From: Patiria pectinifera
Lineage: Eukaryota > Echinodermata > Asteroidea > Valvatida > Asterinidae
Reading direction: 5' to 3'
Length of the DNA: 64,000 nucleotides
Assembly: GCA_029964075.1 (NCBI GenBank)
Contig: CM057149.1
Span: 27,294,197 to 27,358,196 of the forward strand
The notes under the pieces were generated by a model, which was given only the letters and a program-made list of their open reading frames with translations, was not told where the DNA came from and ran no database searches. The translations under genes and the position numbers were made by a program. Below are positions 1 through 64,000 of the stretch, piece by piece (the first letter of the stretch is position 1; the number at the start of each line of letters is the position of its first letter).

Positions 1-235
1 TTCCATATCGACATTAAAGTTATATTAAAGACATGCCGTATGCATGTCCATAATGTACAAGAACGATTTCAGGCCATAGCGAAGTGCCGTTTCTCGGTCC
101 ATGGTTTCATAAAGGCCGCGCTGCGCAGTCTATTTTTAGTAACTTTTGGAAATGTTGTGTTTTTTTGGATTTTTTTGGGGGGGGGAATGTTTGTTTTTTA
201 CAGTAAAAAAATTATTTATTTAATAAAAAAATATT

Positions 236-414
236 TTATTGCGAAATAACGCAATAGTATTGCGAAATAACGCAATAGTATTGCGAAATAACGCAATACA
301 ATTGCGAAATAACGCAATAAATGTATTGGGAAATAACGCAGTAGTATTGCGAAATAACGCGCGCAATAAATGTATTGCAAAATAACGCAATAGTATTGCG
401 AAAAAACGCAATAG
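236..414 (-). repeat. 21-bp minisatellite, left inverted arm
   Basis: About eight units of TTGCGAAATAACGCAA plus a short AT linker. The first and last five bases of the core (TTGCG and CGCAA) are complementary, so each unit can fold into a small stem. Copies vary by single substitutions and by an occasional longer linker such as TAAATGTA. Confidence 0.9.
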
Positions 415-1680
415 TTTTTGTTAAATAAACCCAATGTTTTTTTTTAGAAAAAAAATGCATGAGTCCGAATGGTTGAACCTATAGGCCTACTGCGGCCTAC
501 TTTAGGCCTACTTATAGGCAAATTCTCACGTCATATTTTCTGACAGATAAAGTTTTTATGGTGTATAAAACCCACCCTGCATGGCGGATCCTGGATTTGT
601 AAAGGGGGTTAGCGGAGGACAAATAATAAATAGGACCAAAGACCTAAAGCAGTGACTAGACAGTGTATAACGAGATTGTTACTTCACGAATCTTAGGGAA
701 CGTTGGAATTTTCTACCCAGTTGGCATTTTTCCAGACGGAAGATGACACCGTTAATCATCCCAACCGTCCCCATAACCCACCAATTCCTAATGACCCCCA
801 TAAAACACGTTTTAGCTTTAAGAACAAATGGAGGTTAAAAGTACAGTTCTTTTAAAAAAAAAAAAACCTTTAAAAATTCGTTCAGTTCTTTAACAAGCTT
901 AAAAAACACTTTTCTAATTCGTATCAGTATACCACTATACGGCTTTAGTGATTCTTGATGCAAGGCATCCTTTTATCCTTTCAAAATTGAATGGACCGGT
1001 TATGTAATTTTGGGAGGGGGTTATTGCGGGGAAAACATTTTAAAGTTGGAAATCATTCTTATGTAATTATCATTCGTTTAAATGTATTGATTTTCTTCAG
1101 CGTGGTGGAATATTGAGCGTATTATTGATGCATCCCCCCAACCCAAACAACCATTCCTCAAAACGTTATATCAGTATAATTTCCCCTGCATTGTTACAAT
1201 ACGAATGCACTGTGGATGCACCATTAAATTCATGTTATTATTAACATTCTAAAGTTTGTTTCCTTCAGGTGCATGGATAAAACGCAGTACTTGTAGTTGC
1301 GAGGCCGGGAATCATTCAGTTCTCTTCTGTTAGCACGCGTGCGTGCTTGGTGGCCATTTTGAGTCGGTTGTCTTTAAAAAAAAAAATCAGAACGCACATG
1401 ATTCAATAGGGGGGGGGGGGTGTGTGAAAAGATATTAAAGCCCTTAACACTTGTTGCCCCTTCCGCCCCCCCCCTCCCCCGGGGGGGCAAAAATGCCACA
1501 ACAATGTCTATTATGGCAACGTTTTCTGAACAGATCAAACATAGGCCTTCTGGTTTTCAGGTGAGAGGACAACTGATAAAAACGCAATGACGGACATGTG
1601 GAATTTCAAGAACATTTCATCAAAATGGACAGATATAGGCCAAACTGAACATCCGGGGTGAAGTTTGTACACGACAGTAC
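415..1680. other. interior of the first foldback element
   Basis: About 1.27 kb with no open reading frame longer than 60 codons and no family I recognise. It contains short homopolymer runs (A, G and C tracts near 850, 1380-1420 and 1460-1490). I see no transposase motif. Confidence 0.5.
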
Positions 1681-2100
1681 TTGCGTTATTTCGCAATAAG
1701 TATTGCGTAATTTCGCAATAAGTATTGCGTTATTTCGCAATAAGTATTGCGTTATTTCGCAATGCTATTGCGTTATTTCGCAATACATTTATTGCGTTAT
1801 TTCGCAACAGTATTGCGTTATTTCGCAATAGTATTGCGTTATTTCGCAATACTATTGCGTTATTTCGAAAAAAATATTGCGTTATTTCGCAAAACTATTG
1901 CGTTATTACGCAATACTTTTGCGTTATTTCGCAATACTATTGCGTTATTTCGCAATACATTTATTGCGTTATTTCGCAATGCTATTGCGTTATTTCACAA
2001 TAGTATTGCGTTATTTCGCAATAGTACTGTGTTATTTTGAAAACTGAGTTTATTGCGTTATTTCGCAAAACTATTGCGTTATTTCGCAATAAAATATTTT
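1681..2100 (+). repeat. 21-bp minisatellite, right inverted arm
   Basis: About nineteen units of TTGCGTTATTTCGCAA plus a linker, the reverse complement of the left array. The right arm is more than twice as long as the left, suggesting unequal copy-number change. The long reading frames here, repeating RYFAI or ALFRN, exist only because 21 is a multiple of three. Confidence 0.9.
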
Positions 2101-2328
2101 TTACTTTTTTACTTTTAATATCTGGCACGAACGGGCTTCCTTAAAAAAAAATTCCAAAAAAACCCCCTTCCCCCCAAAAAATTAAAAATCCCCCCCCAAA
2201 AAAAAAACCCTCCCCCCCCCCCCCCACATGATTGCCTTAACGGGCTTTCGTAGTTTGCTTTCGAGGGATAGTTTTCGAGAAGGTTTAAAATCTTGTCAAT
2301 GCGCGAGGGTGTGGTTTTTGAGGGGCAG

Positions 2329-3087
2329 GTGTGGCGGTAATTCTGTCCCCCCCCCCCTTGTAAATGTGTCCCCCCGGACAAATTTACCGGCTCGTGACCC
2401 GGTAAATCTGTCCGGGGGGGGGACACATTTACCTAGGTAGATCTGTCCCCCTCCCTGGTAAATATGTCCCCCTGCCCAACGTTGAAAGTGTCCCCCTGGT
2501 AAATGTGTCCCCGTGCATGCATGCGGTGATACGAGTCGTGTTCGTGAGCGCGCGCATCGCCGCAAGTACATGCTGCAAGAATTGCGGCAGCGTTTATCAC
2601 ATGTGTATAATGTGTATCCCGCTACACGAAGGAAATTCATCCAATGAGAAATTTCGTTAGGCGCTACGATGGGAACGCAGACCAATCCAAGTAGGTGTTA
2701 TATCAATGAGGCGTCCACCGTAATTTGAGGCGTCCACCGTAATTGGGCTACATGTAGTGCACGACCTTGCTGTAATTTAACCGTACTCCGAGTAGTCCGA
2801 GTCGATCGAAACATAATTGTTCACATTTCACAAAGAGACCAAAAAGTTCATTTTATTCATCTTCATGAAGGGCAGACTAAAAAGTAACAAATGTATAGCT
2901 TGTATGAATTCATTAAAACAATATAGGGAATTACTGGCCTGCGTTGCAAAACTAGGGGGACAAAAAACCTGGAGGGGACAAAATTACCTGAAGGGGGACA
3001 GAATTAACGGGCCGGGGAGGACACTTTTACCTAGGTAATTCTGTCCCCGGACACTTTTAACGGGAGACAGAATTACCGTCCACACCG
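2329..3087. mobile_element. inverted-repeat element with GGTAA(A/T)TNTGTCCCC subrepeats
   Basis: The left end begins GGTGTGGCGGTAATTCTGTC and the right end, read on the minus strand, begins GGTGTGGACGGTAATTCTGT. Variants of GGTAAATGTGTCCCC recur in both orientations just inside the ends (2350-2510 and 2955-3080). Such subterminal motifs are typical of DNA transposons, where they bind transposase. A direct repeat of GAGGCGTCCACCGTAATT lies at 2708-2746. No coding capacity is seen. Confidence 0.6.
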
Positions 3088-3309
3088 GCACTTTTGCATT
3101 GTAAAGATAGGAGACCATTAAGCGCGATTGTAATGCTTTTATGTGTGCGTTTGGGTGGCAGTTTTTTTTTTAACAAAGGCTACGTAACTGGTCGGAAGTG
3201 CTCTTTTAGTTCTGTTGATGTGACGTGCTACTATTTTTATCGGACGACTTGGTGCGGGAACTGTTTAGCTTATAAACTGAGATTGTCATTGACGAGTTCA
3301 TTAGATTGT

Positions 3310-3434
3310 CATTGACGAGTACAGTAGTTGCGCCGTTGTTGCCTTTCGTGGCGTTGCCGTCTGAAAACAAATGGGCCCTAACATTTTGGACAATTTGTTT
3401 TCAGTAACCATTTCCCAAAATGGTTTATGGATTG
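3310..3434. repeat. fragment of the duplicated-unit repeat family
   Basis: The stretch with GGCCCTAACATTTTGGA and the following CATTTCCCAAAATGG is shared with 9110-9330 and 12495-12575. It is an older, diverged copy of the repeat that forms the left part of the duplicated block further right. Confidence 0.6.
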
Positions 3435-4395
3435 GTGCGTTCGTTTATAGCTCAGCTGGATCGACACGGCCAGTCAGCTCGTACCGTTCGATTAGCTCCA
3501 GCGGGGCCCCAAGGTCGATCGAATCCCGCTGGTGTCTTTTTCGTTTTCTGGTACGTGTTAACTCATTGACTATAAGAGATTTAGTTTTCTGTGCTAAACT
3601 ACAGCAACAGTACCATTATAGCTTAAAGGGAATGTACATCATTGGATTTTGTTGTAATTTTCAGAAATGAACTATTTGAGGGGTAAGTAATAGATCAAAT
3701 ATTGTTACACTGACATGTTTTAAGTTTTGTGTTCGAAAATGCCGGAAAAACCAAGAAAAACAAAAATGTTCAAGCAGTCTGGTTCCCTGACTCCACTAAA
3801 GATGAAATTGATCAATATTTATAGATGCCGGAAAATTGTAAGCTAAGGGAACCTGTCTAGCCTGCCTGCACCCGTTCATGAACATGTAACCAATAGCAAA
3901 CTAAATTAGGACTGAAAAAATGGTAAATTTGGATTAGTAGTTGAAAAATAGTTAGGTTTTTCCAAACGGTGGTCGGCCGACCACCTTTGGAAATGTATAA
4001 AAAATACTATTTTCTTGAATAGGACTTGACACCAGCTGCCACAATTTTACAGGATGCTTTATACTGTCATTTACCAACATTCTAGTAAAGTATTTCGTAA
4101 AAACTTGGTGGTTTTATTTTTCGATGTTTGCAAATGTTGTATATTCCCTTTTTTCGGGAAGCACTACTGCTGGTACTGTCTGCGGAGTCCAGGTTGTGCA
4201 TCTTCGTACAGGTTCAAGGCATGTGGTGCACTCGGAGGATCAGGGCTTAGGGTGCAGCCTAAGCTTGTTCCTCTCTTTTACATGGTGCCTGGCCCTCCGG
4301 GGTATTATGGGTGGACCTTTAGGAGATCTAGCACACACCACGGAACACCACTGGACTGATTTATGTATAAATATGTATCATTTAACAATTTCTTG
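3435..4395 (+). mobile_element. tRNA-derived SINE copy 1, split by a MITE
   Basis: Aligns in two pieces (3435-3626 and 4150-4395) to the uninterrupted copy at 11905-12345. Shared landmarks are the CCAGCGGGGCCCC block, the GCTGGTGTCTTT tail of the tRNA-like head, and TAAGAGATTTAGTTT, followed after the interruption by TGTGCATCTTCGTACAG. The pol III B box is damaged here: GGTCGATCGAATCCC carries extra bases. The two pieces are separated by a 523-bp TTAA-flanked element. Confidence 0.75.
3627..4149. mobile_element. TTAA-type MITE, copy 1
   Basis: Begins AGGGAATGTACATCATT and ends CAAATGTTGTATATTCCCT, giving imperfect terminal inverted repeats of about 20 bp. It sits in TTAA (3623-3626), the right copy of which has decayed to TTTT (4150-4153). 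The uninterrupted SINE at about 12065 shows the empty site. An internal hairpin with apex GGTCGGCCGACC lies near 3970-3990. A TTAA target is characteristic of piggyBac-like transposases, but the AGGG terminus is not the usual CCC, so the superfamily is left open. Confidence 0.75.
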
Positions 4396-4585
4396 AATGT
4401 GCCCTGATTGTGGGAGTCCTATGCCCAGACGCGACCTGCCCGGACCCAGGTATGGAATTCCATTAGGCCTACTGCTATTACCGCGTCGCAAGTGGGGCAA
4501 TGGTGCTTGGAGCCGTAGCCGTTTAGCGCCGTCAACGGTGCATAGTCACGTCGTGCCGTCGCATAGTCGCGTTGTGCCGTCGCAT

Positions 4586-5151
4586 ATTATACAAATATTG
4601 AATGCTTCGAGTGGTGTAGTAAAACTAGCCTCCCGAGGTGATCCATGGACATTCTATTTTCCCAAGGCGAAGCCGAGGGAAAATAGAATGATCCATGGAT
4701 CACCGAGGGAGGCTAGTTTTACTTCACCACGAGATAAAGCATTCAATATTTGTTTTATAACACTTCACCCACAGATTCTGCTTGATTTTAATATTTTAAA
4801 TTATTTAAATCTGAACACAGCTGAAATAAACTTCAATTTCAATACAAAATTGGTGGAAAATGTATTTCTCTCTTAAAAACTACCCCTTTACGAAATGTTT
4901 GAACCCAAGTCTGCGGCGCGCTCTCTTTGGAATAATACGCGCTACGCACAACGCGCAACGCGCACACCAGCATGCATTTGCACACAAATACCGCGCCGTG
5001 GAAATAGTACTTTGGTTGCTAATGGTATAGTACTTTGGTTGCTATGCGCATAGTACTTTTGGCCGTGCACAGAAAGATAGCAAAATTAGAAAGTAACATG
5101 TGACTCTCTCTCGGCCAATCAAGACACAGAATCTGTGGGTGAGGTGTTATA
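4586..5151 (+). mobile_element. hairpin-plus-body element, unit A
   Basis: A hairpin with arms of about 75 bp (4591-4752) is followed by a 396-bp body (4756-5151) whose ends are inverted repeats: TATAACACTTCACCCACAGA on the left and TCTGTGGGTGAGGTGTTATA on the right. The apex of the hairpin is AAGGCGAAGCCGAGGG. The body carries ATTGG and CACATG motifs near its right end and GCGCAACGCGCAACGCGC-like repeats. It is inserted in the minisatellite arm of the foldback element and is directly followed by unit B. No coding capacity; the reading frame over the hairpin is an artefact. Confidence 0.8.
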
Positions 5152-5717
5152 ATATACAAATATTGAATGCTTCGAGTGGTATAGTAAAACTAGCCTCCCG
5201 AGGTGATCCATGGACATTCTATTTTCCCGAGGCGAAGCCGAGGGAAAATAGAATGCTCCATGGATCACCGAGGGAGACTAGTTTTACTTCACCACGAGAT
5301 AAAGCATTCAATATTTGTTTTATAACACTTCACCCACAGATTCTGCTTGGTTTTAAGATTTTAAATTATTTAAATCTGAACACAGTTGAAATAAACTTCA
5401 ATTTCAATACAAAATTGGTGGAAAATGTATTTCTGTCTTAAAAACTAACCCTTCACGAAATGTTTGAACCCAAGTCTGCGGCGCGCTCTCTTTGGAATAA
5501 TACGCGCTATGCACAACGCGCAACGCGCACACCAGCATGCATTTTGCACACAAATACCGCGCCGTGGAAATAGTACTTTGGTTGCTAATGGTATAGTACT
5601 TTGGTTGCTATGCGCATAGTACTTTTGGCCGTGCACAGAAAGATAGCAAAATTAGAAAGTAACATGTGACTCGCTCTCGGCCAATCAATACACAGAATCT
5701 GTGGGTGGGGTGTTATA
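5152..5717 (+). mobile_element. hairpin-plus-body element, unit B
   Basis: A second copy, head to tail with unit A and nearly identical to it: hairpin 5156-5318, body 5321-5717 with the same terminal repeats. The junction between A and B is simply the end of one body joined to the start of the next hairpin, so this is a tandem dimer, not two insertions with separate target duplications. The few differences (for example GATCC/GCTCC in the arm) suggest the dimer is young. Confidence 0.8.
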
Positions 5718-5725
5718 ATCGCGTC

Positions 5726-6197
5726 TTGCCCGACTGCGTCTGGCCGTACAGTACTATCGCAAGCTCTGCCGCACGCGCCGCACGTCCAAAAACACGAGGT
5801 CATACGTCACATACTGTTTATGCATATTCATGAGTTTGCGCGGGCGCGCCTGCATATTGCTTACATTACAGCGCGGCCGCCATTTTGAAATCGCATGGGG
5901 GATCGCATGGGGGACGATATATGTGGAATCTGATGACTGAAATTCGTCTTGTGGCCAGATGGATGAAAATATTTGAGACCAAACAACGTTTTTTCGAAAA
6001 TGTATGAGTTGTTCTACGACTACGAACCTTAACTTTGGAAATTTGTGTCCTGGATGAAAAGATAATCGCGATCGAAAGATGTAGCAAAATCGCTGCATTG
6101 GCGGCCAACAAAATTCAGTCTCTGTGGAAGCATCGGGCGTCTGGCCGTACTACAGAGCTTGCGATAGTACTGTACGGCCAGACGCAGTCGGGCTAAG
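5726..6197. mobile_element. MITE with 42-bp TIRs and short TSD (hAT-like)
   Basis: Terminal inverted repeats of about 42 bp, starting GCCCGACTGCGTCTGGCC and containing GTACAGTACTATCGCAAGC, bracket a 472-bp element. TCGCGTC flanks both sides (5719-5725 and 6198-6204), with a mismatching eighth base, consistent with a 7-8 bp target duplication as in hAT elements. The flanks can be joined into continuous minisatellite arm of the foldback element. No transposase. Confidence 0.7.
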
Positions 6198-6429
6198 TCG
6201 CGTCGTACCGTCGCCTCGTCGCATTTTAACTAAAATATCCAGTGTTTCGACAGTAGGTATGAGGCGCCACGTGTAAACAAGTTATTTAAAAAAATTATTG
6301 ATATATAATTCATTATTTATCATATAATTCAGTTTTTCGGCTTATTTAGGCTTATTCATGTATATACAATGCATTATTTACATATCATAAATTTCTTCTT
6401 GGACAATTATATATCATTCAAAAATACCT

Positions 6430-7022
6430 CAGACAGTTTAACTATTCCTATTGGTCGAGAGCCCGTCACGTGGCCGGTCTTAAACGGATGATAAAGACAT
6501 GGCTAGCTGGTCTTAAACACTTTCCGAGTGTCACAATAAAATGTGGACTCCTAAAAATCCAGTGCCTCTTATGGTTTCATTGGTTGAACTTTCACAATCC
6601 TCACGTATAGGCATGCGGAAAAACTACCAGGGAGTCAGAATTTTATAGTTCTAAATTCAAAACGCAACGCGCCAGGTGCGTTCTGCGCGACATCGCGCAG
6701 AACATGATACGCGCGCGTCAATCTCCATAAAAGGGTTGTTTACATCTTACTCGCCAGCTGAACACTCCATTATTTTGCAAGAGGGATGTTTCAAAAAGCA
6801 TAAAGTGAATTTGTTGAACAAAATCGGGATGTTTTGAACGAATTATAGGATTTTTTCTTACCGAAAAGGTATTTATGAATGGGAATAAATTTGTGCTCCG
6901 TCAGTATTTATCACTCTGTTTAAGACCACTTAGAGTCTGGGTGCTAATAATTACCCTCGCCTCCGGCTCGGGTAATTATCAGCACCAAGACTCTAAGTGG
7001 TCTTAAACAGAGTGATAAAAGC
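6430..7022 (-). mobile_element. hairpin-plus-body element, unit F (divergent)
   Basis: A hairpin with arms of about 50 bp at 6900-7022 has apex CTCGCCTCCGGCTCG. To its left is a body region in which ATTGGTCGAGAGC followed by TCACGTGG matches the end of the A/B body (ATTGGCCGAGAGC, TCACATG) on the opposite strand. Arm sequence is unrelated to the other hairpins. The outer border near 6430 is not certain because a clear terminal repeat is not visible there. Confidence 0.6.
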
Positions 7023-7251
7023 CTTCAGAGCACAGTTTGCATTATATGTAAATAAATTAAATTGAAGCACTAGAAATATCAATATGCCAGCTCATGGGCG
7101 TTATATGAGAACTTCAATTGTAGACTGTGCTCGTACTTTGATGCCCAAGACTATCTTGAACTGCTGACAATCTTGGCATAAACAAATATCTACTGCCAGG
7201 TAGCAACGTACCTGAGATCTGCATGGCAGACGGGAAAACCTGCCAAAAAGA

Positions 7252-8215
7252 GGGGCCAAATCCCGGTACATACCGTTCTTTCGTTTTACCGTTTTGGATT
7301 TCCTAAAAAACAAAAACAGTAAACGAACCATTGGCCGTTTTGTAGTTTTACAGTTTTGTCAAACGGTATTAAGAAAAATACGTCGGTTTAGTAAAATTCA
7401 TTACAGCATAACGATAAAAAGTTTTACAGTTTTTCACAAAGAACATTGAAAAACAGCAAAACAGTCAGTATTGAATACAGACTTTTTTTTCTATTTCAGT
7501 GTCATAGTTAACAGTCCGTGGTGCATTTTGTGGCGGTGGGCAAGGGGTGTGGAGGAGCACCATGCTGTGCACGAAGGAGTTTTACTCCCGTGAATATCGG
7601 CATAATTATTGCGTGGTGTAATTCCTGGCGTGCCGACCCTCGACACCCCCCCCCCCTCCAATCTACTGCGATTCAGTGTTTTATAGCTCCATGGTGGGGG
7701 CTTAAAGAGTTGCAAGCAAAAGTGGCCCTGGAAAATTCCAAGGAGGACATTTCACAATGGATACAGGAAGAAGTTGCAGGTATATGTTGAATGAAATTGG
7801 AGTTCGGCGCGTTCTTCAGTAGCCAATAATCGCAAATTCTGTCGTGAGAAGGACACAAATGTAAGAAGGGCAAATTCCCAGGCAGTGACTCGATCCCAAG
7901 GACACATTAACATTCCAAGGTGCATTGCTTAATTGCCAAACCTGAATCAAAAAAATTGTCGACAAGACTATTGATCGTTTTGTCATTGTGATGTTTTTGA
8001 AAAAGAACACTCTAAAAAATAAAGCAATTAACCGTTTATCGCTTTTGAAACTAAAAAAAAAATTAAAAAAGTAATTGTTTTTGTGTGACTTAATACGTTT
8101 GACCGTTACTGTAAAACAACAAAACGATCAGTGGTTCGTTTACTGCTTTTGTTTTTGGGGGAAATCTAAAACGGTAAAACGAAATAACGGTTTATAGGCC
8201 TACTGGGATTGGGCC
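7252..8215. mobile_element. long-TIR element, about 960 bp
   Basis: Terminal inverted repeats of about 100-150 bp: left starts GGGGCCAAATCCCGG, right (minus strand) starts GGCCCAATCCCAGTAGG, and both continue with TTTCGTTTTACCGTTTT and AGTAAACGAACCA. The inside (7500-7800) has a GC-rich patch and no recognisable gene. Only short reading frames occur. Confidence 0.65.
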
Positions 8216-8689
8216 AGAAACACAAAACTGGATCACGACACGAAGCAGAAATAATGGAAAAGGTGAAAGAAATGAAAAGCCTCGCATCGTACACCTTCGT
8301 TGACTTTTATTTTGAATGAAAAAAGTGCTAAATAGAATGCGCGGAAATGAAAACGAGAACGGGAATCTCTTGCAGATAGCCCTAAACCAAACCGACTGCT
8401 AAATTGAATGATCACTTAAACCGAATGACATAACTTCAATTTAGGATGCGTTAAACATGAAAATGTCAGGTCTTGAAAAGAATTTGAACGCCTGAAATCT
8501 AATACGAACCACGGGAATGACAGCAGGGTGTTACTTCGCATCAAATTGGCCACTATCAAGATGAATTTGCATGCTATTTTTGCGAAATTGGCCGGGAAAA
8601 CATATGAAATATATATAAATAATTTTGTCGCTTTGTGTTTTATTTGTCGCCTCATATGTCGAAACACTGGATATTTCAGTTAAAATGCG

Positions 8690-8985
8690 ACGAGGCGACG
8701 GTACGACGCAACTATGCGACGGCACGACGCGACTATGCGCCGTTGACGGCGTAAACGGCTATAGAACCAAACAATAAAAATGCGACGACGCGACTATGCG
8801 ACGGCACGATGCGACTATGCGACGGCACGACGCGACTATGCGACGGCCCTATACAAACATTACAAAACTATGCGACGGTACGACGCGACGGTACGACGCG
8901 ACTATGCGACGGCACGACGCGACTATGCGACGGCACGACGCGACTATGCGACGGCTCGACGCGACTGTGCGCTGTTGACGGCGTA
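8690..8985 (+). repeat. 21-bp minisatellite in the right foldback arm
   Basis: Around nine units of ACTATGCGACGGCACGACGCG, interrupted once by about 40 bp at 8745-8790 and once at 8845-8870. The flanking GTTGACGGCGTAAACGGCTA occurs twice (8742 and 8967), so the array itself was locally duplicated. The left foldback arm holds only two or three units. Confidence 0.85.
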
Positions 8986-9109
8986 AACGGCTACGGGCCC
9001 AAGCACCATTGCCCCACTTGCGACGCGGAAATGGCAGTAATGGAATTCCATACCCAGGTATGTGTGGGCAGATCTCCGCCATCGAAGAGTTCAGGAGTAC
9101 AGTGTTGAT

Positions 9110-10985
9110 CAGTTACGCCGTTGTTGCCTTCGTGGCGTCACCGTCTGGCTTCGGCATTTCGAAGGGGCGGCGGAACGGGTGGGGGGGGGGGGCACCAAAG
9201 TGCCCTCTTGCGGACATAAACAAGTGCCCCCTCGAGCATGTGCCCCTTCGCGATGAAGACAAAACTGGCCCTAACATTTTGGATAATTTTGTTTTCAGCA
9301 ATCATTTCCCCAAATGGTATAGAAAGTTCCGATATGACCGGTTCTGAAGCACGCCCCCTATTTTTGAATATCGTATCAGCCCCCCCCCCCCCTCCACCCA
9401 ATATTTGATTTTACGGAAGTCAAGTGTGCGGTGGCAAAACGTGTTGACATTTCAGCACAGATGTACCCCCTCCTCCCCCCCTAACAAAAAAGCTAGATAC
9501 GCTGCTGCACCGACGGAAGATGTCTTTTACTGAGCAAGTGCCGCTTTTTGGTGATCCCCCAGTTTGTCGCAGCTCGCCGCCTAGGATAGGACGGTCCATA
9601 TGGCCAGATTTTCCCATCGTTGATCGAAATGTTGGCGGCATTGAGGCGGCGTTTGATTACGTCCGTGTAGCACAGCTTCGGCCTGCAGCCTGGCCGTCTG
9701 GGTGATTTCGGGAGCTCGCCACGGAGAGGAGGATATTCGGCAGTCTGTGCTCCTCCCTGCGCACGACATGCCCTGTCCAGCAGAGCTGCATATCCAGCAA
9801 CGACATGCCCACTTGATGCAGCACTTCATCATTGGTACCCCGGCCCGCGCGATCCCGCATGAAATGTGGAGAATAGACCGGAGGTGGCGCTGCCGAATGG
9901 TCCGTAGGTTCTTGAGGTTGCAGGCAAGTAATCGGTCCGAAATTGCCTATACGCCGGCCAAATCACGAGTTGCATGCCCTCAAATTCTTCAATATTTGAG
10001 CATATTGTGGGTCATGAACTTGAGGGTTTGTAAGAACAAAATATGGGTGGAAGCCAAGCACAGCACTGTGAGCTTGTGTTTCAGAGAAATTTGGATGAAA
10101 TTGGGGCCCTAAAAGTGCTCTATTTCCATGGGCGTCGCCAGGATTCTTTTCTGGGGGGGGCATTTTTTCTTTGGGCCAAAAAATGCCTGTATTTCTAAAC
10201 ACATTCTCGATTTATCAGTTTTAGAGGGGGGCAGGGACATTTTGCCCCCCCCCATTAAATTTACACCAGTATGACTTCGCGCCTCTTTTTCTTTTCTTTC
10301 TCCCTCTTTTGTTTTTGTGTTGCTTCTCGGGGGGGGGGTCCCCCCCCCTCACGACGCCCATTTCTATTTTCCAATGGAGCATGCACCGTTTTTCAATTGC
10401 GATGGGCTTCAAGACTATTTTAAGGGGTGATCATCTTCGGATGGAAATTTCTCCTAAAATTCAGCAGATTACCAGAACAAAATTAAAAAGAAAATGGAAG
10501 ATGATGTAATAAGATTTATTTTGATGTGTGTTTCGTAAACCTTGGAGAGTTGTGAGTATTTTATTCGAATTGCTGAAGTGCATGGGGACATTTATCATTG
10601 GAGTTTATGGCAGTTTATTTTCTGGTCTGCAAGCTTGACTTTCCGTCTGTGGGTGCACACCGGTAAATAGGCCAAAACCCATCAGCTGAGCTCATGAATA
10701 AAGTTATACCTAAACGGTTCTATATTAGAGAGTTCTGAGAGCCAATAAATTCGGGAATTGAAGAGATATTGCATTGACCCCTCTGGCCCGGATTTGAGGC
10801 TTCAAATTCTGAGCATTTCGGATGAAATTGAGCTCGAAAGTGGCGCTATTTTGCCATGTTGTGGAGAGATCTTTTTTTTTTTTTTTAAATATGTCTACTC
10901 TTCCGCTTTGGGAAAAAAAGAACGGTCCTCTTCTTTGGATGAGTACATTGTTTATCTCGAAAAGTCAATGGTGCTATGGGTCAAC
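9110..10985. repeat. duplicated block, copy 1
   Basis: From about 9702 to 10985 this is almost identical to 14669-15989 (offset 4,967 bp); the parts to the left (9265-9700) align with lower identity to 12495-12575 plus 14214-14668. Differences are mainly in G or C run lengths. The shared 136-codon reading frame at 9702-10112 and 14669-15079 reflects this recent duplication and is not evidence of a gene. Confidence 0.85.
9590..9890 (-). pseudogene. non-LTR retrotransposon C-terminal fragment, copy 1
   Basis: On the minus strand the translation reads TNDEVLHQVGMSLLD followed by LCWTGHVVRREEHRLPN, which matches the region after the reverse transcriptase in RTE-like and related LINE proteins, normally LRW(A/T)GHVVRM.D.RLPK. 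Only about 60-90 residues remain, with frame breaks, and no upstream reverse transcriptase follows. It is a dead fragment inside the duplicated block. Clade assignment is by this motif alone. Confidence 0.6.
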
Positions 10986-11060
10986 CCACCAAAAAATGAA
11001 AAGGAAAATGAAAGATGACGTGTTGATCATAATTAATTTATACTGTCCTATACCCAGTTA
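10635..11060 (+). repeat. interspersed repeat family R1, copy 1
   Basis: Shares CTGAGCTCATGAATAAA, GTTATAC, AGAGTT(C/T)TGAGAGCCA, TCTGGCCCGGA and GGTCAACCCACCAAAAA with 15610-15989, 37150-37640 and, reversed, 17605-18070. No terminal inverted repeat or coding capacity is seen; the family type is unknown. The 191-codon frame that starts inside it is not a protein I recognise. Confidence 0.7.
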
Positions 11061-11904
11061 TTTCTGGTCTTTTACGTTTCTGTTAATTTTATTTTCTAGA
11101 ATGAGAACGCACTGTTATTGCTTGCCTTGTCGATATCATTTAAAAAGCTTTATTTTCTCACCAAAAAATGATGTCTGGGAACAGCGAACAGATTTTAATA
11201 GAGGGCCGAGGCTCGAATTTGAGATGTTGCGGAAAGACGATAGATGCAGTGTTGGCAAACCAATTTTAACAAAATGTATATATTTTTTTCTTTTCAAGAA
11301 AATCGAGACGGACGAAGGTGAGAATCTATCTTGTGTCCAGATACAAGGAGTAGAAATCTACGCGACTGCCTTTTTTAATGCACAATTGGAATGTTAATTG
11401 TATTTGCGTAATGATTCGCCTGGCACACGGTTGTTTCGCATGATGGCTGCGGCATACAATTTTCTACAAATCAAACACACTGGGCTCATTATTCCTCAAT
11501 AATGTGGACTAAGCCTATCTAAACCCAGTAAACTTCCCGGCGCGTTCCATCGCCTATAAAGACAACTTTTTTTTTTTAAAGAGAACTGGGGCCGAATAAA
11601 AAAAAAAACATGTTTAGCGTCCTGCCTTTTTGAAAAAAAAGGAAGGAGGAGACCCTTTTTTCGTTCGAAAATGGCCGCCCGACCCGGCTATTTTTCAAGA
11701 TGGCCGCCATTTTTTTTTTAAATGGCCGCCACTTGGACTCAGGAAATGACATACTAGCTTTATATTGGTTAGATACGACAGACAGAGAGGCCAAAACGAT
11801 GTAACTGTTTAAAATTGATCATTTTGGTGGTTTAAAAAAAGGAGGGGGCCTGCAAAAAGGAAGCGGGCGGGCACGCTACACATGTTTTTTTTTATACATA
11901 TATA
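11061..11904. other. non-coding stretch between R1 and the SINE
   Basis: Contains a poly-T tract near 11570, A-rich runs near 11600-11640 and a triplicated ATGGCCGCC motif (11670-11730). I see no gene, tRNA or terminal repeat. Confidence 0.4.
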
Positions 11905-12345
11905 TTTGGCCTAAGGTAACGAAATGGCCAAGTGGTTACGATTTGTCGTCCACACCAGCGGGGCCCCGGGTTCGAATCTCGCTGGTGTCTTTCTCGGTTT
12001 TTTTTTCGTACGCGTTAACTCATTAACTATAAGAGATTTAGTTTCCCGTGTTTAAAGTACCTTAGCTTAATCGGGAAGCTCTGCTGCTAGGACTGTCTGC
12101 GAAGTCCGGGTTGTGCATCTTCGTACAGTCGTTCAGGGCATGTGGTCCACTCGGAGGATCCTTGTTCCTCCCTTTTACATGTTGCCTGGACCTCCGGGGT
12201 AATGGATGGACAGGGATGGAGGTGTGTGGACCGGGACTGCCGAGATCCCAGGAGAGTCCCATAAGGGGTTGGCATGGGCTCATTATGATGGCTCCTCCGA
12301 CCCCTGAATGCTTGGTCAGCACATTAAACTTTTTGTGCTAGTTAG
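11905..12345 (+). mobile_element. tRNA-derived SINE copy 2, intact
   Basis: The head has both internal pol III promoter elements: an A box TGGCCAAGTGG at 11925-11935 and a B box GGTTCGAATCT at 11969-11979, in the order and spacing of a tRNA of the Leu/Ser type. A body of about 350 bp follows. There is no anticodon arm that would make it a working tRNA. It provides the empty site for the MITE in copy 1: here AGCTTAATCGGGAAG is continuous. Confidence 0.8.
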
Positions 12346-12575
12346 CCTATATTTTTTTTTTATTTTTTTTTTTAACCTGGGTTTAGTTCGAAATTCACAT
12401 TTGCTCGGCAAGGTTATGGTATAGGTTTCCCCGGCTATCTGAAAGATTTTTCATTTAAATTCAACAACTCTATTATTCAATTTTGTCCTCGGAAAAACTA
12501 ATGGCCCTAACATTTTGGATTTGTTGTCAGTAAACCATTTCCCAAAAATGATATATTTGGAAGTTCTAATATGAC

Positions 12576-14214
12576 ATTCTACGGACATGGCCCTCATTGA
12601 ACTTTCCGACAATATTACTAATGCCCTTACCAACAAATTGTGTGCTATTGGCGTTTTTACCGATCTCTCAAAAGCTTTTGACACTCTCGATCATTCTATT
12701 CTTCTTTCTAAACTCTATCACTATGGCATCAGGGGCATTCCACACCAATGGTTTGCCGACTATCTCTCTAACAGGTCCCAATATACTTCTATAATGAACT
12801 GTGATTCCGGTCGTCTTAACATCCAGCATGGTGTCCCCCAAGGCTCTATCCTTGGGCCCCTTCTTTTTCTGCTTTATATTAATGATCTTCACAATTCTTC
12901 ATCTCTTCTTTACTTCACTCTTTTCGCCGACGATACAACCATATTCTGTTCTAGCTCCGATGTTACTTCTTTGATAAACACTCTCAATTCTGAACTCAAG
13001 TTGATGTCTTCGTCGTTTAAAGCAAATACACTTTCTTTGAACCACGGTAAGACAAATTCTATTTTTCAGCAAGTTGGCTCGTCCTCATAATATCAACTTG
13101 CCTCAACTTGTTATTGATAATATTCCAATCAACAGGGTCTTTTCAGCAAAATTACTTGGTGTCATCGTCGATCAACACCTTTCCTGGACAAAACACATTT
13201 CTTCAATCACCAAAATCATCTCTCGAAACACCGGCGTTCATTCTAAACTTCGTTTCTTTCTTCCAGCCACCTCTCTGATCTTACTTTATAACACTCTTAT
13301 ACTCCCGTATCTAAATTACGGTAATATAATCTGGGCGCGTACCAGCAATAATAAACTGAACGCTTTGGCTGTCGCACAAAAAAAGGGCCATTCGCATTTG
13401 CACTCTATCGCATCCTCGGGACCACTGTGCACCTCTCTTTGCACATCTACGCACCCTCACTCTTACTGACATCAACAAATTGCACACTAGGATCTTTATG
13501 TACAAATTTACTAACAATCTTCTCCCTCGCACATCCTCCTCATACTTCACCTCAGTTCATGAAATTCATGATTATTCAACAAGATCCCGCAATAATCTGT
13601 TTGTTCCCTTCACTCGCACCTTGTATTCTATCAACACCCTTCGGTTTTACGGTCCTCGTTTATGGAATGCCATCCCCAGTGACATAAGAACGGAGTCGTC
13701 CGTGGGTCGATTTAAGATCTCTTATAAACGAGTCCTACTCTCCCAGTATGTAACATAGTTTTATTTCTCTCCTTTATATCTCTCCTTTATTTCTCTCCAT
13801 GTTTATTCACGTTTGAAGTCGTCATCGGTTTTTGAATTGATAATTTTTGTTCGTATTTTTTTGTTCTTTTTGCCGTTAGCTATCGTCGTATAAGTCTTTT
13901 GTCTTGTCTGTCTCGTCCGTGTGTTGTTATCATGTTGTTTTTCTGTTGTTATTGTTGTCTGTAAGGGCTGTTTCCTACAAGCCTCGGCTTACTTAAACAG
14001 CCCCATACTCCTTAGTTTCTTTTGTACATAAATCGAAATAAGTTTAACATTTCTTCATAGCGTATCTTACTGGTATTAATTTTCTCTTTTTTTGAGACAT
14101 ATTTATTGATTTTGTTATCTTGTTATTTACCAGATTTCTATTTTATTGATGGATGTATTCTCTAAAGGAGTATGGAATAAATGTTTTCTTGAATTGAATT
14201 AAATTGAATTGAAT
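12576..14214 (+). mobile_element. 5'-truncated CR1/Jockey-like LINE, frameshifted
   Basis: Encodes the second half of a reverse transcriptase and the C-terminal region in three frames: 12587-13090 (LSKAFDTLDHSILL, then GVPQGSILGPLLFLLY, then FADDTTIF at about 12923-12946), 13074-13469 (LGVIVDQHLSWTKHI) and 13480-13758 (RFYGPRLWNAIPSDI). At least two frameshifts kill it. A 450-bp 3' untranslated region ends in repeats of TTGAA, as in many Jockey-superfamily elements. The catalytic FADD is intact but the endonuclease and start of the RT are missing. TGAC occurs at both borders; copy 1 of the duplicated block shows the empty site. Confidence 0.85.
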
Positions 14215-14529
14215 TGACCGGTTTTGAAGTGCGCCCCTATTTTGGAAGATGGTACGAACCCCCCCCCCCTTCCCCCTCCCCCACCCACAATTTGATTATA
14301 CGGAGGCCAAGTGTCTGGTGACAAAACGTGTCGACATTTCAGTGCAGATGTAACCCCCCCCCCCCACACACTGAAAAAAAACCCAATGAAAATAAAAAAA
14401 AGAGAGGAATACGCTGCTGCACCGACGGAAGGTGCCTTTTACTGAGCAAGTGCCCCTTTTTAGTGATGCCCCCCCCCCCCCGTTTTAAAACCGTTCCGCC
14501 GCCGCTGTCCGCAGTTGCAGTTTTGACGC

Positions 14530-14870
14530 GATCTTTTGTCGCAGCTCGTTACCTGGACGGTCCATGGCCGGATTTTCCCAGTCGTTGATCAAAATGTTGG
14601 TGGTATTGAGGCGGCGTGTTTGATGACGTCCTTGTTGGGCAGCTTGGGCCTGCAGCCTGGCCGTCTGGGTGATTTCGGGAGCTCGCCACGGAGAGGAGGA
14701 TATTCGGCAGTCTGTGTTCCTCCCTGCGCACGACATGCCCTGTCCAGCAGAGCTGCATATCCAGCAACGACATGCCCACTTGATGCAGCACTTCATCATT
14801 GGTACCCCGGCCCGCGCGATCCCGCATGAAATGTGGAGAATAGACCGGAGGTGGCGCTGCCGAATGGTCC
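14530..14870 (-). pseudogene. non-LTR retrotransposon C-terminal fragment, copy 2
   Basis: The same dead LINE fragment as at 9590-9890, carried along by the duplication, reading TNDEVLHQVGMSLLD and LCWTGHVVRREEHRLPN on the minus strand. It runs somewhat further downstream (to about 14530) than copy 1 because copy 1 has lost sequence between 9560 and 9680. Confidence 0.6.
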
Positions 14871-15609
14871 GTAGGTTCTTGAGGTTGCAGGCAAGTAATC
14901 GGTCCGAAATTGCCTATACGCCGGCCAAATCACGAGTTGCATGCCCTCAAATTCTTCAATATTTGAGCATATTGTGGGTCATGAACTTGAGGGTTTGTAA
15001 GAACAAAATATGGGTGGAAGCCAAGCACAGCACTGTGAGCTTGTGTTTCAGAGAAATTTGGATGAAATTGGGGCCCTAAAAGTGCTCTATTTCCATGGGC
15101 GTCGCCAGGATTCTTTTCTGGGGGGGGGGGCATTTTTTCTTTGGGCCAAAAAATGCCTGTATTTCTAAACACATTCTCGATTTATCAGTTTTAGAGTGGG
15201 GCAGGGACATTTTGCCCCCCCATTAAATTTACACCAGTATGACTTCGCGCCTCTTTTTCTTTTCTTTCTCCCTCTTTTGTTTTTGTGTTGCTTCTCCGGG
15301 GGGGGGGGGGGGTCCCCCCCCCCCTCACGACGCCCATGTCTATTTTCCAATGGAGTATGCACCGTTTTTCAATTGCGATGGGCTTCAAGACTATTTTAAG
15401 GGGTGATCATCTTCGGATGGAAATTTCTCCTAAAATTCAGCAGATTACCAGAACAAAATTAAAAAGAAAATGGAAGATGATGTAATAAGATTTATTTTGA
15501 TGTGTGTTTCGTAAACCTTGGAGAGTTGTGAGTATTTTATTCGAATTGCTGAAGTGCATGGGGACATTTATCATTGGAGTTTATGGCAGTTTATTTTCTG
15601 GTCTGCAAG

Positions 15610-15989
15610 CTTGACTTTCCGTCTGTGGGTGCACACCGGTAAATAGGCCAAAACCCATCAGCTGAGCTCATGAATAAAGTTATACCTAAACGGTTCTATA
15701 TTAGAGAGTTCTGAGAGCCAATAAATTCGGGAATTGAAGAGATATTGCATTGACCCCTCTGGCCCGGATTTGAGGCTTCAAATTCTGAGCATTTCGGATG
15801 AAATCGAGCTCGAAAGTGGCGCTATTTTGCCATGTTGTGGAGAGATCTTTTTTTTTTTTTTTTTTAAATATGTCTACTCTTCCGCTTTGGGAAAAAAAGA
15901 ACGGTCCTCTTCTTTGGATGAGTACATTGTTTATCTCGAAAAGTCAATGGTGCTATGGGTCAACCCACCAAAAAATGAAAAGGAAAATG
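15610..15989 (+). repeat. repeat family R1, copy 2 (in duplicated block)
   Basis: Nearly identical to 10635-11005 through the segmental duplication, and truncated at 15989 where copy 1 continues with AAAGATGACGTG. Confidence 0.75.
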
Positions 15990-16140
15990 CAGCCTGGCTC
16001 GCATATCCAGCAACGACATGCCTGCTTGATGCAGCACTTCATCATTGGTACCCCGCGCGATCCTGCAGGAAATGATGAGAATAGACCGGAGGAACATGGC
16101 GCTACTGAATGATGGTCCGTAGGTTCTTGAGGTTGCAGGA
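15990..16140 (-). pseudogene. non-LTR retrotransposon C-terminal fragment, copy 3
   Basis: On the minus strand this reads ARGTNDEVLHQAGMSLLDM, related to but more diverged than the two copies above and retaining a few residues upstream (RTYGPSFSSAMFLRS). It abuts the truncated end of duplicated block 2 at 15989/15990. The word CAGCCTGGC at this junction also occurs inside block 2 at about 14651. Confidence 0.6.
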
Positions 16141-16269
16141 AGGGGCGGCGGAACGCATTTCAATGTGGGGGCAACATCAAAAAGTGGCACTTATCCAGAT
16201 AAAAAGGGGCACCTTCCGTCGGTGTGATAGTGAGAGCCCTTCGGCCTCTTGAACACAATTTTTTTTTGG

Positions 16270-16425
16270 GGGGGGGGGGCAAATACATGCGGTCCCCAAA
16301 AAGTGGGTCCAGAAATTCCTGGCGTGGGGTTCAGGGCCTATTAAGGGCTCCAGAAACAAATTCATGGATTTTTAGATGCTCTGTGGTGCGATCTGAGGCG
16401 ATTTCTGACCACTTTAATTAACCAA
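16270..16425 (+). repeat. GGGGTCC...TGAGGCGATT repeat, copy 1
   Basis: Shares GGCGTGGGGT, AAGGGC(C/T)CC and TGCTCTGTGGTGCGATCTG with 26570-26720 and 26925-27110. Short GC-rich interspersed repeat of unknown class. Confidence 0.6.
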
Positions 16426-16669
16426 TTTTTGTGAAAAGATTGTTGTGTATTAAGGTAGTGGCTGCCTTTTTTTGTCACGTATGACATAACTAAAGAAACA
16501 AAGCAATTTGGGTTGTGTTTTTTTCGGGGGGGGGGGGGGGCGAGGCATGGCCCCGTTGCCCCCCTCCCCCCTTTAGATCCGCCCTTGGGCCTTCAGTACA
16601 CCGCACGCCCTCCGTCTCCTGCCCCGGCAGTAACCTCTCTGGGTCCGCCCAGGAATTTGACTGCTCTAG

Positions 16670-17005
16670 TAATGTAGAGAGACCACTTTTCTATCGCCAG
16701 AGAGGCGCTTTTGATTGCCAGCTCAGTGACCATTTTATTCGCGAGAGGAGGAGCATTATCACTTTTGAAGGCCACTTTTTCACGATTTTAATATTGCGAG
16801 CGGCGCACTAATAAAATTGTGCTTTAGAGGGGCAGTATTCCATCTCGAGAAGTTATCGTGAGATGCACTATGTTTTTGATGGCCAGTTTTCCATCTCGAT
16901 AGGGGCACAATTTCATTATTGGAAGAGGTTTTTTGTGCTATCAAGGGGTAGTTTTCCATCTTAAGAAGGTGCACAATCTTGCTTATGCGAGAGGGGTACT
17001 TAGAC
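16670..17005. repeat. diverged tandem repeat, about 70-bp period
   Basis: Phrases like CAGTTTTCCATCTCGA followed by GGCACAATTTCATTAT and GCGAGAGG recur four or five times with many substitutions. Low copy number and strong divergence make the unit border uncertain. Confidence 0.45.
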
Positions 17006-17429
17006 CCCAAAAAAGTCTTCGGTTTCTGGTACGGAGCTTGCCCCAAAAGTGGTACGGCGACGCGGCTTCCCCCCCTACTTTTTTTTCTTTAAATGTCGGC
17101 TGATGTTGCAAATGATGACGCCTTTATCACCTTAAAACTCTCAAAAACAGCCTTCAGGGAGGAGCTTTAGGTGACCTCATTAAGGCCATAAGGCTTGAGA
17201 ATTCTGCACCCACTTACGATCTCGACCGACACGAACTTTCTTCGGGAAATTTGGATAGTCGAGACAAAAGTCAGAGAAAACGGTAACGTCAGACCATCGA
17301 CAATACAGCGACATTACAAAATGTAGTCTAGTCCCTTGCATAATGGAGGCCGCCATCCTGAGTCCGCCATTTTTTACTCGGGTTAAAGGTCACGTTTGCC
17401 GAAATCCGATATCACTTTCCTAACACCCA

Positions 17430-17515
17430 CTTGTAATTCCTAACCGATTCCTAACCAATTCCTAACCAATTCCTAACGCACCGTTAGGAAAGCGTTAGGA
17501 ATCGGTTAGGAATTG
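17430..17515. repeat. hairpin made of TCCTAAC repeats
   Basis: AATTCCTAACCGATTCCTAAC and its reverse complement are separated by further TCCTAAC copies, so the arms of about 21 bp enclose a loop made of the same motif. Confidence 0.6.
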
Positions 17516-17604
17516 TGTTCGGAATGTTCGGAATCGGTATCGAGCGTTAGGAAAGCTGGGTAGTCCGTCCGGCCGCGGGTGGGGCCAATCTAAAAAGCGT
17601 TTAC

Positions 17605-18070
17605 AGGTTTCAGGATGCATACCTGCAAATAAACTCCCATAGACACTTGTGCTAAATGCCCATACTTCAAAATTATTTTAAAAATACTCAAAACTCTCAC
17701 AGGTATTCAAGCTGCACAGAAAAATGATGATCAATGTGTCATCTTTCATTTTCTTTTCAATTTTTGGTGGGTTGACCATAGACTTTTCGAGGTGTTTTCA
17801 CGCAAAGAAGACGACCCCTATTTTCTCCAAAGCGGAAAAGTAGCCATCTTGAAAAACGATCCCTCCACAGCATGGCAAAATAGCGCCACTTTCGAGCCCA
17901 ATAGCATCCAAAATGCTCAGAATTGGAAGCCCCAAGTCCGGGCCAGAGGTTCATTACCATATCTCTTCAATTCCCCAATTTTACGGCGCTCAGAACTCTC
18001 TAATATAGAATATTTTGAGGGTATAACTTTTATTCATGAGCTTGGCGGATCGATTTACCGGTGTGCACCC
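17605..18070 (-). repeat. repeat family R1, copy 3
   Basis: Reverse-strand copy recognised by TTTTTGGTGGGTTGACC, TCCGGGCCAGAG, the GCTCAGAACTCT block and TTTTATTCATGAGCT in the order expected from the other copies read backwards. Confidence 0.65.
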
Positions 18071-18781
18071 TTCAGATACACTACCATCGCTTCCACACAC
18101 ACGTCTGTCTTCCACACACACAATCACAAAAATACAATATTTTGATCGTGTTCGTGTCTGAGTGTAAATCACAAATATTTGAAATAATTGAACTATCAAT
18201 AACGTTTGAAAAGAATTATTAAAACATTGCAGATAAATGTTGGAAACTTGTTTATTCAATACATTTATTTTAGTACATTTGACTTTTCAAAACATTATCA
18301 TTTTGATACTTACTTGTTTTAAAGATGTTATAGAAACGTACGTTTATAGCTATAAATAACATTTTTTATAAATATAAAAATGTTATACAAATGTGTTGAC
18401 GACATTATTAAAACATGCCCGATCTGTTCGAGTCCACCGAAGTATAAAAAATGTTATGAAAGCATTTCAGCGTGAAGTGCATTTGATGTTTGACCAACAT
18501 CATAATAATATCTTCACCGTGATAGCAGCTGTACGTCTAAATGATGTTTTTAAAACATGAACCAGTGAAAATCAATGAAGTGACGGCTATTGAACTCCAG
18601 AATAAATCAAACAAATCATTCAAACTTTGAACTTTTAAGGGAACCTCAAGAGAACCGGGTAGATAACTCAGATAAAAAAATACAACGTACTGCGTAGTTT
18701 TGTATTGCGAGCGTGGTGTGGTGACCCCACTCTATCCTGCAATGCGCTGCGGATAACATAGTGTGACGTCATTAGTACATA
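18071..18781. other. AT-rich non-coding stretch
   Basis: Mostly AT-rich with a short CACACA run at 18105-18125. I see no gene or terminal repeat. Confidence 0.35.
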
Positions 18782-19347
18782 ATATACAAATATTGAATGC
18801 TTCGAGTGGTGTAGTAAAACTAGCCTCCCGAGGTGATCCATGGACATTCTATTTTCCCGAGGCGAAGCCGAGGGAAAATAGAATGATCCATGGATCACCG
18901 AGGGAGGCTAGTTTTACTTCACCACGAGATAAAGCATTCAATATTTGTTTTATAACACTTCACCCACAGATTCTGCTTGATTTTAATATTTTAAATTATT
19001 TAAATCTGAACACAGCTGAAATAAACTTCAATTTCAATACAACATTGGTGGAAAATATATTTCTCTCTTAAAAACTACCCCTTTACAAAATGTTTGAACC
19101 CAAGTCTGCGGCGCGCTCTCTTTGGAATAATACGCGCTACGCACAACGCGCAACGCGCACACCAGCATGCATTTGCACACAAATACCGCGCCGTGGAAAT
19201 AGTACTTTGGTTGCTATGCGCATAGTACTTTGGTTGCTATGCGCATAGTACTTTTGGCCGTGCACAGAAAGATAGCAAAATTAGAAAGTAACATGTGACT
19301 CGCTCTCGGCCAATCAAGACACAGAATCTGTGGGTGAGGTGTTATAA
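18782..19347 (+). mobile_element. hairpin-plus-body element, unit C (solo)
   Basis: Full copy of the A/B family: hairpin 18786-18948 with apex GAGGCGAAGCCGAGGG, body 18951-19346 with the same TATAACACTTCACCC and GTGAGGTGTTATA ends. ATAAT occurs at both borders, but it is also close to the element's own ends, so the target duplication cannot be sized. As a monomer it shows that the dimer at 4586-5717 is not the obligate form. Confidence 0.8.
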
Positions 19348-19990
19348 TGGTTATTAGCCTCTCAGCCCCTGGATCACCACGGACGATGTCTCCATCTTGC
19401 ATTGCTGTCAGAATACGGCAGGGCGACCTTTCCATCTCGTACTAGGGGATCGTGGGGCTTGGATCGAGCGACATTTTCTGCACCTCTTCGGTCACGTCGG
19501 CCACGTCTTGGCTATTCTCGACTACGGGTTGGATGTCCAGTCTCTGTTGGAGCCCGTCTTGCACCCTGAACATTTGGACATAAACGACGGAACACGGATG
19601 TCAGCAAGACTATATTTTATTTAATTGCAATATTCAGTTGCTTTGTTATACGATCGCTTCCAAAGCCTTAGAGAGCTGGGACATGAGGGTTACAACAGAT
19701 TTCAGACGTCATTTTGTACGAAGAAACCAAGAAGTAATCATAAGATATTGAGGATTATTTGAGTGTAACGTACACCTATACCGGGTCCTTGTTTTTTGGT
19801 CCGTTGGCCAAATGACCAGAAAACAAACAAACTATTTCAAATGCAATGAGAAACACACTGCTTTATTAAGCCTCAACATTAGCAACTGCGTATTATGCTC
19901 ACTCACTGAACTCAGTCTTTCGTCTGCTCCCAGGCTAGACAACGTACGACAGACTCAACAAGTTGTACATACAGTAGTGCATAATCTTTT
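19348..19990. other. unassigned stretch
   Basis: A GC-richer segment at 19350-19610 and AT-rich DNA to its right. No reading frame here has a protein signature I recognise, and no terminal repeat is evident. Confidence 0.3.
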
Positions 19991-19999
19991 GCCCAACCC

Positions 20000-20690
20000 C
20001 GGCGTCTGCAGTCTTACGGTTGCCAAGGCTTTGCATCGTGGGTTGGTAAGGACAGTTAATCCCATTATGTAACTGGACGCCACAGACAGAGCAGTGAACA
20101 GATTGCACCCAGAAAAAAAACATCGCTTTTTCAACGTTCTGTTTTTTGTAAAAATATGCTCAGTGTGATTTAAATATTAAATTATAGCAGAACAAATCCT
20201 AAACTTAATGTCAGTGAAAGAAATCGTCTTTTTTGATGCAGAAACGTCAATACTGGTCACTGGTAAAGCTTACTTAAAAGTTGTGGGGCAAATCATTCTA
20301 AAAGTCCCCAAATCTATTAAGTTATCTCAATTTCCAGGAATCCCTACAAATTTTTATTTCACGAGTAATTAAAAACTAATATAATATAAGTATATTCCGA
20401 ATTTTAGCTTAATCTGTTGTTGCAAACGCTTGTGTTACACTTTCTACCATCATCAAGGTAAATTTCGACTCGGACCTTCGCTGAGCAAAACAATAGTGCG
20501 TTACCATGGCCGACTTAGCAGAAATTATCTGGCCGATTTGGCTGCGCATTATTGGCATATTCATTAGCGAAACTCCGCGTATCTTCGCGTGAATTTTGCT
20601 ATCGACCAATTGAAGCCCGCCAAAAGGGTTGACATTTATTAATGAATATATTAATGAATAACTTGTGAAGTTTATTTAAATGAAACTTTT
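20000..20690 (+). repeat. interspersed repeat family R2, copy 1
   Basis: Aligns over about 650 bp with 37990-38620: shared words include TGTCAGTGAAA, TCAATACTGGT, TATTTCACGAG, AAGTATATTCCGAATTT, TGTTGTTGCAAACGCTTGTG and GCATATTCATTAGCG. No coding capacity or terminal repeats are visible. Confidence 0.75.
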
Positions 20691-20738
20691 AACATTCTTA
20701 CTTTGTACTCTTAATATAGGTTTTCTTGGCTATTTTAA

Positions 20739-21111
20739 AGGGAATGTACAACATTTGCTTTTGCTGCAAATTTCATAAATACATGTATTTGGAGGATTAG
20801 TATTAGTTTTGGGTTCGGAGATGCTGAAAAATCCAAGAAAACTAACAATGTTCTTGTGGTCTGGCTCCCTGACCCCACTTAAGATGAAACGGAACAATCT
20901 ATAGACTATGGGAAACCGTAAAATCAGACAACAAGTCTAGCAGGCTTGTTATGTACCCATCCACTGGTGTGTAATAAATTGCAAAGAAAGTGTAAAAAAA
21001 CTATATATGACAAGTTAGGAGCAGTTTTCGAAAAAGCCGTTTTTTTCAACGCTGGTCGCCCGACCAGCGTTATAATTTGGTTATTTCGTGTGCAAATGTT
21101 GTATCTTCCCT
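20739..21111. mobile_element. TTAA-type MITE, copy 2
   Basis: A 373-bp copy with both TTAA target duplications intact (20735-20738 and 21112-21115) and 22-bp terminal inverted repeats, AGGGAATGTACAACATTTGC at the left and its complement at the right. The internal hairpin (about 21040-21075) has arms ACGCTGGTCG/CGACCAGCGT, a different sequence from copy 1 but at the same place. Confidence 0.85.
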
Positions 21112-21679
21112 TTAAAACGTTCAGCATTTGAATTCACCGTTTCTAATATTCAAATTCGTCCATCAACGTCGATTTAATGTACTTCCAATGTTTAATTTCA
21201 TTTTTTTCTCAGACGATTTGAAATCCACTTCAAGCAAATTCAAGCAATGATCACACTTTTCGTACCGGAGCATTCGATTTCGTCTCCTCTATGCCAAACC
21301 TTTTTCAAAAATCAAATTCGGCTCATTGATTGATATGAGACAACTTCGATCTCTGAATGCTGCCATTCAGCAACAGCTTAGAAGAATTTGATCTCTACTG
21401 ACGAATATTCTCGACCCGGTTGACTAAAGAGGGTGACCAAACTTTGAAATTGAATGGTAAATGACTAATTGGGTTTGTTAAAAGCGTGTGATTTTTTTCT
21501 CGGACGAAACTGAATGTTACAGTTGGTGAATTTGAATATTTTTTTTTTAAATGTACGTGTATGTTATTTAAACATGATGGTCAGGATTAGACGCATGAGG
21601 GCGCGCATTATGTACTGTAAGGACGTATGCGATATGCGCTGTGAGTGGATTTACTATCGGCACAGACCGAGCGCAACCC

Positions 21680-21775
21680 AGACTTGGCCAGGCCTACCTT
21701 CGGCCTCGTGGTATGTGGGACACAGACGCATTACATTATTCTGTGTTCCACTCGCGCTCGCGGGATAACTAATAT
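21680..21775 (+). repeat. GTGGGACACAGA hairpin repeat, copy 1
   Basis: Contains TTCGGCCTCGTGGTATGTG and a short stem GTGGGACACAGA/TCTGTGTTCCAC around ACGCATTACATTA. Repeated almost exactly at 22425-22509. The CGGCCTCGTG and CTCGC(G)CTCG pieces resemble the apex words of the hairpin-plus-body elements. Confidence 0.6.
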
Positions 21776-22424
21776 AGTAACTAATTAGTATACAGTGTTT
21801 ATACGTCGGTGAAGGGCAAAACCTAATGATTCACATTTCCCGACACGAAAAATCCACTTTTTGAAGACTTTACATTGTTTGAAAAAGCGTATTCTGGTTC
21901 GTGATACATCGATACACCGAATGAACAAGTCTGGTGGTCACAACTGGTTTTGAATCAATAAGATGCGAGCGCTGAAAAGTTTGTGTACAGCGCATAGAGC
22001 TATATTAAATTACTAGAGCGCTAACTCGATGTACAAAGTAATGCCTGATGGGCGCATCCATGTTTGTGCATAAACCTATGGAAAACTCGAAATTTTGTAC
22101 GGCTTTTGTACGGCTATTTGCATATATCTGCGTTTGTATTCCATACCGGTGTGTAATCGAAGCCGATACGCCCTAAACCGAAACGCACGATCAGCAAATG
22201 AGCCTTTCATTTTTTTTCAACGCAAACAGCGCAACGCGTGCGCGTCCCTCCGCTGCAGATGCTTTTTGCCGTGACGTTTTTTGAACCGTCATGACGCACT
22301 TAAGTTGTTTGTGTATATATTTTACTTGCGCGTTGCATTTAGAGTACACTTTTAAAATTCAATCCATCTGTTTTGATTGTGTTCTACAAACACGGACACA
22401 AATACTAAATGTCTGCACCCAGGA
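21776..22424. other. unassigned stretch between two hairpin repeats
   Basis: About 650 bp between the two 85-bp direct repeats. No gene, no obvious terminal inverted repeat. Confidence 0.3.
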
Positions 22425-22509
22425 CGGCTTCGCCTTCGGCCTCGTGGTATGTGGGACACAGACGCACTACATTATTCCGTGTTCCACTCGCTCGCAAGAT
22501 AACTTATAT
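22425..22509 (+). repeat. GTGGGACACAGA hairpin repeat, copy 2
   Basis: Second copy of the 21680-21775 repeat. It runs straight into the terminal repeat of the next element at 22510. Confidence 0.6.
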
Positions 22510-23176
22510 TATATAACCGACATACAGATCCTTGTCTTTTGATTGGTGAAACTCACATCACGTGGCATTCGTTATTGCTCCCAATCATGCCGCGGCTCAA
22601 AAAGTACTATCCGCCTATCCGGCTCGTTAGTGTGACGTCACCATGCGTACTTCACACGGTGTAGCATAGCACGAATGGAACCGGAAGTTAACGCACCTCG
22701 AACGTTTATCCAATGGGCGCTAGTTATCAGTGGTGCGCGTGCGTGTGTGACGTTTTTACTAACGAACCGGATGGGGAATGGGAAATACTATTCAACAGTA
22801 AGGATCATGACGCGGTATTTGTGTGCAAATGAATGCTAGTGTGCGCGTTCAGCGTTGCGCGTAGCGCGTTTTTGTTCCAAAGAGCCAGCGCTACAGCGTT
22901 GGGTTCAAACATTTTCGTGAAGGGGTGGTTTGGAAGAGAGAAATACATTTTCTGAGAAAGTTCAAATATATCAAATGACAAGGATCTAAAAAAATTATGT
23001 GAGTTATATAAAACAAATATTGAGTGGCTTTAAATTGTGAAATGGGAGGAATATTATCGCTCGGTAAAATCTGGACTTTTCCAGTTCACTCGGCTTCGCC
23101 TCGTGAAATGGAAAAGTCCAGATTTCACCTTGCGATAATATTCCTCCCATTCCACGCTGAGCCACTCAATATTTGT
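22510..23176 (-). mobile_element. hairpin-plus-body element, unit D
   Basis: Reverse orientation to A-C: body 22510-23010, then hairpin 23014-23176. Body ends are inverted repeats containing TATATAACC/TC, GATCCTTGTC and TTTGATTGG. The body is homologous to the A body (GTTCAAACATTTTCGTGA, GCAAATGAATGC and AAGTACTAT motifs). The hairpin has a completely different stem, with CCTCCCATTTCAC in place of the A stem, but the outer end CAATATTTGT and the apex CTCGGCTTCGCCTCG are kept. Confidence 0.75.
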
Positions 23177-23178
23177 AT

Positions 23179-23695
23179 ATTATACAACACCTGAATAAAT
23201 CCCCGTCATCTGATTGGTGGATCGTTGATCACATGTCATTGAATTATTCGTACCAACGCACGGCGCGCGCGCGGCGCGCAGCGCACAGTGCAATGGAAGT
23301 TCTATTGCACGGTGAATAGAACTTCCATTGCACGGTGTCACTGCTGCCGGTGGTGGTACTGGTTTAAATCGAGATAAATTGAATATGATTGTTCTCAACC
23401 TGTTGAACAGTTTGCATTAATATAAATATGATGAACCTGTCGAACGTTTAAACAGTCGTTAACCTTAATACATTGGCTATTAAAAGTCAACCAGTCAGAT
23501 GACAAGGATTTATTCAGGTGTTATATAAAACAAATAATGAATGTTTCACGTTCGTGCAATGGAAAGAATAATTTCATTCGGTGACAGATGAAATGTTCCA
23601 TTCCACTCGGCTTCGCCTCGTGGAATGGAAAATTTCATCTGTCACCTCATGAAATCATTCTTACCATTGAACTCACAAACATTGATTATTTGTAT
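23179..23695 (-). mobile_element. hairpin-plus-body element, unit E
   Basis: Directly adjacent to unit D in the same orientation: body 23179-23526 with inverted ends TACAACACCTGAATAAATCC and GGATTTATTCAGGTGTTATA, then hairpin 23530-23693 with apex ACTCGGCTTCGCCTCGT. Body sequence is again different except for the ends, the CTGATTGGTGG motif and a downstream TCACATG. A smaller hairpin GTGCAATGGAAGTTC lies inside the body at about 23290-23337. Confidence 0.75.
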
Positions 23696-23699
23696 ATTA

Positions 23700-24416
23700 A
23701 TATCGGATGGCTTTGAGGGAGATACAAGCCTAGGATATATTGCACGAGCCATACCAATACTGCACGAAACGAAGACGACTGCAATATATTTGTGTGTACC
23801 CCGAAAAAAGGCATCCAATATTATTAGTATTGTTTATATCATGCTGACTTGATTGGCAAGATATACATTTCAGGTCACTGTCTTCATTTCTCCTATTTCT
23901 TTGAATTATTCTCCACTTCATTACCGAAACAAATTTCGCGCCACTTGCTGCCATTGTGGTTGTTGACAACAGTGCGCGTATATAGTGCGCTGTGTGCGCG
24001 TCCGGCCGCGTGCGACGGTACTGCACGCTACGCTGTGTTGACTGGTTGACAAATGTGTGTATCTACGCTCTTGATCGTGCGGAAACCAGCGAAAATGCTC
24101 GGATGAGGGCAATATCTGTAATACTGCCCTCATCCGCGTACTTTTACTGACATAATTTTGCTGTCATCAAGGTACTGTTTAAGTAAGCATACAATACGCT
24201 GATTTATTTTTACCACTGAAGGTCTGATATAAATAATAATATAAATTATTAAATTGTAGTATATTATAAATATATATGTTTAGATCTAATGTAGGCTAAG
24301 GTGTTTTTGGTTTGTGTGTGATGACACATACATTCAACTATTGTTTAAGCATATTCACTTTTTGTAATTTGCATTATGCGCCCGATAGCATTGAAATAAA
24401 TGTTTTATGAAAATAT
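23700..24416. other. unassigned stretch with a small hairpin
   Basis: A stem GATGAGGGCA/TGCCCTCATC sits at 24102-24134. Otherwise I see no gene or repeat structure. Confidence 0.35.
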
Positions 24417-24480
24417 TACAGGGCGAGTCAAAAAAAGCGGAAGCCAAACCCCAAAATTATATTTCATATTTAAACAAACA
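24417..24480 (+). mobile_element. mariner-type terminal repeat, left
   Basis: TACAGGGCGAGTCAAAA at a TA dinucleotide, continuing with AAGCCAAACCCC and TTTCATATTTAAA, matches the reverse complement of 36330-36392 over about 60 bp. CAGGG-starting ends at TA are typical of Tc1/mariner elements. No transposase follows; this is a solo end or one end of a heavily invaded element. Confidence 0.6.
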
Positions 24481-26565
24481 TGTAACACCAAGCATAATAA
24501 TGACTGGAAGCAAATTTCATGAGCTACTTTTAAATGAAAACAACACTGAAATTGCTCTATCCGTTCAAAGAATATCACCAGTTTAACACAATGACCCTGA
24601 GATCTTTCTTCAAAAAAAAAAATCGATTTCAAGAATCGTCGTCACAATTGGCTTCAAATATCACCAGCAATAAAACCTTAGTTAAAAAGTTAAAAATATT
24701 CAACAAAAGTTCTTTTGAAGGCCCGTCTTTTTTAAAAGTGGATTTTATACATCATATTTGTTTGCATAACCAGAACCCAATTTCATGAAACTGTTCGCAA
24801 GTTACGATGCATCGCAGCGCTGCGACGCATCGTATCCCTTTTACAGTGGCGTACGCAGGATTTTTTTCAAGGGGGGTGTTTCAAAATTGGATATCATCAT
24901 TTATGATGCTAGAAATGAAGATGGTGAATTGTGTTGGCGCCAGAAATCAAAGATAGTATCAGTGGGCTAAACGTAACGCTAAAATAAAAGTCGGGAGTTT
25001 GTGTTGGCGCCAGAAATAAAAGAGGGTATATTTCGACTCCGTTTGACACTATACATAAAAGTCAGGAGATCATGTTAGAATCCATGTTTGTTTTTTACAC
25101 GAAAATTGGAACGTTCCGATTTTTAGGTCCTAAAATAAAAGAAAAAAGGGGATCAGATTAAAACGGAACAGTCGGCAGGTATGGACTATTAATATGAACT
25201 ACCTCGAAAATGTTTGAAGGTCGTTAACTTAAGTTAGTAGATACCTTTATGAAAGGCAAACATGTAACCTTCTGGGTGCCTCTTCCGCGAGGAGGTTAAG
25301 AATCTCGTCCGTATTGATCTCTGTCTCACGGTGAATGTTAAGCATTGCCAAGCCATCATCCATCCCTTATTACATTACAGATTTACAGTATCAACACATC
25401 TACCCTGAAAGGCATATTATGATTTGACTAGAAAAACGTGGACTTGTATGGATGTTGGTTTGTAAATGGGTAATTCCATGAACATTTTACGAAATGCCAA
25501 ATTTTCAAGATTGGTTTAGCTGCAAATCTCCAGTTGTTTTCAACTATATGCAGCACCAGGTTCGCGCTCGCTGATCAACTTACAAATCATAAATGCAGAA
25601 TGAACTAAAATTGTCACACTCGATGTATAACTTCAAGTTTCTTTAATTATATAATTGAGTATAAGAGGTTAAAAATGTCTGCCTGCATGTTACTTTGCAT
25701 TTTGCCTAGCCAGAGTTTTTACTTTTGGAATAGGGGTATCAAAAGCAAATCTGCCAAGAACTGAACATTTCCAGATGAATTATCAGATTTTCAACAAAAT
25801 TGCCGCCAAACACTGTTACTTTGGGGCTTTGGGCCGCAAGGGTGAAAAAAGGGGTAGGCAGAAAAATCTTCTAATTTGCCGACAGATTTCAAATGCCCCC
25901 CTCCACCCACCCGCATTGGCTATGTTAAAGCGTTTGTATTTGGTGTTTTAATTATCTCATAAAGTTATGTATACTAATTAGCCTTCTTATAAATAGCTGA
26001 AATAGCTCTGTGGTTTATCTCTAGTCTCTCTCTCTGTGAAAAAAATGAACAGGACCCATGACATACGTCATGAGTATGACTATGTACAATAAACAAGCCT
26101 TTTTTCTACTAAATTCTACTTCTAAATTGTATAAAAATGATATCGATAATGATGCTGATAAGAGATATCATCCCGACTTTTCAGCTCCTTCATGCTTGTG
26201 AGTATAGAACAAAATTCATTTGGAACTTCACGCATATCGTACGCCCTATTGGAGTGCTTTTACAGCCGTTACTTGTCTAGACTATAGAGTCGATCTAGAC
26301 TACGCCGTATCAAATCGCCGTTTACTGTTCACTATTATCAGCTGTAGTATACGCTAGTAAGGCTACTGTCACGTACTGTGCATTGGGCATAGGTCATGAC
26401 CATGACGTGTTGACGATTTTGATTGCAAATTTGTTACAAATAGGAGTGTAGAAAGAGTGACTGGCTTTCTTAATATGATTCCTAACCTGTTTAGTCTTAA
26501 AGAAACAAGAAATAGAGACTGATTGTTATACAGTCTAGTCGATTATCCAGACTGCCATTTGCTGG
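24481..26565. other. about 2 kb without a recognisable gene
   Basis: Contains GTGTTGGCGCCAGAAAT twice (24932 and 25000), a palindromic GATGCATCGCAGCGCTGCGACGCATC region at 24806-24832, and otherwise unique-looking AT-rich DNA. No reading frame resembles a protein family. Confidence 0.35.
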
Positions 26566-26569
26566 GGGG

Positions 26570-26720
26570 GGGGGCTAGAATTGTAATGAAGGTTCCAGGA
26601 CATGCGAGCGCGGAGCGCGAAGCCCTTACGGCGTGGGGTCCGGGTCCCGCTTAAGGGCCCCGGAAAAATTCGGCTTTAAGATGCTTTGTGGTGCAATCTG
26701 AGGCGATTCCTGGCCACTTC
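26570..26720 (+). repeat. GGGGTCC...TGAGGCGATT repeat, copy 2
   Basis: GCGAGCGCGGAGCGCGAAGC, GGCGTGGGGTCCGGG, AAGGGCCCCGG and TGGTGCAATCTGAGGCG identify the same short repeat as at 16270-16425, here followed 350 bp later by copy 3. Confidence 0.65.
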
Positions 26721-26924
26721 CACCGTTTAGAAAAACGTTTTAAACATCGAAAATTCCATACAAATTTGTTATTTTTTTTCTATATAAAGTTTGTTATGTA
26801 CTCAAAGTTGAGAACCATATTCCATCTCCGTATTGTTTCACAACTTTTTATTTTGGAAAGGGATTTAGGCCTCTTATAGTCCGAGCCTCAGCCATTCGCT
26901 GCTGAAGGTACAAAAAAGGTGGTG

Positions 26925-27110
26925 GGGGGGGGCACCGCTAGGTTGAAATTATAGCATAGAGAGAATTCGGCGGGAGGACTAATGCGAGCGCGGACCGCGA
27001 AGCATTATGGCATGGGGTCCGAGGCCCGACTCAAGGGCCCCGGGAAATTTTGGATCGTAGATGCTCTCTGGTGCAATCTGAGGCGTTTCCTGGCCATGCA
27101 CATTCCCCTG
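26925..27110 (+). repeat. GGGGTCC...TGAGGCGTTT repeat, copy 3
   Basis: Third copy in the same orientation, with GCGAGCGCGGACCGCGAAGC and TGGTGCAATCTGAGGCG. Copies 2 and 3 lie about 355 bp apart and may have arisen by local duplication. Confidence 0.65.
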
Positions 27111-27712
27111 ATTTTTTTAACAGAAGTTTTTAAAATTATGAGGGGATGTTTTGTTTCATTTGTTTCAAATACATATGGGCCTATACTCTTGCTCTTGTAA
27201 AGTGTCTTCTGTATTAAAACCTAAAGTTGAAAATATGCACATAATTTGTAATTGTCCCGCGCTCGGTAACATAACTTAATTCCATGCGATGGGCGCACAT
27301 TGCGAATTAGCCCACGTCACGTACGTATACATATCCATGTACGTGCAAACGCGGAATGCATACGTACCATATCAATTGACGATTGTTTTTTAATACACTT
27401 TGGAACTTATTCAATAAATTCCCCGAATTCGCCCGTTTCATACTTGGTATTTATTAGTTTTTTTCTGTTTAATTGTTTCCGTGGAAATAAAAAAAAAAAA
27501 TCTCTCTCCCTTTCTTTATTTTCTTATTTTGGCACTCTCTTTTCCCTCCATATTTTTTACATGGTAAAGGGGGGTGTTTAACAGCAAAAAACCCCCCCCC
27601 CTGCGTACGCGCCTGGTCAGGGTACTAACCTAGGGGAAGGGGGACTACTCCTATTTAAGAAACGGATCAAATAAGAAAAAAAATACAAAGGGAACTTATA
27701 CTCCTCCACATA

Positions 27713-28472
27713 TACAGGGTGTCCTGAAAATAGTGGTGCATGTAACCCCCGCCATTTTCGCCAATTTACAACCGGAATTTACTGCAAATGTTTACACGAT
27801 CTTCAACGTTACAGATTTGATTATTATTATTATTTAATTAGCCATTCTCACAACATTATAAAGAAAGGCAAGGAACAGCAAAAGTACAAGTACTGTTGTC
27901 CGAGGACCTGCTGCTCTGATAGATTTAGCTTGAGAATGACGTTTGTTTAATAAAGATTGCTTTTGTAAATCCAGAGATATGTTTGAATAACCGCAAAGCC
28001 AAAAAAACCCATTCTGTGCCATTTTTACGGGAAGCGAGTGCTTCAAAGATCAGACAATGCCAGTATGGCTCTTTTGATTAGATTATCCCTATGGGTGTAA
28101 GACAAACATTCCATTCACACGACAATATACGGTTTTGTTCTCATGTTGAAACAATTTAATAGTACAGACAGGTTCACTTTCTTAAAACTTCAATGAAAGA
28201 GTTCAATTAAAAATAAATAAATATTGCACACTCTGTTTAAAAATGATAAAATCACTAACAGTAAAGTGGTTTGGTTTTAGACTATAGGACAATACTGATT
28301 TTAACTGCTTCACAGAAAGTGGCACAAAATGGGTTTCTTGGCTTTGCCGTTATTCAAACATATCTTTGAATTTACAAAAGCAATCTCGATCAAACAAACG
28401 TTATTCTCAAGCTAAATCTATAACCTTGAAGATGGTGTAAACATCCGCAAACAATGTTCAGGACGCCCTGTA
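27713..28472. mobile_element. mariner-type palindromic element with long arms
   Basis: Ends are TACAGGGTGTCCTGAA and, on the other strand, TACAGGGCGTCCTGAA, both at TA. The arms are about 180-200 bp (GTTTACACGATCTTCAA, TTTAGCTTGAGAAT, AGATATGTTTGAATAA are mirrored at 28290-28470), enclosing a loop of about 230 bp. The left arm carries roughly 95 extra bases (about 27814-27918). Non-autonomous; no transposase. Confidence 0.75.
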
Positions 28473-28546
28473 CATTGTACATGTATTACATTTTGGCGCG
28501 CGGCGTGCACATTCGCACGTACTCATGTTATGCAGACAAGGCCTGA

Positions 28547-29677
28547 GGGGCCGTATTCACAAAACGACTTAAGTCATAAAAAAGCAAGCACCCCACTTAA
28601 ATATGCGACTTAGACTAGTTTTACAATTTAAGCAGTATTCACAAAGCATTTTCACTAAGCGCCCCACTTATTTTCATGACTTAAATCTAAGTGTGGTCGG
28701 ACCTGTCTTAAGTCAAGTTAAGTGGGGCACTAGGGTGTCATGGCGGCTTTATTCCTTTCCGTTGGTTGGTATTTTTAGGCACAAAATTGGACTTTCTAGG
28801 GGTAGAGGGAAATATCGTCAATAACGAATGATTGTAAAAGGAAAGCCAAGTTGAAATTAATGTGTGACAACCCTAAGATTGTAGTTCGTCGACATTCTGA
28901 CAGTCATTTTCGAACGATTTGTTGATTTTTATGCGGGCGGCACGGGTACGATTGACGAAACCAATGTAATGGCATGTACAGTCCTACCACGTGACTGCCG
29001 AAAGGCTATTAATTAAAATTGACTGTCTTACCTTCCAGCGCGTATGACATAAATCATCATGACAATTTGTTTCATACTCGATAGTAAATAAAATGAACAA
29101 TTCACTTGTAGTTTAGTTGTTCAAACGACCGTAAAAACTATGGTAAAAAACTACATGCACTGAGAGCATACGATGTGCATGACGAACTAGGTGGACGCGC
29201 GCGTGACGCAGATAAGTTTTTGTGTATAGACCGCTTGCAGATGCGTTCGATAATTGACGCGCGAAGGTGCGCGACGCCATGTTGTGGGACAAAATGTGCA
29301 TGGATAGATATGCGCTTGTCCCACAACATGGCGTCGCGCGCCTTCGCGCGTCGATTATCGAATGCGTCTGCAAGCGGTCTATTAAATTGAGCTTGGAAAC
29401 TGCGTCGCAGAATACGCGCACGCATGATTATGTTAAGGAAGCACGCACATTATTGATTGAACTGCTGCTGCGTAGGAACGTTTATGACGTACATATTTTG
29501 TGCATTGAGCAAGAGTGACTGTTTTGAACACTTAAGTTAAGTTGAGCACTAATATAATTGGGGTGCTTAGATCTTTCGTGAATACCATATTAAGCGTCCC
29601 ACTTAAGTTAGTAGGGTGCTAAGATTTAAGTCTGGCTTAAGTTATCTCTTAAGTTTGAGTTTTGTGAATACGGCCCC
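28547..29677. mobile_element. 1.1-kb TIR element with central palindrome
   Basis: Terminal repeats GGGGCCGTATTCACAAAAC (28547-28565) and its complement (29659-29677) are followed by mirrored CTTAAGT-rich arms of about 150-200 bp in which GTATTCAC(A/G)AA and AAGCRCCCCACTTA recur. The centre (29225-29388) is a palindrome with arms of about 66 bp. No transposase; target duplication not clear. Confidence 0.7.
29225..29388. repeat. 66-bp palindrome inside the 1.1-kb TIR element
   Basis: ATAGACCGCTTGCAGATGCG ... CATGTTGTGGGACAA is mirrored after a loop of about 28 bases (AATGTGCATGGATAGATATG region). Reading frames on both strands here reflect the palindrome. Confidence 0.8.
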
Positions 29678-30120
29678 TGGGCTCCGATTGAGTAGTGTTC
29701 ACTCGTTTTGAACGTACGCAAGACGGACATTTACGTTTCAGCCAATGAAAAGCTTTGATTGCCACGCTCCACCCACAGTTACCGCCCACCGTGACCGTCC
29801 ACTGCCTTACTTTTATTATTCAAATTGTTCGTTGCTTGTATTAATCATGATAACATTGCAAGAAGATTCCAACTCGTTGAGCGGTACAAAAATCTAAATA
29901 ACAAAAGAGGATCTCTTACAATTAAAGCTGTCTGGCACAATGCCTGCTGAATCTCTCTATCGAAGCAATTTAGCAAGTACATGTACATTATGTGTTTCGA
30001 ACAAAATCTAGTCGGTAAAGCAAACATAATTACGCACGTAATTAGTTTAGTGCAGGTATATGAATTCAAACTGCAGGGAGTCCTCTCAGCATTTAAGCCT
30101 ACTGTACATATTGCCTTTAG

Positions 30121-30386
30121 TCATGGATCCCGTGGCCACAATCATGTTCCTTTCTGTATGTTATTATTTTCTGTTATTGATAAGTGTACCCCCTGTTGAT
30201 TTTTTTTCGACGAAGAGCTGGCTTTTCTTTGGAATTATTTCAACACTCTGTTTATGGGTTTTCTCTGCACGGGCAAATGTTTGTTTGCCTGCACCTTTGC
30301 CAAGATTGCGCTACAATAGAAACTATTCTGAAGGCTTACGTAGGGTACAGCGTACAGTCAGTATTCAGATTAACAACACACTTTGA
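30121..30386 (+). CDS. short hydrophobic reading frame, doubtful
   Basis: From the ATG at 30123, a frame of about 87 codons has two hydrophobic stretches (around FLSVCYYFLLLISVPP and WLFFGIISTLCLWVF) that could be membrane segments, then a basic tail. It ends inside the first unit of the tandem array. I recognise no family, there is no splice or promoter evidence, and the foldback context argues for chance. Listed only because it is the best frame in this interior. Confidence 0.15.
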
Positions 30387-30960
30387 ACGTAAGGAAAGAA
30401 AAAGGCTAAGGCAGGGTACAAGCGCTATAGACAATATTATAAAGGCTTACGTAGGGTACAGTCAGTATTCAGATTAACAATACACTTGGAACGTAAGGAA
30501 AGAATAACACTAAGGCAGGGTACGAGCGCTACAATAGACACTGTTATAAGACTAGGGCTTACGTAGGATACAGTCAGTATTCAGATTAACAATACACTTG
30601 GAACGTAAGAAAATAATAAGGCTAAGGCAGGGTACGAGCGCTATGGAGGCTATTATAAAGGATTACGTAGGGTACAGTCAGTACTCAGATTAACAATACA
30701 CTTGGAAGGTAAGGAAAGAATAAGGCTAAGGCAGGGTACGAGCGCTACAATAGAAACTATGAAGGATTAAAAAGGCTTACGTAGGGAACGGTCAGTATTT
30801 AGATTAACAACACACTCGAAATGCAAGGAAATAATAAGGCTAAGGCAGGGAACGAGCGCTACTTAGAAGAACAATAAACACGGTACGTAGGATTATAAAT
30901 GCTTACGCAGGGTATAGTCAGTATTCAGATTAACAAGACATGTACATTGTACGCCTGTAA
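30310..30960 (+). repeat. tandem repeat, about 117-bp period, six units
   Basis: Each unit has GGCTTACGTAGGGTACAG, TCAGATTAACAA, TACACTTGGAACGTAAGG and GGCTAAGGCAGGGTACGAGC. Unit starts fall near 30333, 30450, 30563, 30660, 30776 and 30900. Later units are more diverged. Confidence 0.85.
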
Positions 30961-31046
30961 AAGCTAAAGGCCACCGTCGGGCACTGTCTTTCTGAAAGCA
31001 AGACGAAACTGCTGCAAACTGTTTAAAGAGTAATACAGTACTTCCA

Positions 31047-31281
31047 AGTACTTATTGTTATTTCACCCACAACCGTGTACACTTGTCCAAACTCATGTTA
31101 AGGGTCTGGTAATTTTACGGAATGAAAAAACTTTCCCGGAATTTTGCTGCCAGCAAAAAAATAGCGTTCCGTATTCCTGCAGCTAAATTTCTGGAAAAGT
31201 TTTTTCATTCCGTAAAATAAACAGACCCTTAACATGAGTTTGGACATGTGTACACGGTTGTGGGTGAAATAACAATATGTA
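31047..31281. repeat. palindrome with about 85-bp arms
   Basis: TTATTTCACCCACAACCGTG ... AACATGAGTTTGGAC is mirrored, and the pairing continues inward through ATTTTACGGAATGAAAAAAC to a loop around 31136-31196. Confidence 0.8.
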
Positions 31282-32068
31282 CTTAGATGTACTATGTTAT
31301 GTAGGCCTATAGGTGTTTGGGCAATTGTGGTTGATTGTAATAACGCTAATTAGCATAATTAAAATTTGCATTTACGGAAAGTCCGTAAAATTACGGCGAA
31401 AATATTTCACTTTACGGAGTCCGTAAATTTACGGACATTTTCAACAGTGTATACATTGACCTGAACTACTAATCAACAAACTTAGCTGACCCAAGTTTCG
31501 GCAAGTCCATCCAATTTTTATTGATAATTATTTATTTATAAAACATGTGATATTACTGATAACAAGTTTTGTTTTGTGTTAATTTCAGTTTTTATTTACC
31601 GGAGATTATACGATAGAGCTTCAAAGAAACAGAGATTTGTTTGTGATTACTTTTATTGACAGGAAAATGGTTGACAAACTTTGTCGAAAGATCTCAACAT
31701 GAGTTTGAGTTGTGCACCACAGTGTCCTATACACGTATACACGTACATGTACAACATTTCCAATGCATTTCTTAATCACGTCATATGTCGCCTATAGGTA
31801 CAACACTATACAACTCCACTTTATTGTTCCCGATCCTGCCACTTGGAATGTTCTTTTGTTATGTTAATATTTGTACCGCTCAACGACTTGGAATCCTCTT
31901 GCATTGTTATCATGATTAATACAAACAGCGAACAATTTGAATAATAAAAGCAAGGCAGTAGACCGTGGTGGGCGGTAACTGTGGGTGGAGCGTGGCAAGC
32001 AAAGCTTTTTATTGGCCGAGACGTACATCCCCGTCCTGCGTACGTTCAAAACGAATGAACACTAGTAG

Positions 32069-32883
32069 GACGTGTACTGTAATTCTACCGTGGACTTACC
32101 ATTTGTCGTGAGTAATTATTAATTCGTATTGTTTCATTAGTTCAATAAATAAGTATACACAATTTCTGGTCACTGATCCTTATTACCTCTGGTCGATCCC
32201 CAATAAGTTATTGTCAACTAAAGTCATCAATCCGGCCGTTAGATTCCCCTTGGTCTGAATTCCCTCATGATATCTGCTGTGTCATGATCCCTGTGACTGC
32301 TCAAACAACGTTGCAGTATTATTGTCTCGTTTCTGTCATTTTTTTAAATGGCATACACCTGGCTAAGAAAATGACTCGTCTTGTTTGGTGATGACCACTA
32401 AACAGTCGTAACTTGCGACGTGTTTTAAGCCGTTTGCGATGCGTTCAACACATCGCAAGTTTCATGAAATGGATCATACGATGCGTCGCGAGTTGCGACA
32501 TGTTACACCTCGTGACTCGGTTTGCGACGCGTCGCAGCGCTTCGTGAAATTGGGTGCAAGGCGGTTGATAAAGATATTGTGTACTACCGTTGTTGACCGT
32601 TGTTGAAACAAGTTTTCTGTGTCATTTTGTGTGTTGTTCCAAACAGTCAGAATACACACTAAACTTTTTTTTTTACGAAACAGGTTTTAGGGTCATTGCG
32701 TTTAAACGGTAATATTCTTTGAACGGATTGAGTAATTTGAGTATTTTTTTCATTTAACAGTAGCTTATGAAATTGGCTTTCCAGTCATTATTATGTTTGG
32801 TGCAACATATTCTTTTAACTCTGTGAGCAACTTAGAAAAAACAATCACACGGAGTGGCCACGTGGAGACATGTGTTTCTAGGT
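32069..32883. other. unassigned stretch with TTGCGACG-rich segment
   Basis: 32405-32560 contains repeated words such as TTGCGACG, GATGCGT and CGTCGCAGCGCTTCGTGAAA, related to 24780-24835. GAAATTGGGTGC at 32549-32560 resembles the end of the common GGGCCCAATTTCA type of MITE, but no partner end is seen. Confidence 0.35.
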
Positions 32884-35800
32884 CTACTGGATCTGGCTCT
32901 ACTTCAAACGAGCCATCCATCGCTGCTATCTGATGTGCAGCCTTATGCTGGTTTTAGTGATCACTACGTCATCTAGGCTAAGATTGTTACCAGGACTGTT
33001 CTCAGCCAAAAACCACCCCGTAGAGTTCCTTTGTGGAAGAAAGTGGACGAACAAGACCTCAAAGAAGAAGCTGCTGTTCTTTAAAATGATTACTTTGATA
33101 GAAATCCCTCCAACTGCTCTACCGAAGAAAATTGGACTTGGATTCGCAATTCAATCTGTAGCCTTGTTTCTTTGATTGTTCCTCATAAGGTATTTAGAGG
33201 TCGTAACAGCACCCCGTGGTTTACAACAAACGTCAAGAGACTCTGCAGTAAAAAAGAAAAACTCTTCAACAAAGCAAAAGAGTCTGGGTCCAGCTCTGAC
33301 TGGGAAAAGTTTACAAAAGTTAGGAAATCAGTACACAAAGTTATTATTTAACAACATACTTAAATCCGAAAAGACTTCTGGCGATACATAAAAATATCAA
33401 GAAGGAAGGATAACACTGGAGTCCTTACACTGAAAGTGGATGGAAAATTGCATTCAGAAGACCAATCGAAATCAGAAGCTCTCTCTAATCAGTTTGAGAG
33501 TGTTTTCACTCGTGAAGATAGCATTCCAGGTCAACTACTTTCTATGCCACCAAGTCCATATCCAGATATGACTGCCATCACTGTCACAACACAGGGTGTA
33601 AAGAAGTTGCTACAAACTATTGACGTCTCCAAAGCCATCGGCCCCGACCTGATACCAAATCAAGTTTTGAAGATAGCTGCTGATGAGATTTCACCTATAC
33701 TCCGGCACATATTCCAACAGTCACTTGATTCTGGTGATCTACCATTAGACTGGAGAAGGGCAAACATTACCCCGATCTATAAAAAAAGGACCAACAACAG
33801 ACCCAGCTAACTACAGACCGGTGTCTTTAACATTTGCTGCAAACTACTTGAGCATATAATTGATAGTAGTCTCATGAAACATCTTTCTGAGTGGAACATC
33901 CTTGCAGACAACCAGCATGCCTTCAGAAAAGCTAGATCTTGTGAATCACAACTTATTCTGACAACTCACGACCTCGCAAAAAACTTGGACCAAGGACATA
34001 TGACAGATATGGCAGTTTTAGATTTCTCCAAGGCTTTTAATGTCTGTGGTGAAGCCATCTTGCGACAGGTGAAAGAGACACTAGATGAAAGATCGGGTAG
34101 CATTGTTGGTGGAAGAGCAATATGAAATATCCGCTATGCTGATGACAGCACACTGATTGCACGCTCAAAAACAGAACTGGAAAAGCAAGCAGTAGAATTG
34201 GAGAAATGCAGCCACACCTTTGGTCTCCATATAAACTCAGCCAAAACTCATGTTATGGTTCATGGTAGCAAAGAACAGATCTTTCTTGGCGGAAGTGCAG
34301 TCAACCAGGTAGACAGCTTCAAATACATTGGCTCAATGGTAAGGATTGATGGAGACGCTACACCAGAGATTTGTGCTAGGTTGGCAATTGCAAGAGATGC
34401 CACCAGCCAACTAATCGGATTGTGGAAGGCAAAAGAGATCAGCCTGAAACTGAAGAAACAGCTGGTGAAATCTCTCGTGTGGAGTGTAGCCCTCTATGGT
34501 GCAGAAAGTTGGACATTAAAACAGAGTGACATGAAGAAGATAAAATCATTTGAGCTGTGGGTGTGGCGTAGAATGCTTCAAGTCAGCTGGAAAGATAGAA
34601 AGACCAATGCATGGATCCGCCAAAGGGTAGGAGTTTCAGAAGAGGAAGGTCTGCTTGTCCAGTTAAGGAAGAGGAAGCTGTCTATGTATGGACAGTGGAA
34701 GCGCCGAAAACAGGATGGATCGATAACATCAGGAAGTGGACGGATGGAGGAATGGCCGTGGCAAGAGCAAAGGCACACAAGAGAATGCCGACGGTTCTAT
34801 GAGGACTATGGCAAAACAGCAGCAGCAGCAGCAGCTTTTGATGTCATGCCACACCATCGCTTGCTCGTAAAACTGGACTACTATGGGATTCGGTCTGACA
34901 CCAAAAAAATGGATCAACTCCTTCCTCACCAAAAGGTTCCAAACGAGTTGTCGTAAATGGTAAACTGGGTCCCCGTCCTTAGTGGTGCTCCGCAAAGGAT
35001 AGTTTTTGGACCGCATTTCTTCCTCCTTCACATTAACGATATTCATCACAAAGTCTCCAGTACCACCCGTTTATTTGCCGATGATTGTCTAGTGTACAGA
35101 TCCATCCAGACACCAAGCGACGTCTTCATGCTTCAAAAAGACCTGGATACCATGGTAAACTGGGCCGAGACTTGGGGGATGAGATTTAATCCCAAGAAAT
35201 GTACAACTATGCGCATCACTAGAAATAGATCACCAGGAACTACATCTTACAACATGATGGGTGTACAGTTAGATGAAACAGACCAGTGTCAGTATTTGGG
35301 TATATTCCTCCAAAAAGACCTCCGATGGAACAAGCAAGTCCAGCATGCATCTGCCAGGGCTACACAAATCCTGAATTTCATCAGAAGAAATTTTCATCAT
35401 GCCTCATCCTCCAGCAAAGAGAGGTTGTATCTTACACTTGTTCGACCGCATCTTGACTACGCTACGGCAGCATGGGACCCTCACACTTCCAAGAACATCA
35501 AAGAACTAGAAAAAGTCCAGAAGAGAGCTGCAAGGTTCGTTTCAAACACCTACGGACGTGACACTAGCATCTCTGCTATCATGACAGATCTGGATTGGAC
35601 AACTTTGGAAGAAAGAAGAAAACAGCACCGCATCTTTTGTTTCTTTAAAATCCTGAATGGGCTAATGGACATCGACTATACCAAATACATCACCCCAAAA
35701 CCTGGAAGATCACGAAGAGGACACAGCAGACAGTTCCAACTCAACCAGGCCAGGACCGACACTTATGCATCTTCAGTTTTTCTAAGAACACTTAAAAATT

Positions 35801-35940
35801 GGAATGACCTCCCGGACTCAACAAACCAGACTCCTTCAAGAATGCACTTAGTGACAAAATCTAATCCTAACCACTCTCACCACACCACACCTCCAGTTTA
35901 AATTCCCTAGATGGAATATTTTGAAGGACCACCAACCAAG
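32884..35940 (+). mobile_element. CR1-like LINE remnant, interrupted and frameshifted
   Basis: In order: end of an APE-type endonuclease (LLDLALL ... PYAGFSDHYVI, 32884-32985; FSDHYV corresponds to the conserved SDH), a linker, the reverse transcriptase start (33436-33810: KAIGPDLIPNQVLK, LPLDWRRANITPIYK), fingers/palm (33874-34044: NQHAFRKARSCESQL, VLDFSKAF), then after an inserted RTE fragment the rest of the palm (from 34834: AFDVMPHHRLLVKLDYYGI), a catalytic FADD at 35074-35085, LGIFLQKDLRWNKQV and a C-terminal KYITPKPGRSRRGHSR ending at 35901. Several stops and frameshifts make it inactive. The GVPQGS motif has decayed to SGAPQRIVFG. Confidence 0.85.
34045..34833 (+). mobile_element. RTE-like LINE fragment inserted in the CR1-like RT
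   Basis: Encodes, with an in-frame stop at 34123, the palm YADD (34135-34146), thumb FKYIGSMVRIDGD, YGAESWTLKQSD and RRMLQVSWKDRKTNAWI of an RTE-type protein. It is 5'-truncated and ends in an AGC repeat (34818-34833), as RTE elements often do. GCTTTTAATGTC (34033-34044) and GCTTTTGATGTC (34834-34845) form a 12-bp target duplication with one mismatch, and the host frame resumes in the same phase. The right-hand C-terminal part after TNAWIRQRVG is truncated relative to the usual protein. Confidence 0.85.
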
Positions 35941-36329
35941 CACCAAGTACCAAGTAGGTCAATAACCCCCGCATGCCTGTACATGCACAAGATATAGGTC
36001 ATTCACATCATCAGGGATTGTTTACAACCTGTCTGAGCTCTGGGCGGCACGAGGGGTTGACACAAAGAGATCGGCGGCACAAAGGGTTTGGCCGCCATTT
36101 TCTCCAATTACTGCTCAAAAACATGGGCCACCATCTTGGCTTCTGTCTTTCAACACTCCTTACTCTGGAGTGGCTAGGGCTCGGCCAATGGGAGTGAAGG
36201 CTTGTGGTGTATAGTAGGGATGAGGATAACATGAAAGCTTGGCCTAATTGGCCCATTGAAAATTGAAAAAAAAAATTATGCCCATATTTGGACAATGTGG
36301 AGAATTTTAACACCGCTTCGCTGCTCGGA
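35941..36329. other. stretch between the LINE and the mariner-type end
   Basis: No gene recognised. GGCGGCAC(G/A)A(G/A)GG occurs twice at 36042-36080 and GGCCGCCATTTTCTCC at 36089. It may be the interior of the element whose end lies at 36330-36392. Confidence 0.3.
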
Positions 36330-36392
36330 GGGTTTTAAATATGAAAAATATTTTCGCGGGTTTGGTTTTCGGTCATTTTGACTCGCCCTGTA
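36330..36392 (-). mobile_element. mariner-type terminal repeat, right
   Basis: Reverse complement of the end at 24417-24480 over about 60 bp: TTTGACTCGCCCTGTA at TA, with GGGTTTGGTTTTC and TTTAAATATGAAAA inside. The two ends face each other across 12 kb. Confidence 0.6.
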
Positions 36393-36535
36393 CATGATTT
36401 GATTGCTTCTTTTTCTTTCGTTTTATAGGAAATAAAACATTAGTATTATGACTAATGTGATTAGTCATTGGAGAAATCGTGCTGGACTACTTTTAATTAT
36501 TCAAACTGACTTTCTTATTTTTACAGTGTCACTGC

Positions 36536-36746
36536 AAAAACTGTGTTTAGCAATTAAATACTTTTCTAAACACTTTCTTGCTATCAGTTTCTAAACATGT
36601 TTAAATACTAAACATGTTAAGAGTAAGGATGGATAGTGTTTTGCCATTGAACATTGGTGTTTAGGAATTGGACACATAATGTTTAGCTTCTAAACATGTT
36701 TACAAAGTGATAGCAAGATAATGTTTAATTGCTAAACACAGTTTTA
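36536..36746. mobile_element. 211-bp MITE-like inverted repeat
   Basis: Left end AAAACTGTGTTTAGCAATTA and right end TAATTGCTAAACACAGTTTT are complementary; mirrored motifs TCTTGCTATCA and TAAACATGTTTA follow inside. Almost the whole element is an imperfect palindrome. Confidence 0.75.
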
Positions 36747-36974
36747 GAGAAGACTCCGGTTAGGTCTGTTTCAAACGTCGTGTTTATGCCGTGTCTAATA
36801 GAAATAAACTTGAATTTTCTTATTCGAGACGGCACAAGCACGACGTTTTTAAAACCAATTTGGCTCTGCAGTTGATTTCGGCTTGGCAGAATAGCTCGAC
36901 AAGGGTCCGTCGTGCTTATGCATTCAGTGCGGCAGTAGCAAGGCGCGGTATCAAACGTCGTGCTACTGCCGTGT

Positions 36975-37031
36975 CGAATATAATTTCAATTCGAAGTCGG
37001 CCGGCCAACTTCGAATTGAAATTATATTCGA
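36975..37031. repeat. perfect palindrome within the Harbinger-like element
   Basis: CGAATATAATTTCAATTCGA and its exact complement surround a short GTCGGCCGGCCA centre. Confidence 0.85.
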
Positions 37032-37149
37032 CAACCGCGCGCCGTGCTACTGCCGTGAACATCGATAGGAATGCCCATGCTCGCATTGTGCGAGTACAGA
37101 AATAATCAACAAACAAACTATCAACAAATATTGGGACTTACGTGGAAAA

Positions 37150-37640
37150 TTTTCAAGACTCATAGGGGTGCAACCCTTTAAAAAGGCCAAAAATCCGTCC
37201 CCTGAGCTCATGAATAAAAGTTATACACTATATTTCTTCTATTTTAGAGTTTTGAGAGCCACGGAATTCGGAAAATGGCAATGCAGCTCTGGCCCGGACT
37301 AGGAGCTTCAAATTCCGAGATGGATGCACATGGGCCTATTGCCGAAATTGACGCTATTCAGCCATGATGAAGACGGACATCTTTTTTCAAGATAACTGCG
37401 TGTCAACTTTGGGAAACATCACTCGTTTTAGGGGTCATCTTTTTTGTGTGAGAATTTCTCGATAAGGCAATGGTCAACCCACCAAAAATTGAAAAGAAAA
37501 TTAAAGATGACATGCTGTTCATCATTTTTCTGTGCACCCTGAACACCTGTGAAACTTCCGAGTATTTAAAAACGACTTTTGAAGAATGGGGATTTAAAAC
37601 TGGTGTCTATGGGAATTTAATTGCTTGGGTATACCCATAG
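37150..37640 (+). repeat. repeat family R1, copy 4
   Basis: CTGAGCTCATGAATAAAAG, TTTTGAGAGCCA, CTCTGGCCCGGA and GGTCAACCCACCAAAAATTG mark this diverged copy, nested in the Harbinger-like element. Confidence 0.65.
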
Positions 37641-37989
37641 GCAGTTGAGGATTTAGCGTAACACAGTACATATACACACCAGTATAGCTTTCCTCCGGGG
37701 ATATATATTACATAAGGAGTACCTTCTGAAGCAAAATTCGTTTTCTTCATGCATCTCTTTATTGATTTCAAAGCACAAAATCACATTTTTTTTGTTGTGA
37801 CTGGTGGTCCGCCATTTTGGATGTATTTAAATTCGACTAGGCGTTTGTAATTTAATTTGACTTTTAGAACCACTGCCGTGCTTACATGTACGCCGTGCTA
37901 ACGTCACGCTAAATTCACTTTTATTCGACACGGCATAAGCACGACGTCAGAAAGAGGCCTTAGGGTCACATACTCTCAGTCATGTGGTT

Positions 37990-38620
37990 GCTAAGGCAAA
38001 GCGTCTGCCGTTGTTAGGCACAGCTAATCCGATTACGTACTTAGACGCTATAGTGGAGCACAGAAATTCATGCACCTCCGAAAATATGAACAGTATGAGT
38101 GAAAAGCTAAATTATAACGGAAGAAAAAAAAGTTAGCTTCATGTCAGTGAAAAAAAAAATCGCCGTCATCAATGCCCGGTCAATACTGGTTACTGGTATA
38201 GCTGACCTTCAAGTCTGGAAGAAATCGTTCGAAAACTTCCGCAAATCTCTGTATTTATATCTATTTCTAAGAATTTATCAAAATTGTTATTTCACGAGCA
38301 GTTGAACTTATGTCATCTAAGTATATTCCGAATTTCAGCTTAATATGTTGTTGCAAACGCTTGTGCTACAATTTGAACGGTCTCCATGGAACATTTCGAC
38401 GATGATTTCTGCCGACCCAAGTCACATGCATTGTTCAGCAAAGCGCCTTAGGCGCTACGGTTGACCGATCGACCAAGCCACACAATATCGTATTGTAGAT
38501 TAGCATATTCATTAGCGTCACTCGGCGTGTTTTGGCGTGGGTCTCGGTATGGACCAATGGAATCCGGAAAAAGGTTTCTATTTAAAAATTAATAACTCGT
38601 GAAGGAGGCTTTTCTAATTT
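37990..38620 (+). repeat. interspersed repeat family R2, copy 2
   Basis: Same orientation and landmark words as 20000-20690, with several small insertions, including a CATGCATTGTTCAGCAAAGC segment. Confidence 0.75.
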
Positions 38621-39101
38621 TTTTTTACTGCACGCCATAATGGATGGAACGTTATTAATATTCGTGAGGCTTGAAAAGATTAACAGCTATTGCAAACGTC
38701 AGTGTTACAACTTTCAATGATGCACGAAGCCAGGCCTATTTTTCCAATTTCAACGAAAGTAATGAACACATCACAACTAGAGGAAAGTAAACCCTGAAAG
38801 TTGCATGAAGATAAGGTCTTTAAAACGGGAGAAATTTATTTTCAAAGATTTCGCCCGCCAACGTGAACATGTGTGTGCACATGTAGTTTAATTCAAAATG
38901 AAGTGTTACGTAGCCTTTAGAAATTTCCCTTCGCAACTGTATGACTGCTCTTACATGCCTCAAATCTCTTAGTTTATTTCTCCCCGCTTTCACCTTTTTT
39001 TAGAATCAAATGCTATGGTCGGTGAATTTTTTCCAGTTACGGAACCCCCCCCCCCCAAAAAAAAACAACCACACACACTTAACAGCCTACAAACATGCAT
39101 C
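38621..39101. other. stretch without recognisable features
   Basis: AT-rich, with a C run at 39046-39056. No gene or terminal repeat is seen. Confidence 0.3.
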
Positions 39102-39794
39102 TAAGGGCCCTGTCACACTTCTGCGTATCCTAATTCCTTATGAGTTGCACATTGACATTTTTTTCATACGCAGTCGTACGCACAATACGCACCTCATATG
39201 CATCTCTATCGTTTTGTGTAAGTTTTATGTACGCAGGCATACGCATGTACGACCAAGTACGCAGGATAGTTTTGGGCATGCACAAAACTACGCTGCGTAC
39301 GCTGTTACGCAGGTCATAAGTTATAAATACGCAGCGCATCGGTCCCGCATCGGTCGAGTGCGTTACGAGTACGCTATGTGTTCGTGACGCACCCCGTCAG
39401 CATATTAGCCACCTGTATTGGACGTACACATAGCGTAGTTGAAGCGCAGATGCAACGCACGCTGAACGGCGAGCGGCGGAAATGCGGCGGGAATATGTGC
39501 GTCCAGCATGCGGTCGGCATAAGTCGGGTGCGTCCGGAGTACGCTCGGCATGCGCACTGCATACTGACCTATTCGCAGCCCGAAAAATAATGTTGTGCAC
39601 TGCATACGCAACTCATACGCATCTCATACGTAATGGATGCGCTGAATTCGTTACTTGTACGCTAGATGTGCGTCGCACATAAGTCAAAGTGATCAAAACA
39701 TTTCGACGTTAATTGAGCGTACGGCTGCGTATTGAATATTTTTGATAAGGAACTCATAAGGAATTAGGATACGCAAAGGTGTGACAGGGGCTTA
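39102..39794. mobile_element. MITE with 44-bp TIRs and TACGCA subrepeats
   Basis: TAAGGGCCCTGTCACACTTC at the left and GTGTGACAGGGGCTTA at the right, each followed inward by the mirrored GCGTATCCTAATTCCTTATG block, give 44-bp inverted repeats. TACGCA and GCGTAC words are scattered densely through the interior in both orientations. The many reading frames (rich in Arg, His, Tyr) are by-products of this composition. Target duplication could be AA or TTA-like and is not resolved. Confidence 0.75.
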
Positions 39795-39846
39795 ACACAG
39801 GCCGCCACAAAGAGCGGCCACCGTAAAACGGTTACTCGGGACTTAC

Positions 39847-40067
39847 TCTCGTTTCAAATCTTGCGGCATCTCGAACTTCAGCGCTGAAATTCCAGTATTT
39901 GTCTGAAAAAAGACCTGTTGTTTTCCATCAAAGAAACTGCCTCCCTCGTGCTGTCCTGCGACATGAACTCCCAACGGTGTCTGGCCGGGCAATTGCTTGT
40001 TTTCCCACAGCTGGACTATTGGGGCTTGCGTTCTCGGTGAATGGGTCACAAGTGGAGGATATACATC
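39847..40067 (-). CDS. candidate exon of unknown protein
   Basis: On the minus strand, a pyrimidine-rich TCTCCCCGGTCAG acceptor precedes 221 nt with one open frame (73 codons), ending at a consensus donor CGAGA|GTAAGTCC. The peptide begins DVYPPLVTHSPRTQAPIV and ends SALKFEMPQDLKR; it looks like folded protein (QHEGGSFFDGKQQVFFQTN) and I do not recognise it. Starting phase is 0. It could be a downstream exon of the minus-strand gene at 47981-63401 or belong to another gene; the link across 8 kb is not shown. The plus strand is also partly open here, which weakens the case. Confidence 0.45.
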
Positions 40068-40641
40068 CTGACCGGGGAGATGATTGGAAAGGTATCAGAG
40101 CCAACAAAAATGGTATGATAGATGTGAACTTGCTTTCAATGATTTTAGTCTCTGCCTATGTTGAACCTTTCAAAAAATATTAAAAGAGCGTCCTCTAGCG
40201 TGAGGTTAAAAAGTGTCAAAAATGCAGTTTCAATTGATGTGTGTGGCAAAACTTGCGGTAATCGCTTCAAAATTAATACATATGATGACCTTAATGCATT
40301 TAAACATTCATTTTGAGTTGATGTGCTAGGCAAAGTTTGCCCATAGCCCAATATAGCCCAACACCGTGTGGTTGTTCCTACAACATCTATTTTAAAATTG
40401 CTATTTTACTCCTTCAATTTATACAAAAATGCTATTTTACAACTGCATAAACACATTACATTTATGAAATAATGTTACTAACTTTGTGCCATAACAATTT
40501 AAAAATGCAACTTACAGTGAGTCAAGACAAAATATCACTGGTCGATGGATCCTTAGAAAAAAACAGTAATCCAAAAAGCCGCGAAACAATTATTGAATAT
40601 TCGAATCAGAAAGTGCTCATTTACTATTTTGAATTTACAGG

Positions 40642-41521
40642 ATGAGCTGCAGATTTTTGAAACCAAATTATTTGGCGGGGTTGATGAACGTAGACAATAG
40701 AGAATTTGAGAAAGTAAAGAACAAACGCGACAAATTCTCGGAACTGGGAACATCCAAACGTGAAAGTTCTCAACAAAACCTGTCGGAAACGACCGACGTC
40801 AACAAAAACAGATGGATGGTATACAAATCGGATAGAGTTCTCAGCAAAAATGGAAAATTCGTAATGGAAAAAGGGCTCAACCATGTCAAGGGAATAACCC
40901 ATCAATGATCTCGTGGTAAGCACAGATATCACCTGTCAGAAATTACCGCCTGCTAAAGCACAAAGCCTACGGGGAGAATTGTGTTCGGAAATCCAAGCTC
41001 CCGCCAAGCAACATCAACAAAGGTGAATACTAAGCACTTGAGTTGAGGAAAGATGACAATATCACCATCCTGCCGGCAGAAAAGGGCCGTGCTACAGTGG
41101 TCCTGAACACCTCGCACAAGATGGAGACATTGCTCAGCGATAACACCACATACAAAAAACTGAACAAAGATCCAACCCCAACGTACCAACGGAAGTTAAT
41201 TGAGACAATTTGCCGGTGGCTATTACAGTTAGGATCCTATTCCTATAAGGATATCAATAATAGCATTTATCCAACCACAGAAGAAGTTCCTAAGATCTAC
41301 GGTACTCCTAAAAGCCCCCGAGGCCCCTCTTCCAACATTGGAGAGGTCGTCACTGAAATCAACAATCTCGAGGTCCCGCCAGGACAAAAGTTGAATTCAT
41401 ACGATGTCTCAGCACTGTTTACGAGCATACCTGTACCGGACGCCATTGAAGCAGTAAAAGAAAAACTGGAACAAGAGGATACCTTGGTGAGTAGCAGCCC
41501 TTTGAAAATTGAACAAATATA
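40642..41521 (+). mobile_element. Penelope-like element, partial and deleted
   Basis: 40642-40908 encodes KNKRDKFSEL ... LSETTDVNKNRWMVYKSDR, resembling the N-terminal region of Penelope-like proteins. 41043-41521 encodes ILPAEKGRATVVLNTSHK, YPTTEEVPKIYGTPKSPR and SYDVSALFTSIPVPDAI, the RT fingers and motif A (with the D of YDVSALFTS). Between YGTPKSPR and NNLEVPPGQ, about 40-50 residues normal for the family are missing. The frame stops at 41521, before the second catalytic motif, and no GIY-YIG endonuclease follows. Dead element. Confidence 0.8.
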
Positions 41522-41999
41522 GGAACAATATTCTAAGCAAAACCATTAGACCGGGAGCTAGGTTGAGTTAAATTAACAATTTTAGCACAAAAGGTTTGAT
41601 GGTACCAATCGATTGCCCGTCGGGGGGTAGTCCCGAATGGCCATTCTTTAGTTGCCCTAGGTCGGATGGGGGTCAGGGGACCATGGTCAGGTGTCCAAAA
41701 TTTCGAGTTTAATTAACATGTCGCGCACAAGCGCCGTTTTTGGACTTAAGTTTTGAGATTGACCCCTGATACCAAAAATGCTACCTAAGAACGGAAAAAA
41801 GTCGGATAAAGTTACTTAAGAATGATTTATAGATTGTATTTATATATGTTTCTATACACATGTATATATACTGTGTACAAATGTACACGTATATATCCTG
41901 GTCAATAGTGGAGCTCCTTAGGCCCATTATTTTGCCCAAACCGTGCCCAAATTCGTGAAAAGAGCATGAGACACGGTATGCAGATCCAAAACAATCTGA
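41522..41999. other. non-coding stretch after the Penelope-like element
   Basis: No gene seen; TATATATGTTTCTATACACATG-like AT repeats around 41840-41895. Confidence 0.3.
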
Positions 42000-42260
42000 G
42001 AATCATTTTAAGAAGTGGCCCCACCTTGAATACTGCCGATTTGGGGGCGGAGCTTGATTTTTTTTAAAAAGGGGGTGAAAGGAATAAAAACTCAGAAGAA
42101 GTGTATTAAACATTCATTTTCCTTCTTTTTCCATGCCTTGAAATAAATTTGGACATGACATAAAACATTCTAGCATATTAAACGTCATATTTCCGCCCAA
42201 TTTGTGGGCGTGGCCTAAATGTGTAAAGGGGTGGTGTATACGAGTGTTTTGATCCGATTG
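42000..42260 (+). repeat. repeat family R3, copy 1
   Basis: Contains GGGGTGAAAGGAATAAAAA, TTAAACATTCATTTTCCTTC, ATAAAACATTCTAGCAT and TTTGTGGGCGTGGCC, shared with 43770-43975. GGGCGTGGC(C/T)TAAAT recurs at 42536 and elsewhere, so the family may be tandemly arranged. Confidence 0.6.
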
Positions 42261-43769
42261 TGATAAATATTGTGCATTTTCGTGGCAAAACCATTAAAAT
42301 TGGCAGGCCTGTTTGAACTTAAAATGGGCTCAACATAATGTTTACGAGAGGTATCCACTTTGGAATTTGCCCACTGTGGGTATGAGCTTTATTTGAAAAG
42401 GGGTGCACAAAATCCAGAGAACTGTATGATGTGCTGCAATCAGTGCTCTTTAGGTCGATATGAATTTCAAATAGACGTAGCATATGAAATAAAAATCATG
42501 TTAACGTTAAACCACTTGTTACTGTCACTCATTTGGTGGGCGTGGCTTAAATTCTAGGCGATTTATGGGCGGTAATGCCCATGTGGGTGGTAAAAACACA
42601 AATCCTGTGTTCGCTATAGTTTTACAATACAATGTAAAGACAATATTAAAGGTAACAGGAGTCCCCCCTTTTTAAGCAACATGTCAAAGTAAGGGGATTA
42701 ATATTTGATACATTTTTGTACTGGCTCAAAGTGCTTTAATAGTGGTCTGTCATTCAAATATTTCATATTAAAAGCTTCAAGCTAGTATAACCTATGTGTA
42801 CATCGTAATCAACTGTCAAGCGTCAAAAAGCATCCTTAAATGCATGTAGGAACATTTGCATTTAATAAAAAGAGTACCTATCGATAAATGACTTTTTTTT
42901 GCCTAAATTAAGTTTGGGACCTGCTGTATGAAAGTGTTTCGCCTGAACTTGTATAATTTAGAAGTGAGAAAACGTTGAAGGTGGTTTTAGAACATTTTCC
43001 CTTGTGCTGTTTTTACCGAGCTATCCAACAAATGTTGGCGGTATCCCAATTTGTCAATGTCTTTTTCAATCAGAAGGCGCTTGTTAGAAACCATAAACGA
43101 TGCGATATAGCAGGGTTCACGCCTATCCATTTCAGTTGATTTATTGGTCTCTTGGTTTCTTTGTTGAGTTTCCTTCTTGCCATGGTAGTTGAAGGGTTTG
43201 TGGTTGAATATAACGAATAAGGTAAGATGGGGTGGTTTATATTCCAATTTATTTATTATAATAAAGGCAGACTGATGGATATTTCTCTTTTGAGAGGTTG
43301 TGTACATTTTACATTTTTAAATAAGTTAAGAATTGACCTCATCCCCTAAATATTTTTTATATCAGTATATTTTATGAAATATATGACAAGAAGTAAAACA
43401 TATTTACAGTGCTCACCGGAAAATAACCCCCGAGCTTTCGGTGCGGTGCAATACTTCATTATATCAAAGCAAACAAAAAATTGTTAATTTCACATACCTT
43501 GTCAGTGTCGGATGATTTTCCAACTTAAATTTTCTGTCGTGGATATTGGCAGTGATTTTAATGATTTATCAAACCTACCGGGTAAAGTTGTTGTTTTTTT
43601 TTCCTCTGAAGGGGTATAGACAACCAGGCACTGATTTTAATTCATGCGTCCCATATTACTTGCACTCAGTCCCATATTACTTGCACTCAGTCCCATATTA
43701 CCTACACGTACCTCATGTATTTCATAAAATGCACTAGTATTTATCCTAACAATTACAAAATCACTTGAA
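42261..43769. other. non-coding stretch, including a doubtful minus-strand exon
   Basis: No recognised gene. On the minus strand at about 43012-43074 a frame reading RLLIEKDIDKLGYRQHLLD lies between a weak acceptor (TTTCTAACAAG) and a possible donor (GTAAAA). It could be an exon of the minus-strand gene to the right, but the splice sites are poor and I do not annotate it as coding. Confidence 0.3.
43652..43712 (+). repeat. 21-bp direct repeat, three copies
   Basis: CCCATATTACTTGCACTCAG occurs twice and a third, partial copy begins CCCATATTACC. Short local duplication. Confidence 0.85.
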
Positions 43770-43975
43770 GAGATAGACCCAAGGGCCACGTTGAATATTA
43801 AAAAAAAAAATGGGTGGCGAAAGGAACAAAAAATTCAGAAGTCTATCAAACATTCAATTCCTTCTTTGAAATAAACTTAGACATGAAATAAAACATTCTT
43901 ACATTTCAACACCTGGTATTTTCCTCTCTTTTTGTGGGCATGGCCTGAATTTGTAATATGGTGTCCAGTATTAAT
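43770..43975 (+). repeat. repeat family R3, copy 2
   Basis: Same orientation as 42000-42260, recognised by GCGAAAGGAACAAAAAAT, AACATTCAATTCCTTC, ATAAAACATTCTTACAT and TTTGTGGGCATGGCC. Confidence 0.6.
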
Positions 43976-44274
43976 ACTTTGTACAAACATTACATTCACC
44001 CGTGTGGACTCCCGAATTAAAGATGTCCACATCAACCAGTTTTCAGATACTTTGTGAGGACTTGCCCACGTCCACAGAAGGTTTCCCCCTCTGGAAAACA
44101 GGTTTAGAGCATTTTGGGGTTTGAATTATCCGTCGCTAAATGAAGAGAAACACTCAAGGGAATTATACGTAAAAAAAAAAATTGGGTGGAAAAGTGTTCA
44201 CAGTGTGAGTAAAATGATTTCTTTTTCACACTGTGTTTTTCTTAACTTCACGAGAACAAAGGAATGTCCACACT

Positions 44275-46305
44275 AGTATGTGTGTGGGTGAGTTTGCCTC
44301 TGCATTCAATAGGGGACGTTTAACAATACAGGACAATAGGGTCCCCAATTCCTGAAAGGTCCCCAATTTGGATTCGTGTACAAAACATAATGGGAGGCCT
44401 TATAGTGTGGCTGTTGAGTGACACGATTGTGCACCTTGTGACTAAAGCATGAAACTTCGCATGTTGGTTCTTCATGCCATGAAGAAAATTTTCAGATGTG
44501 GAGACTTTTCATATTTGACCTCTGGTGACCCTTGAGAGGTCAATGACTTTTACATACACTATTTATAACAATTGTTCTTGAAAACACCACTTTCCTATGA
44601 CCCAAGTCTATGTCATAGGTTTTCAGGCCATGAAAATAAAGATCAGATGTGAAAGCAAAACAATATTTGACTTTAAGTGACCTTCCAGAGATCAATGACC
44701 TTTGTATACATATTTTGTTGTTATTATGATATTTACTCTTTAAACCCCAACTTTTTCGAGACCAAGTCTAAATGTTAGGTGTTTATGCTATGATTTTTTG
44801 TTTCATATGTAGGGCATTTCATATCTGACCTCTGGTGACATTCAAGAGGTCAATACACTTTGTATGCCCTATTTCTAGATATTTATAAGATTTATTATTC
44901 AACACCAAAATATTTCAGGACCGAAGTCTAAAAGTTGGCTCTTTGTGACATGAAAAGAATTTTCAGATATGGGGACATCATAATCTGACCTTTGGTACCC
45001 TTTAATAGGTCAATGACTTTTATATACCTTTTTTTTCACTAATTTTTATATTTATTCGTCAAGACGCCTTTTTTTCGTGACCCAAGCATCAATATTGCAA
45101 AAGAAAGGTATTGCACCTATAATTATACAGTCATGAATTCAAATCCCACAAAAAAAAATTGGGGTGACATCTGACCTCCTTTTTCCTTTTTCAATTGGCA
45201 GACGCAACATGTTGCGACTGGGATAGAAGACTGTTGGACTTTCTTTACAATGTAATATGTACAAATGTCTAACAATAGTCAATCTTGTGTACTTACTACA
45301 CTCTGTGGTATCTAGATAGACTTGGGTCACCACATTTTTAACCTTTTTACAAAGCCCACTGGTCACTGTTAGAGTGTGATTCTTGTCCAATGTACCTCTT
45401 GTATTCTGTTGCGCCCCTGTCTACCCTTTAAAAAGGGAAATGGAGAACAGAGGTAAAAAAAAATGTCCTTGGGGCCTGGATTCATGACATGCTGTAGAAT
45501 AATACTTAAAATACACTTGTTTTGAATTATTTAGACTTGGGTCATGAACAAGTGGCATTTGGAATAATAAATATGATAAATAGCGGCAAATAGGGTATGC
45601 AAAGTTTATCGACCTCATAAAGGTCACCAGGGGTCAAATATGAATGTTTACACATCCAAAAATTCTGTTCATGTCACGAAGAGCAAACTTTTAGACTTGG
45701 GTCATAAAAAAGTGGGGTTTTGAATAGTAAATCTTATAAATACCTTTAAATAGGGTATACAAAGTTCATGACCCCTTGAAGGTCACCAGAGGTCAGATAT
45801 GAAATGCCCCTTATATGAAAATGCTTTTCATTATTTTTTTTTCACATCTTATCATTATTTCCATTGTCTGAAGACCTTTGACATAGAATGGTTTCATATA
45901 GGAAAGTCGTGTTTTCAAGAACAATTATTATAAATAGTTTATGTAAAGTTCTTTGACCTCTCAAAGGTCACCAGAGGTCAAATATGAAATGTCTCCACAT
46001 CTGAAAATCTTCTTCATGGCATGAAGAACCAACATGCGAAGTTTCATGCTTTAGTCACAAAGTGCACAATTGTATCATATATTTGACCTTTACAGCCCCA
46101 CTATTATTAAAAAGTCAGTGTACAAACAAAAGAGGGACAATGGGGGGGGGGGTCCCCGATTGCATGCAAAAATACACACGTGTCTGAGTATCTTTCTGCA
46201 TTCAATTGGACGTTGAACAGAAGAGGCCAATAGGGTCCACAATTCCCGAAGTTCCACAATTGACGGTCGTGTCCAAAATATATGGGAGGTCTTCCTTAAA
46301 GGTGA
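44275..46305. mobile_element. composite with inverted tandem arms and direct-repeat flanks
   Basis: Left arm 44420-45080 has four diverged units of about 155 bp (GACCTCTGGTGACCCTT, GAGGTCAATGAC, TATTTATAA, GACCCAAGTCTA); right arm 45460-46085 has three units of the same repeat reversed. Outside the arms, 44275-44405 and 46170-46305 are direct repeats (TGCATTCAAT...GGACGTT, CAATAGGGTCC, ATGGGAGG(C/T)CTT). The central 45100-45440 is single-copy. No coding sequence seen; whether this is one mobile element or a local rearrangement is open. Confidence 0.55.
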
Positions 46306-47037
46306 AAGGGTCCATGAAATGAATTTTTCTTCTTAAGCCAACAAAAAAAAGTACTCGGTTCTGGTCAGACCAAAGTTCCGAAATTGATGCGGCGACGCGT
46401 TTTTTTTTTTTTTTTTTTTTTGTTTTTTTTTCAAACTTGGATTGTACAGACAAGGTGGGGTACTATTTTGCTTTTGTTGTGTCCTCATGTACATTGGTGT
46501 CCTCCATAATTTGCCTTGGTGCCCTCGATCATTTGCCTTCGTGCAATTTCCCATTCCTTGGTGCTCTTTGGTAAAAAAAATGAGATAGAGGGCGCTGTTG
46601 GAGCTACCGCGGAACATTTTGGGGAAAAAAAAAATTGACGCGCATGATTAAAATCGACGCGCGCTCTGACCAGAGACCGATTTAATTGTTTTTTTGGCCT
46701 TAAATGTACGAAAACTATTTGACATCCCTTTTTGGTTTATTTTATTCAAAAGTGCACTTCTTTAAACATTTAGTATTTTCTATGTTTTTTTTACAACTGA
46801 GGGCGCTATTGCCGTGATGTCATTTCAGGGAGACACTGTTGAGGAACCGGGGTTTTGTGTACAAATGTGAACCAAAAAATCATTGAAAACATATATGAGA
46901 AAGGTTTGCTCATTGGCATACTGCCATGTACTAAAACAACAACGAATCACAGAAGAAAGAAGCTTGTCAACAGCGAAATATCCAAAATTTTGGCAACTTT
47001 TTGTGCACAAACCAATTGCAACATTGGGGTCTCTGCC
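46306..47037. other. non-coding stretch with a long T tract
   Basis: A T run of about 30 bases interrupted by one G lies at 46400-46431. AGGGCGCT occurs at 46589 and 46801. No gene recognised. Confidence 0.35.
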
Positions 47038-47040
47038 TGA

Positions 47041-47699
47041 TATCGTCACCGTCACCACGAAGTGACACCAACATCGAAAAATCGATATTTTACGATTTCG
47101 ATTTTTGTCCTGGTTTGTGATTACTTACACATAATCTATCACCTCAATAAGTTACTAAGCACATAGTTAATTAGTTTTGTCAAAACATTAATTAACATTA
47201 ATGAACGTTTGCAACTTAATGGGTCAAAACCGGAAAATGCGTTTTCGCGAAGTGTACTATACCATTCTTTCGCTTGTAAACTGCCTGCACGCATCAAAAA
47301 CGGGTTTTGCGTTTTCACGAAGTAACACAAATGTCACGTGATATGCGCGACTCACTTCTGGCGTTTTCACGAAGTAGCGCTTACCCATTAGCTAATACAC
47401 ATGTTTAGCGTCACTTCGTAAAAACTCGAAACAGCGTAATCTGAATTTTGAGTTTTCACGAAGTGACCTTATGGTTAGTTTGATAACTCATTAATATTAT
47501 TTGTTTTCAATAAAAATCATACATTAACGTGACTTTCAAGATCCCAGCTTTCAGACAATGTAAAAAAATGCGAATTTTGAGGCTAAACGATGTTCAGATC
47601 ACCGTTTCAAAACATCGTCAACTTAAGTCGCTTGTATCTCGAAACGCACATTTTCCACTTCGCGGGGGTTAAGGTCACTTCGTGGTGTCGGTGACGATA
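47041..47699. mobile_element. MITE with TGA duplication and repeated CACGAAGTG motif
   Basis: Ends TATCGTCACCGTCACCACGA and, on the other strand, TATCGTCACCGACACCACGA, each followed by AGTGAC, make terminal repeats of about 33 bp. TGA flanks both sides (47038-47040 and 47700-47702). TTTTC(A/G)CGAAGT recurs at least six times inside in both orientations (for example 47240, 47312, 47360, 47413, 47453, 47655). Non-autonomous; superfamily not clear. Confidence 0.75.
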
Positions 47700-47980
47700 T
47701 GACATCACGCTTTTGCTCATGAATATGGAAATTTGCATTAGCGTAAAAACCAAAAGTTACCCTTGAACAAATTCACCAAATTTACAACGACGTCACCTTT
47801 TGCAAGTTCGCAGCATGGACACATGCGGTGGTGCCACATAGATTAATTTTGTATTCAACGCTTATTTACTTTCGAAGAGGTACTCGTGTAAGCTTAATCA
47901 TTTTTTTGTTTGTTTAAATTCAAGAAGATTTTGTTTTAGTTCACATGAATAAGTAATAGGCGCTGAAGATGCCACTCACC

Positions 47981-48075
47981 TGCAACATGCTCTTGACATG
48001 AAAACCGTTTGCAGCATTTACCTCAGAAATCTCCCTTTCAATGCTGTCTAATGTCAAGCGACATGTTTTGCCCAA
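47981..48075 (-). CDS. gene U1, exon 8 (last exon found)
   Basis: Minus-strand exon between acceptor GTTTATTCTGCAG and donor GTGAGTGGC. Read in phase 0 as required by exon 7, it starts LGKTCRLTLDSIEREISE, an amphipathic helical segment. By coordinates it is 95 nt, so it would end in phase 2. The next exon downstream (lower coordinates) was not found with confidence, so the protein continues beyond what I can assemble. Function unknown. Confidence 0.7.
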
Positions 48076-48230
48076 CTGCAGAATAAACAATATCCACGTA
48101 TTTGAATTGAGACTCGCTTTAAACGGTCTAACATTTTAGCAAGAAACTCATGTCCTTTCCTGTATATACTTGTATGAACTATTACTAGCAGTACTGATCC
48201 ATTCACTCTCATACATTTCTATGACACAGA

Positions 48231-48864
48231 GTTGTAACGAGTCACTGAATTTCGAGTCGTGTTGAGTCGAGTCATTTTATAAGGAAATGACTTGAGTCTA
48301 GTGAATCATTAGGTCAAGAAGGTCGAGTCGAGTTATAGTGACGATAAAGCTCGATAAAGTCCGAATCGACAATGAGTTCGAAATAATAAACCAGTGGACC
48401 ATTGAACCTTGTTTTCGTTTTGGAATTTGAACATTCGGACTAGTTAACCTTATTCTCAATTCGGACGACCGAATCTTCTGATTATCAAACCTTCGGACCC
48501 AACGAACCTTCGGACTCATGAATCTTATTTCATTTATGGGCTAATGAAACCCCGGTTATGGGAAATCTGTGTGTTCGGACTATCGAACCTTCGGATCAAT
48601 AAACCTTCGGACTATGAAACCTTCGGTCTATCGGGCGGACCCCCAGCGGTCAGACGCAAAGTATGCGAACATAAATAACTGTACCGTATAATGAGTCACC
48701 GCAACATTTTGCACAATTTTATGCTCGAGTGTTACTAGCCTTTAACTGGAGTCGAGTCGAGTTGAGTCTGCTGATGAGGGACCCAAGTCGAGTCGAGTCA
48801 TTTGCTAGCAGTTACTTGAGTCGAGTCGCCAAACATTCTGACTCAAAAGGAGCCACTGACTCTG
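48231..48864. mobile_element. GACTC-rich element with 12-bp target duplication
   Basis: CTATGACACAGA occurs at 48219-48230 and 48865-48876, bracketing 634 bp. The ends are rich in GAGTCGAGTCGAG (48255-48340 and 48752-48840) and the middle has repeated AACCTTCGGAC. There are no clear terminal inverted repeats and no coding region. It lies in the intron between exons 7 and 8 of gene U1. 62160-63165 has similar GACTC-rich ends. Confidence 0.65.
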
Positions 48865-48908
48865 CTATGACACAGAAATTATATAAAATCATATTAGGGT
48901 ACAATTAC

Positions 48909-49005
48909 CTCAGAAATAGCTAGTTGTTCGGCAGAAATGTCACCCGAAAGCGTTGCCAAGTATTGTGTCAATTCGTTCTTTCGATGAGCGATGTTGTACG
49001 CATCA
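48909..49005 (-). CDS. gene U1, exon 7
   Basis: Acceptor CTGTCAACATTTAG and donor GTAATTGT. 97 nt: one base completes the codon split with exon 6 (TG|T, Cys), then 32 codons beginning DAYNIAHRKNELTQYL and ending AEQLAISE in phase 0. The sequence is predicted helical. The frame of exon 6 continues without a stop, which is the main support for both exons. Confidence 0.8.
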
Positions 49006-49548
49006 CTAAATGTTGACAGAAACGTAAATATTAGTAATTATGACAAGAAGGACGTTATCGCCAATTGTGTGACAATTACATGTAATAATAAAAAAATATT
49101 TCAAGTTTTAGAGCGTGCTCTTTACAAAGGATAGCTTAGAATTAATATCAAATTTCTTTTCAAAATATACAAGAAGGATTAAAGGGCCAGATGAATAGTC
49201 TTAAGATTTATTATAAAGTTTTCCTCCTCTAGCCTACAGATACCTGCGTCTGCTAAGAAATAAAGATTAACTTTACACACACTCTACAGTTGAGACATCC
49301 AACTGATGTTTGTATACCACTATCAAGTTGCGGCATGGTAAATGTATTCGAATGCCAGGGATTACCGGTCTGTTCTAAGTGTATATAACTCTTAAACCAA
49401 TGAACTACCCTCAACTTCAAGATTTAATGTTACAGTGATGACCGTGATTTTAAGTTTCCTGTATCTGAAATACTTCAAATTATCATTTACACAGTAAATA
49501 AATATATAATTTAACATTAGAATATAATTTCAACGCGTCATTACATAC

Positions 49549-49650
49549 CAGAACCATTTCAACATCTTGCAGTGTTTTTCAAGCCAAGTAGTTTCACAGT
49601 GACCATGAACTAGAGAAAACATCTTCTCTGAGGTTTCGTTAAACTTGACT
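49549..49650 (-). CDS. gene U1, exon 6
   Basis: Acceptor GATCTATTACAG and donor GTATGTAATG. 102 nt: one base completes AA|A (Lys) from exon 5, then VKFNETSEKMFSLVHGHC and TTWLEKHCKMLKWF, ending two bases into a Cys codon. Three cysteines and several aromatic residues are clustered here. Phase agrees with both neighbours. Confidence 0.8.
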
Positions 49651-50435
49651 CTGTAATAGATCGAAATAAATGGATAAAAGTGATGTGGAACATTTGTCTC
49701 ATTACGCCGATACGATATCCTTTTTTATACAAAAAAAAGAAGTTATTGTGCATATTTAGTTCAAATGTGCGAGAAGCATGAAAACAAACCCCTGTTTTCT
49801 TTGTCTGTATTTCATAAAACATGGTAATGTTTATAGTTTCTTTCTAGAAAGTCATTTAAAGGCATCAGTTTATTTTGATGACTGATAAGTTTCCGACACA
49901 CAAAGGGTCTGCTATGCCAGTAATTAACATCCTGCATATGGTATGAAGTATTTGACAATAAAAACAAAAAGAGCTTTTACATACCTTATTTCACAAGGAA
50001 ACCATTTTCGATCGTTTTACCTTAATCTATTTTATAAATTGTTAACTGTTAAATGGGATGGTGCCCGACTATTTCATGATTGGAATATGTTCCAAGCCTC
50101 ACGTACTATTTTGTTTTTTAAATGTGACTGGAAACATTAGAATACATTTAATCAAAAATTTTAAATTATGCATCAGAGCAGACTGGTTTTAATTTGTAAG
50201 GAACTTTTATTTAATTGCTTTCACTGCTACTTGCAATTTAAAAAAACGCAAGGGTTTACTTCGCTGTTAATTTAATATGGCCGACTCGTGAATAAAGTAT
50301 ATTGCCTTCGGGTAGAAACATGACTTATCTGCTTACACATTTAGATTTGACAAGGCAGTCTTTTGGGTGAAGATGACAAATTTTTGTTTAAAATGACACT
50401 TTTCTTGGCCACAAATTACAAATGTTCATGCTTAC

Positions 50436-50584
50436 TTCTCCATCTCGTGTATATGCTTAGCATTGTCCGTAAGGGAGGATTCCTTGCTGTCACGGCAGAA
50501 ATTCGACAAGATTTCCAGTTGCGAGACCAACATGACATCAAAACTGTCCACGCTGTTATGGAGGTGATAAATAGAGAACACAAT
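50436..50584 (-). CDS. gene U1, exon 5
   Basis: Acceptor TTTTGTGTTACAG and donor GTAAGCATG. 149 nt, phase 0 start, beginning IVFSIYHLHNSVDSFDVM and ending AKHIHEME with two bases left over. Predicted mostly helical; no catalytic motif recognised. The plus-strand frame over the same bases (50363-50590) has no splice support. Confidence 0.8.
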
Positions 50585-52063
50585 CTGTAACACAAAAGTT
50601 TCTGAATATTTCTTGAAGAACTTGCGATCATTAAGAGAACGCGGGATCATTTACTTTGTGTGCGTTTGTTTCATTTGAAAATTGTTCAAAATCCTAAGTA
50701 GTGTGCATGACCAATATTACCTGATTTGTTTTAATCTTAATGGTGATTCGATTGTTTCCTCTGCCGATTCAAAGTTACCAGTTCATATTTTGAATTGCAC
50801 CCTCTTGTGTTCGTTTCCTAAATCCAACCTCGGGTCGTGATTCTCATTCTGTACACCTCACGTCTTAGTTCCAGTGTAATTGCAAGTTTAGCAGTATGTT
50901 ATGAATACTGTCAATTTTGTTTGGCATATTGTACCACTGGGCTCACTTTTATTGGCCATCTACCGCGCCACCTACCGCGGCCGCGCGCAACACGATCGCC
51001 CGTTGGCCATCAAGTCGATCGCGGACGCATTAACGGCAGAGAGCGTTAGGTCAGTCCGCGCACGATGTCAGATCGAGTGGCTTCCACCTCTTGGGCTTTT
51101 AAGGGTGTTTGTATACTGGACATTGCACAGGCATCTTCACTGAGTACTTGAAGTGGGTTTTCCAGACGGTGGGCAGAGCAGGGAGAGCAGTGCTGATGAG
51201 GGCGGCTAGCCGAGCCTCGTCACATCCACAGTACTCTCTCCCCTGAGCAGAGGACTTCCCTAGAATAGGCAAGTCTCCTTACTGCTATTCCCTTTTTAAT
51301 CCTTTACACTATGTCCTAACGCTTTGCCTCTCATTATCATTTTGTGCCCCACCCATACACTTACAGTTATTTAAGGTAATGGTTGGGTTGAGCATTTGGC
51401 CTTTGTCATACTGAGGTCGAATTTACTTTTTTTTCTTAAGTCTTTCTTTTTTCTTACCATTTATCCCTCGGCTGACACTGCGGCCTTTTTCTAATTTCAT
51501 TCAGCTGAACAGTTAGACCGTCTAAGTGACTGAGGATTAAGCTCCGCTTGTTTACAGCGTCTTCACGTCGCAAAAAGAACTGAAATGATAACAAAATCGA
51601 ATTTCACAATACGAAGTCCCATGGCAACCTGGTAAATCACAGTACATGTATAGTCTACTGACAAGAGTCTGCCTTTACACGCCAAAAATTAACGGTAGTA
51701 GCAGTAGTACTGGTACTTATGATGATGATAATTATTGTAAATGACAGCGAAGATAATGAGGTGATAATAAAGTAAAACCAATAATGGCTATTTTTTGGTT
51801 GTTGACATTCCCATTGGTAGCATGCACGAGAGGTGCACTAGCACGAGAACTAGCACGAGAGGTAGCGTGACGGCATGGCTATTTATGTTTACTGCCCTCA
51901 ATGATGCAAATTGTCGTTCTGAGCAGGCTCAGGCTTGAAGTACGGCAGAAAATGCCATTTCATTTTATCAATGCGGGGGAAACATGCTTGTATCGTTCGT
52001 AATTGGTTTAATAATGGACAATTCCATGATGAAATATCGTTTGAATGGTAAGTCAAGGGGACT

Positions 52064-52317
52064 GGGCCCAATTTCATGGCGCTGCTTAACAGTAACCAGA
52101 GAAGTTATGCTTGCTGTAACAGAAAAAATTGCTAATCTTAAGCACTATTTCACGACGTGGATGTGCTAATGGTCGCCAGCACGCATGGAGATTTCATTGT
52201 TACATTACTTAGTTAAGTAAATTTCTCCTCCGAGGTAAGCGTGCCTTTTGCTGTGCTTACTGCTTACGGTCTCCATGAAATAGACGGAGGCCCTAGCAGC
52301 GTCGTGAAATTGGCCCC
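52064..52317. mobile_element. MITE of the GGGCCCAATTTCA type
   Basis: GGGCCCAATTTCATGGCGCT at the left and AGCAGCGTCGTGAAATTGGC at the right are inverted repeats of about 23 bp bracketing 254 bp with mirrored TAAGCA and ACTTACC-like motifs. It lies in the intron between exons 4 and 5 of gene U1. Target duplication not clear. Confidence 0.75.
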
Positions 52318-52996
52318 TAATCTACATTAGTACTAGAACGTTTTTTTTTCCATTTAGCACAACCGTTTAAGTTCGATTTTTAAAACTTTTACAACAGAAG
52401 AATTAATGGAGGAGGAGGAGGAAGAGGGGCAGAGAAGGAGGAGGAGGGGAGGAGGACAAGTTGAAGTTGGGCAGCCAGACAATTCCAATACAACAACCCT
52501 TAACAAATCAAGTGTCATCGAGGTTTTGACACATGACGGCAAACTGTTTTACAGGGTACATATTAAAGCAATTACAAAGCAATGGGCTCATAATGTAAAA
52601 TTTGGGAAATTGTACAATGTCAAAGTGATTTCATCTTAAATGGTAGTTAATTAGCTTTTAATCTTTACCTTAGTGACACATCTTCAGTCACAGATGAATA
52701 AGCACCAATTATTGCAAAACAAGGGTAAAAAAACCCCTCTTTTTACAAGATTGCTGAATAAGTGGCGAGTTAAGCTGTCGGAAGAATGCGCTGTCGCAAC
52801 TGTGGACGGAGAGTTAAAAGGGGTCAAATGGCAATTTGATCAACAGGACCAGTCAATTGCTTCAGAAAAATAACTCAGAGAAGTAAGTACCTGATCCAGA
52901 AAAGTACTGGGTCAAATCCGACCTGGACTTGGCTTTATTTCATCAAAGAATTTACAAAGAGCTGAGCTGAAGCCAGAATACATGTATATTAAATAC

Positions 52997-53237
52997 CTTG
53001 TTGATTTTCCAAGTTGTCTTTGCAAACGCAGTGACGAAGCATTCAAAGACTGCGTCTAGCTTTTCGCCAAGCATAGTCTTTTTCCCGATGGCAGTGTCTC
53101 GGCAAACGCCCCCAAGCGTGTGAATCGAATCGACACGTGAGCGCATGTTCTGTAGGTCCATCTGCAACATCTTGATGGGCATTTCCAGTATGACTAACTG
53201 AAGTTCCAAGTGCCTCGTGTCTTCTTTGATTATTTGA
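52997..53237 (-). CDS. gene U1, exon 4
   Basis: The longest exon found, 241 nt, between acceptor CACCATCCCCTACTAG and donor GTATTTAA. One base completes the AA|T (Asn) codon from exon 3; 80 codons follow, starting QIIKEDTRHLELQLVI and including MDLQNMRSRVDSIHTLGG and FECFVTAFAKTTWKINK, ending in phase 0. Heptad-like spacing of Leu, Ile and Met in the first 40 residues suggests a coiled coil. No known domain recognised. A nearer AG (TCAAAG) would break the frame with exon 3, which decides the acceptor. Confidence 0.85.
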
Positions 53238-53330
53238 CTAGTAGGGGATGGTGAAACAAAACGAAAATTAGGATGAGAGAAACAGAAACAAAATCAGATT
53301 AGTAAGATTTGAGGCTTTGCATTGTGGATA

Positions 53331-53827
53331 CTTAAGTAGCAAAAGGCGAAGTCAATGAAGTGAAAATGAAAGGTTTGCGGAACCTCTGGTTCTGTGGAAG
53401 CTGCGTAGCTGAGGACCTAGGGTATAGGAGACCCATCAGTCTGGAGAAGTGGGAGCCAGATGTCGTTGAGGTGAAACCCGATGTCTTGCGGAACTGTGTT
53501 GTGCTTGCGGATCTCGATGGCTTCCCGTATGCGTCTTGGATGCCAGAACTGGATCGGAGCCAAACTCATCTGTATCAGGGTGGATGTCTATCACCTCAAC
53601 GACATCTGGCTCCCACTTCTCCAGACTGATGGGTCTCCTATACCCTAGGTCCTCAGCTACCACCTTAGACTGATGGGTCTCCTATACCCTAGGTCCTCCC
53701 TCTACTGACACTGCAACCCTACTGTTCCACTTCAGTGGGCACCAAGCTTGTTCTAGGATCCTGTCTACTTGGCATCCTCACAGGATGCAACTTCTCACTT
53801 CATTGACTTCGCCTTTGCTACTTAAGT
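53331..53827. repeat. nested inverted repeats in the exon 3-4 intron
   Basis: An outer pair, AAGTAGCAAAAGGCGAAGTC near 53334 and GACTTCGCCTTTGCTACTT ending 53825, encloses an inner perfect pair of about 66 bp (CTGAGGACCTAGGGTATAGG ... GATGTCGTTGAGGTG at 53410-53475, mirrored at about 53593-53658). Part of the inner arm, GACTGATGGGTCTCCTATAC, is repeated again at 53667-53697. Probably the rearranged end of a Penelope-like or related retroelement. Confidence 0.7.
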
Positions 53828-53844
53828 ATTCACTTTCTTAGAGT

Positions 53845-53976
53845 TTAGGCACTCTCCTGAAGACGGTCAAAGCATACTGACCGGAACGTCGAGTTTATAC
53901 CTCTGGTTCTCTTCAGAACCATTCTCTTAGTTGAGAAATTATTCGCACATGGTGTTTCCGCAAACCTTTCATTATT
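53845..53976. ncRNA. degenerate hammerhead-like motif in a retroelement end
   Basis: CTCCTGAAGACGGTC, then AAAGCATACT, then GACCGGAACGTCG places a CTGAAGA core, a CGGTC/GACCG stem and a GGAACGTC segment in the order of a hammerhead ribozyme (CTGANGA, stem II, GAAAC, GTC), but GAAAC is altered to GGAAC. Penelope-like elements are known to carry hammerhead motifs in their terminal repeats. TTCCGCAAACCTTTCATT (53956-53973) is the complement of 53367-53384, linking it to the inverted structure on its left. Activity is unlikely. Confidence 0.35.
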
Positions 53977-54262
53977 TAAAATCAGATTAAGCCCTTTTCT
54001 CCAACATGCTAGCATTACAAGATTCGCCTTAAAGTTAATCTTTTTTCCACAAAAGGTCGCGACTAAGCCAGTACTGCCTTTTACTACATGAACAACGGAT
54101 AACATTGTATAGGACTATGTTACAACAAGAAATGTGGTAAAAAAGTATGCGAAAAGTGACAGAATAAGGTTGTGAAACAAGTTCGATGAAATTTGCTGAA
54201 CTGATGATATTGGCAGTATGGGATATTTTGCAACCCTTACGAAAAGTTACACGAAAACTTAC

Positions 54263-54354
54263 TTGAAGGATTTCAGGGCTGCGTTCTGCAGTTTCTGAAT
54301 CAACAGCAAGAGGTCTTGTTTTCGTTTGAGACAAAATAGTGCAGTCATGCATTT
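54263..54354 (-). CDS. gene U1, exon 3
   Basis: Strong acceptor TTTTTTGTTTCAG and consensus donor GTAAGTTTTC. 92 nt, phase 0 start, reading KCMTALFCLKRKQDLLLLIQ then KLQNAALKSF with two bases left for the Asn shared with exon 4. Basic then leucine-rich, probably the start of the helical region. Other frames in this exon are open but do not match neighbouring phases. Confidence 0.8.
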
Positions 54355-57300
54355 CTGAAACAAAAAAGATATCAATATGTTTTACATAATGACAATCTTA
54401 CAATTTAATGTTGACATCGGACCAAAATACATGTATATTGCCTGCATTAGATAATTTGAACAATAAAAGTATACTTGACGACCCAGAATTTAATTCAATC
54501 CGGTTGGAATCTATGCCACAAGTACCGCAAACTGTTAGCTTAGAAAGAATAGAAATGTATCCCTGTAAATGCATATTGCCATAGTAACTTTCAGATTGTT
54601 GCATGCACTTGATACTAATGAGATAAGTTTGCATGTTTTTGCGACCTAAATAAATTAAATTTCGTTATCAAAATTTACAGAGTAGTTTTGTTGTCGTCCA
54701 TCTCGTGTTTACGGGCAAATGGTTTTTAATCATCAACAAAATCAACTTTTATTGAAAAATACAAGAGGGCGTCCTTTCAAGCGATGGCGTCATAATGATT
54801 TTTTTTTAGTTGGCGATCTCTCACTCAACACTTTCTGAATTAGTATTGATTGAAGTAAAATGCTTCCGTTTTCAAATTCTATGAATTTATCATTGCATTT
54901 TTGGTAACCCCGAAAGTAAAGGTCAAGCGGTTTTGTGGCCGGGAATAAAAAATGTTGCCAAAAGCAATGTCTTACACTTTATAAAAATGATCCCTTCACG
55001 TTGGCATGTTTTAACCTTAAACCATTGGAATTTGCTGTGTGATGATGTTATGATGACATCACAATTGATTTCACACCTTTGGACAATAACGCATGTTTGA
55101 ACAATATTTCCTTGTCATCCCATGAACCGTTCAGAAGAAATTCTGTTTGTTTAAATATTTACGCTTCTTTCGGTAATATGATTTCACCCGACTTTGAACT
55201 TCCGTGAAACCCGGAGGTAAAGGTCGAATGACTTCACCTATAAAGTATGAAATAATCATCAAAGCATGGTTTCACATCACAAAGAGTGAACATGATTTTT
55301 TTTTACAAAATAAAATCGCTTGTAATTCACACTTGCATGCACAGCTCTGTATCAGGGTGATGTCTATCACAATTTTTTGAGATTTATTTTAAAGAAAAAA
55401 GGACAATACTATTACTGATGACTACAGATTCGCGTTTGTTGAGTTACAAACGCAGAGTGATCGAGCATACAACTATTTCTTTGGACAGCGGAAACACTAA
55501 GAACCCCCCCCCCGTCTAGTCTCACCAACAACACCTGTGGCTTAACCACCAAAAATCATGCTGTTTCAAAATGAATAAAAGCACGAAAACTAAGGGAGAA
55601 AGCCAAAATATTTACAGATAATTATTCAAATACTAAACGGCAGTCTCATGCTTTACATCAGAAAGGTTAGGACAAACAAAGTGAACGATTCATAACCAAC
55701 CTTTTCAAAGATTTCACTATCCCAAACTGAGAATAATTGTTTCAGGTATTAAAGCTGCCATTTGTTTCCCCACCCCAGCCAAACACAACCCTCTCTCACT
55801 TATCCACCAATTATCATCAGGATTAATATGAAAAAATGATTTTCCGATCGTGAGTTCCATTTTAACTCACACCCCAATACCATTGCATTAGCTGGTGTGT
55901 CCAGGAATGGAAGAAAATGCATTTCCAATGCATTTCCGCTATTTGCAAAGGTAGAACCCGCCCCATCTACATGCTTGCGCCAACTGGCACTGGTTTTCTG
56001 GTCATTCTGTTTGCTGTACATCGATGACTCATCACTGTGACGTCATAGGGATTCCCATCCATATACAAAGGCCATTGTGATACTACTAGCTCGGACCCGT
56101 TTTGTGGGTGGATGATGCGCGAATGCGACGGCAATCGGCAACTTAAATTTTGACGGTATTATTTCGTCCCCATAGTTGCTATGGTCCTAACTTACACGGA
56201 AGATCTATATAAGAACCAAGGTAGCCTATTTTGTATTTTAAAGTAATGTAATGAACAAACAACAGAGTACGATTCATTCGCAAGAGTTGATGAGCAAATA
56301 CGCGTTTAGTTCGTGCTGGTTGTCACAGCCTCCGCAAAATAACAAGCGTTTGATTTTCCCAAAATTTCATTGACCGGGTAACCAAGATTCTGCAATCACG
56401 AAGGGACAGAAATCCTTATTTTGAGTTTTAACAACAAAAATAGTATTCGTACGGTCTTACTTCTTACTTGGACGCAATTGAGGTTTAGGCCAACACAATC
56501 TGCAGGAAAAACGGCTGGACGTTTGGTGGACAGTATTATTTGCCAAACGACATAGAAACGTTATTTTGCGCAATAATTAATGTATTAGTCGAACTAAACG
56601 GTTGAAACAATATTAATTGATCGTAGGAATTATCGCAAGCTTGGTTAATCTTATAGTTTTGTTAGTCACGAGCTATGAGTATTGTATAAGCGTCCCATTT
56701 TTCAAGATAAACTCTTCTAAAACGCTCAATAATTACGAAACGTCTAATTTGAAGTGATGCCGGAAGTGTATACATTTAGGCTACCTGTCTTTTATTACAA
56801 TAAGTTAACTGGAACTTGTGTTGTTCAAAAAATAAAACATTGTAAATTATGATCATGCCTTGTGCGCATTTTCAAACAATTTTTGAATGATTCTATTCTT
56901 GAAATTGTTAAAATACGGACGGAGGACCGCGTAATTACAATACATGTACATGTAATTGTAATGAATCGTTCAAAATACGAAACTACAAATACGGATGCGG
57001 GAAGTCAAAATACAATTGCAAATAATATTTTTATGCGAGTCATTGAAATGTGTTCTGGCAGGACGGCAAAGTGCCGTATTTTGTTTTTATTTTGTTATTT
57101 TTTTTGATACATTTGTATTTAATATCTTCGTTCATTCATATACGAAAAGTAAAGTTCTGAGGGCAGACTGAATAATAAATCTTTCATCACTTGTTATACT
57201 GCGAAATGAACCAAATTAATCTGCCAATGTGTGTGCATTGTGTATTTAATTATTTCATTTTTATCTATTTATTATTAATACATGTATGACTTTGTTTAAT

Positions 57301-58620
57301 AATTATGTACATTTTAAGTTAAGCTTGCTTTTAATTTAATATTGTATGTTTGCTGTGGTTATGAATAAAATACCTGAAAACTGTATATCGCCCGTTGACC
57401 ACTCAAGGAATATTCTTGTGAGTTCCGGTTGGTTTTAGGCACCCCGAGTCGTCTTTTATTTAAGTTGTGTGTATTTTTATTGTTAAAAGAATTTGATGCT
57501 TATATACGTGGCTTTTAATATTTAGTTTCAGTCCTTTTGTGTTTGCAGATGGATGACTGTTCTAGTTACGTTTTTAGATTCGTTTGAAAGGTGCGCGCGT
57601 TTGATTTTGCATAATGTTGTAAGCTTGTTAATGGCTGACCGTGTTTGTTCTGTGTGTCCTTTTTCTATGTTTTGATATTTAGTTACTGTTTGTGTTGAAG
57701 CGTCCAGTACGTCTTGTGGGCTACTTCAGTGTTATCTCTTGTTTCTTCTCATGCTCTGCTTTGGTTTTGCTTTGCGGGAAAATAAACATATTTATGGTAT
57801 ATGTACACATTTATATAATTTTTTAAAAAAATGTTCGCTTCAAGAACGTATGCAGAAAAAACTATTCACGGATTTTGCCTTCCCCCATGAATTGAGTTAC
57901 TCTATTCTTTCGTTTATACTGACGCTTCAAATTACAAAATACATAGAAAATATAAAAGTAAATATATACAATAATTCACTTAAACGCGTTTTGTTCCATT
58001 ATCGTCGAATATAATCCTCATTAAACCCTAATCTCCACCTCATTATCGATTTGTCTATCGATCCGTGACGTCACCTCCCCACAGCCACATCCCCTCTCAT
58101 GATCCTCGTCGGGGTTACCGATATGATCCTCGATGAGGATCATGATCCTCCACAAAAAACCAGGGTCAAATACGCAGTCTACACTACTGACATGGTTCTG
58201 TGCTTTGCTCGTGAGAAATCATTAAAACAAAATAGTCACATTGTGAACATGAGTCGCTTGTAATTTGAAACCTGATGACGTCATCATGACGTCACACCTG
58301 TATGCATAACTCTATGCATACGTTTGTTTCAGGATTGATCTTCGTTCCAATTTTTAAGTTTATGCGTTGTTCCGTTTGACAGAAAAGCCGCGGAGAATTA
58401 TTGTCATAAAGAAACAAAGAACACGAAAAACGAAAGAACGATTACAAAAACAAAGGGTGATTGAGTTGAAGGCCCAAGTCTACAATTGTTTGTTACAAAA
58501 TATTCGTATCCAGAAATTCAGCTTACAAAACCATATGCCCACCACAGTACACTTTTCTTTAAGAAAACATCAAATTGTACACGGTTTGTGTAGGTTCGAT
58601 AGATCGTGTATGGAACTCAC
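54355..58620. other. large intron between exons 2 and 3 of gene U1
   Basis: About 4.3 kb in which I see no mobile element or exon. GATGATCCTC(A/G)T-like words form small palindromes at 58100-58155, and AATACATGTACATGTAATTG at 56938-56957 is self-complementary. GACGTCAT words occur near 58265-58290. The reading frames (for example 57739-58014) are AT-rich and unlike proteins. Confidence 0.4.
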
Positions 58621-58679
58621 CTTTGTCGAGACGGCATCTTTGCCCAGCGAACACCTCGATGGAACATGTGGAATGGTTG
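58621..58679 (-). CDS. gene U1, exon 2
   Basis: Small 59-nt exon between acceptor TTGTTTTTCTACAG and donor GTGAGTTCC. Two bases complete C|CA (Pro) from exon 1, then 19 codons, TIPHVPSRCSLGKDAVSTK, in phase 0 to exon 3. Proline- and serine-rich, so probably a linker between the exon 1 segment and the helical part. Support comes from good splice sites plus a phase that fits both sides. Confidence 0.7.
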
Positions 58680-59183
58680 CTGTAGAAAAACAAATCAAGG
58701 CTAATGACTAAATTGAGAACTAACGAACTCCCTACCATACCTTGATGGCTGACTATGTCTGTCGTCGCAATCAGCAATCAAAAGTAATTGGTAACATCAA
58801 CATAAAAAGTTGCCCTGAATTATCAATTCAAACAGCCTTCCTGTTATCAACTTACCTGTGAGAATTAAAAAGCCAATACGATTAGCCGTTACTTGCAAAC
58901 TGTGTTTTAACTAGTCAAGAGCGGTCGCGTTTATAATGAACAAGTGGACTGCATAATAAGCAAGAGCTTGAAAATGTGACGCCCACAAATGCGACGCCGA
59001 TTACGGAACACCACACTTTAGATTTATACCTAAACCTATAGCGATTTGTGATACGTACCACCTGACTATACATTACTGCACATACATTACTGCACATATT
59101 TTGACTCCATTTACAAGCATTTCATATCCATCTTACCGAACTGTTACAAACTATTTTGGTGAAGTATATGTATTTAAATTATT

Positions 59184-59580
59184 GGCTTTTCCGCGGAAAA
59201 GCCTTTGTTTTTGTACACACCGAAACAGTTCTTGTTATCGTGAAGAGTTTTCTTTTGGCTTTTCCGCAAAGTTGCGGAGAAGGCTTTGTTTTTCTTCTAA
59301 TTTTTTTGGCTGTTTCGGTGTACACACCGAAACAGCTCTTGTTTTCGTTAAGATTTTTTTTTTTGCTGTTTCGGTGTACACACCGAAACAGCTCTTGTTT
59401 TCGTTAAGATTTTTTTGGCTGTTTCGGTGTACACACCGAAACAGCTCTTGTTTTCGTTAAGATTTTTTTTTTTAGCTGTTTCGGTGTACACACCGAAACA
59501 GCTCTTGTTTTCGTTAAGATTTTTTTTTGCTGTTTCGGTGTACACACCGAAACAGCTCTTGCTTTCGTTAAGATTTTTTT
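59184..59580. repeat. array of palindromes, 53-57-bp spacing
   Basis: Five copies of the self-complementary GCTGTTTCGGTGTACACACC...GAAACAGC block (28 bp; starts near 59309, 59365, 59418, 59475 and 59529), each followed by TCTTGTTTTCGTTAAGATT and a T run. Before them come two other palindromes in the same frame of spacing: GGCTTTTCCGCGGAAAAGCC at 59184-59203 (perfect) and GGCTTTTCCGCAAAGTTGCG at 59256 (imperfect). Located in the intron between exons 1 and 2 of gene U1. Confidence 0.9.
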
Positions 59581-59609
59581 TCCCTTCTTTTCAGACTTTT
59601 TCTCCATAG

Positions 59610-61630
59610 GTTTTGTACACGTTTCTTCTACCAGTCCACTTTGGCATTTTTTTAAAAATCCGATCGAGTTCAGACTTGGTACATACTTAGACCACCACCC
59701 ACAGATAGTCTTAGAAGAAATTCATGACCGTGACGTCATCAGGTGTTGGGTTACGTCACATTAAAGATGCATTTTTCCCCATATGTTTTGTACACGTTTT
59801 AAAACTCCACTTTCGCACCTTCGTAAATCTGATCGACCTCAGACTTGATACATACATAGACCACCACCCACAGTTGGTCCTAGAAGAAATTTGTGATCGT
59901 GACGTCATCAGGTGTTGGGTTACATCACATTAAAGATGCATTTTTTTTCCCATAGGGTTTGTACACGTTTTTCTTCAAAAGTTGCACTTTGGCACTTTCA
60001 TACCGGGGTACATGTACATCTGATTGACTTTACACTTGGCAGGCACTAAGACCAGCAGCCGAAGATAGTTCCGATGATTTTGGTAACAATGTTGTCATCA
60101 TATTTGTCACGTGATATCATATTAAATGTACAGTTTTCAAATCGCTATAACTTCTGAAGTACAAGTCCAATTGGGTTGAGACTTGGTATGCACATACACA
60201 GGGATCAGTTTGAAAATTTAAGTGACATTATCATGACGTCATCACATGTATTGTGACGTCAAATTGAAAGGGTAATTTTCTAAGGCCTATATCTACAGAA
60301 TCTTAGGTCTGATATGATTGTAACTTGATAGGTACCAATGCCGAGATGTGTTACAGATAACAATTCAAGTGATGTTACATCAAAAGTCATGTGACGTCTT
60401 TTAAAGGGGCATTTTGTTCTTTATAGGCCTACATTTACAGACCTATATGTTCGATTTGGTTGTAACTTGACATGTACGTATAATGTGCTGTTAAAGACGA
60501 CATTTTTAGTGACGTCACTGATTGTTCATCACGTGCACAGAGTATTTCAAATGTCTGAAACAGCTTGTGTTTGTCCACAAACACATTTGTAGTTTTCTTT
60601 CTTCTTCTTTTTATTCCCCCAAAGACATTATACACGTCTTTTCCACCTCTCACTTTTACCATGCATCTTTGTCATACATCATTCAAAGTCAGCATAGGCT
60701 AAGTCCTTAAAGCATATTACAAAGTCCAATATCTACAGAACTGTAAGTCCGATTGGGTTGAAACTTGGTATGTAGGTAGACCGGGATGTGTTAAAGATGA
60801 AAATTGAGGTAACGTCATGATAACGTCATCATGGGTCACGTGACCTTATCCTTAATGTGCATATTGTAAAGTCCTTTATCTAGAGAACTGTAAGTCTGAT
60901 TGGTATGATTGGTATGTGAGTAGACTGGGGTGTGTTATAGGCAAAAAAGGTGACGTCATCATGATATCATCGTGTGATTTTAAATGCATTTTTTAATTTT
61001 TGGACCTTTAAGCCAAATCTCACGAACGCAACATGCAAAATTCAAAATTCTTTTTGCATTTTGTTTGTTTGGTAATAGGCGTTTGTCCAAAATTTTGAAA
61101 AACGTGTGACGTCATGATGACGTCATTAAAAGCGCAATTTTTGAAAACACATATAAGGGAAAGTCTGATCGTCATAAAACTTACTGGATAGCTAGATAAT
61201 GGTACAAGTGTGCAGAATCCGAAATGACATCACCATGACGTCATTGCATGATTTTTTTATGATTTGTTTAATATTAACAATTTCATTCCGCTTCCAAAAT
61301 TTAACACTTTATTTCATTGGATTGACTTCAATGCAAAAATGTGCATTAAAAAGTTTTATCAAGATGACGTCATCGTCAGGCATTTTACGTCATCATAAAC
61401 GTACATTGTGAAAGGCTCATATTGAGAAAACTATCAGTCCGAATGGGTCAAAATTGCACATGAAGGTAGTCCTATACGTCTGATTTCATATGGATTTATT
61501 TCTTTTTGACGATAATATATCTCACAGACGCTACATTATATATTAGAAAATTCTTGTACTGTACACCTTGAAACATTGTACATGCATCGTCTGGGACGTG
61601 TTATTGATTTAAAAAAAAGCATAATGCGGA
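59610..61630 (+). repeat. diverged tandem repeats of about 150-200 bp with GACGTCAT motifs
   Basis: Some ten units share a plan: AAGTCCGATTGGGTTGAAACTT-like text split by changes (for example GTCCGATTGGGTTGAAACTT at about 60748), GGTATGTAGGTAGACC, a GTGTTA(A/C)AGA segment, GTGACGTCATCATGACGTCA variants, TCACGTGAC, and CATTTTT. The first two units (59640-59950) are closest to each other. Intronic in gene U1. No coding potential. Confidence 0.75.
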
Positions 61631-61851
61631 AAAGCCCTATGTTCTGTTGCAAACAGACATGGATCTTTCGGTTTCTTTTTGCCTTTTTTGAAAATTAAAA
61701 TTTGGTAGTTATGCGCGTGCAAGTCGATTTACACAAATCAGTGTTCCGAAAACCGTCAGCAAGAGTGTATAAATTATGATGACAGCATTTGGTAAATATG
61801 TTTGGTCAGTTATTTTTGGTCAATTATTTTAGGTCAATTTTCGGGCACAGA

Positions 61852-61925
61852 GAGCCAGCCAGACGGACAGAAAGAAAGATAGACCGACAGACAGACACCA
61901 TGACAGACAGACAGTTAGACCACCA
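61852..61925 (+). repeat. GACAGACA-type microsatellite
   Basis: Imperfect CAGACAGA run, with GACAGACAGACACC and ATGACAGACAGACAGTTAG. Confidence 0.85.
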
Positions 61926-62159
61926 AGTGACAGCTTAAAATAGGTTAAACACAGTCTAGCAGATTAGTGTGTCACGAATGCCTCTAATAATAATGACCCA
62001 GCAACGAGAGTTAAAACATTGTTGGTGGACACCAGATTTTCGAAGCAAATCGGTAACTAACGGTCCTTACTTCACAGCTTGACAATATCAATTTCTTTAT
62101 TTCTGATATTTAATATTAGGCTGTTGACATAAGTTTCAACAAAATCTTCGAGCACCTGA

Positions 62160-63165
62160 TCAGCAGTGGATATTATCAGGCTGGTATGACTCGCGACACG
62201 GACTCTGACTGAGTCCGATTCAAATCCCATTTTCCGTGACTCGGACTCGAGTTACGATGACAATGACTCGGACTCGAACCTGCGGACTCGGACTCGATTC
62301 TGCGTGACTCGGGATCGACCAAAATAACCTCAAATCACTTACATAGATTTATTACAACAATATAGAAAAATACAAATTATTTTGTAGACGATCCTCTCCT
62401 GAACAAGCCATACAGTCTGTGCGGTGGAGAAGAAACACAGCTGAGCATGTGTACTGTGAATGCACAGCACGTGCGTCTGGCCTGTTTCCGATATATTGAT
62501 TGGGAAATCAATGTATCGAAACATGTCCCCAAGCGTCCACAATTGCTTTTGCGTAAATGCAAGTGCGATAGTGTTTGGTACCAGATTATCCTTACCAGAT
62601 ACTGGTTCCTGACTGATTTGACTTGCTTAAGTGGTGATCCAAAACGTGGCGCCCTCTTCTTCGTTTCCCCAACTTTCCAAACAAAGTTGCCAAACCTCTT
62701 TGTTGACAAACTTCAAATTCATACAGTTAAATACTCGTACATTTACATTAATAGTTCTTGCTGTTAAACCTTTGTGAACAATTGCAGCGTCATGAAAAAT
62801 AATATGAAATTCAGAAACGGTGGCATCCATAAATTGGGCATAAAAACGCCGAGTGTTCCCTAACGTGGCGCACTTGAACAAGGCGCTAGAGACTAACAAT
62901 CAAAGTTAGGGCCGCCACACTGTAATCAATACATGTATCTCCAGTTCATTAGAGAAATTAGAGAAAAGCTGCGAAAAAAGGGAAAAATTAACACTATGAG
63001 GTTTTAGCAGTAGCTCCAAATTTATTTCCAATATATGTTAAATGTGACTCGAGACTCGGACTCGACCTCTGTGACTCATGACTCAAACTCGAACTGCATG
63101 ACTTGGGACTCGGCATTTCACTCGCGAGAGGTGACTCTGACTCTGACTCTGACTCGATGTTTAAT
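62160..63165. mobile_element. candidate element with GACTCGGACTCG-rich ends
   Basis: 62170-62320 and 63040-63165 are dense in GACTCGGACTCGA and GACTCTGACTCTGACT, in the same orientation, around 700 bp of different sequence. Composition resembles the 634-bp element at 48231-48864, but no target duplication is visible here. Reading frames in the middle (62377-62767, both strands) do not match a known protein. Lies in the intron between exons 1 and 2 of gene U1. Confidence 0.45.
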
Positions 63166-63201
63166 GAAAGGAATACAAGTCTAGATATTATATGGACTTA
63201 C

Positions 63202-63401
63202 GGATGACAGGGGCGACTGGCCAAACAGCGTTACCAAACGTCTTTTGGAAGAGAAACATGGGATTGGTCGGCGTCGTCTCGGGGAAGTCCCGGCAGGGCA
63301 CGTTGGATTCTTGGTAAAATACGGCATCTTCGAAGACGTACATCTGATGAACAGACTGCAACGTCGTCTGTGTGGCAACATACTCCTTGAACGCAGTAAA
63401 C
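63202..63401 (-). CDS. gene U1, exon 1 in this window (not the first of the gene)
   Basis: 200 nt between acceptor TGTGTCTGCAG and donor GTAAGTCC. After one base that belongs to a codon split with an upstream exon outside the window, 66 codons run open: FTAFKEYVATQTTLQSVHQM, then FYQESNVPCRDFPETTP and FQKTFGNAVWPVAPVI, leaving one base for exon 2. Rich in aromatic residues and apparently globular, unlike the helical exons 3-8. No family recognised. The gene start is beyond 64000. Confidence 0.8.
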
Positions 63402-64000
63402 CTGCAGACACATTGCGTAAAAATTCACTATTGTGAACAGCGATTTTTGTTGAGAAAAAAACTAATCGTGATAAGTGATCATTGTTTTTTAGTAATTAAA
63501 GAACCAATTATATTTAGGCCACTCTGTTGAAGCTGTGTTATACCCAAAACTTCAAAGAAAAAAGAAAATGCCACAAGAGGAAAATTTTTCGATCTCATGA
63601 GTCACAGTATACTCTAATGCCTTTCTTCAAATACATTTAAGCTAACGATAGGAACATGTTCTCTCGATGCCAGAATTCTTTTTTCTCAAATTGTATAGAA
63701 ATAATTTGAAATTGTGCACCAACTTGCTGAAAAATCAGAAGAGGGATTGTAGACAGTGGCGTGAATCCGTGTCGGCTAGAGGGGGATGGGGGATGACTAA
63801 AATCCTAAAATTGCCCGGCCGTCGAAAATAGCAGGGGGGGGGGGGTGATGGACACAACCTGTCCCAAAGATCCATCCGATCCCCCTCCTCCTCCTCAGTC
63901 AAAAAGTGGGGGACCATATCCTTCCCATTCCCCAGGATTTACGCTCCGATTGCAGATGATAGTGATTGAAACTTTTAATAATTAAAATGTTCAGGTCGAG
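63402..64000. other. intron and right edge of the window
   Basis: Presumably intron upstream of exon 1 of gene U1. G and C runs at 63831-63846 and 63880-63895 look like part of a repeat. No further exon is visible. Confidence 0.35.

Follow-up and report, generated by a model that had tools for sequence, protein, structure and literature searches.

All of the six hairpins (A to F) that a sequence-only reading had described in the window, i.e. the whole stretch of 64,000 nucleotides that was analysed, are located within six short mobile elements, and the folding of each hairpin agrees with that earlier description. We propose that these elements form one superfamily of short DNA transposons, probably non-autonomous, which would be mobilised by a strand-specific and probably HUH-type enzyme that acts on single-stranded DNA in its folded form, and whose hairpin arms would be kept paired by copying from one arm to the other. 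We estimate the probability of this reading at roughly 55%.

In the proposed mechanism, which builds on the sequence and its predicted folding, one strand of the element would form a terminal hairpin of Watson-Crick pairs of almost any sequence, with tandem G.A nodes as interruptions and a GNA triloop as its cap, and the inverted repeats of the body would pair so that both element ends meet. As empty sites show, the element inserts 3' of YAN, usually before T, and the target is not duplicated. The enzyme, strand-specific and probably of the HUH kind, would read the ends, the apex and the nodes of the folded strand and not the sequence of the stem; the stem letters would therefore be free to drift if both arms change together. 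Template switching or mismatch correction between the arms, for which a polymerase step is presumed, copies one arm onto the other and sometimes flips the apex, as the mutation spectrum shows, and copies with nodes corrected to full pairing would be by-products, which are probably poor substrates.

Hairpin-bearing elements in the window and in the genome

The hairpin, which had been taken for the whole unit, makes up just the left end of an element of 517-671 bp (window copies), in which an inverted-repeat body follows a terminal hairpin of about 145-175 nt. Elements of families 1-4 start with TATACAAATA and finish with TATAA or GTAA. The six copies of the window, which are probably non-autonomous, are the following.

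4588..5152, plus strand: element A, family 1, 565 bp, TATACAAATA...GTTATAA; hairpin 4588-4755, then inverted-repeat body
5153..5718, plus strand: element B, family 1, 566 bp, head-to-tail with A; hairpin 5153-5320
18783..19347, plus strand: element C, family 1, 565 bp; hairpin 18783-18950
22509..23179, minus strand: element D, family 2, with an internal insert around 22619-22770; hairpin 23011-23179
23180..23696, minus strand: element E, family 3, 517 bp, head-to-tail with D; hairpin 23528-23696
6415..7040, minus strand: element F, family F, with a degraded 5' end; hairpin about 6885-7040, apex CGAGCCGGAGGCGAG on the minus strand

An ACAAATA-like outer end had also been assigned to F; according to 21 F-apex loci this family begins with TAAGGGAATAAATGTG instead, the first bases of which are missing from the window copy. 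The inverted repeats border the body, with the hairpin outside the left one, and comprise 23-39 paired bases in the four folded elements; in all four elements that were folded whole, the predicted fold brings the two element ends together.

The apex of A-E, the 15-mer CGAGGCGAAGCCGAG, had 1651 matches in the 613.5-Mb genome versus 1 for the reversed control, the F apex CGAGCCGGAGGCGAG had 806 versus 0, and a pattern consisting of the outer ends only (TATACAAATA-N130..160-TATTTGTTTTA, stem and apex free) had 1735 versus 0. Based on these controls, we could rule out that the apex and end words are common by chance, a possibility that the sequence-only reading had raised against itself. The apex is not common to all of A-E as had been stated, since unit A carries a mutated form, CAAGGCGAAGCCGAG. 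A literature search for the apex 15-mer gave no match, and the superfamily is described in no title or abstract opening surveyed; repeat libraries and most subscription papers were beyond this search, which is therefore not proof of novelty.

Two head-to-tail pairs, A-B and E-D, are found in the window. Tandem dimers were rejected as a general mode. Of the apex-selected copies of families 1-4, 76 had a clear left end (12 copies without one were set aside), and for 16 of these no right end was detected. Neighbours were rare among the 76: two were head-to-tail on the right, one head-to-tail on the left and one head-to-head on the left, with one copy having two neighbours. The best-scoring element matches contain dimers in excess of their true share.

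Insertion sites and the kind of transposition

Insertion takes place at YAN^T, and no target-site duplication was seen at the empty sites, which read TTTTATAG^TTC in F-type bodies (locus L090), TTGAATAG^TATTTCCC in family-2 bodies (the L002 dimer), ACAGACAG^TCAAAA (locus L050) and AACAA^TATTTGC in empty relatives of locus L062. Across 111 copies of families 1-4, the left flank reads A75, T76/C18, A90 and then G45/T34/A18 before the element, and the right flank begins with T in 65%, followed by A in 53%. A scan for duplications of 2-8 bp at various offsets gave a best excess of 15 versus 7.7 (2-mer) and no consistent offset.

These sites bear on the unlikely alternative of a cut-and-paste DDE transposase that duplicates 2 bp (TA) on insertion; the elements would then be ordinary MITEs, and the hairpin a passenger beside the left inverted repeat. 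The inverted repeats of the four folded elements are in line with such an origin, and TA precedes TACAAATA in 111 of the 111 profiled copies, although partly by selection. However, there is no TA to duplicate at TTTTATAG^TTC, the right flank starts with T, and then A, in only the proportions given above, and the inverted repeats do not occupy both very ends of the element. The empty sites rule out a TA target duplication and have already largely refuted this explanation.

Similarly doubtful is an assignment to non-autonomous Helitrons or Helentrons, in which the hairpin would represent the terminator end. Canonical Helitrons are described as having a 5' TC, a 3' CTRR and a palindrome of 16-20 nt about 11 bp from the end and as inserting between A and T, and Helentrons as preferring TT and carrying subterminal repeats (PMC4067079, in part). 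Shared features are the absence of a target-site duplication (Helitrons), a hairpin near one end and the many copies (same part of PMC4067079), but the terminal words and the target are different here, the hairpin is far longer and located at the very end, and its nodes are conserved. Neither the TC and CTRR ends with insertion between A and T nor a preference for TT was found, and with respect to Helentron-like subterminal repeats and a 3' stem loop, inverted repeats and a hairpin are present in a different arrangement. Helitron-type Rep domains are common in the genome, with 148 Helitron_like_N matches, several of them within long open frames. On C20, such a domain is separated by about 5.8 kb from an inverted-apex copy, and on C2 a distance of about 16 kb separates another from an F apex, but within 200 kb of the Rep domain listed on contig C1 none of three exact hairpin patterns (both apexes, outer ends) occurs. 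No enzyme or autonomous partner carrying these ends was found.

As for IS200/IS605 or REP elements, we observed insertion 3' of a short word without target-site duplication. The enzyme is most likely strand-specific and, in the manner of the HUH transposases known from IS200/IS605 and REP, would act on a folded single strand of DNA. REP/REPIN elements, whose TnpA-REP is related to IS200/IS605, are likewise many-copy hairpins thought to be non-autonomous, with one strand being special; in E. coli, the HUH enzyme TnpA-REP uses one strand and requires a conserved mid-stem double mismatch, the correction of which harms activity (PMC8266576, in part). The analogy is not strict, since this mismatch was just moderately selected in SELEX and another REP group consists of perfect palindromes (PMC8266576, in the same part). 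In contrast to REP/REPIN, the starfish hairpin measures about 145-175 nt, has up to three nodes, adjoins an inverted-repeat body and resides in a 613-Mb genome. HUH elements do not typically have long inverted repeats in their body, which speaks against an enzyme of this kind. Integron attC sites belong to bacterial cassettes and a tyrosine recombinase. What attC sites have in common with the elements is a folded single strand recognised through unpaired bases (PMC8266576, in part). Replitrons are eukaryotic elements as well, with an HUH enzyme; the part of PMC10741241 considered describes them as having 5-11 bp direct terminal repeats, no inverted repeats and target duplications of 2-8 bp, and the latter were not seen at the empty sites of our elements.

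Conserved nodes, apex and strand

The families have in common tandem G.A/A.G nodes and a GNA-triloop apex, located on the same strand. The AGGTGA/TCACCGA pair that had been noticed about halfway along the stem is real, but represents just one instance of a general node, in which tandem GA faces GA in forms such as CGAG/CGAG and TGAG/CGAA. In families 1 and 3, this node was found at the apex, mid-stem and near the base, as illustrated by element C.

18803..18806, plus strand: base node of C, left CGAG, facing CGAG 18925-18928
18829..18832, plus strand: mid node of C, left CGAG, tandem G.A/A.G, facing CGAG 18899-18902
18858..18872, plus strand: apex of C, CGAG-GCGAAGC-CGAG, tandem G.A plus GAA triloop

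Among copies in which the apex is intact by selection, the mid node was CGAG/CGAG in 32/49 copies of family 1 and 8/10 of family 4, TGAG/CGAA in 10/17 of family 3, and CAAG/CGAG (16/25) or CGAG/CGAG (2/25) in family 2; the base node was CGAG/CGAG in 42/49 (family 1) and TGAG/CGAA in 15/17 (family 3). The node plan is not uniform, since family 2 has a degenerate base node and family F showed no mid node. For the latter, a base node GGAG/CGAC is readable from the F-apex consensus, in a region that the predicted fold draws otherwise.

By inspection, families 1-5, 7 and F have the GA side on the strand in which the hairpin lies 5' to the body. The DNA folding energies of the two strands differ by only 0.4 kcal/mol, and the strand argument therefore rests on conservation. 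The suggestion that the structure matters to the mobilising enzyme gains only indirect support, in that non-canonical nodes and their strand recur across families. Selection could instead act on an RNA hairpin, i.e. on its stability, protein binding or small RNAs, and indeed the hairpins fold with RNA parameters too, and long hairpins could feed small-RNA pathways; this explanation appears rather improbable, however, since the target preference and the meeting of the element ends point to mobile DNA.

If the enzyme reads the folded strand, the elements would correspond, in a eukaryote, to the hairpins of REP and IS200/IS605 without belonging to the Helitron or Replitron types. Only tentatively do we suggest the further-reaching interpretation of an undescribed eukaryotic single-strand transposition system, the enzyme of which would read shape, namely the GNA-capped hairpin with tandem G.A nodes, and not sequence, and in which arm copying would let the stems change while the element stays mobile. 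Under this interpretation, arm-to-arm copying might perhaps also evade sequence-based silencing.

Stem divergence and copying between the arms

In a gapped comparison of stems stripped of apex, nodes and ends, the family pairs 1-2, 1-3, 1-4, 2-3, 4-7 and 7-8 were more similar than shuffles (p 0-0.003), those of 1-7, 3-7 and 2-7 were weakly alike (p 0.011-0.030), and six of the 15 family pairs (1-8, 2-4, 2-8, 3-4, 3-8, 4-8) were not below 0.05. These values are slightly favourable, since node-adjacent bases remain, one of the family-2 segments is a typed variant, and each of families 7 and 8 is represented by a single copy. An ungapped in-register comparison (p 0.24 for 1-2, 0.32 for 1-3, 0.0015 for 1-4 and 0 of 2000 for 2-3) had suggested that most stem pairs are unrelated, which was discarded as the gapped tests detected more likeness. 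The stems of A/B/C, D and E, held by the sequence-only reading to be unrelated or newly captured, are thus diverged homologues, the very outcome it had named as speaking against it, and a chain of residual homology connects families 1, 2, 3 and 4. The hairpins of F and family 5 have no match to other families outside the apex stretch, and for these two a capture of new stem sequence may have occurred. As a general explanation, stems captured elsewhere and made palindromic by foldback copying are the least probable, given the likeness of the six masked pairs and the consensus hairpin of 167 nt in each of families 1-3, even though F and family 5 would fit, as would the body block that families 1 and 2 share (74% over 192 bp; 83-85% over 166-167 bp for family 2 versus the family-1 copies of the window) despite stems that are far apart.

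That both arms are rewritten together was, by contrast, borne out by the covariation between D and E, by exact-complement double mutants and by inverted apexes, and of the causes proposed, template switching or conversion within the palindrome fits these data best. Between D-like and E-like stems (families 2 and 3), 19 of 71 pairs were changed on both sides, with 96.4% of cells paired. At the family-1 mid node, double mutants were the exact complement of the opposite arm in 15 of 20 places on the left arm and in 13 of 17 on the right (28/37 pooled), and an inverted apex was found in 25 copies from four families (control: 0). Template switching between arms is known to leave such multi-base changes matching the complement of the other arm and such spacer inversions. 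Arm homogenisation and spacer inversion are likewise described for template-switch mutations in inverted repeats (PMC8604942 and PMC8794818, each in part), whereas here they are recorded in many copies of one mobile hairpin and at a defined mismatch node. Irrespective of the enzyme involved, these copies represent a natural record of how long hairpins keep pairing; copying between the arms, in either direction and in several families, can be read from the mismatch node, and the origin of compensatory stem changes becomes directly countable within one genome.

In the copies, pairing was mostly lost through single-arm changes. Paired changes were in slight excess in family 1 (5 observed versus 0.75 expected) and family 3 (4 versus 1.24), with no excess in family 2 (0 versus 1.12) and family 4 (0 versus 0.08). 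A changed apex together with a corrected node was found in 3/10 versus 6/95 (Fisher p 0.04, a weak association in a count that leaves out family 4), and the corrected nodes may partly be inherited within subfamilies.

Abundance and architecture of the hairpin elements

The short mobile elements represent a real, large and orderly superfamily, in which the form of the hairpin is preserved although its sequence changes. All six hairpins of the window (A-F), each the left end of one element, fold into one long stem, and the following arrangements were observed:

A and B: head-to-tail pair, family 1
E and D, minus strand: head-to-tail pair, families 3 and 2
F, family F: copy without its first bases

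The sequence-only reading had assigned the outer end of the other hairpins to F as well, which was incorrect. In the 613.5-Mb genome, the A-E apex, a 15-mer with a GAA triloop at the hairpin tip, was found at 1651 places (reversed control: 1) and the F apex at 806 (control: 0). The outer end pair, with everything in between unconstrained, was found at 1735 places (control: 0).

Family sorting was based on the first 100 listed of the 1651 A-E apex places, 98 of them in loci L009-L102 and two in L008. These 98 comprise 33 places of family 1 (A, B, C), 28 of family 2 (D), 16 of family 3 (E), 11 of family 4, 6 of family 5 and 4 others: three that resemble F on inspection (L038, L061 and L069) and the singleton L030. 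Among the matches listed, the ends-only search added family 7 (three copies) and family 8 (one copy, L114, which has a decayed apex and an apparent second palindrome in its body). Of the F-apex places, 21 sites examined in 20 genomic stretches form one F family, with a rearranged right arm in three of them. In the near-identical loci L039 and L040, a family-1 hairpin is represented by its inner portion alone, set within other sequence and lacking the usual ends.

In the family consensuses, the left-end hairpin is followed by a body with flanking inverted repeats, as in family 1 (TATAACACTTCACCC...GGGTGAGGTGTTATA). The hairpin measures 167-173 nt in families 1-4, 146 nt in one family-5 copy and 168 nt in one F copy. 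In all four elements folded whole (RNA parameters), the last base is paired at the hairpin's outer foot, so that in the predicted fold the two element ends meet.

GA nodes and the apex

The stem is interrupted by nodes, i.e. tandem GA facing GA, which in antiparallel reading are tandem G.A and A.G pairs. Consensuses were built from copies with ≥85% identity, all selected for an intact apex (49/53, 25/31, 17/17 and 10/11 copies for families 1, 2, 3 and 4, respectively).

Nodes by family (left arm/right arm; consensus for families 1-4)
Family 1: CGAG/CGAG at apex, mid-stem and base
Family 2: CAAG/CGAG at mid-stem; base node degenerate
Family 3: TGAG/CGAA at mid-stem and base
Family 4: CGAG/CGAG at mid-stem; GAG/CGAAAT at base
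Family 5: CGAG/CCGAG
L030: CGAG/CGAG

The family-2 CAAG is most likely a CGAG altered at its CpG. In families 1-5, 7 and F, the strand on which the hairpin comes first (5') is also the one bearing the GA side, as judged by inspection; no mid node was found in F. Exceptions to the node plan are L114 and L147, both with a decayed apex, the latter also with a fully paired mid node. The G.A pairs would be of the sheared type, and GCGAAGC is a famous hairpin. The apex loop is GAA, or GGA in F; both have the form GNA. A related hairpin, CGCGAAGCG, is described as extraordinarily stable in PMC10527192. A mixed sample of 131 end-defined hairpins (found by their outer ends) comprised 99 with a forward apex holding GCGAAGC, 17 with a forward apex that is mutated, 6 in which it is wholly or partly inverted and 9 in which it was unrecognised.

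Descent of the stems and exchange between arms

The stems of A-E had been regarded as unrelated, which is wrong: in a gapped comparison with the conserved words taken out, families 1-2, 1-3 and 2-3, as well as 1-4, 4-7 and 7-8, were alike (p 0-0.003). Likeness was weak for 1-7, 3-7 and 2-7 (p 0.011-0.030) and was not found by this comparison for 1-8, 2-4, 2-8, 3-4, 3-8 and 4-8. The stems of families 1-4, 7 and 8 are therefore linked as a chain of diverged relatives. In-register identity between the stems of families 2 and 3 is 65%, a level that none of 2000 shuffles reached. In 19 copies of 167 nt with an intact apex (11 of family 2, with one further copy excluded, and 8 of family 3), 96.4% of the cells over 71 stem pairs were paired, compared to 87.3% after shuffling and 38-45% after sliding. 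Both sides had changed in 19 pairs and 143 cells; the cell number exceeded every shuffle, the pair number was reached in 80 of 500 shuffles, and further pair types were fewer than in shuffles. Since family 2 matches family 1 in a body block (74% over 192 bp), for which no match with family 3 was found, and matches family 3 over the hairpin and the right end, modules seem to have been exchanged between families.

Joint rewriting of both arms, as proposed from the sequence alone, was borne out. The mid node is fully paired in 9 of 105 scorable copies (families 1-3). Genome-wide, family-1 left mid nodes with a double mutation facing an intact GA occur at 20 places, 15 of which read TC, the exact complement of the other arm (TT 3, CC 1, AG 1). 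Under a null of 1 in 9, which ignores mutational bias, this excess has a binomial probability of 4e-11 (1e-8 for distinct sequences, 12/17). On the right arm, TC accounts for 13 of 17 places (AT 2, TT 2), three of the 13 resembling copies of one event. Furthermore, the exact apex is inverted in 25 copies in the genome, assigned by inspection of the first 80 letters of each to families 1 (10), 2 (5), 3 (7, one divergent) and 4 (3). Among these, the right arm's letters extend along the left arm beyond the apex in four of the five family-2 copies, the left mid node reads TC in four family-1 copies, and the base node of the left arm shows right-arm letters in at least three family-3 copies; from this we conclude that the exchanged stretch varies. 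According to PMC8604942 and PMC8794818, template switching between inverted-repeat arms yields arm homogenisation and spacer inversion, products which match the changes in these hairpins. Within families, changes lie mostly on one arm alone, which counts against a continuous process of joint change.

Although correction erases nodes in copies, they persist in the family consensuses, and the GA side does not switch strands. Most simply, mobile copies would need their nodes. A parallel to this retention can be seen in the REP hairpin of E. coli, though other REPs are perfect palindromes (PMC8266576).

Insertion sites and Helitron Rep domains

Of the 131 end-defined hairpins, 113 had a right end that could be recognised (families 1-4 only); removal of duplicates and short flanks left 111 for the profile. 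The left flank before TATACAAATA reads A75 T76/C18 A90 G45/T34/A18, and T follows TTATAA on the right in 65%; the TA at the left end is partly due to selection, because 40 loci had been picked using TATACAAATA. F and family 5 (three copies) are likewise placed after YAN by inspection. We compared the joined flanks of 125 constructs with fetched genomic loci, and empty sites (^, insertion point) were identified among the matches listed. The L090 site, in an F-type body, is TTTTATAG^TTC, with no TA present for duplication; that of the L002 dimer, in a family-2 body with many empty relatives, is TTGAATAG^TATTTCCC. L050, with a single empty relative, and L062, whose relatives have diverged around the junction, are consistent with both. 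From these four empty-site cases we conclude that no target duplication accompanied the insertions seen.

A search for the mobilising enzyme gave 148 matches to the Rep domain Helitron_like_N in the genome, many within long frames. Counting by eye puts about 86 of them, more than half, on contig C7, and several, there and elsewhere, are in open frames of more than 3000 codons. On contig C1, for which the listings of all three exact hairpin patterns are complete, none of these hairpins lies within 200 kb of the sole match (2,724,636). One F apex lies about 16 kb from a Rep domain on contig C2 (single case). An inverted-apex copy of family-3 type (C20:29031207) and a Helitron Rep domain (C20:29037081) are about 5.8 kb apart, also a single case.

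The window additionally contains:

5728-6193: a further, separate element with inverted repeats, immediately downstream of B; its two 48-nt arms are 94% complementary, with 370 nt between them
12575-13090 and 34126-35901: reverse transcriptase (RVT_1) pieces, retrotransposon remnants
1681-2091: tandem array, unit of about 21 bp resembling a small palindrome
30352-30867: tandem array, unit of about 104 bp
59212-59581: tandem array, unit of about 56 bp
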